Source of the DNA: Photobacterium iliopiscarium
Lineage (GTDB): Bacteria; Pseudomonadota; Gammaproteobacteria; Enterobacterales; Vibrionaceae
Assembly (NCBI RefSeq): GCF_003026395.1
Contig: NZ_PYOO01000001.1
Span: forward strand, 682,001 to 746,000
Direction of reading: 5' to 3'
Length of the DNA stretch: 64,000 nt
Shown: positions 1-64,000 of the stretch, piece by piece
How the letters are laid out: every line of letters begins with the position of its first letter
How positions within the stretch are numbered: position 1 is the stretch's first letter
Position numbers and translations under genes: made by a program
Notes under the pieces: model-generated
The model's input: only the letters and a program-made list of their open reading frames with translations
The model's database searches: none
What the model was told of the DNA's origin: nothing

Positions 1-579
1 AATGGTGAAGTGTTTGATATTGAACGTAGTGTTGAATTAGGCGGCAATATTCACTCAAAAGGAGTAATGATTTTATCGGCGTACTTAGCATCTGTGTTTG
101 GTAAAACCGCTAAGATACCATTAACCACCCATCTGACCTTTGAGCAATCCTATGGTGGTGTCGATGGCGATAGCGCTTCTATGGCGGAAGTGTGTGCGAT
201 TGTGTCTGCTTTTTCAGGGTTACCATTACGGCAAGATATCGCGATCACTGGCTCAATGAATCAGTTTGGTGAAGCTCAGCCAATCGGTGGTGTGAATCAG
301 AAAATTGAAGGCTTTTTTGATGTGTGTGGCATCAAAGGTAGAACACCAGGACAAGGGGTTATGATCCCTGAGTCAAACGTGCACAATTTAATGTTACGAA
401 AAGACATTGTTGAAGCGGTTGAAAAAGGTGAGTTTACCATTTGGGCGATTAGTCATGTATCACAAGCGATTGAAATATTTACGGGTAATGCGGTAGGGGT
501 CGAAGCGGAACAAGGTTTTTATCCATCAAATACAGTTTTCGGTTTAGTACAAAGTAAGCTTAATGCACTGCGTCGGTAG
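1..579 (+). CDS. Lon-type ATP-dependent protease, C-terminal part (5' end outside window)
   Basis: Only the last 192 residues are visible and the frame is open from base 1, so the GTG at 10 is not a believable start. The visible part is a Lon (S16) proteolytic domain. The catalytic Ser lies in GDSASMAE (visible residue 58) and the catalytic Lys in GGVNQKIEGF (visible residue 101). The spacing of 43 residues equals that of the Ser679/Lys722 pair of E. coli Lon. The sequence resembles the Lon-related proteases lacking the classical Lon N-terminal domain (YcbZ/LonB-like) more than housekeeping Lon, but the ATPase part needed to settle this is outside the window. Role by family: ATP-driven degradation of misfolded or regulatory cytoplasmic proteins. 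A hairpin terminator shared with the convergent cold-shock gene follows at 688-718. Confidence 0.85.
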   Translation, partial: NGEVFDIERSVELGGNIHSKGVMILSAYLASVFGKTAKIPLTTHLTFEQSYGGVDGDSASMAEVCAIVSAFSGLPLRQDIAITGSMNQFGEAQPIGGVNQKIEGFFDVCGIKGRTPGQGVMIPESNVHNLMLRKDIVEAVEKGEFTIWAISHVSQAIEIFTGNAVGVEAEQGFYPSNTVFGLVQSKLNALRR

Positions 580-687
580 TGATTGATGTGAATGGGTATT
601 AATAGCCGGACGCGTTGTTGAAGAGATTGAATTAAAAGCTGACTTGTTAAACGTTGGCTTTTTTTCTTTTTACTAAATAACAGATAT

Positions 688-718
688 AAAAAATGCCGGC
701 CTTAGCCAGCATTTTTTT
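688..718. terminator. Bidirectional rho-independent terminator
   Basis: Stem AATGCCGGC / GCCAGCATT (one mismatch) with loop CTTA, flanked by A-rich and T-rich tracts on both sides. It lies between the convergent Lon-type gene (plus) and the cold-shock gene (minus) and can serve both. Confidence 0.85.
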
Positions 719-738
719 CATTTATCAATAAAGATAAA

Positions 739-951
739 TTATAGAGCTACAACGTTTGCAGCTTGAAGACCTTTTTGGCCTTGCTCTACTTCAAAAGACA
801 CTTTTTGGCCTTCAGCAAGAGTTTTGAAACCTTCAGAAGCGATAGCACGGAAGTGAACGAATACGTCAGCGCCGCCGTTGTCTTGAGTAATGAAACCAAA
901 ACCTTTCTCTTCGTTAAACCATTTTACTAGACCAGTTGTTTGATTAGACAT
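739..951 (-). CDS. CspA-family cold-shock protein
   Basis: This 70-residue single cold-shock domain binds single-stranded RNA/DNA and, by family, acts as an RNA chaperone or antiterminator in the cytoplasm. RNP1 (KGFGFI) and RNP2 (VFVHF) are intact and the normal length is kept. It is almost identical to the protein encoded at 30240-30449: about 7 differences over 65 aligned residues, plus different N-terminal residues. The start ATG is preceded by a weak AAGGGA. A long AT-rich leader upstream (952-1130) is typical of cold-inducible csp genes, but no canonical enteric cold box was recognised. The precise member (cspA, cspE or similar) cannot be assigned from sequence alone. Confidence 0.95.
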
Positions 952-1373
952 GTGATGTCCCTTATTAGTTGAGATTAATTAACCGCTAAAATGCGATGTG
1001 CTACGTGGTTAAATTATTAATGTTACTGCCAATACAAGGGAAACACAGAGATACAAAACGAAAACGTCACTGTAACTTTTAGTTTAACTTTTACTTGGTG
1101 TTGCATTTAATAACTCTTAAACAACAGAGCGAGACGGATAATAGCAGGTGTGTTGCTGATGTATACTTATTTTTCTGTTTTTTTGAAAAAACTTATAGGT
1201 TCCTGCCAAAAAGAAGCCTATTTGTTTTATTTATTAATGGATTTTGGGTGTTAGTTGTTTAGAACAAAGCTTAATATGGCATTATGATTTGGAGTATCCA
1301 TAATCGTTCGTGCTTATAGGATATACAAATAGTATATTAGTACTAGAAATGAACGAAAACAGGGGAAGCAATA
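952..1373. promoter_or_regulatory. Intergenic region: divergent leaders of csp gene and hypothetical gene
   Basis: This gap of about 420 bp lies between divergent genes. The left part is the probable 5' UTR and promoter of the minus-strand cold-shock gene. Near the right end an inverted repeat ATATAC-aaata-GTATAT (1321-1337) lies about 40 bp before the start of the plus-strand gene and could be an operator. AGGGGA before the ATG at 1374 is a good ribosome binding site. No open frame with coding character was seen. Confidence 0.5.
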
Positions 1374-1745
1374 ATGACTCATGAAACTAAAACAATGGAA
1401 GTGCCTGTTGCTATCGCTGAAAGAGTGCAAGCACTTATTGATGGGTTTAAAGCAAAAGAAATATTTAAGGCTGAGCGTAAGGCGGTAGTGAATAACTTCC
1501 TTGCGATGGATGGTCTTAGTTGCGAAATGGCTGTATATAGCTTACCGCAAACTGAATTGCTTGATACGCTTCGTTTTGTCTATGAATTGTCAGGTACAAA
1601 CAGCAAATTCATTACAAATATTCTGATCCAATCGCGAGAAAACCCTAAGAAAGTGTTGTCCGATGCTCAGAGAACTGCGGCTAAAAGCCTATTATTTAAT
1701 TTGATTAATGATCCATCTGTTGTTTCAGCGATGAAAGAAATTTAA
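1374..1745 (+). CDS. Hypothetical protein, 123 aa, probably all-alpha
   Basis: I do not recognise this family. The product is a soluble 123-residue protein with no signal peptide or membrane segment. It is rich in Lys, Glu, Ala and Leu, suggesting helices, with a central segment containing two Cys-free Asn/Phe-rich stretches. A strong ribosome binding site (AGGGGA, spacing about 8) and a following hairpin terminator (1764-1824) support a real, single-gene transcript. It is divergent from the cold-shock gene. A small DNA-associated or regulatory protein is possible, but nothing in the sequence proves it. Confidence 0.7.
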   Translation: MTHETKTMEVPVAIAERVQALIDGFKAKEIFKAERKAVVNNFLAMDGLSCEMAVYSLPQTELLDTLRFVYELSGTNSKFITNILIQSRENPKKVLSDAQRTAAKSLLFNLINDPSVVSAMKEI

Positions 1746-1763
1746 TCTTATTAATTGATAATA

Positions 1764-1824
1764 AAAAAACCTGCATTTACTCTCTATTTTGCAAATAAAT
1801 GGAGAATTAAGATGCGGGTTTTTA
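1764..1824. terminator. Bidirectional terminator between hypothetical gene and hcr
   Basis: A long imperfect stem has base AACCTGCAT (1768-1776) paired with ATGCGGGTT (1812-1820), preceded by a run of A and followed by a run of T. It sits between convergent genes. Confidence 0.75.
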
Positions 1825-1849
1825 TTTAACATTCGCGCGCGGTCGATGA

Positions 1850-2872
1850 TTAAAAACTGACGTCGGTGTTATCGATCAATGTTGATGAGCAGGCAAGTAC
1901 ATAGCCTTGTTCAATCTCTGCTGCCGTTAAGGTCATGCTACTGCTTGAGTTGACACTGTTCGGTGTTACTTTACAACGGCAAGATCCACAGACACCGCTA
2001 CGACAAGCTACAAGAAGAGGTAATCCTGCACTTTCAAGTGCGGCTGCTAAATTATCACCATGATTAGCCGTTAATGTTTGACCAAAAGCCGGTACATTGA
2101 GTGTTAATGCGGTGGTGAGTGTTTCTGTGGCGGCTATTGGGGTGAAACTTTCTTGAAAAAATTGTGCCATATTAAATTCAAGTTGTTGTAAGTATTGACT
2201 TACATCTTCCATAAATCCTTCTGGGCCACATAAATAAACTGTTCGTTGATGCAAGTTAGGCGTGAGCTGTTCTAGCCATGTTTTATCTAATCGACCTTGA
2301 TGGCAGTCTGTGTTCACTTTATCTTTCAAAAGTAGCTGTAAATTAAAGTGACTATTATCACGATCTAATTGATTAAGCTGTTCAAAAAAGAGAGTCTGTG
2401 ACGGACTTTTTGCGACATGAATAAAGCAAATATCAATATTCGCGTTATGTTCAAGCCAATATTTAGCCATAGAATAAACTGGCGTAATGCCGCAACCGGC
2501 ACTGATCAATAATACACTTTGGTTTTCAGGTGGATGATCAATACAGTTAAAGTCACCTGTTGGTTTTAATAATTGTATTTTTTCGCCAATAGCCAATGTA
2601 TCTACAAGGTAAGTTGATACTTTGCCGCCATCCACCCGTTTAATCGTGAGTTCTAAGGTTGATTGTTGCGGTGTTGAACTGATTGAATACGCACGAAATA
2701 GTAATTTATCATCGATGCGTATACCTAAACTAACAAATTGCCCTGGTTTAAAATCAATGGATTCGGCACCAACCAGTGGCTGTAATTCGATGGTTACAGT
2801 GTCTGGTGTTTGTTGCCATTTATTAATACAAACAAATGTTTCTGGTTGGTGATTTTGCCATTTATCTAACAT
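1850..2872 (-). CDS. hcr: NADH oxidoreductase Hcr (electron donor of hybrid cluster protein)
   Basis: Hcr passes electrons from NADH through FAD and a [2Fe-2S] cluster to Hcp. An FAD-binding reductase domain comes first (RAYSISSTP flavin motif near residue 62), then an NAD-binding domain (LLISAGCGITPVYSM; CGPEGFM), and a C-terminal plant-type ferredoxin domain with CRSGVCGSCRC and a distal Cys in LACSS. The length of about 340 residues is normal. The next ATG upstream (2878) has AGG too close to it, while the ATG at 2872 has AGG at about 7 nt, so I prefer 2872. It lies 110 bp downstream of hcp in the same orientation, with a large hairpin in the gap (2909-2954), so co-transcription with attenuation is likely. 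Confidence 0.93.
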   Translation of the reverse strand: MLDKWQNHQPETFVCINKWQQTPDTVTIELQPLVGAESIDFKPGQFVSLGIRIDDKLLFRAYSISSTPQQSTLELTIKRVDGGKVSTYLVDTLAIGEKIQLLKPTGDFNCIDHPPENQSVLLISAGCGITPVYSMAKYWLEHNANIDICFIHVAKSPSQTLFFEQLNQLDRDNSHFNLQLLLKDKVNTDCHQGRLDKTWLEQLTPNLHQRTVYLCGPEGFMEDVSQYLQQLEFNMAQFFQESFTPIAATETLTTALTLNVPAFGQTLTANHGDNLAAALESAGLPLLVACRSGVCGSCRCKVTPNSVNSSSSMTLTAAEIEQGYVLACSSTLIDNTDVSF

Positions 2873-2908
2873 TATCATGCCTATAAAAAATCGAAATGAA
2901 TAAATAAA

Positions 2909-2954
2909 GCCCCTATTATTTATATAAACAACAGGTTATATAAACAACAGGGGC
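2909..2954 (-). promoter_or_regulatory. hcp-hcr intercistronic hairpin with tandem 15-bp repeat
   Basis: On the transcribed (minus) strand an 11-bp stem, GCCCCTGTTGT against ATAATAGGGGC (two G-U pairs), encloses TATATA segments that can pair further. TTTATTTATT follows it. The loop side holds a direct repeat of TATATAAACAACAGG (plus strand, 2921-2935 and 2937-2951). It may partly terminate transcription, or protect the hcp message, so that hcp is made in excess over hcr. Confidence 0.6.
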
Positions 2955-2988
2955 AATAATGTTATACGTCAATGCTATACGTGTAAGA

Positions 2989-4650
2989 TTACGCGCCTAA
3001 GATAGTTTTAAGATCTGCCTCAGGGGTTGAGATCGAACGCATATCGAATTTTTCAGCAATAATAGCCAATAGGTTATCGGTTAAAAATGCAGGTGCTGTT
3101 GGACCTGTATAAATACCTTTAACACCTAATGCAAATAAGGTTAGTAAGATCACAATCGCTTTTTGTTCAAACCAAGATAACACTAGAGTTAGTGGTAATT
3201 CGTTAATACCACAATCAAATTCTTTCGCTAATGCGAGTGCTAACTGAATGGCTGAATAAGCATCATTACATTGGCCCACATCGAGTAAACGTGGAATACC
3301 ATTAATGTCGCCAAAGTTATTTTTATTAAAGCGATATTTACCACAAGCTAACGTTAAGATTAGTGAATCTTGAGGAACTTGTGCAGCAAAATCAGTGAAA
3401 TAACTGCGTTCTGCTTTCTCACCGTCACAACCACCAACAAGGAAGAAGTGGCTGATATTGCCTTGTTTAACTTGATCAATAACAGCCGGCGCGGCTGCCA
3501 TTAATGCATTGCGACCAAAACCGATAGTGATCATATGTTCGATTTCAGTGTGCTTAAAGCCGTCTAATGCTAATGCACAATCAATAACTTGAGTAAAATC
3601 ATCACCTTCAATATGTGCGACACCAGGCCATGCCACGATGCTACGTGTAAAGATACGATCTGCATATTGACCTACATTCGGGTTAATTAGGCAGTTTGAT
3701 GTCATTACGATTGCGCCAGGGAAATTGGCAAATTCAATCTGCTGGTTCTGCCAAGCACTACCGTAGTTACCCACTAAGTGAGGGTATTTCTTCAGTTCAG
3801 GGTAGCTGTGAGCAGGTAACATTTCACCATTGGTGTAAACGTTAATATTTTTGCCTTCAGTTTGTTGTAGGATCTTTTCAAGATCGTGCAAGTCATGACC
3901 TGAAACTAAAATACATTTACCTTGAATTGGCTTAACGTTAACTTGGCTTGGTACTGGGTGACCAAAGGTATTGGTCTCGCCTAAATCAAGCATCTCCATT
4001 ACTTTGTAGTTCATTAGACCAATTTCCATTGAACACTCAAGTAATGCATTTAGATCAGTAGGATCTGTGCCTAACCAGCCCATGATGTGATGGTATTGTG
4101 CATAAATAGCATTGTCTGTTTGCTCTAACACACGCGCATGCTCCATGTAAGCCGCTGCGCCTTTTAGGCCATATAAACACAATAAACGTAAACCAATGAC
4201 ATCTTCATTGATGGTTTCATAGCCGCGGTTAACCGCAACTTGTGGTGCTAACGCTAAGATAGCATCAATATTATCGGGTAATTCAAATTCAGCCACTGCG
4301 GGTAGGGTCGGTAATGGCTGTTGTGCTAGTGTCATTGCAGCGGTAACAGCTTGTGTTAAGCGTGCTTTGTAACTGGCAGCAAGATTGGTTAGCGCTAGAA
4401 TGCGATCGCGATCAAAGTTAACATTGGTTAAGGTTGAGAAGAATGCACGTGGTGCCCAATGGTTAATTTCGTCGTCAACAATATCAAACTTCTGTGCAAG
4501 ATCTGCCCAATATGATACCCCTTGTAAGGTATAAACTAGCACATCTTGTAGATCTGAAATTTCAGCAGTTTTACCGCACATACCTGCGGCGTAAGAACAG
4601 CCTTTTTTAATGGGTGTTTCTATTGTCTGTTCACATTGAATACAAAACAT
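2989..4650 (-). CDS. hcp: Hydroxylamine reductase / hybrid cluster protein Hcp
   Basis: Hcp reduces hydroxylamine in vitro and, in E. coli, acts as an NO reductase and S-nitrosation factor under anaerobic nitrosative stress. The N-terminal cysteines Cys3, Cys6, Cys18 and Cys25 give CX2CX11CX6C, the enterobacterial ([2Fe-2S]) pattern rather than the clostridial/Desulfovibrio one. Hybrid-cluster ligands are recognisable in order: [49 protein letters not shown] and SWFEQKA. The length of 553 matches the family. GGAG lies 9 nt before the ATG. Upstream are a sigma-54 promoter and two NorR-like sites, and norR is the next gene upstream in the same orientation, so NO-dependent activation by NorR is strongly suggested. 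Confidence 0.97.
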
Positions 4651-4704
4651 GAAAAAGCTCCAGCGTTTGATTATCTAATTATAAATATGATCTATTTACT
4701 ATAT

Positions 4705-4720
4705 AGCATTAACTGTGCCA
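4705..4720 (-). promoter_or_regulatory. Sigma-54 (-24/-12) promoter of hcp-hcr
   Basis: The minus strand reads TGGCACAGTTAATGCT. Compared with the sigma-54 consensus TGGCACG-N4-TTGCW, the -24 element TGGCAC is perfect and the -12 element ATGCT keeps the invariant GC at the right spacing. The transcription start would fall near 4693, about 43 nt before the hcp start codon. It lies downstream of two activator-type sites, as expected for an AAA+ activator such as NorR. Confidence 0.85.
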
Positions 4721-4771
4721 GTTTTTATGTTGTTGTTTTTAATATGTTTATTTGAATTTTCATTTATTGAT

Positions 4772-4811
4772 GATGTTATAAATACATCACTTTTGTTGTA
4801 AATATGACATC
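4772..4811 (-). promoter_or_regulatory. Two NorR-type enhancer sites upstream of hcp
   Basis: Site 1 (4772-4788) is GATGTTATAAATACATC, a perfect GATGT-N7-ACATC inverted repeat. Site 2 (4795-4811) is GTTGTAAATATGACATC. Both contain the GT-N7-AC core described for NorR enhancers. They lie about 52-106 bp upstream of the -24 element and are 23 bp apart centre to centre, close to two helical turns, so they would occupy nearly the same helix face. Confidence 0.75.
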
Positions 4812-4829
4812 ATTATTTTTATGCTAGTA

Positions 4830-6353
4830 TTATTTGATACCTAATTTTTTCCCCATTCGGTAGAGATTACCGCGATCCATTTGTAAAAATTCTGCTGATT
4901 TTGCCCAGTTTTTGTTTGTTTTTTCAAGCGTGTGTTCAATTAGTTGTTTTTGGTAGTGTTCGACTAATTGACGCATGGGTTGTGATTGTTCGGGGAAAAA
5001 TGACGATGTGTTTTTAACATCACTTGTGGGCGGGAGATCAAAATATTGATTTGTGATGGTGTTTTGTTCATCTTGTATTGCTCGTAAGGCTGCTCGTGTA
5101 AGTGTATGTTCTAACTCACGAATATTACCAGGCCATGGTTTTGATTCAAGCATACTTAATACTTTAGGATGAATATGAAGATTGGGAATATTAAATTGGT
5201 GACGGACTTTTTCTAATAAGTAGCCAGCAAGAACGGGAATATCGTCATGGCGTTCACGCAATGATGGTACAAAAATAGGGAATACATTAAGACGGTGATA
5301 TAAATCGGCTCGAAAATGACCAAGCTCGACTTCGGCTTCTAACTGACGATTTGTTGCTGCAATAATTCGCACATTGACGTGTAAGTGTTGATCGCTGCCG
5401 ACACGTTGAAGTTCACCTTGTTGGATCACCCGTAATAGTTTTGCTTGTAAAATTAAAGGTAATTCGCCAATTTCATCTAAAAATAATGTTCCACCATCAG
5501 CTAATTCAAATTTACCTGCTCGATGACTATTTGCGCCTGTGAATGCTCCTTTTACATGACCAAATAACTCACTTTCCGCTAATCCTTCTGGCAATGCGGC
5601 ACAGTTAATATAAATCATTGGTGTATCAGCACGTGCAGATTGAGCATGAATAGCATGAGCGACCAGTTCTTTACCCGTTCCTGTTTCACCACTAATAAGC
5701 ACTGCATAATCAGACTTTGCAACGGTGGCAATATTGGTTCGTAATCGTTGCATAACGGCACTGATTCCGACCATTTCACCTTGTTGTAAACGTGCTTGTT
5801 GGATCAGTGTATTTGTGAGTGATTTTTGCTTTTTATTTTGATCTTTAAGTGCATTAAATTGAGCAATATTACGTAATGTTGCCGCTGCTAAAGCGGCAAA
5901 GGTTTCAATAGCAACGGTTTCAATGTCATCAAATGCGCCAACGGTTAAGGAATCTAACGTTAATACTCCAACTAATTGACCTTCGACATACAAGCTGCAA
6001 CCTAAACAATCATGAATATCAATGGTTTGTTGTTCATTAAGTAAAATGCCATCAAAAGGATCGGGTAATGGTGAATCGGCATCAAACCGGACCGGTTGTT
6101 TACTGGCCATAATTGCTTCTAAACGCGGATGGGCTTGAGGGTAAAAGCGTCGTCCTAATACGGCAGGGGATAAACCTTTAACCGCAATCGGTGTTAATAG
6201 ACCTTCTTTATCCAATATAAAGAGTGCACTTGCATCACAGGGAAAGACTTGATCGATACCATCAATGAGATGTTGATAATGCTGTTTACTCGCAAGGTTA
6301 GCGCTGAGGTTAAGGGCTATGTTAAGCAGTACATTATCGAGTTTTGAATTCAT
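4830..6353 (-). CDS. norR: NO-responsive sigma-54-dependent activator NorR
   Basis: NorR senses nitric oxide through a mononuclear iron in its GAF domain and activates sigma-54 promoters. The N-terminal GAF domain spans about residues 20-170. It retains PDPFDG and IHDC (His114, Cys116), matching the iron-site region of E. coli NorR. The central AAA+ domain has Walker A GETGTGKE (222-229), the sigma-54-contact loop GAFTGA (269-274) and Walker B DEIGE (293-297). A C-terminal Fis-type helix-turn-helix ends the protein. The 507 residues match the family. It is encoded directly upstream of hcp-hcr, its probable target, rather than next to norVW as in E. coli. A third NorR-type site at 6395-6411 suggests autoregulation. 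Confidence 0.93.
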   Translation of the reverse strand: MNSKLDNVLLNIALNLSANLASKQHYQHLIDGIDQVFPCDASALFILDKEGLLTPIAVKGLSPAVLGRRFYPQAHPRLEAIMASKQPVRFDADSPLPDPFDGILLNEQQTIDIHDCLGCSLYVEGQLVGVLTLDSLTVGAFDDIETVAIETFAALAAATLRNIAQFNALKDQNKKQKSLTNTLIQQARLQQGEMVGISAVMQRLRTNIATVAKSDYAVLISGETGTGKELVAHAIHAQSARADTPMIYINCAALPEGLAESELFGHVKGAFTGANSHRAGKFELADGGTLFLDEIGELPLILQAKLLRVIQQGELQRVGSDQHLHVNVRIIAATNRQLEAEVELGHFRADLYHRLNVFPIFVPSLRERHDDIPVLAGYLLEKVRHQFNIPNLHIHPKVLSMLESKPWPGNIRELEHTLTRAALRAIQDEQNTITNQYFDLPPTSDVKNTSSFFPEQSQPMRQLVEHYQKQLIEHTLEKTNKNWAKSAEFLQMDRGNLYRMGKKLGIK

Positions 6354-6394
6354 AATAACCTAGTCGATGCTGATGATGGAATGACAATATATTT

Positions 6395-6411
6395 GATGTC
6401 TTTATTACATC
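6395..6411 (-). promoter_or_regulatory. NorR-type site in front of norR
   Basis: GATGTCTTTATTACATC is a perfect GATGT-N7-ACATC inverted repeat with the same arms as site 1 in front of hcp. It lies 42 bp before the norR start codon, a position suited to autorepression. No sigma-54 promoter was seen here. Confidence 0.65.
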
Positions 6412-6449
6412 ATAGTAAAGATTGGGATTCTTTATTCTAAAACAACAAA

Positions 6450-6482
6450 ATAAAAAAAAGATGGATTATAAATCCATCTTTT
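6450..6482 (-). terminator. Rho-independent terminator of the AsmA-family gene
   Basis: Minus strand: a perfect stem AAAAGATGGATT / AATCCATCTTTT with a TAT loop, continued by a run of T. It separates the AsmA-family gene from norR, which is transcribed in the same direction. Confidence 0.85.
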
Positions 6483-6517
6483 AATGTTAAGTATTGAGCA
6501 TTTTTTAAGTTAATAAT

Positions 6518-9500
6518 TTATTGTGCTTGCCAAATTCGCTGGCATTCCGCGCTCCCATTTGCTGCAATAGGTTTTTCAAATAGCCATTGTAAAGGGGCGA
6601 CGACAGGGCTGGTTGTAAACCGTATTGAGGTCTCAAAAATGGCAGAGAGCGGTATTTCAAGATTAAACTTCTCAAACGTACCATGCACTTCTACAGGGGT
6701 TTGTAGGCTAAATATTTGTGCTCTTTTAGATCGTGGCGATAGATACAAGTTAAAGTCATGTTTTTTATAGCTAGCATCAAATGCGCCGTGAACCTGAATG
6801 CGTGAGGTATCAAGCAATAAATCACGTTGTTTTATATTGCCATTATGAACATTAAATCCGCCAGCAACACAGTTGAGTACCGAGTTATCTTTGGTGGTAA
6901 ATGTCGGTAATACAGCATCGGCTAAACTCACCGCCCACAGATCGATGAGATTCGCTTGATAAGCTTTAGGCCATGCCGCAAACCCAATAAAACCATTGGC
7001 ATTATTCATTAAGTTTTCTGGTGTATTAGCAACACTGCTTAAATCAAATTTGGCACTGATCTTACCGTGCATATCAGTTTTAGGATCGATACGACGGGCG
7101 ATAATGCCGTAATCAAAATTCTTCACCAACCCATTAAGTTTGATGGCAAATTTATCCCCTTTAGGCGCAACAGAACCATCAATATTGATATCACCACCGG
7201 GTAATTGAATATGCAATGGTTTCAGCGTTAATAGACCATTATGTAAGGTCCAATCCAATCTACCAGCGCCGAGCCAATCTTTACCTGAACGAACATTGCC
7301 GACGTTTAGTTTAAAATCAGCATTGAATAAATTTAATCCCTGCGGGCTGATAACATTCACGGGTTGGTTTTTAACAATAAGCTTATTATTTTTTTGGTTC
7401 TCAGGTAGCCATGCTTGCCAGTGTTTAAGTTTGAAATCATTAAGTTGAATAAACGGAGCATTCAGTGCCAATTTAATCTCAGGGCGATGGCGGTCATCAC
7501 CTTTAAGGGGCGGTAAAAAATCACCACGGCCTTTAAGTGTGCTGCTACCGACTTTGATGAGCATGTCACGCAAATGATAACCGATATTATCCATTGATAA
7601 TGATGCCAAGACTTTTACGGGTCCATAAGGGGGTAACTTGATCCCTGTAAAATCATCAAAGCGGTTTAAGTTGGGTGTTGTTGCTTCAAAACTAAGATTG
7701 AGATTTTTAGGATCAATCGGCAATACGACTTGCGATTGAGCATTAAATTTGATGTCACCTATGTTGGCATCTAGTTTAACGGGAATCGATTTACGGCCAT
7801 CATTGGCTTGTTGTAATGATACTGAATCAAGGTTAATGGCAACGGGTTTATTTGCTGCTCGGCCATCAAGGGTGAGGTGGGTTGCAGTATTGGGGCCAGT
7901 AATAAAATGCCCTTGATTTAGAGTAATATTAAAGGCTTTACCCGTGTAATTATCAGCAAGTTTTAATTGACCGCCATTAAGCTGAGCATCAATTTTTGCT
8001 TGTTCCATTAATTCTAATAGTGTTTTGCCTGATAATGAGACGGCAAGTTTGGCGCTATCTAAACGCATATCGAAATGATTAATGATATTAAATTGATGTA
8101 AAATTCGACCAATATCAGGTCTATTTACCGCTAAGTGTAATTGTGAATTAATGATCTGATTATTAATATCAAACGCGATATCACCACGATAAACGCTGCC
8201 CGCATAAGTCGCACTAAACGGGGATGTACTGAGTTTACCATTTCTAATTTGCCCCTTAAATGCCATGTTATTGACTTGCTGTTGTGCCCATAACATTTTA
8301 TCAACGTGCAAATTAACATCAGCATCTGCAATAACGATTTTATTGCTTAAAATAGGCACATCAAGATTAACCCCTTGGGTAGGGACTGTTTGTTCAACTT
8401 GAGGCAAACTTGCTTTATTAACAAACTGACTTAATTGGGTGAAATCTAATGTTTTAAATTGGCTGTTAAGTTTTAAAAAATGATGATCTTGTTGTGCTCG
8501 CCATTGTAAATTTAATTTTCCCTGACTGTTAAGTAGAGCGACATCAGGAATATTAAGATCAAGCCATTGACCATTGTTGGTTAGCTTACCGTTGAAATTA
8601 ATTTCACCGTGCATAGCGGCACGGGTACCTAACCATGGGCTCAGTTTTCCAGCATCGTTACTGTGGACATTAACATCAAACCAGCTGCCTTTTTTCCAGT
8701 CAGTGTTAACTAACTTTCCTTGCGCTTTTACATCTAACACTGGGCTAGAAAAGTGCAATGATGGTGTCCAGTTACGATGATTAATAATGTCAGATAATGT
8801 GCCTGCTTTTGCCGTGATATTAACAGGAATATTCATTATTTTGCCAGTAACATTAGAGCTGAATGGTTGTTCCATACCCGAATGTAATTGTGCTTTATCA
8901 ATTGCGAATGAGGCTTTAGCGCCCCAGTCGACATTGGCGTCATTAATAATGAGTCCAAGTTGACTGTTATCTAACCATTGCTGTAATTTTGTGCCTTCGG
9001 TTGTCAATTGCAGTTGGGCATTTTTAAGATGACCTGTCGCATTTGGTAATCCTGAAATCCAGCCTGCCATTTCGCCTAATGATGAGTTTTTAGCCCCTAA
9101 AGTAACGTCAACGTTGGAGGTCGATTGCGTTGCATCAATACTCGCATTACCTTTAAAGGCAACATTGGCAATATTGGCTGTCATCGGTGCAGATAATTTA
9201 CCTTTTTCACCGGTAATCTTGAGTGAAATTCCGTTAACGGGTGTGCCTAGTCCTTTGATTTTACCAATAGTTAATCCAAAGTGAGTTTGGGTTTTTACTA
9301 GCCATTGGTCTAAGGCTTTTTGTAATGGTGATTGTGGTGGCGCAGCGGCATACATGGTTGCTCGCATCATTTGTGGCTGCGGTTGTAACCATGGACGAAG
9401 ATCAATCACTGGAATATTTAATTTGCCATCAATCATATTTAATTGTTGGGAATTTTGTGCAAAACGTACATTAACATGACCATTTGCAGACGTGATTGGG

Positions 9501-10432
9501 CTACGAACTTGAATGTTATCGAAAGCAAAGCCTTTATTTGATGCACTCAATTCGGTGGTAATTGATAATGGCGCAACATGTTGTAAATCGAGACCGAGAA
9601 GGTGTGAAATTTGATGGGTGTTTTTCCATTGTAAACTGATGTTTGCGGTTGAATCATCATCACTACTGAACGGGGTAATGTTGGCGTCAATATCTAATTC
9701 AGCACCTGCAAAACTGCCTTTGGCAAATAATTGCCCGTGTTGGTTATTAATCAGTTTTTGTAAATCTCCCGTTAATGAGAGATTATATTCACTGCCAATG
9801 GCATTACCTTTAGCGACCAATAACCATTTATCGGGCTTTGTTAACGCGAGATGATCAAGGTAGCCGCTGTAATACGTTCCTTTTGCTTGGTCTTGATAGT
9901 TAATATGAATTTTTTCAGCGTTAATGTCATTACTTAATATTAATTTGAATGCTGACGATTTTGATGCTTTCTGCGGTGTGGTCGGTTGGTTAAAGATCCA
10001 GTTTTCATTGCCTTGTTGATCTCGAAGTAAGTCTAACGAGATATCTTTTAGATTAATATAATCAATCTTGAGTGTATTTTGTAACAACGGCAAGACGGAA
10101 ATCTTAGCTGCAATATAGCCAGATTTTAGCATGGGCTGCCATGGCATTGATTTTAAATTAGCAATGGTAACGTCACTTAGTTCTATTTCAGGACTAAATG
10201 AAAGAGTGACAGCCATGTTGCCTTTAATCTCTGTTTGTCGATCGAGGGTTTTAGTTAACCATTGATTGATGTCGTTACGATGTGAACTAAGATCAAGCTT
10301 AACGCCATATGCGAGTACGCCAGATACAGTGATAATAGGGGTTAATAGTGCGATCAATGTCCATAGTGCCACTTTTTTTAATGTCTTTTTTTTGTGGGTA
10401 TTAGACGTTGTTTTGGGGGTATCTTGAGTCAT
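6518..10432 (-). CDS. AsmA-family envelope protein, 1304 aa
   Basis: AsmA-like proteins are inner-membrane-anchored periplasmic proteins of the repeating beta-groove type, thought to help move phospholipid to the outer membrane. A Lys-rich cytoplasmic tip is followed by one membrane segment (about residues 21-45). Next comes an AsmA-type start (IKGNMAVTLSFSPEIELSDVTI), then about 1200 residues of beta-rich sequence. The C-terminal part (FAAWPKAYQANLIDLWAVSL; LLLDTSRIQVHGAF) resembles the AsmA C-terminal domain of E. coli YhjG. At 1304 residues it is about twice E. coli AsmA, closer to YhdP in size, so the exact subfamily is open. It is a single-gene unit with its own terminator. The start has only a weak Shine-Dalgarno sequence. 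Confidence 0.85.
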   Translation of the reverse strand: MTQDTPKTTSNTHKKKTLKKVALWTLIALLTPIITVSGVLAYGVKLDLSSHRNDINQWLTKTLDRQTEIKGNMAVTLSFSPEIELSDVTIANLKSMPWQPMLKSGYIAAKISVLPLLQNTLKIDYINLKDISLDLLRDQQGNENWIFNQPTTPQKASKSSAFKLILSNDINAEKIHINYQDQAKGTYYSGYLDHLALTKPDKWLLVAKGNAIGSEYNLSLTGDLQKLINNQHGQLFAKGSFAGAELDIDANITPFSSDDDSTANISLQWKNTHQISHLLGLDLQHVAPLSITTELSASNKGFAFDNIQVRSPITSANGHVNVRFAQNSQQLNMIDGKLNIPVIDLRPWLQPQPQMMRATMYAAAPPQSPLQKALDQWLVKTQTHFGLTIGKIKGLGTPVNGISLKITGEKGKLSAPMTANIANVAFKGNASIDATQSTSNVDVTLGAKNSSLGEMAGWISGLPNATGHLKNAQLQLTTEGTKLQQWLDNSQLGLIINDANVDWGAKASFAIDKAQLHSGMEQPFSSNVTGKIMNIPVNITAKAGTLSDIINHRNWTPSLHFSSPVLDVKAQGKLVNTDWKKGSWFDVNVHSNDAGKLSPWLGTRAAMHGEINFNGKLTNNGQWLDLNIPDVALLNSQGKLNLQWRAQQDHHFLKLNSQFKTLDFTQLSQFVNKASLPQVEQTVPTQGVNLDVPILSNKIVIADADVNLHVDKMLWAQQQVNNMAFKGQIRNGKLSTSPFSATYAGSVYRGDIAFDINNQIINSQLHLAVNRPDIGRILHQFNIINHFDMRLDSAKLAVSLSGKTLLELMEQAKIDAQLNGGQLKLADNYTGKAFNITLNQGHFITGPNTATHLTLDGRAANKPVAINLDSVSLQQANDGRKSIPVKLDANIGDIKFNAQSQVVLPIDPKNLNLSFEATTPNLNRFDDFTGIKLPPYGPVKVLASLSMDNIGYHLRDMLIKVGSSTLKGRGDFLPPLKGDDRHRPEIKLALNAPFIQLNDFKLKHWQAWLPENQKNNKLIVKNQPVNVISPQGLNLFNADFKLNVGNVRSGKDWLGAGRLDWTLHNGLLTLKPLHIQLPGGDINIDGSVAPKGDKFAIKLNGLVKNFDYGIIARRIDPKTDMHGKISAKFDLSSVANTPENLMNNANGFIGFAAWPKAYQANLIDLWAVSLADAVLPTFTTKDNSVLNCVAGGFNVHNGNIKQRDLLLDTSRIQVHGAFDASYKKHDFNLYLSPRSKRAQIFSLQTPVEVHGTFEKFNLEIPLSAIFETSIRFTTSPVVAPLQWLFEKPIAANGSAECQRIWQAQ

Positions 10433-10666
10433 TACTTATTCAGTTTCTATCCGTAGTCATGAAAGACAAATCCAGCAGTGATTATTTGTAAAAGGGTGTT
10501 TTACTTTTTTATAGTTATCGCTGGAGCATTATTTATCAATGTTATTATACAGTGTGACATTCCGCTCTGTCTGTGGTTCCATTCTTTTTTCGTATTTCGA
10601 TGTTTATAAATGCATAACTGTCGTGTTTTTAGCAACAATATGACGTTATGCAGATCTTAAATTAAT

Positions 10667-11509
10667 TTAATTATTATTTGAGGAATTATTTTTGAGCGAT
10701 TGTTGTGCAATAGCCATAAATAATAGATCGGTTAAGGTCTGTTGTGCTGCTTGCAATGCAATTGAATAATTATATTTTTGAGAGTCGCTACACATTGATG
10801 TTTCTACCGCTAAAGTATCAAGTGTAAATTGTGCCAGTTGGCGCAATGTAGTCGAGTAAGGGGACGTTAAGGTAACTAATGGTACGCCATTTGTTTTTGC
10901 ATGATGGGCTGCCAATAAGACATTTTGATGAGGACTTTCTTCGCCAATAATGCACAACACATCACAGGGTTGTAGTGTTTGTACTATGGTCATTTGAAGG
11001 TGAGTCTCTTGTTCTGCAATTACAGCCATACCAAGCGTGAGTAGCTTGGTACTAAAATCTTTAGCAATAAGCGTTGCATCGCCTAAACCGATTAATTGAA
11101 TACGCTGAGCATGAGTAAATAAAGCCACAATTTTTTCAAAAGAGAGTGTATCAATGGCATGGGTTGTTTCAATGATAGCATCTGTTTTTTGATGAGCTAA
11201 TTTTTGCGCAATAGTAATAAAAGTATCGCTCTGATTAATTTGATCGTGTAATTGTTGTGGATTATTACCAATGGCTTGTTGACGATCTAATTCTGCAATT
11301 ATGGCACTTTTGAATGCCGGAAAACCTTTAAATCCTAGCTTTTGAGTAAATTTAACGATGCTTGATTGCCCAACATTGGCTTGTTGTGCGAGTTGCTGCG
11401 ATGACAGCGTTACCACTAATTTGGGTTGTTGCAATATTAGTACGGCAATTTTTTGGGCGCTAGGTGATAACTGTGGTTTGATGTTAGCAATATTGGCAAG
11501 GATCGTCAT
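10667..11509 (-). CDS. murR: MurR/RpiR-family regulator, probable repressor of murQ
   Basis: This 280-residue protein has an N-terminal RpiR-type helix-turn-helix (about residues 1-75; QQLAQQANVGQSSIVKFTQKLGF recognition region). A SIS sugar-phosphate-binding domain (about residues 115-250; QLIGLGDATLIAKDF and CIIGEESPHQN) follows. In E. coli, MurR represses murQP and is relieved by MurNAc-6-phosphate. Here the gene is divergent from murQ with a 197-bp shared upstream region containing a 7-bp-arm inverted repeat (11612-11635), which supports the same role. No strong Shine-Dalgarno precedes the ATG at 11509, but homology of the N-terminus argues for this start. The assignment is by context plus family. 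Confidence 0.8.
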   Translation of the reverse strand: MTILANIANIKPQLSPSAQKIAVLILQQPKLVVTLSSQQLAQQANVGQSSIVKFTQKLGFKGFPAFKSAIIAELDRQQAIGNNPQQLHDQINQSDTFITIAQKLAHQKTDAIIETTHAIDTLSFEKIVALFTHAQRIQLIGLGDATLIAKDFSTKLLTLGMAVIAEQETHLQMTIVQTLQPCDVLCIIGEESPHQNVLLAAHHAKTNGVPLVTLTSPYSTTLRQLAQFTLDTLAVETSMCSDSQKYNYSIALQAAQQTLTDLLFMAIAQQSLKNNSSNNN

Positions 11510-11611
11510 AGGTTTGGTTGTTGTCGAGGTGGTGGTGTTAGCATAATCGATAGCTGTAAATAAAAGTATGATGATTTTGTATTTATCGGCTTATTTACTT
11601 GCCTGTTTATT

Positions 11612-11635
11612 CATTCAATCGTGATGTTTTGAATG
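11612..11635. promoter_or_regulatory. Inverted repeat between murR and murQ, candidate operator
   Basis: CATTCAA-N10-TTGAATG, with perfect 7-bp arms, lies in the divergent intergenic region 72 bp before murQ. It is a candidate binding site for the MurR-like regulator. The sequence does not tell whether this is the real operator. Confidence 0.4.
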
Positions 11636-11706
11636 TGAAATTATTATTTAATAGCAACATGAATACGTTATGCTATCACTAATGTTATTGATTTTAGAGC
11701 GTTACC

Positions 11707-12612
11707 ATGCAAATTGATTTAACGAAATTAGTTACTGAAAGCCGCAATAATGCCAGTGAAGCGATAGACACATTATCAACGTTAGAGATGCTGAAAGTTA
11801 TCAATAATGAAGATAAAAAAGTCGCATTGGCTGTTGAACAAACATTACCCGCGATTGCTCAAGCCGTGGATGCCATCGCTGCTGCTTTTTCACAAGGTGG
11901 ACGGTTAATTTATATCGGAGCGGGAACATCGGGCCGATTAGGTATTCTTGATGCAAGTGAGTGTCCACCAACGTATGGTAGTGCGCCTGAGCAAGTGGTG
12001 GGTTTAATTGCGGGTGGACATCAAGCTATTTTAAAAGCAGTTGAAAACGCAGAAGATAATGTTGAAATGGGCGCTGATGATTTAAAAGCGATCCATTTTT
12101 CAGCCAAGGACGTGTTGGTTGGGATCGCCGCCAGTGGACGTACTCCTTATGTGTTAGGCGCGATGGCTTATGCGCGTTCAATGAATGCAACGGTTGCTTG
12201 TGTGAGTTGTAATCCTCAAAGCCCGATGACTGAGGCTGCTGATATTGTGATCACGGCTGTTGTGGGGGCGGAAGTTGTCACGGGATCGTCTCGAATGAAA
12301 GCGGGTACAGCGCAAAAGTTAGTGCTTAATATGCTCACAACTGGCGCTATGATTCGACTTGGTAAAATTTATGGCAATCTGATGGTAGATGTAGAAGCAA
12401 CCAATGCCAAATTAGTTGAACGTCAAAAACAGATTGTGATGCAAGCCACTGATTGTGATCGTGAACACGCTGAAATTGCGCTTAATGCGTGTGAGGGTCA
12501 CTGTAAAACAGCGATTGTGATGATTTTAACGGGTGTTGATAGTGATACTGCGAAGGTACTTTTACAGCAAAATAAAGGTTATATTCGTCTTGCAATTGCT
12601 GAACGTAGTTAA
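11707..12612 (+). CDS. murQ: N-acetylmuramic acid 6-phosphate etherase
   Basis: MurQ splits the lactyl ether of MurNAc-6-phosphate to GlcNAc-6-phosphate and D-lactate during peptidoglycan recycling in the cytoplasm. The SIS domain carries [20 protein letters not shown]. Glu85 and Glu116 are spaced like the catalytic Glu83/Glu114 of E. coli MurQ, and [12 protein letters not shown] is the other family hallmark. The 301 residues match the family. It is divergent from a MurR-like regulator and convergent with a lytic transglycosylase gene. Neither a PTS transporter (murP) nor anmK is adjacent, so the substrate probably comes from a kinase encoded elsewhere. A strong terminator follows. Confidence 0.97.
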
Positions 12613-12631
12613 GACATAATGTAATACCGAT

Positions 12632-12670
12632 AAGTTAAACACACACTATTATTGTGTGTTTAACTTAAAA
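12632..12670. terminator. Bidirectional terminator between murQ and the MltC-like gene
   Basis: Perfect stem AAGTTAAACACACA / TGTGTGTTTAACTT with a short loop, followed by AAAAAA on the plus strand (a T-run for the minus strand). It lies between convergent genes. Confidence 0.8.
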
Positions 12671-12688
12671 AATTATATTGATATTTAA

Positions 12689-13819
12689 TCACATTGCTTC
12701 AAATTCTTTTTGAAAATTGAGTACTTTTTCTAAATAACGTCGCGCTTCAGCTTTAGGATGTTTGTTCGTTAATGCCCAATAGGCTTGATTGGGTTGTAAG
12801 TTGTTAAGATCCTTCATCGCTTGTTTTCTATCAACATCAAAGGTTGCTAGAACGCCACCAGTACCACCGTTATAAGCTGAAATCATGGTGTAATGTTTTG
12901 TTGTAGGGTGTTGAACTTCTTTTAAGTAACGATTTTTCAAAATATAAAAATAAGCAGTGCCAGTATCAATATTATTGGCAGGATTAAATAAATATTCTTT
13001 GGTTGGAATACCGGGTTTATTTTTAACCAAATTAAATACATCCGCACCCGCTGTTTTAGGAATAACCTGCATTAATCCATAAGCACCTGCATGGCTGACG
13101 GCATAAGGATTAAAGCTACTTTCTGTTTTAACTATCGCGTAAATTAAATTTTCATCAATATCGTAGCGTTTAGCCGCTTGACGAATAAGATCGGCGTATT
13201 GATATTCTCGCTGCTCAAGGTGGTCTTCTACCATATCAATTTCAACATAGTATGCCGTACCGCGTTGGAGTTGTTGGGTTTTTAATTTATTCGCTATTAA
13301 ATAGTCAGCATATTGACCTGCACGCCATGGCCATTGAATATCTTGGTTTTGATGATCTTTTACTTGGCCTAATAAAAAAGGTTTACCATTAAGAGGAATG
13401 GATTTATCGCTAAAGATATCAACTTGAGATGGATCCGCTGGCATTAATAATGTTTCTTCAATCGCTTGTTTGAGAGCGTGTTGAGGGGCATTGTTAGCAA
13501 CGGTTGAGACATAAATTTTACCATTATCAAAATCAATATGTGCACGAGTGCGATAGCCATCAAAGTATTTCACATAACGGTGTTTACCCGCCTGTAAATA
13601 ATTATCGTCACCCCATTGCTGTTTAACTTGGCTCTCAAGGTATTTTAATAATGCTTGGCGTTGGGTTTCAGTCAGTGCGATATAATTATTATTATCATTA
13701 GTATTATTATTGCCAATATCAATTGATGGTGCACAATTATAAATACAATCAGGTGTGGGTGTTGATGAACATGACACTGTTAATAAACAAGCAGCAATTG
13801 TGAGCCAAGCCTTTTTCAT
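12689..13819 (-). CDS. mltC: Membrane-bound lytic murein transglycosylase, MltC-like lipoprotein
   Basis: The enzyme cleaves the MurNAc-GlcNAc bond of peptidoglycan to 1,6-anhydro products at the outer membrane. The N-terminus is a lipoprotein signal (MKKAWLTIAACLLTVSC), with Cys17 as the probable lipid site although Thr at -3 is unusual. An Asn-rich linker follows (GNNNTNDNNN), then an MltC N-terminal domain and a C-terminal SLT domain (about residues 205-370). The catalytic Glu lies in KTESSFNPYAVSHAGAYGLM, and SAYNGG is also present. At 376 residues it is slightly longer than E. coli MltC (359), mainly through the linker. AAGGAT lies 5 nt before the ATG. It faces murQ, so generation and recycling of anhydromuropeptides are encoded side by side. 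Confidence 0.92.
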   Translation of the reverse strand: MKKAWLTIAACLLTVSCSSTPTPDCIYNCAPSIDIGNNNTNDNNNYIALTETQRQALLKYLESQVKQQWGDDNYLQAGKHRYVKYFDGYRTRAHIDFDNGKIYVSTVANNAPQHALKQAIEETLLMPADPSQVDIFSDKSIPLNGKPFLLGQVKDHQNQDIQWPWRAGQYADYLIANKLKTQQLQRGTAYYVEIDMVEDHLEQREYQYADLIRQAAKRYDIDENLIYAIVKTESSFNPYAVSHAGAYGLMQVIPKTAGADVFNLVKNKPGIPTKEYLFNPANNIDTGTAYFYILKNRYLKEVQHPTTKHYTMISAYNGGTGGVLATFDVDRKQAMKDLNNLQPNQAYWALTNKHPKAEARRYLEKVLNFQKEFEAM

Positions 13820-16420
<2,601 letters not shown>

Positions 16421-16461
16421 GGTTACAACTCGGTAGTGTCACTACTAGATAATATTTAATG

Positions 16462-16493
16462 AAGAGGCGCTGATTATCAGCGCCTCTTTTTTT
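16462..16493 (+). terminator. Rho-independent terminator of katG
   Basis: Stem AAGAGGCGCTGA / TCAGCGCCTCTT with loop TT followed by a T-run, 42 bp after the katG stop codon. Confidence 0.93.
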
Positions 16494-16927
16494 ATGGCTG
16501 CTATTCCGTCATTGCTTAACTTTCCCGTCATTTTTCTACTATGACGACCAAACTTCCCCCGATATTTCTTGCCTACAATGAATGCGAACCATCCACCGTC
16601 ATTCCCTATAGTGAATGCCCGCGAGAGCGATAGGGAATCTACTATTAGCGCGTTGTAGAGTGACTATTTCATTGATATTGACGTTCTATATTGCTGTTTG
16701 ATACAGATCTTTTGCATCGTGATGATTATTAGCAGAAAAACCACAAACTAAATGGCAAATGCTCGATTTTGTGATGATTATCGATATTTATAAGTAAAAA
16801 TGTATCTGATTTATAATGTTTTTTATATTATGCAGAGAGAAATACGGGCGCATGTTCAAAGAACAAATTCGGGCAAGTTGTTAATATAATAAGTTGTTAT
16901 ATTTAAAAAGTAAGCAAAGAGTAAATA
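16494..16927. repeat. REP-type palindrome and ~300-bp repeat, copy A
   Basis: This 434-bp non-coding stretch precedes the HEPN-type gene. ATTCCCTA-N22-TAGGGAAT (16601-16608/16631-16638) is a REP-like palindrome, with a more degenerate relative just before it (16524-16590). From about 16596 to 16905 the sequence matches copy B (18056-18350) in two blocks: about 90 bp around the palindrome and about 140 bp ending just before the start codon. The middle has diverged. The second block contains ATTTATAATG (TATAAT -10-like), so the element may bring a promoter. Confidence 0.7.
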
Positions 16928-17812
16928 ATGATTAAGTTTACATTGATAGAAAATTCCTTAGATTCCATCAAGTCTGGTATGGATTACCTTGACTATGCAG
17001 AGCGGAAACAAAGCCCAAGCCACTATAAAAAGGCACTTCTTTCACTTTTTCAAGGTGCAGAGTTAATTCTTAAAGAAATCTTAGTACAGATAGATCCAAT
17101 AATTATTTTTGATAAAAATTCATTGTTTCGTAATTGTAAATCACCACTTCAGCCAACCATAGAGGAGTTATTCGACTGCAAATCCATCGATATTAATGGC
17201 ATTTGCCAAGAACTTAAAAATCATTATCCGGAACAATTTCAAAGAGCGAATCTGAAAGTTATTCAAGATTTAGCTAAAGAGCGCAATAAAATTCAGCACT
17301 TTGCGTTTGAAACTACCCCAAATGACTTGAAAGCATCATTACTTAAGCTCTATCTAATGGTTATAAAACCAGCGATGAAAATAGCGGGCGAGAAAGCTGC
17401 ATTGGATACATTTGTCGAAGGGATCAATAGAATAAACTTTGATGAACAAGCAACAGATGTAGAAGAATCATTCTTAAACGTTAACAAGCGAGATGAATTT
17501 ACAAAAGGTGGTTGTTGTCACTGCGAGAACTATTCACTCTTCGTAATCTACGATGGCGAGTCATTTCCAATTGCTTGTTATTGTACGACTTGTGGTTTTG
17601 AACGTACTAATATCGATATGTCAGAGTTTTATGACTGTCCTGAGTGTTCGGCTCCTTCGGTAATTTATGATGAAAAGCTGGGAGCTGGTATGTGTCTTTG
17701 GCATAGATGTGCCGATTGTATGGAATCAGTTAAAACAGACATGGTTCCATGTGATGACTGCGGTGGGTATCTGATAGAGGACTCTTGTTTTAACTGCACA
17801 GTCGAAGATTAA
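16928..17812 (+). CDS. HEPN-motif protein with C-terminal zinc ribbons
   Basis: I do not recognise a named family for this 294-residue protein. The N-terminal half is helical and carries RNKIQH (Arg119-His124), which fits the R-N-x3-H catalytic signature of HEPN ribonucleases. The C-terminal third (residues 196-290) has at least five Cys pairs (C196/C197/C199, C219/C222, C237/C240, C261/C264, C275/C278, C287/C290), suggesting two or three zinc ribbons for nucleic-acid or protein contact. There is no signal peptide or membrane segment. It lies in a repeat-rich accessory patch directly after copy A of a ~300-bp repeat and has no obvious antitoxin partner. An RNA-cleaving defence or stress protein is a reasonable inference, but a non-catalytic HEPN fold is possible. 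Confidence 0.7.
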   Translation: MIKFTLIENSLDSIKSGMDYLDYAERKQSPSHYKKALLSLFQGAELILKEILVQIDPIIIFDKNSLFRNCKSPLQPTIEELFDCKSIDINGICQELKNHYPEQFQRANLKVIQDLAKERNKIQHFAFETTPNDLKASLLKLYLMVIKPAMKIAGEKAALDTFVEGINRINFDEQATDVEESFLNVNKRDEFTKGGCCHCENYSLFVIYDGESFPIACYCTTCGFERTNIDMSEFYDCPECSAPSVIYDEKLGAGMCLWHRCADCMESVKTDMVPCDDCGGYLIEDSCFNCTVED

Positions 17813-17830
17813 ATATAACAGATAAAGGAT

Positions 17831-17980
17831 ATGTGTCACGCAGCTGACACCTATTCAAGTATTGAACAAGTCCGACCCGCTTTAGAAGTAAATATTGCGA
17901 ATATCATTAAGGGTGATGCTGATAAGAAGTCGAGCGTTATCCTTGGCGTGAACCAATCAATTTACGTTATTGATTTATAA
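17831..17980 (+). pseudogene. Small ORF, 49 codons, possibly a gene remnant
   Basis: An ATG-started frame of 49 codons ends in SVILGVNQSIYVIDL. AAGGA lies only 1-2 nt before the ATG, too close for good initiation, so this may be the tail of a lost gene. Its first codons (MCHAADTY) resemble part of the small ORF at 21326-21460 (ICRAVDAY), 17 of 21 bases being equal. The DNA here also contains GTGTCA-N6-TGACAC (17833-17850). No family recognised. Confidence 0.3.
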
Positions 17981-18055
17981 TTAGAACCTCTTTAATTATT
18001 ACGTGTTAATGCCATTATCCTTATTATTTTACGCTTTTATCTGGGGCGAAAAATA

Positions 18056-18350
18056 TCCGTCATTCCTTACAGTGAATGTCCGCTAGGGCGATAGGGAATC
18101 TACCATCAGCGTGTTGTAGAATTACTATTTCATTGATGTCTTTTAAGCTCGATCACGTGATGAATAGATCACGGATAGCTCATGCTTCGCTTCCGAGATG
18201 ACGAATAATAACCAATCCCAATTTTGTGATTGTTATCGTATTCTATAAGTAAAAATGTATCAGATTTATAATATTTTTGTATTATTTCGAGGACAATACG
18301 GGCTGAGTTCAAAGATCAAATATGGATATATTATTAATATAATAAACTAT
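18056..18350. repeat. REP-type palindrome and ~300-bp repeat, copy B
   Basis: This is the second copy of the element at 16596-16905: ATTCCTTA-N22-TAGGGAAT (18062-18099), then a diverged middle (including GATCACGTGATGAATAGATC), then ATTTTGTGATTGTTATCG onward, closely matching copy A. It lies directly in front of the small membrane-protein gene at 18386. It accounts for most of the otherwise empty stretch 17981-18385. ATTTATAATA again offers a -10-like box. Confidence 0.7.
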
Positions 18351-18385
18351 TATGAGTTTAATTAAATTTGAAGGAAATAGTTCAG

Positions 18386-18754
18386 ATGGTAGCAGTGATT
18401 GAAGAAAGAAAGCGTGGCGTTTGGTTAACAGCATTCTTGATTTTAATGGTGGTCGCAAATGCCTTGTCTGTATTTAATTATTTTTTAAATCCAGACATGG
18501 TCATAACTGCATTTCCAAATATATCGTTAGGGTTAGTTTATTTACTAGGTAGTGTGTGCCTGCTTAATGTATTTTTAGCGATTGGAATATGGATGTGGAA
18601 AAAGCGAGCAATATATGGTTTTTATATTGTTGTCATCTTCGGTCTTTTAATCAACCTGTATATTGGTGTTGGGCTAATTGGCTCACTGTCTGGTTTAATG
18701 GGTGGTATTATTTTGTTTTTGGTGACAAAAAAGAAGATGCAGTATTTCGTATAA
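18386..18754 (+). CDS. Small integral membrane protein, 122 aa
   Basis: Family unknown. Four hydrophobic segments of about 20 residues span almost the whole protein: LTAFLILMVVANALSVFNYF, then ISLGLVYLLGSVCLLNVFLA, AIYGFYIVVIFGLLINLYI, and LIGSLSGLMGGIILFLV. A charged start (EERKRG) and tail (TKKKMQ) suggest both termini are cytoplasmic. I choose the ATG at 18386 over the TTG at 18368 because AAGGA (18371-18375) is correctly placed for it. The next gene follows after 44 bp and the third after a further 46 bp, so this is probably the first gene of a three-gene operon running from repeat copy B. Confidence 0.7.
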   Translation: MVAVIEERKRGVWLTAFLILMVVANALSVFNYFLNPDMVITAFPNISLGLVYLLGSVCLLNVFLAIGIWMWKKRAIYGFYIVVIFGLLINLYIGVGLIGSLSGLMGGIILFLVTKKKMQYFV

Positions 18755-18797
18755 TATTGTTAGCATTTAGATGTAAGAAAATAACAGGATAATATTA

Positions 18798-19220
18798 ATG
18801 AAACAGTCAATCATCCATGTTGCTTTAGTTGTGAAAGATTATGATGAAGCCATTGATTTCTATGTGAATAAGTTGAAGTTTGAATTGGTTGAAGATACTT
18901 ATCAAGCTGAGCAAGATAAACGGTGGGTGGTTATTTCGCCTCCTGGTTCAAAGGGAATGACGTTATTGTTGGCACGCGCATCAAAACCAGAGCAAGATAA
19001 TTTTATTGGTAATCAATCTGGTGGGCGAGTCTTCTTATTTTTAAGTACGGATGATTTTTGGCGAGACTATAATCGTATGGTTTCTGACGGCATTAAATTT
19101 GTTCGTGAACCACAAGTTCAAGATTATGGGACAGTAGCCGTTTTCGAAGATCTATACGGTAATCTTTGGGACTTATTGGAATTAAGTGCCGATCATCCAA
19201 TGGCGATTAGAACGCTATAA
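18798..19220 (+). CDS. VOC-family (glyoxalase/bleomycin-resistance-like) protein
   Basis: This 140-residue protein has the paired beta-alpha-beta-beta-beta units of the vicinal oxygen chelate fold. It begins IHVALVVKDYDEAIDFYVNKL, with His7 at the usual metal-ligand position, and ends AVFEDLYGNLWDLLEL, with Glu near the C-terminal ligand site. Such proteins are lyases, dioxygenases or drug-binding proteins, and the substrate cannot be read from sequence. CAGGAT precedes the ATG. It sits between the small membrane protein and the phosphoribosyltransferase, in the same orientation with short gaps. Related stand-alone VOC genes are often carried on mobile cassettes, which fits the surroundings. 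Confidence 0.85.
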   Translation: MKQSIIHVALVVKDYDEAIDFYVNKLKFELVEDTYQAEQDKRWVVISPPGSKGMTLLLARASKPEQDNFIGNQSGGRVFLFLSTDDFWRDYNRMVSDGIKFVREPQVQDYGTVAVFEDLYGNLWDLLELSADHPMAIRTL

Positions 19221-19266
19221 CAAATAAAGATGGTGTCACTCAGTTAATAAAAATTAAGGATGTTTG

Positions 19267-19797
19267 ATGAAAAATAATTATATTGGTGAATTGGTTTTAA
19301 GCCAGCAGCAAATCAAAGAGGGTGTAAGTATTGTTGCTAAAAAGCTGAATGAACGTTTTCAAGATGCGGTCATTATTAGTGTGGTTCCCGGTGGTATATT
19401 GTTTACAGCAGATTTAGTTCGTGAATTAACGTTTGATATTTGTATGGATTATATTTCATGTCCACATACACCCGGTGATAGTAATAATAATTCGAAGATT
19501 GTTTATCATCATAATATTAATATTGAACATCGAGACGTGATTGTGATTGATGATGCTATTGAGTCGGGTGGTACAATGAAACGCTTAATCCAGCATATTT
19601 CAGATAATTATCACGTTAATTCATTATCTATCGCGACACTGTTTGTTAAGCCAAGTCGGGTTGATATTGCTGTGCCTCAATATTTTGCGTATGAAATGAA
19701 AAATGATGATTTGCTTGTAGGTTATGGTTTACCGTGGCAAAACAAATTAAGAAACGTGCCTTATGTCTCAAAATTGGTTAATGAAAACGAGAAATAA
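19267..19797 (+). CDS. Phosphoribosyltransferase (hypoxanthine-type PRTase fold)
   Basis: This is a type I PRTase of 176 residues. The PRPP-binding motif is VIVIDDAIESGGTM (residues 91-104), preceded by a hood and PPi-loop-like region (VVPGGILFTADLV). Such enzymes join a purine base to PRPP, but the small divergent members may act on other bases or be regulatory. It differs from ordinary hpt/gpt, so the substrate is uncertain. The ATG at 19267 is preferred over the TTG directly before it, because AAGGA is about 7 nt upstream. It is the third and last gene of the probable operon beginning at 18386. A large hairpin (19834-19887) follows. Confidence 0.85.
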   Translation: MKNNYIGELVLSQQQIKEGVSIVAKKLNERFQDAVIISVVPGGILFTADLVRELTFDICMDYISCPHTPGDSNNNSKIVYHHNINIEHRDVIVIDDAIESGGTMKRLIQHISDNYHVNSLSIATLFVKPSRVDIAVPQYFAYEMKNDDLLVGYGLPWQNKLRNVPYVSKLVNENEK

Positions 19798-19833
19798 AAG
19801 AGGAAAAAATAGGACACCCATAAGTTTTTTTCT

Positions 19834-19887
19834 AAATAATACCTCGTCACACCGACCCAACGTGTTGAATAGATAGAGGTATTATTT
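19834..19887. repeat. Hairpin with 12-bp perfect arms
   Basis: AAATAATACCTC (19834-19845) pairs perfectly with GAGGTATTATTT (19876-19887), leaving a 30-nt loop. It could terminate the upstream operon, since TTTT follows, or be a REP-like unit belonging to the neighbouring RAYT. A sequence just before it (AGGACACCCATA) resembles AGGACAGCCATA in the tandem repeat at 19954-20033. Confidence 0.5.
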
Positions 19888-19893
19888 TAGCTA

Positions 19894-19951
19894 GAACCAA
19901 TAAATCCATTACATTTAGTTACATTTGATGTGTGTTCATTTTCCGTATTTA
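19894..19951. repeat. 58-bp direct repeat, left copy
   Basis: This copy starts GAACCAATAAATCCATTAC and ends CATTTTCCGTATTTA. It is identical over all 58 bases to 22209-22266, with flanking bases that differ. The two copies bracket the RAYT gene and the unrecognised membrane protein. Confidence 0.9.
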
Positions 19952-19953
19952 AA

Positions 19954-20033
19954 AAAATAAAGGACAGCCATATCCTTGCACATCAATCATGAGAAAATAA
20001 AGGACAGCCATATCCTTGCACATCAATCATGAG
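19954..20033. repeat. Two perfect tandem 40-bp units upstream of the RAYT gene
   Basis: Each unit begins AAAATAAAGGACAGCCATAT and ends CATCAATCATGAG. Within each unit AAGGA-N8-TCCTT can form a small hairpin. The array lies 40 bp before the RAYT start, where REP-like substrates of these transposases are often found. Confidence 0.85.
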
Positions 20034-20072
20034 TAACTACACTTAAGCTTCAAGTTGCTTATGGTGAAACGA

Positions 20073-21080
20073 ATGACAATCTCAAGACGGAAATTGATCG
20101 AGCCTCAAATCACGCCTTTTTATCATGTAATTAATCGCTGTGTACGGCGTGCATATTTGTGTGGTGACGATCCGTATAACGGCAAAAACTATCATCACCG
20201 TCGAGGTTGGATAGTAAATAAAATCAAACAATTAGCAGCTGTGTTTTGTATTGATGTTTGTGCTTATGCGGTGATGAGTAACCATTATCACTTGGTGCTA
20301 AAAATAGATACTGAGCAACAACAAAAGTTAACTCAAGAAGCGGTGATATCGCGTTGGTTACAGTTATTTAATGGCCATCCTATTGCGGTTGATTTCTTAA
20401 AAGAAGGGCAAATAGGCGCAGATAAACAACAAGCATTATCAAATTTAGTGGTTGAATGGCAACAACGATTAGGCAGTATTAGCTGGTTTATGCGCTGTCT
20501 TAATGAAGAAATTGCCCGCAAAGCCAATAAAGAAGATCAATGCAAGGGGGCGTTTTGGGAAGGACGGTTTAAATCTCAAGCTTTGCTAGATGAACAAGCA
20601 TTATTATCGTGCATGATGTATGTTGATTTAAATCCTATTAGGGCTGGTGTTACACCATCACTCGAACAGTCTGATTTTACTTCAATTCAGCAGCGCATTC
20701 GTGAATATCAGCAACCGAAAACCTCCGCTAAACAATCACCATCAAATAAAGGTCATTTTCAATTATTACCCTTTGTTGGTGCTGAACATCAGGAAAAAAT
20801 AGCAGGGATACACTTTGCTTTTTCCGATTATCTCGAACTTATTGATTGGACTGGTCGCTGTATTCGAAATGATAAAAAAGGTTTTATTGCATCTAGCCAA
20901 CCAAAGATTTTGCAACAATTGGGAATAACGCCTGATGCTTGGCTTGAGCATAGTGAACAATTTATGGAACATTATGCCAATGTAAGTGGCAAATGGTCCC
21001 GAATGTGTGCTTTCAAACAACATGCTGGTGGGCATTGGTGCAAAGGGAAATCAGCGAGTAATCAGTTACATCCTAATTAG
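20073..21080 (+). CDS. REP-associated tyrosine transposase (RAYT, IS200-like Y1 family)
   Basis: These single-strand transposases recognise REP palindromes. The HUH motif is His71-Tyr-His73 in NHYHLVL. The catalytic-type Tyr183 lies in MMYVDLNPIRAG, preceded by KGAFWEGRFKSQ, the usual RAYT landmark. Homologues begin close to TISRRKLIE, so I chose the ATG at 20073; an in-frame ATG at 20061 and a TTG at 20055 are alternatives. At about 335 residues it is longer than E. coli RayT (165), as are the other large RAYTs in marine gammaproteobacteria. It has an intact frame. It stands behind a 40-bp tandem repeat, with REP-type palindromes a few kilobases away, and lies inside the 58-bp direct repeats. 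Confidence 0.9.
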   Translation: MTISRRKLIEPQITPFYHVINRCVRRAYLCGDDPYNGKNYHHRRGWIVNKIKQLAAVFCIDVCAYAVMSNHYHLVLKIDTEQQQKLTQEAVISRWLQLFNGHPIAVDFLKEGQIGADKQQALSNLVVEWQQRLGSISWFMRCLNEEIARKANKEDQCKGAFWEGRFKSQALLDEQALLSCMMYVDLNPIRAGVTPSLEQSDFTSIQQRIREYQQPKTSAKQSPSNKGHFQLLPFVGAEHQEKIAGIHFAFSDYLELIDWTGRCIRNDKKGFIASSQPKILQQLGITPDAWLEHSEQFMEHYANVSGKWSRMCAFKQHAGGHWCKGKSASNQLHPN

Positions 21081-21463
21081 ATATAGATTCTTAGTATGAG
21101 ATAAAAATACCGCAATAACTGTCAGGATTGTGGGTTTTGTTGATCCTGAAATATGGGAATAGGATTGATTAAACAAAGAATTTAAATAATAAGCTGCAAT
21201 TTTTATAGTAAAAGAGTTTGTTGTTGGTGGAATAGTTTATTTTTTGGAGCGCTATTTAAGAACTGAAATATTTGGCTGTCTAAATTAGCTCTTTAAATTA
21301 GCTCATAACTCATGCGTTTACCCTGATGCCATTATTTGATATGTTACTATTCGCTTCTTCTTATCAAGAAGCATTGATATTGTTATCTACGTTGGGTGAA
21401 GAGGGCATAGTGTCTATATGTCGCGCAGTTGATGCCTATCTAAAAGCAATGGGTATTTAGATT
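21081..21463. other. Non-coding stretch with a 44-codon ORF (21326-21460)
   Basis: This region of 383 bp is mostly AT-rich without recognised signals, apart from a doubled TTAGCTC motif near 21282-21304. An ATG frame of 44 codons (21326-21460) ends 3 bp before the next gene. It starts MPLFDMLLFASSYQEALILL and its end resembles the start of the small ORF at 17831. It looks like a fragment of a small membrane protein rather than a functional gene, but translational coupling to the gene at 21464 is possible. Confidence 0.35.
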
Positions 21464-22111
21464 ATGAGAAAGATAAAACGGTTTTTAATTCTAGCTATTA
21501 GCGTGATTTTTATTGCAGCAGGAGCCGTAAATCAAGGATTTAGCAGTTTTTTTCTTTCTTTACCTTTTGTCATTATTTTTATTTATGCGTTGAAGGGTGT
21601 TTTAATAAAAACGAAAATAGTTTCGATTATTATTGCTGCTATTATTATAATGCCATTAGCTTGGAAACACGAAAATAATAAAATCATATACCCTTGGATT
21701 GGTAATGAATTTATTGCGAGTTGTGGTTGGGAGGCAATACAATACGAAGAAAGTTATACTGGATATAGCTATGAAACATTAGTATATAAAGGCGCTGACA
21801 TTAATGAAAAATATGTAATTAGTAAACGATCCGTTCCTTGTGATGTAGCTTGGGAACTAACTCGTGTATTTGTACACCACCCAGATCTAAATACATTGTA
21901 TTATCCTGTATTTTCTATTGCTGGTTATGAAAGTACAATATCTGGATATGAATTAAATAATGCTTTTAAATATCAATTTCTGAAGCATCGTCAAATAAGC
22001 TCTTCTAATGAACTTCAATCTAAATGGACGAATAACTTAAGTTTGTTAATGTTGTGGCCAGTAATACCAATATTGTTATCTAATAATTGTAATTTTTTTG
22101 TCTGTATTTGA
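21464..22111 (+). CDS. Hypothetical membrane-anchored protein, 215 aa
   Basis: No family recognised. Two or three hydrophobic segments in the first 70 residues (FLILAISVIFIAAGAV; FFLSLPFVIIFIYAL; IVSIIIAAIIIMPLAW) are followed by a soluble part of about 110 residues with Cys and many Tyr (GNEFIASCGWEAIQYEESYT). A hydrophobic C-terminal stretch (LLMLWPVIPILL) ends the protein. There is no clear Shine-Dalgarno in front of the ATG, which lies 3 bp after the small ORF at 21326. It is AT-rich and confined to the segment between the 58-bp direct repeats together with the RAYT, so it is probably recently acquired cargo or a passenger. Confidence 0.6.
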   Translation: MRKIKRFLILAISVIFIAAGAVNQGFSSFFLSLPFVIIFIYALKGVLIKTKIVSIIIAAIIIMPLAWKHENNKIIYPWIGNEFIASCGWEAIQYEESYTGYSYETLVYKGADINEKYVISKRSVPCDVAWELTRVFVHHPDLNTLYYPVFSIAGYESTISGYELNNAFKYQFLKHRQISSSNELQSKWTNNLSLLMLWPVIPILLSNNCNFFVCI

Positions 22112-22208
22112 TTGTTTTTAAATTCATACATGATTATAACTACGTTTTAAAATGCATCTTCCCTTATGATAAATAAGGATATATGTTGCTAAGCCAACAT
22201 TTTAACGT

Positions 22209-22266
22209 GAACCAATAAATCCATTACATTTAGTTACATTTGATGTGTGTTCATTTTCCGTATTTA
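22209..22266. repeat. 58-bp direct repeat, right copy
   Basis: Identical to 19894-19951. It lies about 105 bp before the TerC-family gene and is followed by CCTCA-N7-TGAGG-type pairing, so this copy may be the original upstream region of that gene. Confidence 0.9.
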
Positions 22267-22370
22267 CTGCTCAAATACAGCCTCATTCTTTATTGAGGTA
22301 TCAAAACACATATGGACGACCCCTCGAGTTGTTCTTTAATTCCTAACTCCTTTTCTATGGAGTTTGTTCA

Positions 22371-23135
22371 ATGCTAGAGTTATTTCTTCAGCCTGAAGCG
22401 TTAATGATCTTTGCGACCCTATTTGCACTTGAAGTGGTATTAGGCGTCGACAATATCGTATTCATCTCTGTACTTTGTGAACGTCTCCCACTACATCAGC
22501 GTAAAATGGCGCGTAATCTAGGTATTGCGTTGGCTGTTGTTGCCCGCATCGGATTAGTGTTTTCTATTAGCTGGGTAATGTCATTAACACAACCATTAGT
22601 GAATGTGTTGAGTTATGATTTTTCTGGGCGTGATCTGATCATGATTGGTGGTGGTGCATTCTTATTAGCGAAAAGCTTAAAAGAATTGTGGATGTGCTTT
22701 AGTCACACCCATCAGCAACAAGCAAGTACAGTAAGAGCCGGTATTGCATTAGTGTTATTGCAGATTGTCGCCGTTGATGCGGTCTTCTCAATGGACTCTG
22801 TGATCACTGCGGTGGGTTTAACCAGCGAAGTTCCATTGATGGTTGCGGCTATTTTAGCGTCAGCAGTTATTATGGTGTTGTGTGCTGAGAAAATTAACGA
22901 TTATGTGATGCGTTATCCGGGATTGAAAACGTTAGCACTACTGTTCTTAGTGATGTTGGGCGGTATGTTAATGGCAGAAGGGTTTGCTATTCACTTGAAC
23001 AAAGGATATGTGTATTTTGCGATGGCCTTTGGTTTAATTATCGAAACTTGTCATATTGTGCTTAAAAAGCAGAATAAGAAAATAATTAGACGGGTATATC
23101 CTCAACCCTGTGGTTGGGCGGTAAAAGCCAAGTAA
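22371..23135 (+). CDS. TerC-family integral membrane protein (YgdQ-like)
   Basis: A polytopic inner-membrane protein of 254 residues with about seven membrane segments. The family hallmark is at the start (ALEVVLGVDNIVFISVL), with acidic residues inside membrane segments, and a second copy of the motif is VDAVFSMDSVITAVGL. TerC-family proteins are linked to tellurite resistance and, for some members, Mn(II) export and metalation of exoenzymes. The transported ion here is not provable from sequence. GGAG, 8 nt before the ATG, is part of a small hairpin (AACTCC/GGAGTT) that could mask the ribosome binding site. A manganese riboswitch of the yybP-ykoY type was looked for and not recognised. A strong bidirectional terminator follows. 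Confidence 0.9.
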   Translation: MLELFLQPEALMIFATLFALEVVLGVDNIVFISVLCERLPLHQRKMARNLGIALAVVARIGLVFSISWVMSLTQPLVNVLSYDFSGRDLIMIGGGAFLLAKSLKELWMCFSHTHQQQASTVRAGIALVLLQIVAVDAVFSMDSVITAVGLTSEVPLMVAAILASAVIMVLCAEKINDYVMRYPGLKTLALLFLVMLGGMLMAEGFAIHLNKGYVYFAMAFGLIIETCHIVLKKQNKKIIRRVYPQPCGWAVKAK

Positions 23136-23145
23136 GCCTTAAATA

Positions 23146-23176
23146 AAAACGCAGAGCTAGAAGCTCTGCGTTTTTT
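23146..23176. terminator. Bidirectional rho-independent terminator
   Basis: Stem AAAACGCAGAGCT / AGCTCTGCGTTTT with a minimal loop and T-runs on either strand. It lies between the convergent TerC-family and cytochrome b561-like genes. Confidence 0.92.
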
Positions 23177-23206
23177 ATTGTCTTATCTATTTCTTTCTTC
23201 TAAACA

Positions 23207-23779
23207 TTAACTAAAACGTTTACGTTCCACAAAGAAATGCAGTAACGCCATACCACCATGACCAATTAAATAAGCTTCAATTAGCCCTGTTAATGATTTA
23301 TGTATTTCGCGCGCTTCGTTGGCATAAGGAGAATGGCTTAACCATAACACTAACCAAACTAATGCTGCCGTTTCAATTAAGATTAATGCACCAATACCTA
23401 AACCTTGAATAATATTACCTAAGCCTTTTTCACGAGGTTCAGGTAACTTTCCTTTCATTATCTGCTTTATATCATCTTTTAAAACAGCATTATCACCGAA
23501 AAGATACGGAAAAAATTGTCGAAATGATTGTTTAGTTAGCATGAAAATAATCATACCAATGGTAGCAAGTATGGTTAATGAGCCAAGAATAATATGCAAC
23601 CACAAGAAAATAGTATTAGACATGCCTACTTTTACGGCACCAGCATGCGTCATATGTACTAAATTACTGTTTAATATTTGAAGAATAATTAATCCAGCAA
23701 GCGTGGTATGCAGATGACGCAGACCAACGTTAGGAAAGTAGTGGGTAATATAACGCCAAAAAGAACGTAAAAGGGGCAT
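23207..23779 (-). CDS. Cytochrome b561-like membrane protein
   Basis: This 190-residue protein has four hydrophobic segments with His residues placed for haem ligation: RHLHTTLAGLIILQIL, LWLHIILGSLTILATIG, EIHKSLTGLIEAYLIGHGGMALLHFF. This matches the four-helix cytochrome b561/hydrogenase-cytochrome-b type, which moves electrons between the quinone pool and partner proteins. An upstream ATG (23881) would add 34 residues including another hydrophobic stretch. I prefer 23779 because GGAGA lies 7 nt before it and the family starts near this point (MPLLRSFWRYITHYFP). It is divergent from the MOSC-reductase fusion, with which it may share a control region. The electron partner is not known. Confidence 0.75.
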   Translation of the reverse strand: MPLLRSFWRYITHYFPNVGLRHLHTTLAGLIILQILNSNLVHMTHAGAVKVGMSNTIFLWLHIILGSLTILATIGMIIFMLTKQSFRQFFPYLFGDNAVLKDDIKQIMKGKLPEPREKGLGNIIQGLGIGALILIETAALVWLVLWLSHSPYANEAREIHKSLTGLIEAYLIGHGGMALLHFFVERKRFS

Positions 23780-23989
23780 AGCGTCTCCAAATAACAATAT
23801 TGATAGTATGAATAATACAAACGGAATTTTTATAAATTTAGCATAAGCTGTAATATTGTATACGTAATAAATTACTGTCATAACGAAAAATAATTATTCA
23901 TTAATAATGATAAGGGTGTCTATTTGTCTGTGAATATTAAATAATTACTCTAGGTTTTGTTAATATTGTTTTTATATATGGAGATTCCC

Positions 23990-25819
23990 GTGAGCCAATC
24001 CTTAGTCGTACCGACATTATCACAGATACATGTTTATCCAGTAAAATCGACAGCAGCATTAACACAATCTCACGCTTGGGTAGAAAAGCAGGGGTTAGCC
24101 TTTGATCGTCGTTTTATGGTAGCGAGTGACGAAGGTGCGATGATCACTGCCCGTAAATATCCACAAATGGTAAAAATCACTGCAACACTAACGATGACCG
24201 GATTAGTGCTGCAATACCCAAATAAAACCGATTTAGTTTTACAGTATGCTGATTTTGCAATGGTTGATGTGCCAGCGACTGTGTGGAATGATAATTTTAG
24301 TGCTTACACAACAACGGTGATCGCGAATCAATGGTTTAGCGATATTATTGGTCATTCGGTGCAGTTACTTTTTTGTGGTCAACAATCTAATCGAGTACGC
24401 TCAAAAATTGGTCATAATGTTAGTTTTGCCGATGGCTATCCATTATTGGTCATCAGTGAGGCCTCATTGGCTGCGTTAAATGAACGTAGTCGTGACCATC
24501 ACACCATGGCGCAGTTTAGAACTAATTTAGTGGTGTCTAATACTGATGCCTTTGCTGAAGATGAATGGAAACGGATCCGCATTGGTGAGGTTGAGTTTGA
24601 AATTGTTAAACCTTGTGCGCGGTGTATTCTAACAACTGTAGATCCACTAACTGGCGAGTTTAATGCGCTAAAAGAGCCATTAAAAACCATGGCGACGTTT
24701 CGCGCTGATGCGGCAGGAGATGTCTTTTTTGGACAAAATTTAGTGGCTTTAAATGAAGGTATGATTCGCGCAGGGGATGTCATTGAAGTTTTAGAAACGC
24801 AACCCAAACAAGTTTATGTTGATAATGCTGAAACTAAGTTATTACTTACTTGCGTTGAACGAGAAGACATTGCCGCTGATTTTACAACGTTTTGGTTTGA
24901 GTCTCATCAGCAATTACCGTTACCGCCTTATTTACCAGGGCAGCATTTGCCGTTACAACTTGAGATTAATGGTGAGTTTATTACTCGCTACTATACGTTA
25001 TCTTCCAGTCCGTCTCGCCCTGGGCGTTATGCTATTTCAGTAAAACGAATTGATGATGGCCGAATTTCTAATTGGTTACATCAGCATTTTCAGGTTGGGG
25101 ATGTACTTGCTGCTGATAAACCCGGTGGTGATTTCCACTTAGGGATTCATACTGATAAGTTATTATTATTGTCTGCGGGAAGTGGTATTACGCCGATGCT
25201 ATCTATGCTGCGGTATTTATCTGATAACGATAATATTCGTGATGTTGTGTTTTATCATCAATGCAGCACTGAAGCGGATATTCCCTCACTACAAGAATTA
25301 CATCAACTTGAAAAGATGCACCCATCGCTTGATTTACGGATTGTGCTTAGCCAGCCACGACGAGATTGGCAAGGTGAGTCAGGGCGACTAAGTTTGAGCC
25401 ATTTAGCAATGATCAGCGATTTAGATCAGCGCCAAGTGTTTGTGTGTGGCCCCAATGCCTTTATGGATACGGCTAAAAAATTATTATTGAAAATGGGCGT
25501 ATCTCCTGCACGTTATCATCAAGAAGCATTTGGTCCTTTAGGTGGGTCATCAACATCAAAACAAGCTGTAAAGCTTAATATTGATGGCCATATTTTTAAT
25601 GGTAATAATCAGCAAACGTTATTAGAACAAGCAGAGACTGCGGGTGTTGAACTTAATTATGGCTGTCGTGCTGGTTTTTGTGGCGCGTGTAAAGTAACTT
25701 TAACTTCGGGGCAGGTTGAACAGCCTGATGTCCCTGCGTTATTACCGCAAGAAAGGCAGCAAGGTAAAATATTAGCATGTTGTTGTATCCCTAAAACAGA
25801 TCTTAAAATAACAAAATAA
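23990..25819 (+). CDS. MOSC domain fused to FAD/NAD reductase and [2Fe-2S] ferredoxin
   Basis: A 609-residue redox fusion. Residues about 1-270 are the MOSC N-terminal barrel plus MOSC domain, with the molybdenum-cofactor-binding Cys in KPCARCILTTVDP, as in YcbX and mitochondrial mARC. Residues about 285-515 are an FNR-type reductase (RYYTLSSSPSRPGRY; LLSAGSGITPMLSM; CGPNAFM). Residues about 530-609 form a plant-type ferredoxin (YGCRAGFCGACKV, then LACCC). The reductase and ferredoxin parts are related to Hcr in this window. The GTG start at 23990 has GGAGA 6-7 nt upstream and gives a family-like N-terminus. By family it should reduce N-hydroxylated compounds such as hydroxylaminopurine, here with its own electron supply. 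There is no signal peptide, so it is cytoplasmic. Confidence 0.9.
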   Translation: MSQSLVVPTLSQIHVYPVKSTAALTQSHAWVEKQGLAFDRRFMVASDEGAMITARKYPQMVKITATLTMTGLVLQYPNKTDLVLQYADFAMVDVPATVWNDNFSAYTTTVIANQWFSDIIGHSVQLLFCGQQSNRVRSKIGHNVSFADGYPLLVISEASLAALNERSRDHHTMAQFRTNLVVSNTDAFAEDEWKRIRIGEVEFEIVKPCARCILTTVDPLTGEFNALKEPLKTMATFRADAAGDVFFGQNLVALNEGMIRAGDVIEVLETQPKQVYVDNAETKLLLTCVEREDIAADFTTFWFESHQQLPLPPYLPGQHLPLQLEINGEFITRYYTLSSSPSRPGRYAISVKRIDDGRISNWLHQHFQVGDVLAADKPGGDFHLGIHTDKLLLLSAGSGITPMLSMLRYLSDNDNIRDVVFYHQCSTEADIPSLQELHQLEKMHPSLDLRIVLSQPRRDWQGESGRLSLSHLAMISDLDQRQVFVCGPNAFMDTAKKLLLKMGVSPARYHQEAFGPLGGSSTSKQAVKLNIDGHIFNGNNQQTLLEQAETAGVELNYGCRAGFCGACKVTLTSGQVEQPDVPALLPQERQQGKILACCCIPKTDLKITK

Positions 25820-25833
25820 GTCTTTATCTTGAA

Positions 25834-25870
25834 AAAAGAGCATTGATATTATTGTCATTGCTCTTTTATT
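25834..25870 (+). terminator. Rho-independent terminator of the MOSC fusion gene
   Basis: Stem AAAAGAGCATTGA / TCATTGCTCTTTT (one mismatch), T-rich afterwards, about 17 bp after the stop codon. Confidence 0.85.
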
Positions 25871-26196
25871 TTACTGTTTAATAAATTGTTATTTAAAATT
25901 TAAATAGTGGATGCTTTATTTGTGGTGATATTTAAAAATAAACGGCACTAAACAGTAAATAATGAATATTTCAGTAATTGATCTAAAACAATAAAACCAT
26001 AAGTTAAATTTAGCCGCTTTATTTGTTAATTATTAACAGCAATTATTATCCTCATGATATTAAAAGAATATATTGTTAATTTACGCGTGAAATAATATTT
26101 AATCGAATTTCTCAATTAAAGCATCCGTTTTTTTCGTTTTGAACTCTTCCTTAGAAGCGATTATTTTCTTTTAAAATATATTTAGAGGGAATCTTA
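25871..26196 (+). promoter_or_regulatory. Upstream region of the cytochrome c peroxidase gene, with FNR-like box
   Basis: A 326-bp AT-rich gap. TTGATCTAAAACAA (25978-25991) matches the FNR consensus TTGAT-N4-ATCAA at 9 of 10 positions. It lies about 205 bp before the start codon and could mediate anaerobic control, as known for E. coli yhjA. GAGGGA 6 nt before the ATG is the ribosome binding site. No other gene is visible here. Confidence 0.45.
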
Positions 26197-27603
26197 ATGA
26201 AAAAATTATCATATATTGCGTGCGCGATCAGTGCCGGTGTCGCAGGTTATTTAGCGACGGTATATGCCGTTGATCAAGGCGATGAAACACGACATAAAAA
26301 CTATTTATCTCAAACAAATTTGGTTAAAGCCGATCCTCTTTCACAGCAAGCTTTTAATATCTTTAACCAAAATGGTTGTCAGTACTGCCATACAAAAAAT
26401 AGTGAAATGCCATTTTATGCGGATGTTCCAGGAGCTAAACAATTGATGCAGCGCGATATTGATCATGCTTTACGCCAGTTCAATATATCGATGCTTATGG
26501 AGCAAGTACAGCATAATACCCCTGTTTCTCAGGTTGAATTAGCCAAGCTTGAATCAGTGTTAAATGACCATGCAATGCCACCGAAACAATTTTTATTAAT
26601 GCACTGGCGTTCAGATTTATCCAAGCAAGAAACCAATACTTTATTAGACTGGGTTAAGCAAGAACGTCACCAATATTATTCAGATCCTCTCGTGAGCAGT
26701 GAGTATCAAAATGATGCTGTGCAGCCTATTTCTGCCACATTTAAAGTGGATCAGGCGAAAGTACAATTAGGTGAAGTGCTTTATCATGATACCCGTTTAT
26801 CTGGTGATAATACTGTTGCGTGTTCAACTTGCCATAGTCTGACAACGGGCGGGGTTGATAACCTAAAAACCTCAACGGGAATTAATGGTTCAAAAGGGCC
26901 AATCAACGCCCCAACGGTATTTAACTCGGTGTTTAATATTCACCAATTCTGGGATGGTCGTGCAAGTGATTTACAAGCTCAAGCGGGAGGGCCGCCGATG
27001 AATCCAATTGAGATGGGAGCTGGATCATGGACGAATATTATTAAAAAATTAGATAAAGATTCCGCACTTAAAGCACAATTTGATGCCATTTACCCACAGA
27101 AAGGGATCAGCGAATACAGTATTACTAATGCGATTGCTGAGTTTGAGAAAACCTTAGTTACACCAAATAGCCCGTTTGATAAATTTCTAAAGGGAGATAA
27201 AACGGCGCTAACAACAAAAGAACAACAAGGTTATGCGCTGTTTAAACAGAATAAGTGTCAAACATGCCATAGTGGTCAGGCGATGGGGGGCTTATCATTT
27301 GAAGTCATGGGTCTTAAAGATGACTACTTTGGTGATAGAGGTAATATTACTGACGTTGATAGTGGCCGTTTTAACGTCACGAAAGATGACAACGATATGC
27401 ATCGCTTTAAAGTACCAACATTACGCAATATTGCATTAACAGCCCCTTATTTTCATGATGCAAGTGCGAAAACATTAGAGCAAGCGGTGAATGATATGGG
27501 GCTGTACCAAGTTGGTGTGAAGTTAAGTCCTGATGAGATTGATAAAATTACGGCTTATCTTAAAACGCTAACTGGTGAGTATAACGGTAAGTTGTTGCAA
27601 TAA
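26197..27603 (+). CDS. Tri-haem cytochrome c peroxidase (YhjA-like)
   Basis: The periplasmic enzyme reduces hydrogen peroxide to water using electrons from the respiratory chain. An N-terminal hydrophobic segment (about residues 3-23) serves as membrane anchor or signal. Three c-type haem sites are visible: CQYCH (61-65), CSTCH (209-213) and CQTCH (354-358). Ordinary bacterial diheme peroxidases have only the last two. The extra N-terminal haem domain and the length of 468 residues match E. coli YhjA/Ccp (465 residues), a quinol peroxidase used when oxygen is scarce. It stands alone with a good ribosome binding site and an FNR-like box upstream. The extra haem probably takes electrons directly from quinol. 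Confidence 0.93.
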   Translation: MKKLSYIACAISAGVAGYLATVYAVDQGDETRHKNYLSQTNLVKADPLSQQAFNIFNQNGCQYCHTKNSEMPFYADVPGAKQLMQRDIDHALRQFNISMLMEQVQHNTPVSQVELAKLESVLNDHAMPPKQFLLMHWRSDLSKQETNTLLDWVKQERHQYYSDPLVSSEYQNDAVQPISATFKVDQAKVQLGEVLYHDTRLSGDNTVACSTCHSLTTGGVDNLKTSTGINGSKGPINAPTVFNSVFNIHQFWDGRASDLQAQAGGPPMNPIEMGAGSWTNIIKKLDKDSALKAQFDAIYPQKGISEYSITNAIAEFEKTLVTPNSPFDKFLKGDKTALTTKEQQGYALFKQNKCQTCHSGQAMGGLSFEVMGLKDDYFGDRGNITDVDSGRFNVTKDDNDMHRFKVPTLRNIALTAPYFHDASAKTLEQAVNDMGLYQVGVKLSPDEIDKITAYLKTLTGEYNGKLLQ

Positions 27604-27729
27604 ATTTGCTATAGAAACGGTTTCTTAGTGAAGGAGCCGTTTTATATCAGTCAAAATAAAAATTCAAATTTAGAGAATATTATTGTGATATATAATGCTG
27701 AAAAGGAATTTAATCTGGAGTATGCTGCG

Positions 27730-27745
27730 GCGCAAACGATTACAA
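27730..27745 (+). promoter_or_regulatory. PurR-like box in front of the nucleotidase gene
   Basis: GCGCAAACGATTACAA matches the left half of the PurR palindrome ACGCAAACGTTTGCGT well (7 of 8) and the right half poorly. It lies just before the ribosome binding site (AAGGA, 27751-27755). A purine-linked control would suit a nucleotidase, but this is only suggestive. Confidence 0.3.
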
Positions 27746-27762
27746 CGTAGTAAGGATTTCGT

Positions 27763-29754
27763 ATGTTTAGTAAGCCACTTATCGCATTATCTATCACTTT
27801 AGCTCTTTCTGGGTGTGTTACAACGCCAGCCGTTCAACATCAACCTTTTACACTGACTGTTGCTCATATTAATGACACGCACTCGCATTTTGATCCGGTG
27901 AAGTCTAGTTTTTCTGCGAACGGTGTTGAAGTTTTTAATGAGTTTGGCGGTTATCCTCGCCTGCAAGCAATGGTTAAACAATATAAAGCGCAAGCACAAA
28001 AGAATGACCAGAGTTTGTTATTTTTAGATGCGGGTGATGCTTTCCAAGGCAGTGCTTATTTTAAAATAAACCAAGGTGCGATGAATGCTGATCTTCTTGA
28101 CCAAATGGGGTTAGATGGCATGGCATTAGGTAATCACGAATTTGATCTTAATAATCAAAAATTAAATCGTTTTGTGAGTAGTTTAGATTTCCCTATTATT
28201 GCAACAAATGTTGATGTTAGCCATGACACTAATTTCAATGGGCAGACAAACATTTTACCTTATCAAATTTTTGCCTTTGATGGTGATCATAAGACCGTTG
28301 TAAAAGATATTAATAACTTACCAAAGCATAAAAATTTAGTTGCGGTGTTTGGTTTATCTTTACAAGACATGCCAAATATTGCCCCTCATACGGGGGATGT
28401 AAAGTTCCTTAATGAAGTAAAAACAGCACAATCAACGGTTGATTTTCTTAAATCAAAAGGGGTTAATGACGTTATTGCATTAACTCATATTGGTAATGCA
28501 ACGGATATTGCTTTAGCCGAAAAAGTGAACGGCATTGATTTAATTGTTGGTGGTCACTCTCATACATTATTAGGCGATTTCACGAATATCGGTTGGAGTA
28601 ATTTTGGTCCCTATGCACAAATGGTGAAAAATCCAAATGGCAAAGCGTCAACCTGTATTGTGCAAGCTGGGAAATATGCAGAAGCTATTGGTAAGGTAAA
28701 TGTTAGCTTTAACAGTCAAGGTGAAGTAACCAACTGCGCTGGGCATAATACGCTACTAAGTAACGATGTGTTTTATCATAAATCTGATCGTAAACCACAA
28801 GATAAGTTTACTGCGGCACAAACGGCACAAGTAGAGCAGTTTATTGCTAAGCAAAAGAACATCGTTATTATTAATGAAGATAGCCAGCTTCGTCATGAAA
28901 TCGATACTAAATACAAACCTGCTGTAGAAAAAGCCTATGGCAACATCATCGCTCAAGTACCGACTGAAATTATACATGAGCGTCGCCCAGGAGACAGTGG
29001 TGCAGCGGATAAGCATGGTTCAGCCGTTGCGCCATTAATTGCAGAAAGCCAGTATTATTGGGCTAATTTACCGCAAGTTCAAAAAGTAACAGGTAAAAAG
29101 GTTGATTTTGCATTAATTGGTGCGGGTGGTATTCGTACTAATATTAATGAAGGCGAATACCGTGAAGGTAATGTTCGTTTAGAAATGCTACCGTTTTCTA
29201 ATTATTTATCAGTGTTGTCATTAAAAGGTTCAACGGTTAAGCAATTATTGCAAGATACGATCACGGCAACGTTACCTGAAGGCGCACATGCGGGTAAATA
29301 CCCATACGGCGGTCATATTCGTTACACTTTTGATGAAACTAAAGCACATAAAGCGGGTCATTTAACCAGTGTTGATGTGATGACTGGCACTGAAAAACAC
29401 CCAATATGGACACCATTACAAAACAATAAAACCTACAATGTTGTGATTAATAATTATAACGCTACGGGTAATGATGGTTGGACTCCGATATTTACGGCTC
29501 AAAACAAACACTCTACTCGTATCGATCTTATTGATGTGAATGGGAAATTAGTGGGTTACAAAGTTAAAAATATCGAAAAACAGGGTGATAAATATCAAGT
29601 TATTTATCAAGGTAAAGCCCCTAATTGTAAAGCAGTAAACACCGATTGTGATACTGACGCGCAAGCCTTTATTGACTATGTTTCACAAACGCGTCATCAA
29701 TTAGTACCTTTACCATATTCTGTAGTGACATTAGACCGAATAATAACCAAATAG
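27763..29754 (+). CDS. 5'-nucleotidase/UDP-sugar hydrolase-family lipoprotein
   Basis: A metallophosphoesterase that should release nucleosides and phosphate from extracellular nucleotides. The N-terminus is a lipoprotein signal with lipobox LSGC (Cys18), so it is probably attached to the outer membrane, as is NutA of Vibrio. The metal-site motifs come in the usual order: NDTHSHF, DAGDAFQGS, GNHEFD, GGHSHT. The C-terminal 5'-nucleotidase domain has GAGGIRTNI and the base-stacking region NYNATGNDGW. At 663 residues it is about 100 longer than E. coli UshA, the extra being spread over the middle. Substrate preference (5'-nucleotides or cyclic nucleotides) cannot be fixed by eye. AAGGA precedes the ATG and a terminator follows. 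Confidence 0.92.
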   Translation: MFSKPLIALSITLALSGCVTTPAVQHQPFTLTVAHINDTHSHFDPVKSSFSANGVEVFNEFGGYPRLQAMVKQYKAQAQKNDQSLLFLDAGDAFQGSAYFKINQGAMNADLLDQMGLDGMALGNHEFDLNNQKLNRFVSSLDFPIIATNVDVSHDTNFNGQTNILPYQIFAFDGDHKTVVKDINNLPKHKNLVAVFGLSLQDMPNIAPHTGDVKFLNEVKTAQSTVDFLKSKGVNDVIALTHIGNATDIALAEKVNGIDLIVGGHSHTLLGDFTNIGWSNFGPYAQMVKNPNGKASTCIVQAGKYAEAIGKVNVSFNSQGEVTNCAGHNTLLSNDVFYHKSDRKPQDKFTAAQTAQVEQFIAKQKNIVIINEDSQLRHEIDTKYKPAVEKAYGNIIAQVPTEIIHERRPGDSGAADKHGSAVAPLIAESQYYWANLPQVQKVTGKKVDFALIGAGGIRTNINEGEYREGNVRLEMLPFSNYLSVLSLKGSTVKQLLQDTITATLPEGAHAGKYPYGGHIRYTFDETKAHKAGHLTSVDVMTGTEKHPIWTPLQNNKTYNVVINNYNATGNDGWTPIFTAQNKHSTRIDLIDVNGKLVGYKVKNIEKQGDKYQVIYQGKAPNCKAVNTDCDTDAQAFIDYVSQTRHQLVPLPYSVVTLDRIITK

Positions 29755-29775
29755 TAGACAGTTAATATAACGTAA

Positions 29776-29807
29776 TGAGCAATATGTTTAGGCATATTGC
29801 TTTTTTT
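29776..29807 (+). terminator. Rho-independent terminator of the nucleotidase gene
   Basis: Stem AGCAATATG / CATATTGCT with a short loop, followed by a T-run, about 25 bp after the stop codon. Confidence 0.9.
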
Positions 29808-30239
29808 ATGCTTTGTTATTAATAATAAAGAGCGGTAAGTGGAAATCTATTCATATTTATTTTTCGGTATAATATGAGTTATATTATTGCGTTATAAAAT
29901 TAAAAATTAATATTTTCATTGGGTTATATTTATTTTGTCTGAATAACGACCTTATTGTTTGTAATTAATATTTTTCATACTCAGTAATAAATGAAAGTTT
30001 TGTTTGTAGAACGTTAAAAATTAAAAAAAATGCTATACAATCAAATTAATTTCATTAATATAGATATCGGCCTGTAATTCAGACCTATTTATATGTAACG
30101 TTATGTTTTAGAAAACTTTCTTTGTAACGCTTTACCAGTGTCATGAAGCTTTCCACGCATAAGCTGTAACATAAATAATTCTTTTTCTGGCTACATTACG
30201 CAATTTTGCGAATTATTTAATTAAAAATTGGAGACAGTC
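29808..30239 (+). promoter_or_regulatory. Long leader region of the second csp gene
   Basis: A 432-bp AT-rich gap with no credible coding frame. It probably contains the promoter and the long 5' UTR usual for cold-inducible csp genes. GCGCAATTTTGCG-like pairing (ACGCAATTTTGCGAA, around 30198-30212) lies close to the ribosome binding site GGAGA (30230-30234). No consensus enteric cold box recognised. Confidence 0.45.
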
Positions 30240-30449
30240 ATGTCTAAATCAACTGGTATCGTTAAGTGGTTTAATGAAGAGAAAGGTTTCGGTTTCATCA
30301 CTCAAGACAATGGCGGCGCTGACGTATTTGTTCACTTCCGTGCTATCACTGGCGAAGGCTTCAAAACGCTAGCTGAAGGTCAGAAGGTTTCTTTTGACGT
30401 AGAACAAGGCCAGAAAGGTCCTCAAGCTGCAAACGTTGAAGCTGCTTAA
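30240..30449 (+). CDS. CspA-family cold-shock protein
   Basis: A 69-residue single cold-shock domain with intact RNP1 (KGFGFI) and RNP2 (VFVHF). It is nearly the same protein as that encoded at 739-951 but transcribed from the opposite strand 29 kb away. It binds single-stranded nucleic acid, acting by family as an RNA chaperone at low temperature. I take the ATG at 30240 (MSKSTG), with GGAGA about 6 nt upstream, rather than the in-frame start 12 bases earlier. A perfect-stem terminator follows, making this a single-gene transcript with a long leader. Two almost identical Csp copies plus a third divergent one at 33666 suggest adaptation to cold. Confidence 0.96.
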
Positions 30450-30474
30450 TTCGCACTCGCGTTAAACGTTTTTT

Positions 30475-30503
30475 AAATACCGACATAATGTCGGTATTTT
30501 TTT
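30475..30503 (+). terminator. Rho-independent terminator of csp
   Basis: Stem AAATACCGACA / TGTCGGTATTT with loop TAA, followed by a T-run, about 25 bp after the stop codon. Confidence 0.93.
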
Positions 30504-30658
30504 GTCTGTATATTTCTGCGCTATGTAATTATTTCATTAATGGCGTTGATATTGTCTTGTATTGATCTTATTCATAGCGATTATTAACGTAAATCATTTG
30601 AGTAATTTTTTAGTTTTTATACACTTATCACCTTCAGTCGTTATTAGTGTTAAGTGCC

Positions 30659-31324
30659 ATGACAAATTCACCTTCAATCGCTGCTAATGCATTACATATT
30701 TCTCAGTTACGATCAGGTTTTGAAAATCCTCAATTACATCCATTAACGGTTGATATCTTACCTGGGCAGCATTTCGCGTTGTCAGGTGCGTCTGGTTGTG
30801 GAAAAAGTAGTTTATTACACGTTATTGCTGGACTAAAGCCGTCTAAAAATGGGCATTTTAATTATCAACAGCATCAAATTGATATTACCGCACTGCCATT
30901 TTGGCGTCAGAAAATCTGTTATTTACCGCAACAAGCGGTGATGGGCGCTGATACTGTCTTTGAGGTATTGTTATTACCGTGGCATCTTAAAGCGATGCTG
31001 GTGTCTCAAATAAAGCCTACTGAAGAATATTGTCAGTTGGCATTAGTGCAGTCTGGGTTGATGGTCGCACTTGATAAAGAAGTCGCATTATTATCTGGCG
31101 GTGAAAAGCAACGATTAGCCATTGCGAGAGCAATATTGATGCAACGTCCGGTGTGGCTAATGGATGAACCAACATCTGCATTAGATCCTGCTGCGCGCAA
31201 CAAGATTATTGGATTAATTAAATCACTGAATATTATCTGTGTGTCCGTTTCTCATGATCCGGTATGGCTGGCGACAGCTGATCAGGTTTACAATATGGAT
31301 ATAGCATCAGGAATAGAACAATGA
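30659..31324 (+). CDS. fetA: ABC transporter ATP-binding protein FetA (YbbL-like)
   Basis: The ATPase subunit of the FetAB iron exporter, which in E. coli lowers iron under oxidative stress. The 221-residue protein has Walker A GASGCGKSS, signature LSGGEKQRLAIARAI and Walker B VWLMDEPT, followed by a switch His in SVSHDP. The size is typical for a stand-alone ATPase. The ATG at 30659 is preferred over a GTG 12 bases upstream, though neither has a strong Shine-Dalgarno. Its stop overlaps the next start as ATGA, so translation is coupled to fetB. The identification rests mainly on the partner, which belongs to the distinctive UPF0014/FetB family. Confidence 0.88.
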   Translation: MTNSPSIAANALHISQLRSGFENPQLHPLTVDILPGQHFALSGASGCGKSSLLHVIAGLKPSKNGHFNYQQHQIDITALPFWRQKICYLPQQAVMGADTVFEVLLLPWHLKAMLVSQIKPTEEYCQLALVQSGLMVALDKEVALLSGGEKQRLAIARAILMQRPVWLMDEPTSALDPAARNKIIGLIKSLNIICVSVSHDPVWLATADQVYNMDIASGIEQ

Positions 31325-32100
31325 CAGCAACCATTAATCATACTATCGATTTGCATTGGTCCGCGATGGCGGGGTTTTACTTACTATTACTGATCCCATT
31401 AATACTTTTTCAGCGTTGGCAATTAGGGCTGAGCCGCACACTGATCATGTCTGTATTACGGATGACTTTACAGTTATCCGTGGTTGGTATTTATTTACAT
31501 ACTTTATTTGGTTGGCAAAGCCTGAGCCTTAACGTGGTTTGGTTAACCGTTATGGCATTGTTTGCCAGTTACACCATTTGTAAGCGTTCTGATGTTAATC
31601 TATTTCGCGTGATCCCCGCCGTTATTTGTGGGCAAGTTATCGCATTATCGGTGGCATTACCTGCGGTTTTGGCGGGTGTTATTCAAGTTTCACCATGGTG
31701 GCAAGCACAATACATGATCCCGATAGCAGGGATGTTATTAGGTAATAGCTTAACCGCGAATGTGTTGGCATTGTCTCGTTGGGGAAGTTTACTGAAAGAG
31801 AATCATCAAGAATATCAATATTATTTAACGATGGGAGCGCCTAATCCTGCTCAGCCTTTTATTCGTACTGCTTTTAAAGCGGCATTAGCGCCACAATTAG
31901 CTTCAATGGCAACGTTAGGTATTGTGAGCCTACCGGGTATGATGACGGGACAAATTTTAGGCGGAGCAATGCCACTGGTCGCCGTTAAATACCAGTTAGT
32001 GATCATGGTCGCGATATTTGTATCCGGTGTGCTTTCTGTTGCGACGACATTGACACTTGTAAAACGTCGTTCATTTGATGCTTATGGTAATGTGTTGTAA
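31321..32100 (+). CDS. fetB: ABC transporter permease FetB (UPF0014, YbbM-like)
   Basis: The membrane subunit of the probable iron exporter: 259 residues with about seven membrane segments, beginning DLHWSAMAGFYLLLLIPLIL. Family hallmarks include LRMTLQLSVVGIYL near residue 45, PIAGMLLGNSLTANVLAL around residue 140 and SLPGMMTGQILGGAMPL near residue 200. The start codon overlaps the fetA stop by four bases (ATGA), so the two are one operon and made in similar amounts. A terminator shared with the convergent pdxY follows. By family it exports iron and helps survival during peroxide stress, in line with katG and the cytochrome c peroxidase in this window. Confidence 0.92.
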   Translation: MTATINHTIDLHWSAMAGFYLLLLIPLILFQRWQLGLSRTLIMSVLRMTLQLSVVGIYLHTLFGWQSLSLNVVWLTVMALFASYTICKRSDVNLFRVIPAVICGQVIALSVALPAVLAGVIQVSPWWQAQYMIPIAGMLLGNSLTANVLALSRWGSLLKENHQEYQYYLTMGAPNPAQPFIRTAFKAALAPQLASMATLGIVSLPGMMTGQILGGAMPLVAVKYQLVIMVAIFVSGVLSVATTLTLVKRRSFDAYGNVL

Positions 32101-32115
32101 TTTAACAGAATAAAA

Positions 32116-32146
32116 CAAAAAAGCAGCGTTATAAGCTGCTTTTTTA
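32116..32146. terminator. Bidirectional terminator between fetB and pdxY
   Basis: Stem AAAAAAGCAGC / GCTGCTTTTTT with loop GTTATAA. T-runs occur on both strands between the convergent genes. Confidence 0.9.
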
Positions 32147-32166
32147 TAATCTGATGACTGGGCTAT

Positions 32167-33024
32167 TTATTTAATTTCTGTAATTGGAAAAATTTCAGTC
32201 GGCGCGACAATTTCATCTTGAGCTGCGATTGTTTGCAGTTCCCATTCGCCACGGCGGTGGGTTTCTTTTAATACTGCATAACAAGCATTGTGAGCATGCT
32301 CAAAGGCTTGTTCTGCTGACCAACCTTTCAATAAACCGCCAGTAAATAATGCTGAAATTAAATCACCCACACCAACAGGCTGGTTATCAAATGCCAAATG
32401 TGGACGTTGTGCTAGATAGCAGCCCTCTTTTGTTGCTAGCATCATCGAAAATTTATCAGTCGATAAACTATGAAGATGTTTTACCAATACCATTTTAGGG
32501 CCAAGTGTTAGCGCGTGCTGACAAGCTTTAACGGCATCTTCCAATGTATTGATTGTCATTCCAACAAATTGACTCAATTCAAATTGATTAGGAACAATTA
32601 CATCAGCCAGTGGCATTACATCATTGATCAGGTGTTCAGAGATACCATCAGCGACGATGCATCCTTTTTCAGGATCGCCCATTACAGGATCACAAATATA
32701 GATAGCATTAGGATTTTGTTGTTTTACTGTTTTAACGGTATCAATAATGGCTAAACATTGATCAGCACTACCTTGATATCCGGTAAGGACTGCTTCACAG
32801 TTTTTTAGCTGATCAATGTTGTTGATGCCTTTAACTAGCTCAATCAAATCAGAGGCAGGGAAAGCTTTACCTGTCCAACCTTGTTTGTATTGAGTATGGT
32901 TAGAAAACTGTACGGTATGTAATGGCCAAACTTCAAACCCCATACGTTGAAGAGGAAATACTGCAGAACTGTTACCAGCGTGACCGTAAACAACATGTGA
33001 CTGTATTGATAGAATACCTTTCAT
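32167..33024 (-). CDS. pdxY: Pyridoxal kinase PdxY
   Basis: PdxY phosphorylates pyridoxal to pyridoxal 5'-phosphate in the B6 salvage pathway in the cytoplasm. The 285 residues match the family. The N-terminus ([20 protein letters not shown]) is the substrate-binding signature of pyridoxal kinases. YICDPVMGD binds ATP/Mg and the anion-hole region is [14 protein letters not shown], where Asp is the catalytic base. AAGGAA precedes the ATG with good spacing. Directly upstream of that ribosome binding site are two perfect 17-bp tandem units (33034-33067). It is a single gene, convergent with fetB. It is more likely PdxY than PdxK because of the VYGHAGNS start and the overall similarity. Confidence 0.95.
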
Positions 33025-33033
33025 CGAGGTTCC

Positions 33034-33067
33034 TTATAACTATCGTATATTTATAACTATCGTATAT
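33034..33067. repeat. Tandem 17-bp repeat in the pdxY leader
   Basis: TTATAACTATCGTATAT occurs twice in direct succession (33034-33050 and 33051-33067), immediately upstream of the pdxY ribosome binding site. It could be a paired operator or a copy-number-variable element. Confidence 0.7.
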
Positions 33068-33665
33068 ATAAGTATACTTTACATGTGCTGATATCAGAAA
33101 CCTAGTCATTTTATATCGTAATTATTCCTTGCAAAAATGCAGACTATTTATTGTTCGACAAAAAACGATAATTTCATTCAATGTGCAATATATAGAATAA
33201 GTTATCTAATTGTAATCTGTTTTATTGGTTGTTTTGTTTGTTTTTTGAACACATAACAGGTTTTTATGTATTTTTTTGATAGTTATTTTTTTGTTTAAAA
33301 ACAATTAGATGTATATTTATTAAGTGGTTATCCACAATTTATTATCGAATTTAATAAAAAAAATATTTACAGCATCAAAAATAGACGTTAATGTTCGATC
33401 CGTCTGTTACTCAGACCTAATGTGTTTTAAATAAAACCACAATGTCATTTCTAATCATTGTTATCCGTTTATGTTGCAAACGTAGTAGCAGTGCAAGGCT
33501 ATAAGAAGGGTGATCTTATAGTTAAGAAGTAGTAGGTCAATGAGTAAAGCTCTATACCAAGGTTAATTAACCGTTTGGTATAAAACTATTTAAACTCAAA
33601 TTGATAGCCTCAAATATATATGCTGATAAAAAAAGCAATATTTGGGCGTAAAGGAAATATAAACT
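33068..33665. promoter_or_regulatory. Long non-coding region with nested palindrome before the CSD gene
   Basis: About 600 bp without a credible gene. The left part is the pdxY promoter side and the right part is the probable long leader of the cold-shock-domain gene. TATACCAA (33553-33560) pairs with TTGGTATA (33575-33582), and the loop contains the palindrome GGTTAATTAACC (33561-33572). This gives a nested RNA hairpin about 84 nt before the ATG. TCAGACCTA near 33411 is shared with the leader of the csp gene at 30240. Confidence 0.5.
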
Positions 33666-33866
33666 ATGACTTCACAAACAGGTATTATTCGTAGCTTCAA
33701 CCCAGTTGAAAGAATTGGTTTAATTACTAGCGATCTTGGTGGCGATATTCGTTTCGACGCTTCACAAGTTTGCAGTCGTTCACAACCTTCATCTGGTAGT
33801 ATGGTTGAATTTACGTTAGATGATTCAAGCAATAAACTTAAAGCGGTTAAAATTCGTTTTATCTGA
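33666..33866 (+). CDS. Divergent cold-shock-domain protein, 66 aa
   Basis: A short protein with the cold-shock fold pattern but altered nucleic-acid motifs. The RNP1 position reads RIGLIT instead of KGFGFI and RNP2 reads DIRFD instead of VFVHF, so the aromatic RNA-stacking residues are largely lost. The outline (TGIIRSFNPVERIGLITSDL, then GSMVEFTLDD and LKAVKI) still follows the five-strand CspA topology. It may bind nucleic acid weakly or act in another way. AAGGAA lies about 10 nt before the ATG. A long leader with a nested palindrome precedes it, and a strong terminator follows. It was probably derived from a csp gene, but this is inference. Confidence 0.85.
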   Translation: MTSQTGIIRSFNPVERIGLITSDLGGDIRFDASQVCSRSQPSSGSMVEFTLDDSSNKLKAVKIRFI

Positions 33867-33925
33867 TTTAGTTAATGAGTTGAATGTTTACTGAAAATGT
33901 AACGTTCCTCCATAATTAAATAAAT

Positions 33926-33953
33926 AATCCCGGCCTTGGTCGGGATTTTTTTA
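33926..33953 (+). terminator. Rho-independent terminator of the CSD gene
   Basis: Stem AATCCCG / CGGGATT enclosing GCCTTGGT, followed by a T-run. Confidence 0.88.
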
Positions 33954-34137
33954 TTTGAGTAATTACAATGCTAATTCTAATGGATAATTAAAGTATTATT
34001 ACTAATAATACTGATATCATTATTGCGTATTTTGATGAAATATTAATATTGTTGATGGAAAATACAGATACTGTCATTATTGATAATATGATAAAACTGC
34101 TGAGTAAGTAGTTTGATGCTTAAAAAAGGTAGAAAAA

Positions 34138-34785
34138 ATGCATGAATTGACAGAAAGTGATTATGATATTCTTCACGCTATGGAAAATATTGTTGATGGT
34201 ATTGCGGCAATGTGGGGGGAGCATACTGAAGTCTTATTGCATTGTTTAGATTCCCGCCATCCGTCAATTATGAAAATTGCCAATGGACATATTACGGGAC
34301 GTGAAGTTGGTGCACCAATCACCAATATTGCATTAGTAAAGTTAAATGAAGGCAAAGATGTTTCTGATGCTTATATTACTAAAGCGCCGGATGGTAAAAT
34401 GTTACGTTCATTAACAACAGTGATCCGTAATAAGCAGCAGCAAGCGATTGGTTTACTCTGTGTTAATTTTAATTTAGACGCACCATTTCAATCTATGATC
34501 CATAGTTTAATGCCAACAATTGGTACTTATTGTGATCATGGTGTTACCGCAGAAACATTTGCGCGTAATAGTGATGAAATGATGCATAGTTCGATTGAAA
34601 ATGTTCGTGAGCAGGTAACGAGTGATAGTTCGATCCCTCCCTCAAAGAAAAGTCGAGAAATTGTAACGCGATTACATGATCTTGGTATTTTTGATCTCAA
34701 AGACAGTGCTCAAATAGCAGCAAAAGGGTTGGATATTTCCATTCATACTATTTATCGCTATTTGCGAGAAATACGTGCAAATTAA
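34138..34785 (+). CDS. YheO-type transcriptional regulator (PAS-like + HTH)
   Basis: A cytoplasmic DNA-binding regulator of 215 residues. Residues about 1-120 form the YheO PAS-like sensor domain (HTEVLLHCLDSRHPSIMKIANGHITGR region, with GLLCVNFN). Residues about 150-215 form the HTH_22 helix-turn-helix (SREIVTRLHDLGIFDLKDSA, then ISIHTIYRYLREIR). Members of this family (for example DauR) respond to small molecules such as D-amino acids, but the ligand here cannot be inferred. AAGG lies a few bases before the ATG. It stands alone with a terminator downstream, 245 bp before the giant GEVED gene in the same orientation. Control of that gene is possible but not shown. Confidence 0.88.
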   Translation: MHELTESDYDILHAMENIVDGIAAMWGEHTEVLLHCLDSRHPSIMKIANGHITGREVGAPITNIALVKLNEGKDVSDAYITKAPDGKMLRSLTTVIRNKQQQAIGLLCVNFNLDAPFQSMIHSLMPTIGTYCDHGVTAETFARNSDEMMHSSIENVREQVTSDSSIPPSKKSREIVTRLHDLGIFDLKDSAQIAAKGLDISIHTIYRYLREIRAN

Positions 34786-34795
34786 ATATGTAATT

Positions 34796-34836
34796 AAACA
34801 ATGACATTATTTCATCGGATAGTGTCATTGTTTATT
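34796..34836 (+). terminator. Rho-independent terminator of the yheO-like gene
   Basis: Perfect 11-bp stem AAACAATGACA / TGTCATTGTTT, followed by TATTATTA. It separates the regulator from the giant gene. Confidence 0.8.
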
Positions 34837-35030
34837 ATTATAAATAATCGATAACGTTTTTATTTTAAAAAAACATATTTTTTTATATTTTTCATGATGT
34901 TTCTTTAATTGATACTCTGCTTATTTTAGACCTTCCGCTACTCATTAATCCCCATCAATAAACGTGCTTAAATAACAGGCGTGGTTTTTGCATTCTTTTT
35001 CGTTCCCTGATTAACTACGTTGGTTGAGTT

Positions 35031-38000
35031 ATGGAAAAGATGAAAATTATCCGTAGAGTATTAATGCTTGTTTGCTTTTGTGGCGGGTTGTTGTTCAACA
35101 CCTCGATTGCTCAGGCTCAACAGTGTTCTCAAAGTTACGCTTCACCGACAACTTCTGGCGGTAATTACTATTTTGATGGTGATGGCGGTAATGGCTGGGG
35201 AACCCGAAATATCGGGGTTTATAATACCAATTTAACCGGCGGTACTGGCTCTGGTGGTCGAATAATTATTAGTGCCAATTGGGGGTGGAACAACGGTAAT
35301 CAGTGGACTAGCCGTGGTGATTTTACAGAAACAATCAGGATACGGGTTAAGGTTAATGGAACTACCGTTGCTGAATTAGTGACCCCAAGTGATAGCCAAA
35401 ATAATGCAACTTTATCGTCACAAGGTGGCGCTTCAATGTTGAGTGGTGGCGGTAATGTTGGTGTAACAAGTTTTGGTCAATATCCTCATAGTTCACAAAT
35501 ATTATTACCTTCTTGGATGACATCGATTACCAGTATTCAAATTGAAGGAACCCAAACACCAGCATCGGGTGGTTCATCAGGCGGAGCGGGTGATGACGGT
35601 GGTGTAAGAGTTAATACCTCTGGTTATGCGTGTAACTTCGAAGCAACAGATGCACCAAGTAGTTATGGCGTTGCTCGTCATAATGTCGATTTAACCGGAA
35701 TTAATTTGCGTTTTGGGACGAATGTTAGTTTTGAAACTGCAAATCGCAATAGTGCATTAGCAAATTCAGATACTTTTGATGATGGTATAACTGGTTTTCC
35801 TCAGTCTGAAATTGATGCCGGCACAGGGGCCGTTTCAGTTTCTGCTAGCGTTTATAACAATACTGGCTCACCGCGTACATTTGTTGGCTGGGTTGATTGG
35901 GATCAAGATAATGCCTTTCAAGCTGATGAAGGTGTCGCGATAACGGTTCCTGCTGCGGGCTCTTCTAATGCAGATTGTACTAATACATCAGGATCTAACT
36001 TTACGTGTAATGTCGATTATATTGTTGATGTGGCAGATCGAAGTAATACTGGATATTTTTTCTCTCGGTTTAGAATCTCAAATGCGGCATTAACGACGTC
36101 AACAATTTCAACCACAGTTGATAGTGGTGAAGTGGAAGATTATCGATTCTGTATTGGTTGTTTTGATATTAGCGGTACGGTTTATTTAGATGAAAATGGC
36201 GACAGTGATATTTCCTCTGATAGCGTAACGCCAAATGAAGTAATAGTAAGACTTTATCGAGATGATGATAATGATGGTGTGCCGAGTGCGGGCGATACTT
36301 ATCTACAACAAGTGACTACCGCAAGTGGCGCTTATTCTTTCACTGAACTACCGATTGATACATATTTTGTCGCAACAGCACCACCGACGAATAGCACTGC
36401 GATTTCCGAGCAAACTTATGCGGCCAGTAATACCTATACCAATGCTTTTTGTGATAGCAATGGTGATGCAACCTCAGGTGATACACCTTTAATGGCTTCT
36501 GGCGCTTGTTATGGTGGTATTGATGGCGATCGTGCTGATGCAATCACCAATTCAACCACGCGTGAACACATATCTAAGGTTGATTTATCATTTACTTCAA
36601 CCAATCAGACTAATGTTGATTTTGGTTTCTCATATAACGTTGTTACTAATACCAATACATCAGCGCAAGGTTCTTTAAATCAATTTATTATTAATGCCAA
36701 CAGAATTGTTGGCGCTAATGAAATGCGTTTTGTACCAACAGTTCCTGCAAACGATACTGATCCTGCTAGCGATTGGTGGGTTGTTTCTCCAACGACCTCT
36801 TTAACCACAATAACGGGCACCAATGGCGCAAATACTATCATTGATGGTACGGCATACAGCAATGCTGACGGTACAACGATCATCGATTCAAACGCTGGTA
36901 ATTATTCAGAAGTACAAACCGTCGGTAGCTCTGATGGATGTAGTGTTGAAACCATTCCTGCATTAGCAAAACCTGAATTACAAATTGATATGCCAACTAA
37001 CGCCAGTGCTTATGCCGCTGAATTATTAATTATTAATGCGGATAATACTACAGTACGAAATGTCTCTCTGACGGGTGGTTCTTTAGGTATTAATATTTAC
37101 TCGGCGGGCATTACTGACACCTTAATTGAGCAAAACTTAATTGGTATTGATCCTGCGGGTAATGATGCGGTTATTGGACAAGAAACCTGTGGTACATCAT
37201 TAGGGTGTGCGGGTATTGCGATTGCAAATGCAGGTAATGGCTCGCTTAATGGTGACAGTGGTATTATTCGTTATAATGCAATAAAAACAGCGCATAATAA
37301 TATCACCTTAAATAATCTAAATAGCCAAACCAATGTTGTTAATTGGCAAGTAATACAAAATCAATTATTGGGTTCAACCTCGACCACAGCAACACCGTAT
37401 CACAATGTTTATATTCGTTACGGTGTGCCTGCTTATCTTAATATTGCTGGTAATATAATGCGTGATGCAACCAGCGATGCAATATATCAACGTAATACAT
37501 CGAATGTTGATTTATTCCAAACTATCACCAGTAATAACATTCAAAATGCGGACGATAATGGAGTGCATTTCCAAAGTGGTCAGTTATCGATAATCGAATG
37601 TAATATTATTCATAATAATGGTGATTCAGGGGTTTCTATTGATGGTAATACCAATATTGAAGGGTATTTAATTACTAAAAATAGTTTTGATAATAATACT
37701 GATAATGCCATTGACCTTCATAATCTCGCAACGGGTGAAGGCGTTTCACTAAATACTGATTTATGTAATAACGACACGGGCACAGGTGCCAATAATAATG
37801 TAGCTCGCCCACAAATTACTTATGCTTTTTTAGAAGGCGCAAATCTACGTGTTATTGGTGATATGTGTGCCACGGGTGAATTTACTTTTGAAGTCTATAA
37901 AGCGAGTGTTGGTACCGGTGAATTGGGCAGTGATGGGTTAAATGCAGGTGAAGGCTTAACATATTTAGGCAGCATTACGAGCCAATCAGGTTCAACATTT

Positions 38001-41000
38001 GATAGTTTATTTGCAACGTCGAGCATTAATGTTGGCGATGAAATTACTGTCATTGCTCAACGTACGACAACGGGTGGGAGTGGTGAATTACAAGATACTT
38101 CAGAATTTAGTGCCAATATTGTTGTTGATGTTGATAACAAAGACTGGGGTGATGCACCTGATACATCGATGTCAACCGCAATGGGTGATTACCAAACATT
38201 AAGAGCTAATGGTGGTGCCAACCATATTGTTATTGATGGTGATACTGATAATAACCCCGATCTGTTTTTAGGGGTGTTATTAGATACTGATATTGATGGG
38301 CAGCCTACTACTATCGCCGATGGTGATAATTTAGTTGATCTTGCTGATGAAGATGGCGTGACTGCGAATGGTATTTATGTGCTCAATCGTGACCGCGATA
38401 TTGAGATCACAATTGGTAAGGATCCTGATTATGCGGGTACTAGCTTCCATATTTATGGCTGGATTGACTGGAACCGAGACGGTGATTGGGATGATGCAAA
38501 CGAACAGATAATTAGTAATACAACAGCCACCGTTGGTATGACAACTTATACCATAACGACGCCTGTGAATGCTATTTTAGGCAATACCTATGCGCGTTTT
38601 CGGTTATGTTCAACCAATGATTGTAATACGCCCAATGGCCCAAGTATTGACGGTGAGGTCGAAGATTATGGTGAAGTGATCATCAGTATTGATTTCGGTG
38701 ATGCGCCAGATACCGGGGTCGGTATTGGGACGGGAAATTATCGAACCACGTTAGCAGATGATGGCCCTCGTCACTCTATTGATGATGACTTATTCTTAGG
38801 GACCAATGCAACAGATACTGAAGTTGATGGCTTACAAAACGTTACCGCCTCTGGTGATAATTCAGACGGTATTGATGATGAAGACAGTTTATTAATTCAA
38901 CCGTTAACCAGTGGCGCAACGGTTTATAATACGCAAACAACGGTGACGAATACTTCTGGTGCTGATGCTTATTTATATGCATGGTTAGATGTGAACCGTG
39001 ATGGTGAATTTGATCGTGATGAGTTTATTTCAAATGGTGCAGGTCCAGGTGGCGCGATAGTTGTTGCTAATGGTGCAAGTGCAACCGCGATGCCATTATC
39101 TTGGGGGACAATTACACCACCGACCAATAATACCACGGTATATTTGCGTACCCGTTTATCGCCGGTTGCACTAACTGATGCTGTGACAGGGGCTGTTGAA
39201 GATCCACGCTCTTATGGTTATGTTGATGGTGGTGAAGTCGAAGATTACGCACTGCAAGTTGCTGATCAAGATTTTGGTGATTTACCAGATAGTTTTGATA
39301 CGTTAGGACTTAGCGGCGGTCCTTACCATGGTCTAAGTAATATCAGTAATCTCTATATTGGTAATACAACTATTGATAGTGATGGAGATGGTCAACCAAC
39401 GCCAAATGCGGATGGTGATGATCTCACTGGCAGTGATGATGAAAATGCCTTTAGTACTCCAACCCCTATTTTACCGTTAACAGCGACCAATTATTCTGTA
39501 CAAGTGTCAGTTCGTAATAATACTGGTGTTGATGCTTACCTTTATGGTTGGTTAGATTGGAATCAAAATAACCAGTTTGAAGCGGCAGAATATGTTGCAG
39601 TAACAGTACCAACAGGTACAACAGTATCATCACCTATTACATTAACGTTTACGGGTATTTCAGGACAAAGTGATGGTAATGCAGCACTGCGTTTACGTTA
39701 TACCACCGCAGGGTTAGCTAATACAGGTTGGGGCGGTGCTGCACCTGATGGTGAGGTCGAAGATCATTATGTTCTTGTTGGTAGCTATGATTTTGGTGAT
39801 GCGCCAGATACTGGCGTAGGTGTTGCTGCTAATAATCAACGTACATTATTGAGTGATGATGGCCCTCGTCATGGTCTTAACAACCAACTGTTCTTCGGTG
39901 CCGCTATTGATGCTGAGCAAGATGCAAATAATCCTGCCAATAGTGCTGATGGTGATGATCTTGATGCCAATGGTGATGATGAAGATGGCGCGCTGTTAAT
40001 TCCACTTCATTCAAGTGCAACGTCATATGATTTACCAGTTACGGTTACCAATAATACTGGTAGTGACGCATATATTTATGCATGGATTGATTTTGACCGT
40101 ACAACAGGTTTTGATCGCGATGAATTTGCTGGTGGCGCAGCGGGAGTTCCGATAACCGTACCGACAGGCACCAACAATGGTAACGTCACTATTTCATGGA
40201 ATAGTTTTCCTGGTATTGCCATTAATACTGATGTCTATATTCGTTTACGTTTAACCTCTGATGTATTAACTGATTCAGCGACAGGCACTGCCGAAGATCC
40301 GCGTTCATTTGGTATTGCCACTGATGGTGAAGTTGAAGATTATTATTTACGGGTTGATACCTATGATGGTGGGGATGCGCCAGATAGTTACGATACGTTA
40401 TATACCAGCAATGGTCCGTCGCATTATCACAATAATCTCAACTTGTATATTCGTGATGCAACTCATGACAATATTCATGATACCGACGGCCAACCAACGC
40501 CAAATGGTGATGGTGATGATAACGATGGAACAGATGATGAAAATGCGGATTCTCTAACGCGTATTCCATTATTAGGGGTATTAGATACTACCTATACCTT
40601 AGGTGTGCCACTTTATAATGGAACAGGTGCCGATGCTCATCTTTATGCTTGGATTGATTTTAACCAAGATGGTGATTTTGCAGATGCTGGTGAATTTACA
40701 TCATTAGAAAATCTTGTAAATAGTACCAATACTTCAGCACAAACAACACCAACAACCGAATTAACTTGGACGGGTATTTCAGGGTTAACTCAAGGTAGTA
40801 CGTTTGTTCGTCTTCGTTTAACCAGTGATATTTTAACGGCCGATGATTGGGGTGGTATCGCTTTAAATGGTGAAGTCGAAGATCATCAAATATTTATTGG
40901 TGATTTTGATTTTGGTGATGCACCAGATACCGCAAACGGAGTGAGTGCGAATAATTATCGGACTAACTTTAATGATCAAGGTGCTTACCATGGTTTAGAT

Positions 41001-44000
41001 GCGGCTGTTTATTTAGGTGCTGCCGCGCCAGATACTGAAAATAATGCTAATACACCAGCCATATATGCATTAGGTGATGATCAAGATGCGAACGGTGATG
41101 ATGAAGATGGTGTCTTTATTTTACCGCTACACAATACCGCAACGACTTATGCTCTTCCGGTAACAGCAACCAATAATAGTGGCGCTAATGCTTACCTTTA
41201 TGCGTGGATTGACTTTGACCGCAATGGTCGATTCGACCGTGATGAATTTGTAGGAGGCGCGGCTGGTTCTCCAATCACAATAGCAACAGGAACAACAAGT
41301 GCCACACTTGATGCCATTTGGGACAGTTTTCCAGGTATTGCAGTGAATACTGATGTTTATGCCCGATTCCGTATTACTACTGATTTATTGTCCGATTCAG
41401 TGACAGGTACAACGGAAGATCCTCGCTCTTATGGTGGTGTTACAGATGGTGAAGTTGAAGATTATTATATTCGTGTTGATACCTATGATGGTGGTGATGC
41501 GCCAGATACATATGACACGTTATACCTAAGTGATGGTCCTGCCCATTATCATGTTAATGCCAACCTTTATATTCGTAGTGCAACCCATGATGATGCCCAT
41601 GATACCGATGGTTTGCCAACAGTAGGCGTTGATGGTGATGATAATGATGGTGTTGATGATGAAGATGTTGATTCCTTAACAAAGATTCCATTGCTCGGTG
41701 TTTCAGATACGACATATACGTTAGGAGTTCCGCTTTATAATGGAACTGGCGTTAATGCTAATCTTTATGCATGGATTGATTTTAACCAAGATGGTGATTT
41801 TGCTGATGCGGGTGAATTTACCTCACTAGAAAACATCATTAATGGTACCAATACCTTAAATCAAACGGCACCGACAACTGAGTTAGTTTGGAATGGTATT
41901 GGTGGCTTAACCCAAGGCAGTACTTATGTTCGTATTCGTTTAACTAATGACACGTTAACGGCTAGTGACTGGGGCGGTTTTGCTCTTAATGGGGAAGTAG
42001 AAGATCATCAAATCTTTATTGGTGATTATGATTTTGGTGATGCGCCAGATACTACAAATGGCGTTGCAGCTAATAATTATCGAACCACGTTAAATGATGG
42101 CGGCCCTTATCATGGTCTGAATAATAATTTGTATTTAGGTGCTGCGGTACCTGATACAGAAAATGACGCCAATGCACCTGCGATACTGGCATTGGGTGAC
42201 GATGATGATGTCAATGGTGATGATGAAGATGGTGTCTTTATTATGCCATTACATAACTCAGTGACTAATTATGGGGTGCGCTCGGTTGTAACCAATAATA
42301 CAGGCAGCGATGCATATATTTATGCATGGATAGATTTTGATCGTAATGGTCGTTTCGATCGTGATGAATTTGCGGGTGGTGCTGCGGGCGCGCCGATAGT
42401 TGTAAATTCAGGCGTATCTAATTTTGTCGCCAATATTAATTGGAATAGTTTCCCTGGTATTGCTAATAACACCGATGTTTATGTTCGTGTTCGTTTAACC
42501 AGTGAGTTATTAAGTGATGCGGTTACAGGAACAACGGAAGATCCACGTTCATTTGGTGGTGCAGTTGATGGTGAAGTTGAAGACTATTATTTACGTGTCG
42601 ATACCTATGATGGTGGTGATTTACCTGAAAGCTACCAAACATCATACAGTAACGGCGGTCCAGCTCATTATCATACCAATGCAAATTTATATATTCGAGA
42701 TGCAACCCATGATAATAATCATGATGAAGATGGACAACCAACGGCTGCTGCAAATGGTGATGATAACGATGGCACTGATGATGAAAATGCTGACAGTTTA
42801 GTTCCACTGCCTATTTTAACATTGACGGATACCAGTTATACCGTAGGGGTTCCGCTTTATAACGCAACAGGGGCTGACGCAAATCTTTATGCTTGGTTAG
42901 ATTTAAATCAAGATGGTGATTTTGATGATGCTGGCGAGTTTGCTTCACTTGAAGGGCTTGTTAATGGAACGAATACTTCAGCACAAACAGCCCCAACGAC
43001 TCAGTTAACATGGGCGGGTATCAGTGGACAAACAACAGGTGATATGGCGTTACGCCTTCGTTTAACATCTGATATTTTAACGGCGACAGATTGGGGTGGA
43101 ATTGCCAAAAATGGTGAAGTTGAGGATCATTATGTTTATGTAGGCGATCCCGATTTTGGTGATGCGCCAGATACCTCTTCAACAACGGCGGCGAATAACT
43201 ATCAAACACTTTATAACTATTTTGGCCCTTATCATTTATTCGTAGATGGTTTGTATATTGGTAATACGGCGCCTGATATTGATGATGGAACATTACAAGA
43301 TATAACCGCAACTGCCGATGATCTTGATGCAACCGATGATGAAGGACCAATTACATTACCGCCATTATTTAATGGTATGGATTCATACAAAATTACTGTG
43401 CCAGTTACAAATACGACGGGTAATATTGCCACCTTGGCAGTATGGATCGATTTCAATCGAAATGGTCAATTTGATGATAGTGAAGGACAAATTGCAGTTG
43501 TGCCAACGGGATCAAGTAATACGCCAGTAGAACTTGAGTGGGCGACGATTCCTGCCGTTACCAATAACACAACCTCATTTGTGCGTTTACGTTTAACTAA
43601 TCGTTTAGTCGGGCAAATCAGTGATATTTCATCATTAGGCGGTGAAGCGGGTGGTGAAGTTGAAGATCATAGTATTTTCTTTGGTCTACAAGATTTAGGT
43701 GATGCGCCTGCGAGTTATCTAGTTGATCCTTTATTAGGTGGTCCTCACCATATTATTACCAATAACACCAACTTGTATTTAGGTACTTCAACTATTGATG
43801 GTGATGAAATTGTATTAGCGTCTGTTGATGCTCTTGGTGATGATAATAATGGTAGTGATGATGAAAATGGTACCAGCCAACCATTAACTTCAATTCCGAT
43901 TAACGGTTCAAGCCATAGCTTAGAGCTCACAGTACGTAATACAACAGGTAATGATGCCTATCTAGCGGGTTGGATTGACAGTAACCGTAATGGTATTTTT

Positions 44001-47000
44001 GATGAAATCGAAGGCCGAGTTGATGTTATTCCTACGACTCAGAATGGTGTTTATACCTATTCATTTGATTCAAATCAGATGCAAAATCTCTCTGTCGGTA
44101 ATACCTTTATTCGTTTCCGTTTAACGACCGATCCATTAACAACGACCGATGTTGGTGGCCGTGCGTCAGATGGTGAAGTCGAAGACTTTATGATTCAAAT
44201 TGGTGGTCAAGATTTAGGTGATTTACCCGATACTTCTTCAGCAACGGTGGCGAATAATTATCAAACGAATTTAACCTTTGGTGGGCCTTATCATAATGTT
44301 GCCGCTGAGCCTAATCTATATCTAGGCACTGTAGCGCCTGATGTTGATGGCGCAACACCACAGAGTACTGATGCGACAGGTGATAATGTCACAGGGATTG
44401 ATGATGAAAATGCCTTAGCAGATATTGCCTTACCTGATTTAGATGCAGGTGATAATTATGACACCAATATTACGGTGACAAACAGTTCAACCTCTACCGC
44501 ATATTTATATGCATGGATTGATTGGGATCGTGATGGTAATTTTGAAAGTGATGAGATTGCACAAGCATCAATTAATAGCCTTGGTTCAACCCAAGCGATT
44601 AATAATGGTGTGATAACTATTCCTGCGAGTACGGGGACAGAGACTTATACCGTTACTTTTACGACAGACACTGCATTAGTAGATGCAAGAACTTATGGCG
44701 TACGGTTACGACTAACAACAGAGTTACTCACTGATGGTGATGTAACAGCAACCGTTGATGAGCGTTCGTTAGGTGCCGCTCAAGATGGTGAAGTGGAAGA
44801 TTTCTTTGTCACAGCTGAAAACACAGATTTAGGTGATTTACCTGATTCATACTTAACTTTACCTGTTAGTGGCGGCCCGGCGCATTACTATGTTAGTAAC
44901 CTGTATCTAGGTGCTAATAATATTGATGATGACGATCAAGCGTACCCAGATGCAGCGGCATTAGGTGATGATAATACGGGTGTTGATGATGAGACTGGAT
45001 TAGTTGAGCCATTGACCACAGTTGCTACCAGTATTACTAGCTACAGTGTTGATCTTGCGGTTTACAACTACTCGGGCTCTAATGCAACGTTAGTCGCTTG
45101 GTTAGATACCAATCAAGATGGTAGCTTTAGTGCAGATGAGGTTGTCGATGATCTAAATGTCGTTGCGACAAGTACACCATTTAGTAACGCTACATTTGCG
45201 TCTGATAATTTGCCAACCAGCAGTAATAACTTAACCAATAAAGTGACATTGACGTGGAATGGTATTTCAGGGTTAGCACAAGGTTCAATGGGACTGCGTA
45301 TTCGTGTTGCTAATACCAGTTTAACCGCCAATGATTGGGGTGGTATTGCCCAAGGTGGTGAAGTTGAAGATTATGTCGTTTATGTTGGTCAATTTGACTT
45401 TGGTGATGCCATTGATAGTGCGGCTAACATAGGTGTTAATAACTACCGCACCACTTTGAGTGACAATGGTGCTTATCATGGTATCGATAATACGATATTG
45501 ATGGGTGCTTTACTCGATAGTGAAAGTGATGCCAATGACCCAACTACTGCCTTTGCTCAAGGCGATAATATTACTGGCAGTAATGATGAAGATGGTGCGT
45601 TTATTCCACCATTAAACAATACCAATACGACCTACAATATTCCTGTGACGGTAACCAATAATAGTGGTAGTAAAGGGTATCTGTATGCTTGGATTGATTT
45701 TGATCGCAATGGTCGATTTGATCGTGATGAATTCTTTGGTGGTAATACCGCTGAGCCTAGAGAAATTAATACCGGTAACACTAATACAACAACAAACTTA
45801 GGTTGGAATACATTCCCAGGCATCGCAACAGGTACTGATGTTTATATTCGTATTCGTTTTACAACTGATTTATTAGCTGACACAGAAAATGGCGCTATAG
45901 TTGAAGATTCACGTTCTTATGGTGGCGCGAGTGATGGTGAAGTTGAAGATTATTATATTCGAGTAGAAACCTATGATGGTGGTGATGCTCCTGATACTTA
46001 TGACACCTTATACACCAGTGGTGGACCTTACCATCGTCATAATACCGCTAATTTATATATTAGAAGTAATAACCATGATAATGGTCATGATCAAGATGGT
46101 CAGCCATCTAATGGTGCGGTCGGTGATGATACCGACGGTATTGATGATGAAAATGCCGATGATCTCACTCCATTCCCAATTTTAGCCGTTGCAGATACCA
46201 CTTATACTGTTGGTGTTCCTCTTTATAATGCGACAGGCAGTGATGCACATTTATATGGTTGGATTGATTTTAACCAAGATGGTGATTTTGCTGATGCTGG
46301 CGAGTTTACTGAATTAACCTCGATTGTAAATGCAACCAATACCAGTACTAGTGCAACGCCAACAACCCAATTAACGTGGACCGGAATCAGTGGATTAACC
46401 GCAGGTAGCACCTATATGCGCTTACGTTTAACTAACTCTGTTTTAACTGCTAATGATTGGGGTGGCGAAGCTATTAATGGTGAAGTGGAAGATCATCAAA
46501 TATATATCGGGGCGCTAGATTTTGGTGATGCTGAAGATGGTGTAGCTGGAACCGCAGCAGGATCGGGCGATTACCGTTCTCGTTTAGCTGATGATGGTCC
46601 ATATCATGTTATCAATAATAATATTTATATTGGTAATAGTGTGCCTGATAGTGAAGCCGATGCTAATCCAAGCAGTGGCCCAATTAAGGCTGATGGTGAC
46701 GATACCACAGGCAGTGATGATGAAGACGGCGTGACGTTACGTGCATTAGATAATTCACCTGTACCGAGCAGTTATACCGCAGCAGTTAATGTCACCAATA
46801 ATACCGGACAAGATGCAACGTTGTATGGCTGGATTGATTGGGATCGTAATGGTCAATTTGGTTCAGATGAAGTGGCCGAAGTTATCGTACCTACGGGCAC
46901 TAATGGTTCGGTTGATATTACATGGAACAGCTTTACGGGTATTGCAACAGGCTTTACGTTAACCCGTTTCCGTTTAACAACTGATGGATTAGTCAACGGT

Positions 47001-50000
47001 AACAGTGGTGCAGCAGAAGATACCCGTTCATTATTTGGTGCCAGCGATGGTGAGGTGGAAGATCATTTAATCTATATCGGTGATCAAGATATGGGTGATG
47101 CGCCTGATACTTATCAAACCTTAAGTGCCAGTGATGGTCCATTCCACGGACGTAGCAATAGTGCCACCGTTTATCTTGGTACGGCAACGATTGATGCAGA
47201 CACAGATGGTCAACCAACCAGTGATGCGTCTGGGGATGATAACAATGGCAGTGATGATGAGAATGGTTTATCTCAACCATTAGCAAATATTGCGATTGCA
47301 GCCACCTCTTATAGTGTGCCTGTTACTTTACGTAATTCTGAGCTTGCCAGTAATCCGGCAACCTTAGTCGCATGGCTTGATACTAATCAAGATGGTGAGT
47401 TTAGTGCTGCTGAAGTTGTATCAACCATTAATTATGATACGACAGGTGATGCGCCATTTAGCACTGATAATATTCCATATTTTAATGGTGTTAAAACCGC
47501 AGTATTAACATGGAATGGTATTTCAGGCTTAACAAATGGCTCGATGGCATTACGTATTCGAATTAGCTACCTGACAGATCTCACCGCTAATGATTGGGCT
47601 GGCCAAGCATTAGATGGTGAAGTTGAAGATTACATGGTCTTTGTGGGTGAGTTTGATTACGGTGATGCACCTGATGAGGCTGCGAATGTCGGGGCGAATA
47701 ATTACCGTACAACCCAATCAGGTAGTGGGCCATTCCATGGTGTTGATAGCAATCTGTTTATGGGTATAGTGCCAGATGCAGATAATGATGCTCAAACACC
47801 GACGATAGCACTTCAAGCATCAGGCGATGATATTACAGCTAGTGATGATGAAGATGGCTTAATTTTACCACCATTAACCACAACCCAAGGTAGCTATAGC
47901 GCAAATGCGATGGTGACGAATAATACTGGCAGTGATGCTTATATTTATGCTTGGATTGATTTCGATGGTAATGGTCGTTTTGATCGTGATGAATTTGTTG
48001 ATAATGGTACAGGTACTGGTGGTGCAATTGTTACTTCAACAGGCTTAACAAATAGTTCTGTTGAGTTGGATTGGACGGCAACAACAGGATTAGCCGCGGG
48101 TCAAAATCGCTATATGCGTGTGCGTATTACTTCTGAATTATTAGCCGATAGTGCAACAGGCGTTAATGAAGATCCTCGTTCTTATGGTGGCGTATCAAAT
48201 GGTGAAATAGAAGATCACTATTTATTAAGTGATAGCGTTCGATATGATGGTGGTGATGCCCCTGATTCATACCTTGTTCGTTTTGCTGACGGTGGTCCAA
48301 TTCATCCTATTAGTACTACGCTACGTTTAGGTACAGCAACCACTGATGGTGAAGATGCTGATGGAAGTAGTGATGCGTTACTTGATGATATTACAGCCAC
48401 TGCTGATGAAGATGGTATTTCATTACCGACATTAGCCTTAAGCGCAACCAGTTATACATTGGATGCAAATGTACTTAATAATACAGGTGCAAATGCAGAT
48501 CTTATTGTATGGATTGATTGGAATCAAAATGGTGTCTTTGATGCTGCTGAAGGGCAAGTGATTAGTGCGACTTCAAACGGAACCAATACTGTTTATAACC
48601 CTAGTTGGAACAGTTTAACACCTGTGACTGCGGGCTATTATTTTGGACGAGCACGTTTAGCGCCCAATAGTGATGGTTTAACGGTTTCTGATGCTGGTGG
48701 CACCGCAACATCGGGTGAGGTTGAAGACTTTAGAATCTCAGTATTAACCGCTCAAGATTGGGGTGATGCCCCAGATGCTTATCATACTTTAGCTACAAAT
48801 AATGGTGCCAATCATGCGCCTTCAACAAACCTTTATATAGGTACGACAGCGGCTGATGCTGATGTTGATGGTCAACCAAGTGTGGCAGCTGATGGTGATG
48901 ATAATAATGCTACGGCGGATGAAACTGCTCCGACTTTCCCTATTCTTTCTCCGTCAATGACAACATGGTCATTTGATACCACGGTAACAAATAACACTGG
49001 CGGTGCAGCAACACTGCATGCATGGGTTGATCATGACTTAGATGGTGAATTCCAACTTGATGAATATACCAGCGTTGCGGTTGCTGATGGTGCAACGGAT
49101 CTTCCAATTAGTGTCGCTTGGATTAATCTATCTAACGCCGAAGGCGGTAATGTTGGTGATAGTTATGTTCGTTTACGTTTAACAACCGATACATTAGTTG
49201 ATGATGGCGCGACAGCCATTGATGAACGCTCACAAGGCGCAGCGACCGATGGTGAGATAGAAGATCATTATCATAAAGTCACCTTCCATATGTTAATCCA
49301 GCAAGATTCAGGTGCGATTGAATATACATTACCCAATACGGCAAATAATACTGTCGCTCTCATGGAAAACAATTATGGGGTTGGTTATGTAACTTACGAC
49401 CTTCTTGTTCCGACAGATAATATTACCACTGATTTCACTTTGCGTGATTATCAATTCATTCTTTATCAATCAGATTTAGCGGGTGGCGTAAGCCCTGATA
49501 CAACTGCAGAAATTGATGCGTTACTTGATTATCGTAATCAAGGTGGTGTACTGCTGTCTCTTGTTGAAGGTGATCGATTTGCCGATGCAACCACGACCCG
49601 TATTAATGCATACATGGGACAACAAGTAGGGTTCCCTGGTACAAGTGCAACGGGTTTTGCAGGGTATGCTGGACCAACAACACTACCTCGTTTCCATCCA
49701 TCTGATGGCCCTGGTGCATTATCAACCCAAGCAACAGTAGCAACTACGGGTACGCTATCAACGATTACGGGTATTGATCACCGTAGTGTTATTTATACGC
49801 TGCCAACGGTAACAGGCTCTTGTAATAATGTTGATGCGATGGCGTGGTTGATTCCATATGATCCAACCACAACCGGTGGTTATGGATATCCTCGTACGCA
49901 TACAGGTCCATGGGTTGGTTCTGGTGAGCGTCAGTTCTATTTCACGCCAAATTACTATTCAAGCAATCTTACGCCTTACCAAGCGTTAATGGATTTTGTG

Positions 50001-53000
50001 TATGACTACTACGAAGATCAAAGTGCGTTCTTAGCGCGTAATAATTGGTTAGCAGATGATGCCAATGTGAATGGCAATTGTTCAAATACAGAGCTTGATT
50101 TTGATGATTTACCAGATTCAGGGGCAGGCACTGCGACAGGTGATTATGTAACAGCCTTCCAATTTGATGGTCCTCGTCACCAACTTGGTGCCAATATATT
50201 TATAGGTACAGCGCCAGATGGTGAAACTGATGCGTATGCAACGGTTGCAGCCAATGGTGATACTGATGATGGTGTCGAGATATTACCGTTATCGAGTACC
50301 GCTACTCAATATTCAGTGCGTGTTACAGCCACCAATACTACGGGTACCGATGGTAATGTATATGCGTGGGCTGATTGGAATAAAAATGGTGATTTAGAAG
50401 CATCTGAAATGCAGACTATCGCTGTTGCTGATGGTGAAACAGATATCGTAAAAGTGCTGACATGGCCAATCACAACGGCTATTACCAATGGTGATACTGT
50501 TTATGTTCGTGTGAGAATTTGTAATACCACTACCGACTGTAGTACTGCTATTGGTGAAGCGACCAATGGTGAAGTTGAAGGGTATGCGATTTCTGTTTCT
50601 GATAATGTAGATTTTGGTGATGCGCCAGATACGTATTTAACCTTAGCGGGAAGCGGAGGTCCATTCCATTATGGTGATACGTCGTTATTCCTTGGCGATC
50701 AAGCCAGTGATGGTGAGCCTGATGGTATACCAACAGCAACGGCAGATGGCGATGATACCAATGCCTCTCCTGATGATGAGGATGGCGTTAATGTCATTTC
50801 ACCGATTAACATTAATGCGAGTGATTATAGTCTTACCGTTGAAGCGTCAAATACTTCAGGATCAGTTGCTTACCTCGCGGTTTGGATTGATTTTAACCAA
50901 AGTGGTACCTTTGAGGCTGGCGAAGGGCAAATTCAAATCGTACCTGATGCCTCTTCAGAAGTGCAATATGTATTTAATTGGACAGGGCTAACAGGATTAA
51001 CGGCAGGAGTTACCTATTCACGTATTCGTATTACTAATGATGTGTTAACAACATCGTCAATGGGTGGAATCGCCACTAATGGTGAAGTTGAAGATCATCT
51101 TATTGTCATGGGTACATTTGATTTAGGTGATGCGCCAGATACCTATGGAACCGATCGTACTAATGCCAGTGGTGAGGGTATAGGCCCAATGCATATTCCT
51201 AGTGCAACCATTTTCCTTGGTACCAATGCTACGGATGCTGAAGCTAACGGCTTTGTAGATGGTATCGATGATAATGGCCTTGCTCAAGATGATGACTTCG
51301 CGGGTGTTAATGATGAGGATGGTGTAACTATTCCGGCTGTAATGTCGGCAGAGCCAAGTAGTACAGAAACCTTAACGGTACGGGTACATACTGATGTTGA
51401 TGCCACTGTTTATGCATGGTTAGACTTTGATCGTGATGGTGTGTTTGATGTGGCGACTGAAGCAGCAACGCCAGTGAGTATTACGGCAGTGAATGACGAT
51501 ACTGACGTTACATTAACCTTTACGACACCGAATGATGTGCTTGATGGTGGTAGTTATGTTCGTGTTCGTATTTGTTCAACCACAACGGTATGTTCAACGC
51601 CTCATGATGTAGCGAATGACGGTGAAGTTGAAGATCATCGTATCATTCTTGATGTTGCTTATGATTATGGTGATGCGCCTGAAACCTTAGGATATAACAC
51701 CTTATTTACTAGTAATGGTGCGCGTCATCGCATTGGTAATACGACATTAAGCTTGGGTTCTGTTATTGGTGACGGTGATAGTGACGGCTTTGGTGACGGT
51801 GTTGATGATAATGGTGATGCAACCGATGATGATACGTTAAATATCAATGATGAAGATGGTATCTCTACAGTTGGTTTCTTATCTCAAGGTGCTACGAGCT
51901 TTACTCAAGATGTGATTTGTAATGATCATAATGGCACCGCAGATATGGGTGCAAATGTCTATGCTTGGGTTGACTTTAATGCTGATGGTGATTTTGCCGA
52001 TAGTGGTGAATTTGCTCTAGCGGCTTGTACTGATGCCGATGCAGTTACTGATGGTAGTGCGTCATTAAGTTTCCCTTCAATAAATACCACTACTGTTGCA
52101 ACTGAAACCTACATGCGTCTTCGTATTACATCTGAAACATTAACTGTTGATGATTACAACGGCACGGCTATTAATGGTGAAGTTGAAGATCATCAAATTC
52201 CAATTTTAAAAGGACCAATTCAACCAATAACCCCTGCGGTTGTGATAGCGCAATGTTTGAATTCTGGCAATATTGAAGGTGTTTCAGGTACACCTGTTGA
52301 TATTACGGGTGTGGTTAATACTTATTACCCAGCAACGGCAAATGCATTAACGGGCACGAATAGTATTACGCTTGGTACGGCAACAGGTAATACGACAGAG
52401 ACCTTAAATCCAGGTGATCGGGTGATGATCATTCAGATGCAAAATGCCTCAATTGATACCACTAATACCGATAGTTATGGTAATGGTGTTGCTGGTGGGT
52501 ATGCCAGTGGTTGGGTTGATTACGGCACAACGGGTCAATATGAATTTGCGACAGTGGCTAGCTTTACCGATCCGACTTTAGTATTAAGTGAAAATTTAAC
52601 GAATAACTTTACTGCTGACGGAAATAGTTCTTTCCAAGTTGTACGTATTCCAATGTATGAAGATGCACGTTTAACTGGCACGGTTACGTCTGCTGACTGG
52701 GATGGTTCTAGTGGCGGTATTGTGTCGCTTTATATTAATGGCACTCTAGATCTTAATGGCAATATTATTGACGTTAACGGTAAAGGCTTCCGTGGTGGTA
52801 CAAAAAATACCGCCAATGGTATTGCGACCGGACTTAATTACGTTATGGCTGTAACCAATATCGATGGTGGTAAGGGTGAAGGTATTGCAGGAACCCCAGT
52901 GAGTCTTGGTGGTTTAGGCTATAGCGATGGTGATAATGGTATCGGCGCGCCAGCAAATGCTGGTGGTGGTGGTAACTTTAATTCTGGTGGTGGTGGTGGT

Positions 53001-56000
53001 GGTAACGTTGGCCCTGGTGGTAGAGGCGGCAATTATTCAAGTTCAACCAGTTTTTATCCGGGAGAACCAGGTACAGGTATTGGGCTGGCTGATCCTACTC
53101 GTTTAACTCTTGGTGGCGGTGGCGGTGCAGGTCAAGAAAATAATGGTGTCGGTCGTGATGGCGCTGATGGTGGTGGTATCGTATATATCACAGCTAATAC
53201 AGTGACAGGAACAGGTACTATTAATGCCAATGGTAATACTTCACCAAATGCTGGTGGCGATAGCCCCGGTGGTGGTGGTGCGGGTGGCTCTGTATTGCTA
53301 TACAACACCGATGGTACATCTCTATCAACACTAACCGTTAATGCTGTCGGTGGTAATGGTGCAAGTTCATCTGGTGGTCATGGTCGCTCTGCTGGTGGCG
53401 GTGGTGGTGCAGCTATCTTTAATAGTTCAGGTGCTACTGCTAATGTCAGTGCAGGTACTGCAACATGTTCTGGGCAGTTATTATGTGGCGATGACGGTGG
53501 CGATGGTCAAGTGATCAATACTGCGACATTACCAACAGCGCCTGCCGTGTGTAGCTTTGAACTGTCTGGTTTTGTCTTTGATGACAGCAGCACTGCACCA
53601 TCAGTTAATGGTATTAAAGATGTAGCAGAAGCGGGTCTTGGTATTGCTGTACCTGTGATTGCTTATAACACCACAACCAGTGAGTGTTTTGTTGCCACAG
53701 CGGATGCAATAACGGGTGCTTACTCAATGACTATTCCTGGTGGAAACTATGAAGTTTATGAAGCAGCACTTGAAACTGATTTAGTTAATCCAACCTGTCC
53801 ACCAACCATTGGAACGCTAGATCCAAATGCTGGTGGTTATGCTGGTGCGACAATTGGTGATCCAATCAATGTTCATTCTAGCTCACCTAACATTCAATCA
53901 GTTGCGTTAACAACGGATGTGAGTGATGTTAACTTTGCTGATTTCACCATTGTGACGTTCCCAACTTGTAGCAGTGATGGTTATTTGTTGCGTAATAGCC
54001 CAACCGATATTACTAGTATTAATTTGGCTATGGGTACAGTAACACCGTTATATGATGATGTTTTGCCAACAGGCACTGGTGTCTTTGGTGGTACGGGGTA
54101 TAACTTTATTACCAATACACTTATCGGCGATAACATTAAAAATAAAGACACTGTTTTAATGGTTGATGGTGCAGGATCTGCCTTCGTGTTACCAATTACA
54201 GGAAGTACGATGGCAATCAATAACTATAACAGTGGTGATATCGATGATAACGGGGTGCTATTGCTGATGAATAATAGTGGCACCAGTATGTATCGTATTG
54301 ATGTTAATCCAAATAGTAGTACTTATTTGCAGCAAATAGGTGAGATTACAGTCTCTGCTCCAGTGATGGCCGATATGGCGATTAATCCTATTGATAATAT
54401 GCTTTATACCTTAACGCCTACGGGAAATTTAGTGAAATTTGATCCTATAACAGGGACGCGAACTAACTTGGGTTACGTTGGTGTTAATGGCGAAACTGGT
54501 ACTGGATGGGGCGCGGTATACTTTGATGATCAAGGCTTCTTCTACGCATCTCAAAATCCAAATCCTGGCCGTATTGTTCGAATTGATATTTCAGACCCAA
54601 GTCTTCCATCTGGTGGTTATAGTGCAGTCAACTTCACTCAGATGAATGCTGCAACCAGCCAAAATGATGGTGCGCGTTGTCGTTTCGCTCCACTGCCGTT
54701 AGATTTTGGTGATGCGCCTGAAACCACTGGTTATCCTACAACATTGGCTAATAATGGCCCTCGTCATTTAACTGAAGAAACAGGGTTATATATTGGTTCG
54801 GTAGCGGCAGATAATGAAAATGATGGTCAGCCAGATGCTGATTATGCAGGTGATGATAATAACGGTACAGCTCCTGATGATGAAGATGTATTAAGTGCAT
54901 TAATTACTGCCGATGTATCAAGTCCTACTGTGACGCAAACCGTTCCTGTGGTAAATACAACAGGCAGTGATGCGTATTTATCTGGTTGGATTGACTTTGA
55001 TAATAGCGGCTCATTTGATGATGATGAAAGTGCATGGATTATTATTCCAAGTGGTGCAACATCAGCAACATTGACATGGAATAATGTGGGCACTTCTGGG
55101 GCAAATATCAGTAACAGTGTGGTGGGTTATCGTTTACGTATTAGTTCTGATTTTAATACAACAACAAATACGCCACTAGATGCTGATGGTAATGTCTTCC
55201 CAGATCCTATTGGGCCAGCACCTGATGGCGAGATCGAAGATTATCGAGTATTAGTGTCAAGCCTTAATGGTGATAATACTTGTGACATTATTGTTGAAAC
55301 CAAAGGTGATAATACCAGTGGTTATGATTTTGCGGAATTTGATCCAACCACCAATCCTGCCCAATTAAATAATATTGTGAGTCCTATTGTTATTAATGGT
55401 TATCCAAATGCTGAAAATATTAATGCTATTGGTTTTAATCGCCTAAGTGGTTTGTTTTACGGTACTTTTATTGATGGAAGCTCTACTAATGACGATGTGA
55501 TTTTATTTGTAACGGATCGTGATGGTACTGAATTTGTTTCTCTTGGTACGATACGATCTGATGGCGTACAGAGTATTATTCATTCGATACATGGAACCTC
55601 TAATTTTGCTAATAATCAAATATTATCTCGATTAGGCGGTAGTTCAAATATTAGTTATCCTGTTCGAGGTGATGTGTCACCTGATGGGCAGTATCTCTAC
55701 ATTATGAATGGGAATTGGGATTCTCTCGTTCGTATTGACTTAAATACTCAGACGTTTACGACGATCACATTGTCTTCAACACCAGCTATGGGTGGCGATT
55801 TCTCCTTCAGCTCGAATGACGGTATGTTATATGGTGTTGATCTACCAGGTGGTAACTATATTCAAATCAATCCAACTACAGGAGCGGTGACAATAAATCC
55901 TCTGAACTTCAACGGGTTACTTCCTGTGACGAATACCGGTAGTGCTGGGGCGGGGGGAACCATTATGGATGATGGTATTATGCTTTATGCCTTTGCTAAT

Positions 56001-57830
56001 GGTGGTGATCACGATACCGATGGTGATAATGCTCACGATCTGATTGATAAGACGGCAGTTTATCAATTGAATGTGATTACTGGTGAGTTGATGTTTGTAA
56101 CTGAAGGTATTGATGTCTCGGTTCAAGGTAATGATGCTGCTGGTTGTTACTACGCACGAGACTATGGTGATGCACCTATTTCTTACGGTGATGCTTTCCA
56201 TAATTACTCTGATACAGGCAATGATGGTGATGCTGCGCTTGATGGCGATCAAGATCTCACGTTGGGTGCTAATTGGGACAGTGAGTTTGTTAGTCAGTTC
56301 TCCCTTGATGCAACAGGCGATGATCTTCAAGCTTCTGATGATGAAGATGGCGTAACTCTTCCTGCTAGTATTACGGTTGCAACATCTACTCCAGTGACCG
56401 TATCTGTGCCACAAGCTGCGGGTTTCTTAAATGTATTTATTGATCTGAATGGCGATGGTGATTTTGCTGATGTTGGCGAGATGATTATTGAAGACCAATT
56501 GATTACAGCAGCCACAACGAATCTTGATTTCAATTTAGATGCAGGGCTTACCGCAGGTTATAACGGTGATACATTTGTTCGTTTCCGTTTATGTAGTACG
56601 GCAGCAACGTGTAATTCTCCAATAGGTGAAGCCGCTGATGGAGAGGTAGAAGATTATCAATTTGAGTTAATTAATCAGATTGTGCTCAGTGGTTTTGTGT
56701 TTGAAGATAATGGTATCTCGGGCGCAACCGCGGCTCATGATGGTATTTTTGATGGTGGTGAAGTTGGTATTGGTAATACAGTTGTGCGTGCTATTTATAA
56801 CGGCACAGGTGCTGGTGGATTTACAACTGGTGATGTTGTTGCAACAACGGTGACCTCGGGTGATGGTGGCTATCTATTAGTCGTACCAGTATCACTTGCT
56901 AATGAAAATCTTGTACTTGAGGTGGTTAAACAAGCTGATTGGATTGATATTAGTGAAGCTGATGTGTCAGCGCTTACTCAAGTCACCAATACCAGTGTTA
57001 TTGATAGTCAGATGTTAATTAATGCTGCTGCGGGTGATTATTTAACGGGCTTAAACTTCGGTAAAGTGAAAGAACCGCGTATGGAGCCTGATAACTTTAC
57101 TGAAACTGAGCCGGGTAAAGGAGTGCTCTTTAGTCATAAATTTACAGCTGAAACCGCAGGTAGTGTTAACTTTACCATTATGAATATCTCTACGGAGCCC
57201 GCAAATGACGGTTGGAGCGCAATACTGTATCAAGATAATGACTGTAATGGTTCAATTGATGGGGCTGATAGTCAGATAGCTAACCCTGTCGCTGTAAGTG
57301 GTGATAGTAGTGTTTGTTTAATCAGTAAAGTATTTGTTCCTGCTGATGCACCATTAAATGCGCTTTATCATTATGATATTCAAGCTGATATGACGTTTGA
57401 GGATAGTGTTGCAACAGGTCATGATGTTACTCGACAAGTGATAGATACCGATACTGTTCGTGCTACTTTCGCGGGTGCTGGTGAGTTGAAGCTTAATAAA
57501 ACAGTGGAAAATCTGACTCAAGCTACTGGTGTAAGTACCAGTAATGACGGTAAACCGGGTGATATTTTAGAATATTCTATTGAGTTTACCAATGTGGGGA
57601 GTGGGCCAATAACAGAAGTCACAATATTTGATACTACACCTGCTTATACTGACTTAACGTTAGCGATTGATTGTACATCTGGTGTTCTACCTGCTGGTTT
57701 AACATGTAATGTATTAACACCAAATGGTGCAAATATTGCGGGTTATGAAGGTGAAGTACGCTGGGAAATGACCGGAGCCTTAAATCCTAGTGAAACTGGA
57801 ACTGTTATTTATCAAGTTACTATCAAATAG
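35031..57830 (+). CDS. Giant GEVED-repeat secreted protein, 7599 aa
   Basis: No named homologue recognised as a whole. A Sec signal peptide (residues 1-29, cleavage after AQA) is followed by a small N-terminal domain and one GEVED module. Next come an SdrD-B-like domain (about 377-535), a beta-helix region (about 537-1030) and a long GEVED array (1038-4750). After that: an inserted domain (about 4750-5020), four more GEVED modules, a Gly-rich domain (about 5730-6175) and an SdrD-B-like domain. A propeller-like region, single GEVED modules, a further SdrD-B-like domain and a DUF11-like tail complete it. I count 27 GEVED-type motifs (23 GEVED, 3 GEIED, 1 GEVEG). The protein is very acidic (Asp-rich). 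No LPXTG, T9SS C-terminal domain, RTX repeat or membrane anchor is seen. The ATG at 35040 is an alternative start. A surface or matrix adhesin is likely. Confidence 0.9.
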   Translation: MEKMKIIRRVLMLVCFCGGLLFNTSIAQAQQCSQSYASPTTSGGNYYFDGDGGNGWGTRNIGVYNTNLTGGTGSGGRIIISANWGWNNGNQWTSRGDFTETIRIRVKVNGTTVAELVTPSDSQNNATLSSQGGASMLSGGGNVGVTSFGQYPHSSQILLPSWMTSITSIQIEGTQTPASGGSSGGAGDDGGVRVNTSGYACNFEATDAPSSYGVARHNVDLTGINLRFGTNVSFETANRNSALANSDTFDDGITGFPQSEIDAGTGAVSVSASVYNNTGSPRTFVGWVDWDQDNAFQADEGVAITVPAAGSSNADCTNTSGSNFTCNVDYIVDVADRSNTGYFFSRFRISNAALTTSTISTTVDSGEVEDYRFCIGCFDISGTVYLDENGDSDISSDSVTPNEVIVRLYRDDDNDGVPSAGDTYLQQVTTASGAYSFTELPIDTYFVATAPPTNSTAISEQTYAASNTYTNAFCDSNGDATSGDTPLMASGACYGGIDGDRADAITNSTTREHISKVDLSFTSTNQTNVDFGFSYNVVTNTNTSAQGSLNQFIINANRIVGANEMRFVPTVPANDTDPASDWWVVSPTTSLTTITGTNGANTIIDGTAYSNADGTTIIDSNAGNYSEVQTVGSSDGCSVETIPALAKPELQIDMPTNASAYAAELLIINADNTTVRNVSLTGGSLGINIYSAGITDTLIEQNLIGIDPAGNDAVIGQETCGTSLGCAGIAIANAGNGSLNGDSGIIRYNAIKTAHNNITLNNLNSQTNVVNWQVIQNQLLGSTSTTATPYHNVYIRYGVPAYLNIAGNIMRDATSDAIYQRNTSNVDLFQTITSNNIQNADDNGVHFQSGQLSIIECNIIHNNGDSGVSIDGNTNIEGYLITKNSFDNNTDNAIDLHNLATGEGVSLNTDLCNNDTGTGANNNVARPQITYAFLEGANLRVIGDMCATGEFTFEVYKASVGTGELGSDGLNAGEGLTYLGSITSQSGSTFDSLFATSSINVGDEITVIAQRTTTGGSGELQDTSEFSANIVVDVDNKDWGDAPDTSMSTAMGDYQTLRANGGANHIVIDGDTDNNPDLFLGVLLDTDIDGQPTTIADGDNLVDLADEDGVTANGIYVLNRDRDIEITIGKDPDYAGTSFHIYGWIDWNRDGDWDDANEQIISNTTATVGMTTYTITTPVNAILGNTYARFRLCSTNDCNTPNGPSIDGEVEDYGEVIISIDFGDAPDTGVGIGTGNYRTTLADDGPRHSIDDDLFLGTNATDTEVDGLQNVTASGDNSDGIDDEDSLLIQPLTSGATVYNTQTTVTNTSGADAYLYAWLDVNRDGEFDRDEFISNGAGPGGAIVVANGASATAMPLSWGTITPPTNNTTVYLRTRLSPVALTDAVTGAVEDPRSYGYVDGGEVEDYALQVADQDFGDLPDSFDTLGLSGGPYHGLSNISNLYIGNTTIDSDGDGQPTPNADGDDLTGSDDENAFSTPTPILPLTATNYSVQVSVRNNTGVDAYLYGWLDWNQNNQFEAAEYVAVTVPTGTTVSSPITLTFTGISGQSDGNAALRLRYTTAGLANTGWGGAAPDGEVEDHYVLVGSYDFGDAPDTGVGVAANNQRTLLSDDGPRHGLNNQLFFGAAIDAEQDANNPANSADGDDLDANGDDEDGALLIPLHSSATSYDLPVTVTNNTGSDAYIYAWIDFDRTTGFDRDEFAGGAAGVPITVPTGTNNGNVTISWNSFPGIAINTDVYIRLRLTSDVLTDSATGTAEDPRSFGIATDGEVEDYYLRVDTYDGGDAPDSYDTLYTSNGPSHYHNNLNLYIRDATHDNIHDTDGQPTPNGDGDDNDGTDDENADSLTRIPLLGVLDTTYTLGVPLYNGTGADAHLYAWIDFNQDGDFADAGEFTSLENLVNSTNTSAQTTPTTELTWTGISGLTQGSTFVRLRLTSDILTADDWGGIALNGEVEDHQIFIGDFDFGDAPDTANGVSANNYRTNFNDQGAYHGLDAAVYLGAAAPDTENNANTPAIYALGDDQDANGDDEDGVFILPLHNTATTYALPVTATNNSGANAYLYAWIDFDRNGRFDRDEFVGGAAGSPITIATGTTSATLDAIWDSFPGIAVNTDVYARFRITTDLLSDSVTGTTEDPRSYGGVTDGEVEDYYIRVDTYDGGDAPDTYDTLYLSDGPAHYHVNANLYIRSATHDDAHDTDGLPTVGVDGDDNDGVDDEDVDSLTKIPLLGVSDTTYTLGVPLYNGTGVNANLYAWIDFNQDGDFADAGEFTSLENIINGTNTLNQTAPTTELVWNGIGGLTQGSTYVRIRLTNDTLTASDWGGFALNGEVEDHQIFIGDYDFGDAPDTTNGVAANNYRTTLNDGGPYHGLNNNLYLGAAVPDTENDANAPAILALGDDDDVNGDDEDGVFIMPLHNSVTNYGVRSVVTNNTGSDAYIYAWIDFDRNGRFDRDEFAGGAAGAPIVVNSGVSNFVANINWNSFPGIANNTDVYVRVRLTSELLSDAVTGTTEDPRSFGGAVDGEVEDYYLRVDTYDGGDLPESYQTSYSNGGPAHYHTNANLYIRDATHDNNHDEDGQPTAAANGDDNDGTDDENADSLVPLPILTLTDTSYTVGVPLYNATGADANLYAWLDLNQDGDFDDAGEFASLEGLVNGTNTSAQTAPTTQLTWAGISGQTTGDMALRLRLTSDILTATDWGGIAKNGEVEDHYVYVGDPDFGDAPDTSSTTAANNYQTLYNYFGPYHLFVDGLYIGNTAPDIDDGTLQDITATADDLDATDDEGPITLPPLFNGMDSYKITVPVTNTTGNIATLAVWIDFNRNGQFDDSEGQIAVVPTGSSNTPVELEWATIPAVTNNTTSFVRLRLTNRLVGQISDISSLGGEAGGEVEDHSIFFGLQDLGDAPASYLVDPLLGGPHHIITNNTNLYLGTSTIDGDEIVLASVDALGDDNNGSDDENGTSQPLTSIPINGSSHSLELTVRNTTGNDAYLAGWIDSNRNGIFDEIEGRVDVIPTTQNGVYTYSFDSNQMQNLSVGNTFIRFRLTTDPLTTTDVGGRASDGEVEDFMIQIGGQDLGDLPDTSSATVANNYQTNLTFGGPYHNVAAEPNLYLGTVAPDVDGATPQSTDATGDNVTGIDDENALADIALPDLDAGDNYDTNITVTNSSTSTAYLYAWIDWDRDGNFESDEIAQASINSLGSTQAINNGVITIPASTGTETYTVTFTTDTALVDARTYGVRLRLTTELLTDGDVTATVDERSLGAAQDGEVEDFFVTAENTDLGDLPDSYLTLPVSGGPAHYYVSNLYLGANNIDDDDQAYPDAAALGDDNTGVDDETGLVEPLTTVATSITSYSVDLAVYNYSGSNATLVAWLDTNQDGSFSADEVVDDLNVVATSTPFSNATFASDNLPTSSNNLTNKVTLTWNGISGLAQGSMGLRIRVANTSLTANDWGGIAQGGEVEDYVVYVGQFDFGDAIDSAANIGVNNYRTTLSDNGAYHGIDNTILMGALLDSESDANDPTTAFAQGDNITGSNDEDGAFIPPLNNTNTTYNIPVTVTNNSGSKGYLYAWIDFDRNGRFDRDEFFGGNTAEPREINTGNTNTTTNLGWNTFPGIATGTDVYIRIRFTTDLLADTENGAIVEDSRSYGGASDGEVEDYYIRVETYDGGDAPDTYDTLYTSGGPYHRHNTANLYIRSNNHDNGHDQDGQPSNGAVGDDTDGIDDENADDLTPFPILAVADTTYTVGVPLYNATGSDAHLYGWIDFNQDGDFADAGEFTELTSIVNATNTSTSATPTTQLTWTGISGLTAGSTYMRLRLTNSVLTANDWGGEAINGEVEDHQIYIGALDFGDAEDGVAGTAAGSGDYRSRLADDGPYHVINNNIYIGNSVPDSEADANPSSGPIKADGDDTTGSDDEDGVTLRALDNSPVPSSYTAAVNVTNNTGQDATLYGWIDWDRNGQFGSDEVAEVIVPTGTNGSVDITWNSFTGIATGFTLTRFRLTTDGLVNGNSGAAEDTRSLFGASDGEVEDHLIYIGDQDMGDAPDTYQTLSASDGPFHGRSNSATVYLGTATIDADTDGQPTSDASGDDNNGSDDENGLSQPLANIAIAATSYSVPVTLRNSELASNPATLVAWLDTNQDGEFSAAEVVSTINYDTTGDAPFSTDNIPYFNGVKTAVLTWNGISGLTNGSMALRIRISYLTDLTANDWAGQALDGEVEDYMVFVGEFDYGDAPDEAANVGANNYRTTQSGSGPFHGVDSNLFMGIVPDADNDAQTPTIALQASGDDITASDDEDGLILPPLTTTQGSYSANAMVTNNTGSDAYIYAWIDFDGNGRFDRDEFVDNGTGTGGAIVTSTGLTNSSVELDWTATTGLAAGQNRYMRVRITSELLADSATGVNEDPRSYGGVSNGEIEDHYLLSDSVRYDGGDAPDSYLVRFADGGPIHPISTTLRLGTATTDGEDADGSSDALLDDITATADEDGISLPTLALSATSYTLDANVLNNTGANADLIVWIDWNQNGVFDAAEGQVISATSNGTNTVYNPSWNSLTPVTAGYYFGRARLAPNSDGLTVSDAGGTATSGEVEDFRISVLTAQDWGDAPDAYHTLATNNGANHAPSTNLYIGTTAADADVDGQPSVAADGDDNNATADETAPTFPILSPSMTTWSFDTTVTNNTGGAATLHAWVDHDLDGEFQLDEYTSVAVADGATDLPISVAWINLSNAEGGNVGDSYVRLRLTTDTLVDDGATAIDERSQGAATDGEIEDHYHKVTFHMLIQQDSGAIEYTLPNTANNTVALMENNYGVGYVTYDLLVPTDNITTDFTLRDYQFILYQSDLAGGVSPDTTAEIDALLDYRNQGGVLLSLVEGDRFADATTTRINAYMGQQVGFPGTSATGFAGYAGPTTLPRFHPSDGPGALSTQATVATTGTLSTITGIDHRSVIYTLPTVTGSCNNVDAMAWLIPYDPTTTGGYGYPRTHTGPWVGSGERQFYFTPNYYSSNLTPYQALMDFVYDYYEDQSAFLARNNWLADDANVNGNCSNTELDFDDLPDSGAGTATGDYVTAFQFDGPRHQLGANIFIGTAPDGETDAYATVAANGDTDDGVEILPLSSTATQYSVRVTATNTTGTDGNVYAWADWNKNGDLEASEMQTIAVADGETDIVKVLTWPITTAITNGDTVYVRVRICNTTTDCSTAIGEATNGEVEGYAISVSDNVDFGDAPDTYLTLAGSGGPFHYGDTSLFLGDQASDGEPDGIPTATADGDDTNASPDDEDGVNVISPININASDYSLTVEASNTSGSVAYLAVWIDFNQSGTFEAGEGQIQIVPDASSEVQYVFNWTGLTGLTAGVTYSRIRITNDVLTTSSMGGIATNGEVEDHLIVMGTFDLGDAPDTYGTDRTNASGEGIGPMHIPSATIFLGTNATDAEANGFVDGIDDNGLAQDDDFAGVNDEDGVTIPAVMSAEPSSTETLTVRVHTDVDATVYAWLDFDRDGVFDVATEAATPVSITAVNDDTDVTLTFTTPNDVLDGGSYVRVRICSTTTVCSTPHDVANDGEVEDHRIILDVAYDYGDAPETLGYNTLFTSNGARHRIGNTTLSLGSVIGDGDSDGFGDGVDDNGDATDDDTLNINDEDGISTVGFLSQGATSFTQDVICNDHNGTADMGANVYAWVDFNADGDFADSGEFALAACTDADAVTDGSASLSFPSINTTTVATETYMRLRITSETLTVDDYNGTAINGEVEDHQIPILKGPIQPITPAVVIAQCLNSGNIEGVSGTPVDITGVVNTYYPATANALTGTNSITLGTATGNTTETLNPGDRVMIIQMQNASIDTTNTDSYGNGVAGGYASGWVDYGTTGQYEFATVASFTDPTLVLSENLTNNFTADGNSSFQVVRIPMYEDARLTGTVTSADWDGSSGGIVSLYINGTLDLNGNIIDVNGKGFRGGTKNTANGIATGLNYVMAVTNIDGGKGEGIAGTPVSLGGLGYSDGDNGIGAPANAGGGGNFNSGGGGGGNVGPGGRGGNYSSSTSFYPGEPGTGIGLADPTRLTLGGGGGAGQENNGVGRDGADGGGIVYITANTVTGTGTINANGNTSPNAGGDSPGGGGAGGSVLLYNTDGTSLSTLTVNAVGGNGASSSGGHGRSAGGGGGAAIFNSSGATANVSAGTATCSGQLLCGDDGGDGQVINTATLPTAPAVCSFELSGFVFDDSSTAPSVNGIKDVAEAGLGIAVPVIAYNTTTSECFVATADAITGAYSMTIPGGNYEVYEAALETDLVNPTCPPTIGTLDPNAGGYAGATIGDPINVHSSSPNIQSVALTTDVSDVNFADFTIVTFPTCSSDGYLLRNSPTDITSINLAMGTVTPLYDDVLPTGTGVFGGTGYNFITNTLIGDNIKNKDTVLMVDGAGSAFVLPITGSTMAINNYNSGDIDDNGVLLLMNNSGTSMYRIDVNPNSSTYLQQIGEITVSAPVMADMAINPIDNMLYTLTPTGNLVKFDPITGTRTNLGYVGVNGETGTGWGAVYFDDQGFFYASQNPNPGRIVRIDISDPSLPSGGYSAVNFTQMNAATSQNDGARCRFAPLPLDFGDAPETTGYPTTLANNGPRHLTEETGLYIGSVAADNENDGQPDADYAGDDNNGTAPDDEDVLSALITADVSSPTVTQTVPVVNTTGSDAYLSGWIDFDNSGSFDDDESAWIIIPSGATSATLTWNNVGTSGANISNSVVGYRLRISSDFNTTTNTPLDADGNVFPDPIGPAPDGEIEDYRVLVSSLNGDNTCDIIVETKGDNTSGYDFAEFDPTTNPAQLNNIVSPIVINGYPNAENINAIGFNRLSGLFYGTFIDGSSTNDDVILFVTDRDGTEFVSLGTIRSDGVQSIIHSIHGTSNFANNQILSRLGGSSNISYPVRGDVSPDGQYLYIMNGNWDSLVRIDLNTQTFTTITLSSTPAMGGDFSFSSNDGMLYGVDLPGGNYIQINPTTGAVTINPLNFNGLLPVTNTGSAGAGGTIMDDGIMLYAFANGGDHDTDGDNAHDLIDKTAVYQLNVITGELMFVTEGIDVSVQGNDAAGCYYARDYGDAPISYGDAFHNYSDTGNDGDAALDGDQDLTLGANWDSEFVSQFSLDATGDDLQASDDEDGVTLPASITVATSTPVTVSVPQAAGFLNVFIDLNGDGDFADVGEMIIEDQLITAATTNLDFNLDAGLTAGYNGDTFVRFRLCSTAATCNSPIGEAADGEVEDYQFELINQIVLSGFVFEDNGISGATAAHDGIFDGGEVGIGNTVVRAIYNGTGAGGFTTGDVVATTVTSGDGGYLLVVPVSLANENLVLEVVKQADWIDISEADVSALTQVTNTSVIDSQMLINAAAGDYLTGLNFGKVKEPRMEPDNFTETEPGKGVLFSHKFTAETAGSVNFTIMNISTEPANDGWSAILYQDNDCNGSIDGADSQIANPVAVSGDSSVCLISKVFVPADAPLNALYHYDIQADMTFEDSVATGHDVTRQVIDTDTVRATFAGAGELKLNKTVENLTQATGVSTSNDGKPGDILEYSIEFTNVGSGPITEVTIFDTTPAYTDLTLAIDCTSGVLPAGLTCNVLTPNGANIAGYEGEVRWEMTGALNPSETGTVIYQVTIK
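36160..38141 (+). other. SdrD-B-like domain and right-handed beta-helix of the giant protein
   Basis: From about 36163 the protein reads ISGTVYLDENGDSDIS and continues as an SdrD B-type domain (VRLYRDDDNDGVPSAGD, then YSFTELPIDTYFV). From about 36640, SAQGSLNQFIINANRIVGAN resembles the entry of CSLREA-type beta-helix proteins. It is followed by short Asn-rich turns (NNITLNNLNSQTN; ITSNNIQNADDNGVHFQS) typical of PbH1 repeats. This is the likely exposed, possibly glycan-binding, head segment. Confidence 0.6.
38142..49280 (+). repeat. Array of 20 consecutive GEVED modules (coding)
   Basis: The array begins at DWGDAPDT and ends at GEIEDHYH, with an average module of about 557 bp (186 aa). Each module runs: D-x-GDAPD opener; GGPxH segment; LYLG; GDDxDGxDDED acidic loop; DAYLYAWIDFNRDGxFD (calcium-loop-like); TYVRLRLT; GEVED closer. 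Two module types alternate in the best-preserved part. Equivalent codons of the TYDGGD-type module start at 40361, 41483 and 42605, exactly 1122 bp (374 codons) apart. Confidence 0.85.
49281..50090 (+). other. Non-GEVED inserted domain of the giant protein
   Basis: About 270 residues between GEVED modules 21 and 22. It has alternating beta/alpha character and reads FHMLIQQDSGAIEYTLPN, FILYQSDLAGGVSPDTTAEI, then LDYRNQGGVLLSLVEGDRFA. This resembles a Rossmann-like or class I glutamine-amidotransferase-like fold of the DUF4350 kind, without clear catalytic residues. Its function is unknown. No other copy was seen in this window. Confidence 0.5.
50091..52209 (+). repeat. Second GEVED array, four modules (coding)
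   Basis: The array starts at ELDFDDLPDSGAG and ends at GEVEDHQIP. It holds four modules of about 530 bp, the first closing with the variant GEVEGYA. The acidic loops and DWNKNGD/DFDRDGV calcium-loop-like motifs are retained. Confidence 0.8.
52210..57830 (+). other. C-terminal domains of the giant protein
   Basis: In order: a beta/Gly-rich region (52210-53555) with GGGGNFNSGGGGGGNVGPGG; an SdrD-B-like domain (53556-53960); a propeller-like region (53961-54699; MAINPIDNMLYTLTPTGNLV) of the DUF6923 kind; GEVED module 26 (54700-55260); a second propeller-like region (55264-56155); GEVED module 27 (56156-56675); an SdrD-B-like domain (56676-57065). Last is a tail (57066-57830) whose end, LNKTVENLTQATGVSTSNDG and onwards, looks like a DUF11 conserved repeat. 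The block 53556-55260 has a paralogous block in the next gene. Confidence 0.6.
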
Positions 57831-58346
57831 TGGAAACAGTACTCATGTTAGCTAATTGCTAGCATTAGTCATTACTTCCATTCAATAGTAAATGGCTTAT
57901 ATAAGAATGCTGTGGTGATTAATCTCACCACATTCATTCCTTCCGTAAGTAACGAATACTCGTTATCCTGATAGAAAAATGTTAATTAATGCCGTTGGGA
58001 GTTTGAATATTTTATTATCGGAATTTTGATTTTATCGTAGTTCTCAGAATATTTAAAAGTATGATAGCTCTTGTTAATATTAAAGTACGGCTCTAATTTG
58101 ATATTCTTGTACCACAGTCTTGTTATGCAATAAATATTCTAAAAATAAAAACCATTTTGAAATAAGCATAATATATTGCTTGTTTTAAAATGGTTTTTTT
58201 TTGGCATGGATGATGCTTGGTTATTAGATGAGATGAATATAACAGTTTATTTTTTTGGTTATAGGCATGAATTACATAGGAAGTAGACATGGTAAATCGG
58301 TATTTATAGTTATTTTTTAATAGCATACATGAAGTAAGGATATAGC
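57831..58346. promoter_or_regulatory. Intergenic region between the two giant genes
   Basis: A gap of 516 bp. A hairpin TGTGGTGA-N6-TCACCACA (57911-57932) lies 80 bp after the first gene, without a T-run. A strong terminator-like hairpin lies at 58148-58203. The promoter of the second giant gene should be in 58204-58330, and AAGGA (58336-58340) is its ribosome binding site. No other gene is seen; a minus-strand frame at 58123-58374 overlaps the hairpin and the start of the giant gene and looks spurious. Confidence 0.6.
58148..58203 (+). terminator. Long-stem terminator between the giant genes
   Basis: AAAACCATTTTGAAATAAGCA pairs with TGCTTGTTTTAAAATGGTTTT with only two mismatches in 21 bp, and a run of T follows. 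It is strong enough to end transcripts from the first giant gene and could work on either strand. Confidence 0.85.
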
Positions 58347-61300
58347 ATGTTTTATAAAAACGTAAAAAAAACAACGCTAAATAGATTGTTGATTAGTGTT
58401 CTATTTATAACTTCAGTATTGTTTATTTATAAAAATATTTTTCATGAAAATGAAATAGAAAGAATTGTTTTAGTTGATGTTAACATTCAAAATAAGAAAT
58501 ATTTTACTTTATCTAGTATAAAACATTTCGAAATAGATAGTCTTAAATTGATTAATGACAAATTAAAAGATAATAAATATGATGTGATTGATCTTGTTTC
58601 TCATGGCGAAAATGGTCAAATTATATTAGATAAAGAGATACTAACACTTGATAATATAGATAATCATAAGAAACAATTAAATTTTATTGGTGAGAAGTTA
58701 TCTGCTTCTGGTCATATTAATATCTTGGGTTGTGATGTTGCAAAAAATGAGGATGGTAAAGCCTTAATTGATAAAATTGCAGAATATACAGGGGCATCTG
58801 TTGCCGCTTCAATTAATCTGACAGGAAATAAAATTAAAGGCGGTGATTGGGATTTAGAATATATTACACATCAAAAATCAAAACACTTATCCTCTCTTCC
58901 GACTATTTATGAAAATTACTCTGGCATTCTTTATGATCCGGCAACTTATGATCCTGTTACAACAGATAGTGATAACGATGGAGTATTTGATGCCATTGAT
59001 ATTGACGATGATAATGATGGTATTATTGATGAAATAGAACAAGCTTTTTGTGTACCTTCTGGAACAAATTATATAGGGCCTACTTATTTTTCGACTGTAG
59101 ATATTGTAAATGTGGGAGCAACACCTTATGGTGCTCCGAAACCAGAAGAATGGGTAGACGGTAATTCAGCATCAGGTTGGCAACCCTTTACTTGGGAAGA
59201 TCAAAGTATTCCAATTAAATTTACATTTAATTTAGTTGCTCCGTTAACTGCTGGAGGATTTTCATTGGCAAATGATTATGGTGCCATGCCCGATGGAATA
59301 AAATCTGCAAATGTTACTCTTTATGATAGTGATGATAATATAATTGGTACTGAGTCATTTACGGGATTATCAAGTAATAGCTCATCCGTTACACAATATA
59401 ATTTCACACAAGAATATAATAATATTTCTTATTTTGTGATAGAGGCCCCTTGGGAAGGACCGGGAACCGGAGGGGCTGCACCATATTTTCAGATGCGTGA
59501 GGTTGGTTTATTTACCACTTCTGATTATTGTGCCTATCTTTATAATGATAGTGATGATATTCCTGACCATATAGATCTTGATGTAGATAATGATGGTATT
59601 CCAGATAATATTGAGGCTCAATCAACAATTGGTTATATAGCACCTAGTGGTATTGATCTTGATAATGATGGACTTGATGACGCATATGACAGTAATACTG
59701 CAAATACAAATGCATTGATCAGTGCTGGTTTAACACCTGTTAATACAGATGCAACAGATGAACCTGATTATTTAGATCTCGATTCAGATAATCAAGGTGG
59801 TGACGATACTACTGAAGCGGGATTAACACTTTCTGGAATTGTTGGCGATAATGGCTTAGATAATAATTATGATAATGGTGATGATTACATTGATGTAAAC
59901 GGGAGTTTTGATAATACTCAAAATGATAACTTTCCCGATAATGATGCTGATGTGAATTCAGGAGGAAATATTGATTGGCGAGATGCAGTTGCGAGTTGTG
60001 ATACCTCCGAATTAATTGGTGCAGCAATAAAAACAAACATTCAATATGAAATAATTAATGGATCACCATTACAAATTCATCACATTGCCGCAGGGGGGAA
60101 TGGTGTATTTAAGGATGGTCAGCAACAATCATATCAGCAGTCATCTTATAGCTGTGGTGGTACTTTTCCTTACATGCATCTTAATGATGGTAGTGTCGGC
60201 GAATATTGTAATTATAAAGAATTTTTAATGAGTACTGTCAGTGGTGTTGGAACTGAAGCTGATCCTTTTTCAGTATGGTCATCACGATATTGGGATAGAA
60301 ATAATAATAATATTTTTGATAATAATGATATTAAAATTGTGACTGAAATAACTTATATAAATGGTAATGAATTTTTTGATCAACATTATTGTTTAGAATC
60401 AGCAGAGGGTTCGAATAGTTCTAATATTGGACTAGTACAAGGGTTCGATACGTATTTAAACGGTGGTGATGCAGGCGCTGCATTTGCTATTCCATATAAT
60501 TCAGCAAATTATCAACCAGATACAGGACCATATTCATTAGTCGGTGTAACTAAAAATTATACTGCGACTGATCAATTTATGGGATATATGGAATTAGATA
60601 AGTCTTGGGATCGTTATTTCTCAGGCCCTTATTCTACCATGCTTGGATCTAATTTAAGTGCGGCGCCATTTTTACTTGATAACACTTTAAATACTAATCC
60701 TGGCACTGATAATGGTATTGGGGTGCAGTGGGGATTAGGTGTTGTAAATGATGCATCTATGCACTCAGTGCGTTTGTTGTTTAGTACATTAGGTGGCGCG
60801 ATATTTCAAGCGAATGAGTATGATTTAGGTGATGCGCCAGATACATCTACTGGAACCACTACAGGTGATTATCAAACATTATATGATGATGGTGGTGCAG
60901 GTCATGCTTTTAATGATACTGATACGGATAATCAAAATGATATTGTATTAGGTACGTTATGGGATAGTGATGACGGGACATTACAAAATATCGCGGCAAA
61001 TGCAGATGATATATTAGACAGTGATGATGAAGATGGTGTCAGTTGGGTTAATAGCTTTGTTCGTGGTGGTAATAGTGATCTTTCAATAACAATAACAAAA
61101 GATCCTGAATCAACGTTAACCGGCTTGCGATTATATGCATGGGCTGATTGGAATCAAGACGGTGATTGGCTTGATAGTGATGAACAGGTTATTTCAGATA
61201 TAGCAGCGACGAGTTCTACTCAAAGTTATACGATAGCTGTGCCGATAAATGCAATACTTGGTAATACTTATTTACGTGTTCGAGTTTGTTCTGATGTTGA

Positions 61301-64000
61301 TTGTAATTCATCTATAGGGCTTGCAGATGATGGTGAGGTAGAAGATTATCTTATTACCGTTGTTGCACAACAAATCTCAGGCTTTGTATTTAATGATGAT
61401 GGCAATGGTGGTGGTACGGCAACCAATGGTATTAAAGATGGAACCGAAACGGGATTAGGTATTGGAGTCCCGATCGTTGCCTACAACCCCTCGACAGGCC
61501 TATGTTATGCAACGACGACTGATATAACAACGGGAGCATATACTCTAGCTGTTGGGGCTCCGGGCACTTATAAAGTTTATGAAGCTATTAATGAAACCAA
61601 TATAGCGTCTCCAACTTGTCCTCCAACAGCACCTATATTAGATACCAATACTGGTAGTTATGTTGGCGGTACTATCGGGGATCCTGCCACATATCAATCG
61701 AGCAGTGCCAATATTAAGACGGTTACAGCAATAGGTGGCGCTTTAACTGATATAAACTTTGCCGATTTTGTTATTAACTCCTTTGATATTTGTTCTACCC
61801 CTGCTTATTTGACCCAAGGCAATGGTTCTGGTTCGACTATTCTAAATGCCATTAATTTAGCAACAGGAGAGGTGACAGCCCTTGTTTCCCCTGTGAATGC
61901 AGGTAGCGCTGTGGGTTATTCTATGGTGACAAATACATTGGCCGGAATACAGGGAACAAACACGCTTAACTTATTTGACAGTGCTTATAATACTTATTCA
62001 TTACCTATCTCTAATTCAACCATGCCAAGTGCCGCTAATAATGGTGATATAGATGATAATGGTATTTTATATGCGCATAAGGACGGCAATTTCTATTTAT
62101 TTGATACCAATCCAAACAGTGAAACTTATTTAACGCAAGTTGGAACCTTACCGACGACGAGTTTAAATTATGCTGATATTGCGTTTAACCCCGTTGATGG
62201 TTTTATTTACTCTGTGCCGAGTGATGGCTCTCGAACGTTATATCGATTTGACCCAACGACAGGTGCTCGTACTTCATTGGGCGTATTACCTGGAATCGCT
62301 AATGGACCATATGGTGCAATGTATTTTGATGATCAAGGGTATTTCTATATTTCAGAAAATCCAAATCCCGGCCGAATCTATCGTGTTGATGTATTGAATG
62401 GATCAAAGCCTGCGGGCAGTTATACCGCTACTCTTTTTTCTCAAACGAATGCATCAGCTGCTGGTAATGATGGTGCGCGTTGTCGTTATGCTCCAGTACC
62501 TCTGGATTGGGCTGATGCACCGACTTCAGATGGCTATTTCACTGAATTAAAAGAAGATGGACCTCGACATCAAACTGAGGTTGGTTTGCCATATTTAGGA
62601 GCTAACACGCCTGATAATGAAAATGATGGTCAGCCAACAATGACAGCTGATGGTGATGATATTAATGGGATAACACCCGATGATGAAGATGGATTTATTC
62701 AACCGAGTATCCCTTCTATTTTAGTCGGCGGGGATAGTTTGTCTTTGACGGTTCCTGTGGTTACATCAGGCAGTGATAACTTTTATGGCTGGATTGATTT
62801 TGACGTAAATGGTGTCTTTGATACAGATGAGACCGCAACAGTTGCTGTGGCTGCTTCGGGTAACAGTACGCTTAACTTTACCGTGCCAGCTGATGTTGAA
62901 ATTATTGATACCTATGTCCGTTTACGGATTTGTTCGAGTACGGAAACGTGTGATAGTCCAACAGGAAGTTCAGGTGATGGTGAAGTTGAAGATCATTTAA
63001 TTTCATTAAAACCACCGGGTGATTTGGCATTAATGTTAGCGATGGATCCTAGTGTAAATGTAACTTTAGGTATTCCCTTTAACGTTGTTGTTAGTGTTGA
63101 AAACATGGGGGCAACGGTAGCACTTAATACTAAAGTAACGCTTCCTATTCCAGCTGGGTACAGCTTTGTTAAAGCTTATGCCGGTGATGGTGTTACGGAA
63201 ATCACCACCTATGATCCATTAACAGGAGAGTTAGATCTCGGTGTTATAGGGTTAGGGTTTGATGATTATGCTGTTATTCGTTTAGCACCTCAGTCACTTA
63301 CGGCACCTGCAATCAATGCCGAAATCATAGAAACCAGTATCAACGATAATGATTCAATCCCCAATAATGGTTTTGGTAATGGTGAAGATGATACCGACAT
63401 AGTAACCCCTATTATTTCTAATACAGTACAACCTAATATTTGTGAAGCACCCGTTGTATTTGAAGGCGGCGATGCTTATTTGGCCGCAAATGGTGAATAT
63501 GTTGTAACCCCTAATACCACTAATCAACAAGGGTATTTATGGAGCTATGAATATATTGACTTGAACCAACCCATGTATGCCGAATTAGCGGTGTATTTAG
63601 GTGATAGAACGTGTAATACCGGATGTCCCAATGGAATTGAAAGTGGTGCTGATGGCATGACGTTTGTGCTATCTGCGGATTCACGAGATCTGAATGCTTT
63701 TGGTGCCTTTGGTGGTGGATTAGGGGTTGGTGATATTTTTGGTGCAACCCCTGTTTCGCCATCTGTCGTATTTGAGTTCGATACCTTTGATAACACCTTT
63801 ATTGGTGCTACCGACGATGCGGTAGGAGGGCAATTTATTGACCATACAGCCGTTTATCTCAATGGTGATGTATATACCCCTGATGCTGCTAATACCCTTG
63901 TTCCTGCCACGTCTGTTGCTGGGGGCGAATTAGAAGATGGACGCTATCATATTGCGCAATTTGAATGGGACCCAACGACCAATCAATTTACTTATTATCT
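58347..64000 (+). CDS. Giant DUF4347-GEVED-lectin protein, N-terminal 1884 aa (3' end outside window)
   Basis: The frame is open from the ATG at 58347 (AAGGA 6 nt upstream) to the window edge. Residues 11-32 are a hydrophobic signal/anchor. Residues about 40-200 form a DUF4347 caspase/CHAT-like domain with His86 (LVSHGENG) and Cys129 ([11 protein letters not shown]) as the expected dyad, ending [14 protein letters not shown]. Thrombospondin-3-like Asp loops follow ([18 protein letters not shown], about 211-228, and again near 400). Then come GEVED module A (about 825-1005), an SdrD-B-like domain (1009-1145) and a propeller-like region (1147-1385). GEVED module B (1387-1553), a DUF11-like domain (1555-1693) and the start of an L-type lectin-like domain (from about 1695) follow. 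Its middle parallels 53556-55260 of the upstream giant gene. Probably a secreted or surface adhesin with a self-processing or protease-like head. Confidence 0.88.

Follow-up and report, generated by a model that had tools for sequence, protein, structure and literature searches.

The giant GEVED-repeat protein encoded in the window (the whole 64,000-nucleotide stretch of Photobacterium iliopiscarium DNA analyzed here) ends in an Ig-like domain that lacks its final strands, and orphan strands resembling the missing ones stand at the starts of three proteins of the adjoining operon, one of which, BARREL, resembles an outer-membrane barrel in its C-terminal half. On balance, we judge it probable that donor-strand complementation in trans, together with an intermolecular isopeptide seal, keeps such giants at the outer membrane. 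In the mechanism that we propose, the giant (giant 1) would be an interchangeable cargo of a surface-display system and would be exported via Sec. Its C terminus would constitute an incomplete DUF11/CLIPPER Ig-like domain, with the lysine and the catalytic aspartate in place and the final strands bearing the asparagine missing. These strands would be supplied from the starts, after the signal region, of BARREL and of both DUF11 stalk proteins (D1096 and D919), completing the cargo domain in trans, and a Lys–Asn isopeptide bond would then weld the cargo to BARREL in the manner of SpyTag/SpyCatcher. Because the stalks combine a donor start with an acceptor end, they may serve as covalent links or extenders, and small164, in which the aspartate is absent, may be an acceptor-like, reversible placeholder.

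The giant 1 frame opens with ATG and contains no internal stop codon, and its N terminus, MEKMKIIRRVLMLVCFCGGLLFNTSIAQAQQ, follows a Sec-signal-like pattern as judged from reading the translation; the uninterrupted frame with a Sec signal described in an earlier note on this DNA is thereby borne out. The 27 GEVED-type motifs counted in that note all score above the curated PF20009 cut-off of 24.4 bits in a profile search, with 16 and 11 stretches in the two halves of the protein. At the nucleotide level the genome holds 31 PF20009 matches, 27 in giant 1 and four in the next gene (giant 2), and the same profile matched none of 14 control genomes. Close to the C terminus lies a DUF11-type repeat match of 23.9 bits against a cut-off of 24. 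Frames of 7,599 aa are also present in G029, G048 and G051, with 98.9%, 98.9% and 95.1% identity, respectively, across 7,599 aa. Since frames of this same length occur in four genomes, the length does not reflect assembly collapse or a frameshift. Other Photobacterium genomes carry giants of 7,227–7,233 aa and one of 8,123 aa.

The end of the window cuts the operon, the core genes of which begin just beyond it on the same strand as giant 1 (Table 1).

Table 1. Features of the giant 1 cluster, in window coordinates or, beyond the window, in extended window coordinates.
Feature	Position	Strand	Description and basis
YheO-like regulator	34138..34785	+	PAS/HTH regulator, candidate neighbour, directly upstream of giant 1
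Giant 1	35031..57830	+	7,599-aa GEVED-repeat protein, cargo with acceptor CTD; ORF, PF20009 matches, same-length orthologues in three genomes
Giant 1 Sec-type signal peptide region	35031..35120	+	First 30 codons, boundary approximate; read from translation
Giant 1 GEVED (PF20009) matches	35880..56663	+	n = 27, first to last; profile search
Giant 1 AgmC_N-like glycine-rich stretch	52308..53459	+	NF047640, 183.7 bits, below curated cut-off of 275; NCBIfam search
Giant 1 CTD plus a few preceding residues	57453..57827	+	DUF11/CLIPPER-like, without the final strands carrying the isopeptide Asn; reaches the stop codon
Putative isopeptide Lys codon	57498..57500	+	Giant 1 CTD residue 16; CTD alignment
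Putative catalytic Asp codon	57630..57632	+	Giant 1 CTD residue 60; CTD alignment
Giant 2	58347..64000, continuing to 67286 in extended window coordinates (L010:4347-13286)	+	2,979 aa, second cargo: DUF4347, four GEVED, L-type lectin, same CTD
small164	67744-68238 (extended, outside window)	same as giant 1	164 aa, one DUF11-like domain
D1096	68303-71593 (extended, outside window)	same as giant 1	1,096-aa DUF11 stalk protein
BARREL	71730-78317 (extended, outside window)	same as giant 1	2,195 aa, DUF11 parts and outer-membrane-barrel-like C-terminal half
OmpA lipoprotein	78302-78856 (extended, outside window)	same as giant 1	184 aa, OmpA domain, lipobox-like start (lipobox read by eye)
D919	78874-81633 (extended, outside window)	same as giant 1	919-aa DUF11/NEW3 stalk protein

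A profile search located the C-terminal part of BARREL in 17 of 52 Photobacterium genomes. GEVED (PF20009) is present in 33 of the 52 and is thus not exceptional in this genus, which tempers the earlier remark that such modules are best documented in Bacteroidota and Planctomycetota. At least five GEVED stretches occur only in the 17 genomes with BARREL; the remaining 16, without BARREL, have one or two stretches each, in ORFs of ~580–800 aa (for example, G018:C12:564447-564674), and their genomes lack the C-terminal domain (CTD) described below. We read the clusters in all 17 BARREL genomes, whole or the part on one contig. D1096, BARREL, the OmpA lipoprotein and D919 are found in 17 of 17 in constant order, and small164 in 16 of 17 (the G022 contig is cut). 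Upstream of this core, all but one of the 17 stretches carry varying giants; their number ranges from one in G009 to seven in G019, where one lies on the opposite strand. Of the seven giant-like ORFs in G003, two are pieces of a single broken frame. The survey of orthologues and adjacent genes proposed in the earlier note has yielded both same-length orthologues and an outer-membrane-barrel operon. In the P. iliopiscarium genome itself, eight of the nine DUF11 matches at E ≤ 1 lie inside the cluster, and the ninth is a lone CTD copy.

Several further features of these clusters were observed. Giant frames in G003, G006 and G010 are interrupted by a stop or frameshift and persist as pieces. The single giant of G009 (1,999 aa; L069, L084, L085) has a giant 1-like start fused to a giant 2-like remainder, which suggests recombination between adjoining cargo genes. 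Of the 14 genomes for which the upstream side was fetched, 12 have the YheO-like regulator there; the stretches of G010 and G038 do not contain it. Upstream of the regulator in the window, at 33667-33867, is a small reading frame that by its motif resembles a cold-shock-domain protein. After D919, on the opposite strand and outside the window, is a 373-aa protein (L011:7753-8874, minus) with MotX/AlgK-like (Sel1/TPR-type) matches below the cut-off. This neighbour is present in 16 of 17 genomes, in G006 in split form, whereas in G046 the contig ends before its position; it could belong to the display system.

The earlier note had seen no sorting signal in giant 1, a claim now overtaken, as the last ~115 residues form a CTD common to all unbroken giants. 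The same domain ends 48 of 52 giant-like ORFs: 45 are unbroken giants, of which one has its start masked, and three are downstream pieces of broken ones. Of the four ORFs without it, three are the upstream pieces of these broken giants (G010, G006 and G003), and the fourth, from G038, lies in a stretch that is masked and open. The domain closes with YxVxI[KE]-like letters, followed by no more than one residue. A profile built from 42 distinct CTDs matched exactly the 17 BARREL genomes and none of the 35 others, in counts that are not corrected for phylogeny, with 79 rows at E < 1e-31 and nine weak rows at 1.1e-4 to 8.9e-4. The strong rows include cargo distant from the cluster, comprising proteins of ~2,288, 1,516 and 831–870 aa as well as tiny signal-plus-CTD proteins. 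We consider the CTD very probably a dedicated signal tied to the barrel operon. The long surface or matrix fibre of the earlier note accordingly stands as a long secreted GEVED surface or matrix protein, and its route, described there as unexplained, now has a lead for localization in this link between CTD and operon.

One of the tiny proteins, of 142 aa, is encoded outside the window ~276 kb from the cluster (L120:5861-6289; G000:C1:440861-441289, minus) and keeps the lysine, with serine in place of the aspartate. Lone CTDs resembling it occur at 11 other fetched loci, and by eye the aspartate is absent from nine of the 12 lone-CTD proteins, with Ser, Ala or Thr at its position in eight. In G041, a CTD frame carries a stop.

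Taken alone, the giant 1 CTD matches DUF11 (PF01345) with 20.8 bits over positions 10–82 of the 114-position model, below the curated 24.6 bits. It has the Ig-like, CnaA-type fold of DUF11/CLIPPER, but it falls short of a complete domain that unites Lys, Asp and Asn within a single chain: Lys and Asp are kept, and the last strands with the Asn are absent. Alignment to the solved CLIPPER structure (PDB 9IFR), weaker at the Lys, places the Asn past the point where the giant CTD stops. Nothing significant came from searching PDB sequences with the CTD, with the barrel profile or with an internal DUF11 of BARREL; the CTD profile matched TasA and CotN only at E near 1.

After their signal regions, BARREL, D1096 and D919 start with AGTxIxNxAxxTY...SNxxxxxV-like letters that resemble the last two DUF11 strands, Asn included. 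With the BARREL piece appended, the DUF11 score of the giant 1 CTD rises to 28.7 bits and model coverage extends to 10–109; a piece of the giant 1 N terminus gives 22.8 bits, and ten shuffles of the BARREL piece give 20.4–24.2 bits, some of them likewise stretching the match to model positions 100–112. With related models, the real piece was beaten by two of ten shuffles (DUF7927) and by one of ten (DUF7619). For the D919 CTD, scored without shuffles, we obtained 24.1 bits alone, 28.9 with the D1096 piece, 25.4 with the D919 piece and 25.1 with the control. A regular expression for the donor-like start found it in none of the 48 CTD-bearing giants (four of them without a readable true start), and in all 17 genomes (G022 by eye) each stalk combines a donor-like start with an acceptor end. 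Based on the CTD ends, the donor-like starts and this regular-expression result, the giants are acceptors only, the stalks are both and BARREL is a donor only. A second expression, for complete DUF11 domains, was of little use, finding none in one search and five in another (three barrels and two Psychrobacter). Judged from these sequences, donor-strand complementation in trans appears probable.

The three residues of the presumed bond covary. Lys is found in 38 of the 42 distinct CTDs, as is Asp, and the same four rows, all from G002 and G039, lack both (Leu and Glu are found instead). The Asn at the BARREL start is present in 15 of 17 genomes and is replaced by His in exactly G002 and G039. 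D1096 and D919 of these two genomes retain the Asn at the start and Lys and Asp at the end, as in all 17 (G022 and the D1096 start of G038 by eye). A lone CTD of G002 has Tyr in place of Asp, and its counterparts in G003, G041 and G038 keep the Asp. As the two genomes are close, with barrels 94% identical to each other and 49–54% identical to those of three other genomes compared, we count the loss as one event. At the level of sequence, this event ties together three residues from two proteins and points specifically to the giant–BARREL pair. The small164 protein has Gly in place of Asp in 16 of 16 genomes, and acceptors without the Asp, such as small164 and the lone CTDs, could bind but not seal.

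These observations bear on whether a bond is needed at all. The CTD might instead be a T9SS-like C-terminal secretion signal read non-covalently by a barrel machine, with K, D and N serving for folding only and the orphan strands being the first strands of the next domain. Neither the location of the CTD at the extreme C terminus of all unbroken cargo nor its strict co-occurrence with BARREL requires a bond, the lone-CTD proteins without Asp (nine of 12, by eye) persist, and the G002 and G039 giants lack K and D yet remain unbroken. We nonetheless regard this explanation as unlikely, as K and D are kept across phyla in a partner-less domain with the Asn at the matching place of another protein, and the joint loss of K, D and the Asn of BARREL only is unexpected for folding residues. 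The same event weighs on a second alternative, a matrix polymer in which the CTDs would be captured chiefly by D1096 and D919 into an extracellular covalent network, with the barrel as one anchor point and export elsewhere, for example by type II secretion. The donor-like start and acceptor end of the stalks in 17 of 17 genomes are what a head-to-tail polymer requires, and the D919 CTD is best completed by the D1096 start (28.9 versus 25.1 bits for the control); in G002 and G039, however, the K/D loss of the giants follows the Asn of BARREL and not that of the stalks, which argues for giant–barrel pairing and leaves the polymer quite improbable.

It is very unlikely that the CTD lysine pairs with an invariant Asn of its own domain to give a stable end cap: N20 and N47 are indeed invariant in 42 of 42 distinct CTDs, and an intramolecular bond is the known DUF11 chemistry in the excerpted text of PMC12617251, but the CLIPPER Asn falls after the end point of the CTD, and the covariation with the barrel would be left unexplained. 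An assembly artefact or a decaying gene has a negligible likelihood; the broken giants of G003, G006 and G010 and the stop in the G041 CTD frame show that some frames elsewhere are broken, but the four 7,599-aa frames at 95–99% identity refute either for the frame length and rule out an artefact behind it.

Among the components of donor-strand capture with a covalent weld, the isopeptide bond between cargo and partner is somewhat favoured by the residue pattern. We assign BARREL the role of export pore only tentatively, and that of the small protein as placeholder is doubtful. The broadest version of the proposal is speculative: an undescribed, widespread diderm surface-display system in which a CnaA-type domain would be split between the cargo C terminus and the barrel N terminus, with donor-strand capture, an autocatalytic weld, an Asp-less small protein guarding the donor strands and the barrel as exit pore.

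The arrangement extends beyond Photobacterium. Scanning genome contigs with the barrel profile gave 34 loci, 14 from Photobacterium and 20 from others, including Thiotrichaceae, Leucothrix, Halomonas, Psychrobacter, Glaciimonas, Balneolaceae, Thermodesulfovibrionales and Gemmatimonas. Gene order is comparable in many of the non-Photobacterium loci, and the more distant ones are without some core genes. The Asn strand stands at the start of BARREL in 16 of these 20 loci; L111 is cut, L115 has another arrangement, and L116 and L119 have no such strand. In the latter two, both Gemmatimonas, the barrels end proteins of ~4,070–4,080 aa without an N-terminal donor strand. By eye, Lys and Asp are present in the non-Photobacterium CTDs examined from cargo (4/4), D1096-like (6/6) and D919-like (12/12) proteins, and Asp is absent from the small proteins (12/12). 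It is mainly because Lys and Asp are conserved in a partner-less domain and the Asn in a neighbour that we place the chemistry in trans. Among 369 sampled Gammaproteobacteria genomes, 58 have barrel profile matches, a few of the weakest covering the Ig part only. In 20 taken from the higher-scoring of these, the start with Asn is present in 18 (in L163 on a separate ORF) and absent from L157 and L158. The L163 barrel gene is broken in two: a 775-aa start carries the donor strand, and a 1,301-aa ORF contains the barrel. A regular-expression count of Lys and Asp in these 20 further loci mixed true and false matches and was discarded.

Within the open-access literature searched, which excludes preprints such as those of bioRxiv, the split-domain display system is undescribed: no such system appears among the matches listed for DUF11 with outer membrane and secretion, no paper joins GEVED and Photobacterium, and the papers joining isopeptide, donor strand and outer membrane never mention DUF11. 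If correct, the mechanism would explain how a Gram-negative cell can keep proteins of 5,000–8,000 residues on its surface in the absence of sortase, RTX/type I or T9SS signals. It would also provide a natural tag/catcher pair, and two small protein fragments would be enough to test what a recurring, unexplained gene cluster does. A split-domain anchor suggests a new way of welding giant proteins onto the cell surface, and even without the covalent step, a CTD by which cargo is assigned to a single barrel operon makes such secreted proteins a class that can be searched for.

Type IX secretion combines an Ig-like C-terminal sorting domain on diverse large cargo with a dedicated, very large outer-membrane barrel, and the system described here likewise has an Ig-like CTD on varied large cargo and a dedicated huge barrel. 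It differs in that the NCBIfam matches of the giant 1 halves include no T9SS signal at E up to 1 and BARREL has no SprA-type NCBIfam match at E up to 0.01. The SprA profile PF14349 had no match in the genome, and the control likewise matched nowhere. In Foldseek, the BARREL model matches GH2 proteins best, mostly through its soluble Ig part, and SprA structures appear with low TM, up to 0.15. Giant repeat adhesins are also known from Gammaproteobacteria, as in the LapA type with type I secretion. The likeness to LapA and SiiE extends to the DUF4347 start of giant 2, but the giants here have the C-terminal CTD instead, and no type I secretion protein was found among seven proteins of this genome that were scanned.

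Chaperone–usher pili use donor-strand complementation, in which one strand is donated, in contrast to the approximately two strands and proposed covalent seal here. By profile comparison, BARREL does not match ushers, with an hhalign probability of 0.7% against nine Photobacterium ushers; unrelated barrels score nearly as high in fold. No match to the usher profile PF00577 in this genome exceeds the cut-off, and a sub-threshold match at E 0.39 lies inside BARREL. Chaperone–usher complementation also forms the background in excerpts of a study of archaeal threads, in which Saci_0406 combines an N-terminal donor strand with inter-subunit isopeptide bonds and a putative cap protein (PMC9715654). 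The mechanism proposed here would share this combination of donor-strand complementation and an intermolecular isopeptide bond; in the same excerpts, however, the bond joins Asn57 to the N-terminal alpha-amine two subunits away, in an archaeal filament without outer membrane or giant cargo.

Also among the nearest known systems is CLIPPER/DUF11 (PF01345, PDB 9IFR) from the Acinetobacter adhesin B9T28_05395, which, according to excerpts of its description, combines a CshA_NR2-like and a GEVED-like part and CLIPPER repeats with an OmpA-like anchor (PMC12617251). From the same excerpts, the Ig-like fold is similar to that of the CTD, and Lys and Asp are common to both. As described there, the CLIPPER bond forms within one complete domain of one chain and the OmpA anchor is within the adhesin, whereas here the domain is apparently split between the cargo end and the starts of other proteins, with OmpA encoded as a lipoprotein of its own. 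Such a division has an engineered precedent in SpyTag/SpyCatcher, in which the two parts of an isopeptide domain, a tag and a catcher, become bonded in trans, as outlined in excerpts of PMC6539128; in the giant–BARREL pair, a CnaA-like domain appears to have been split in nature.
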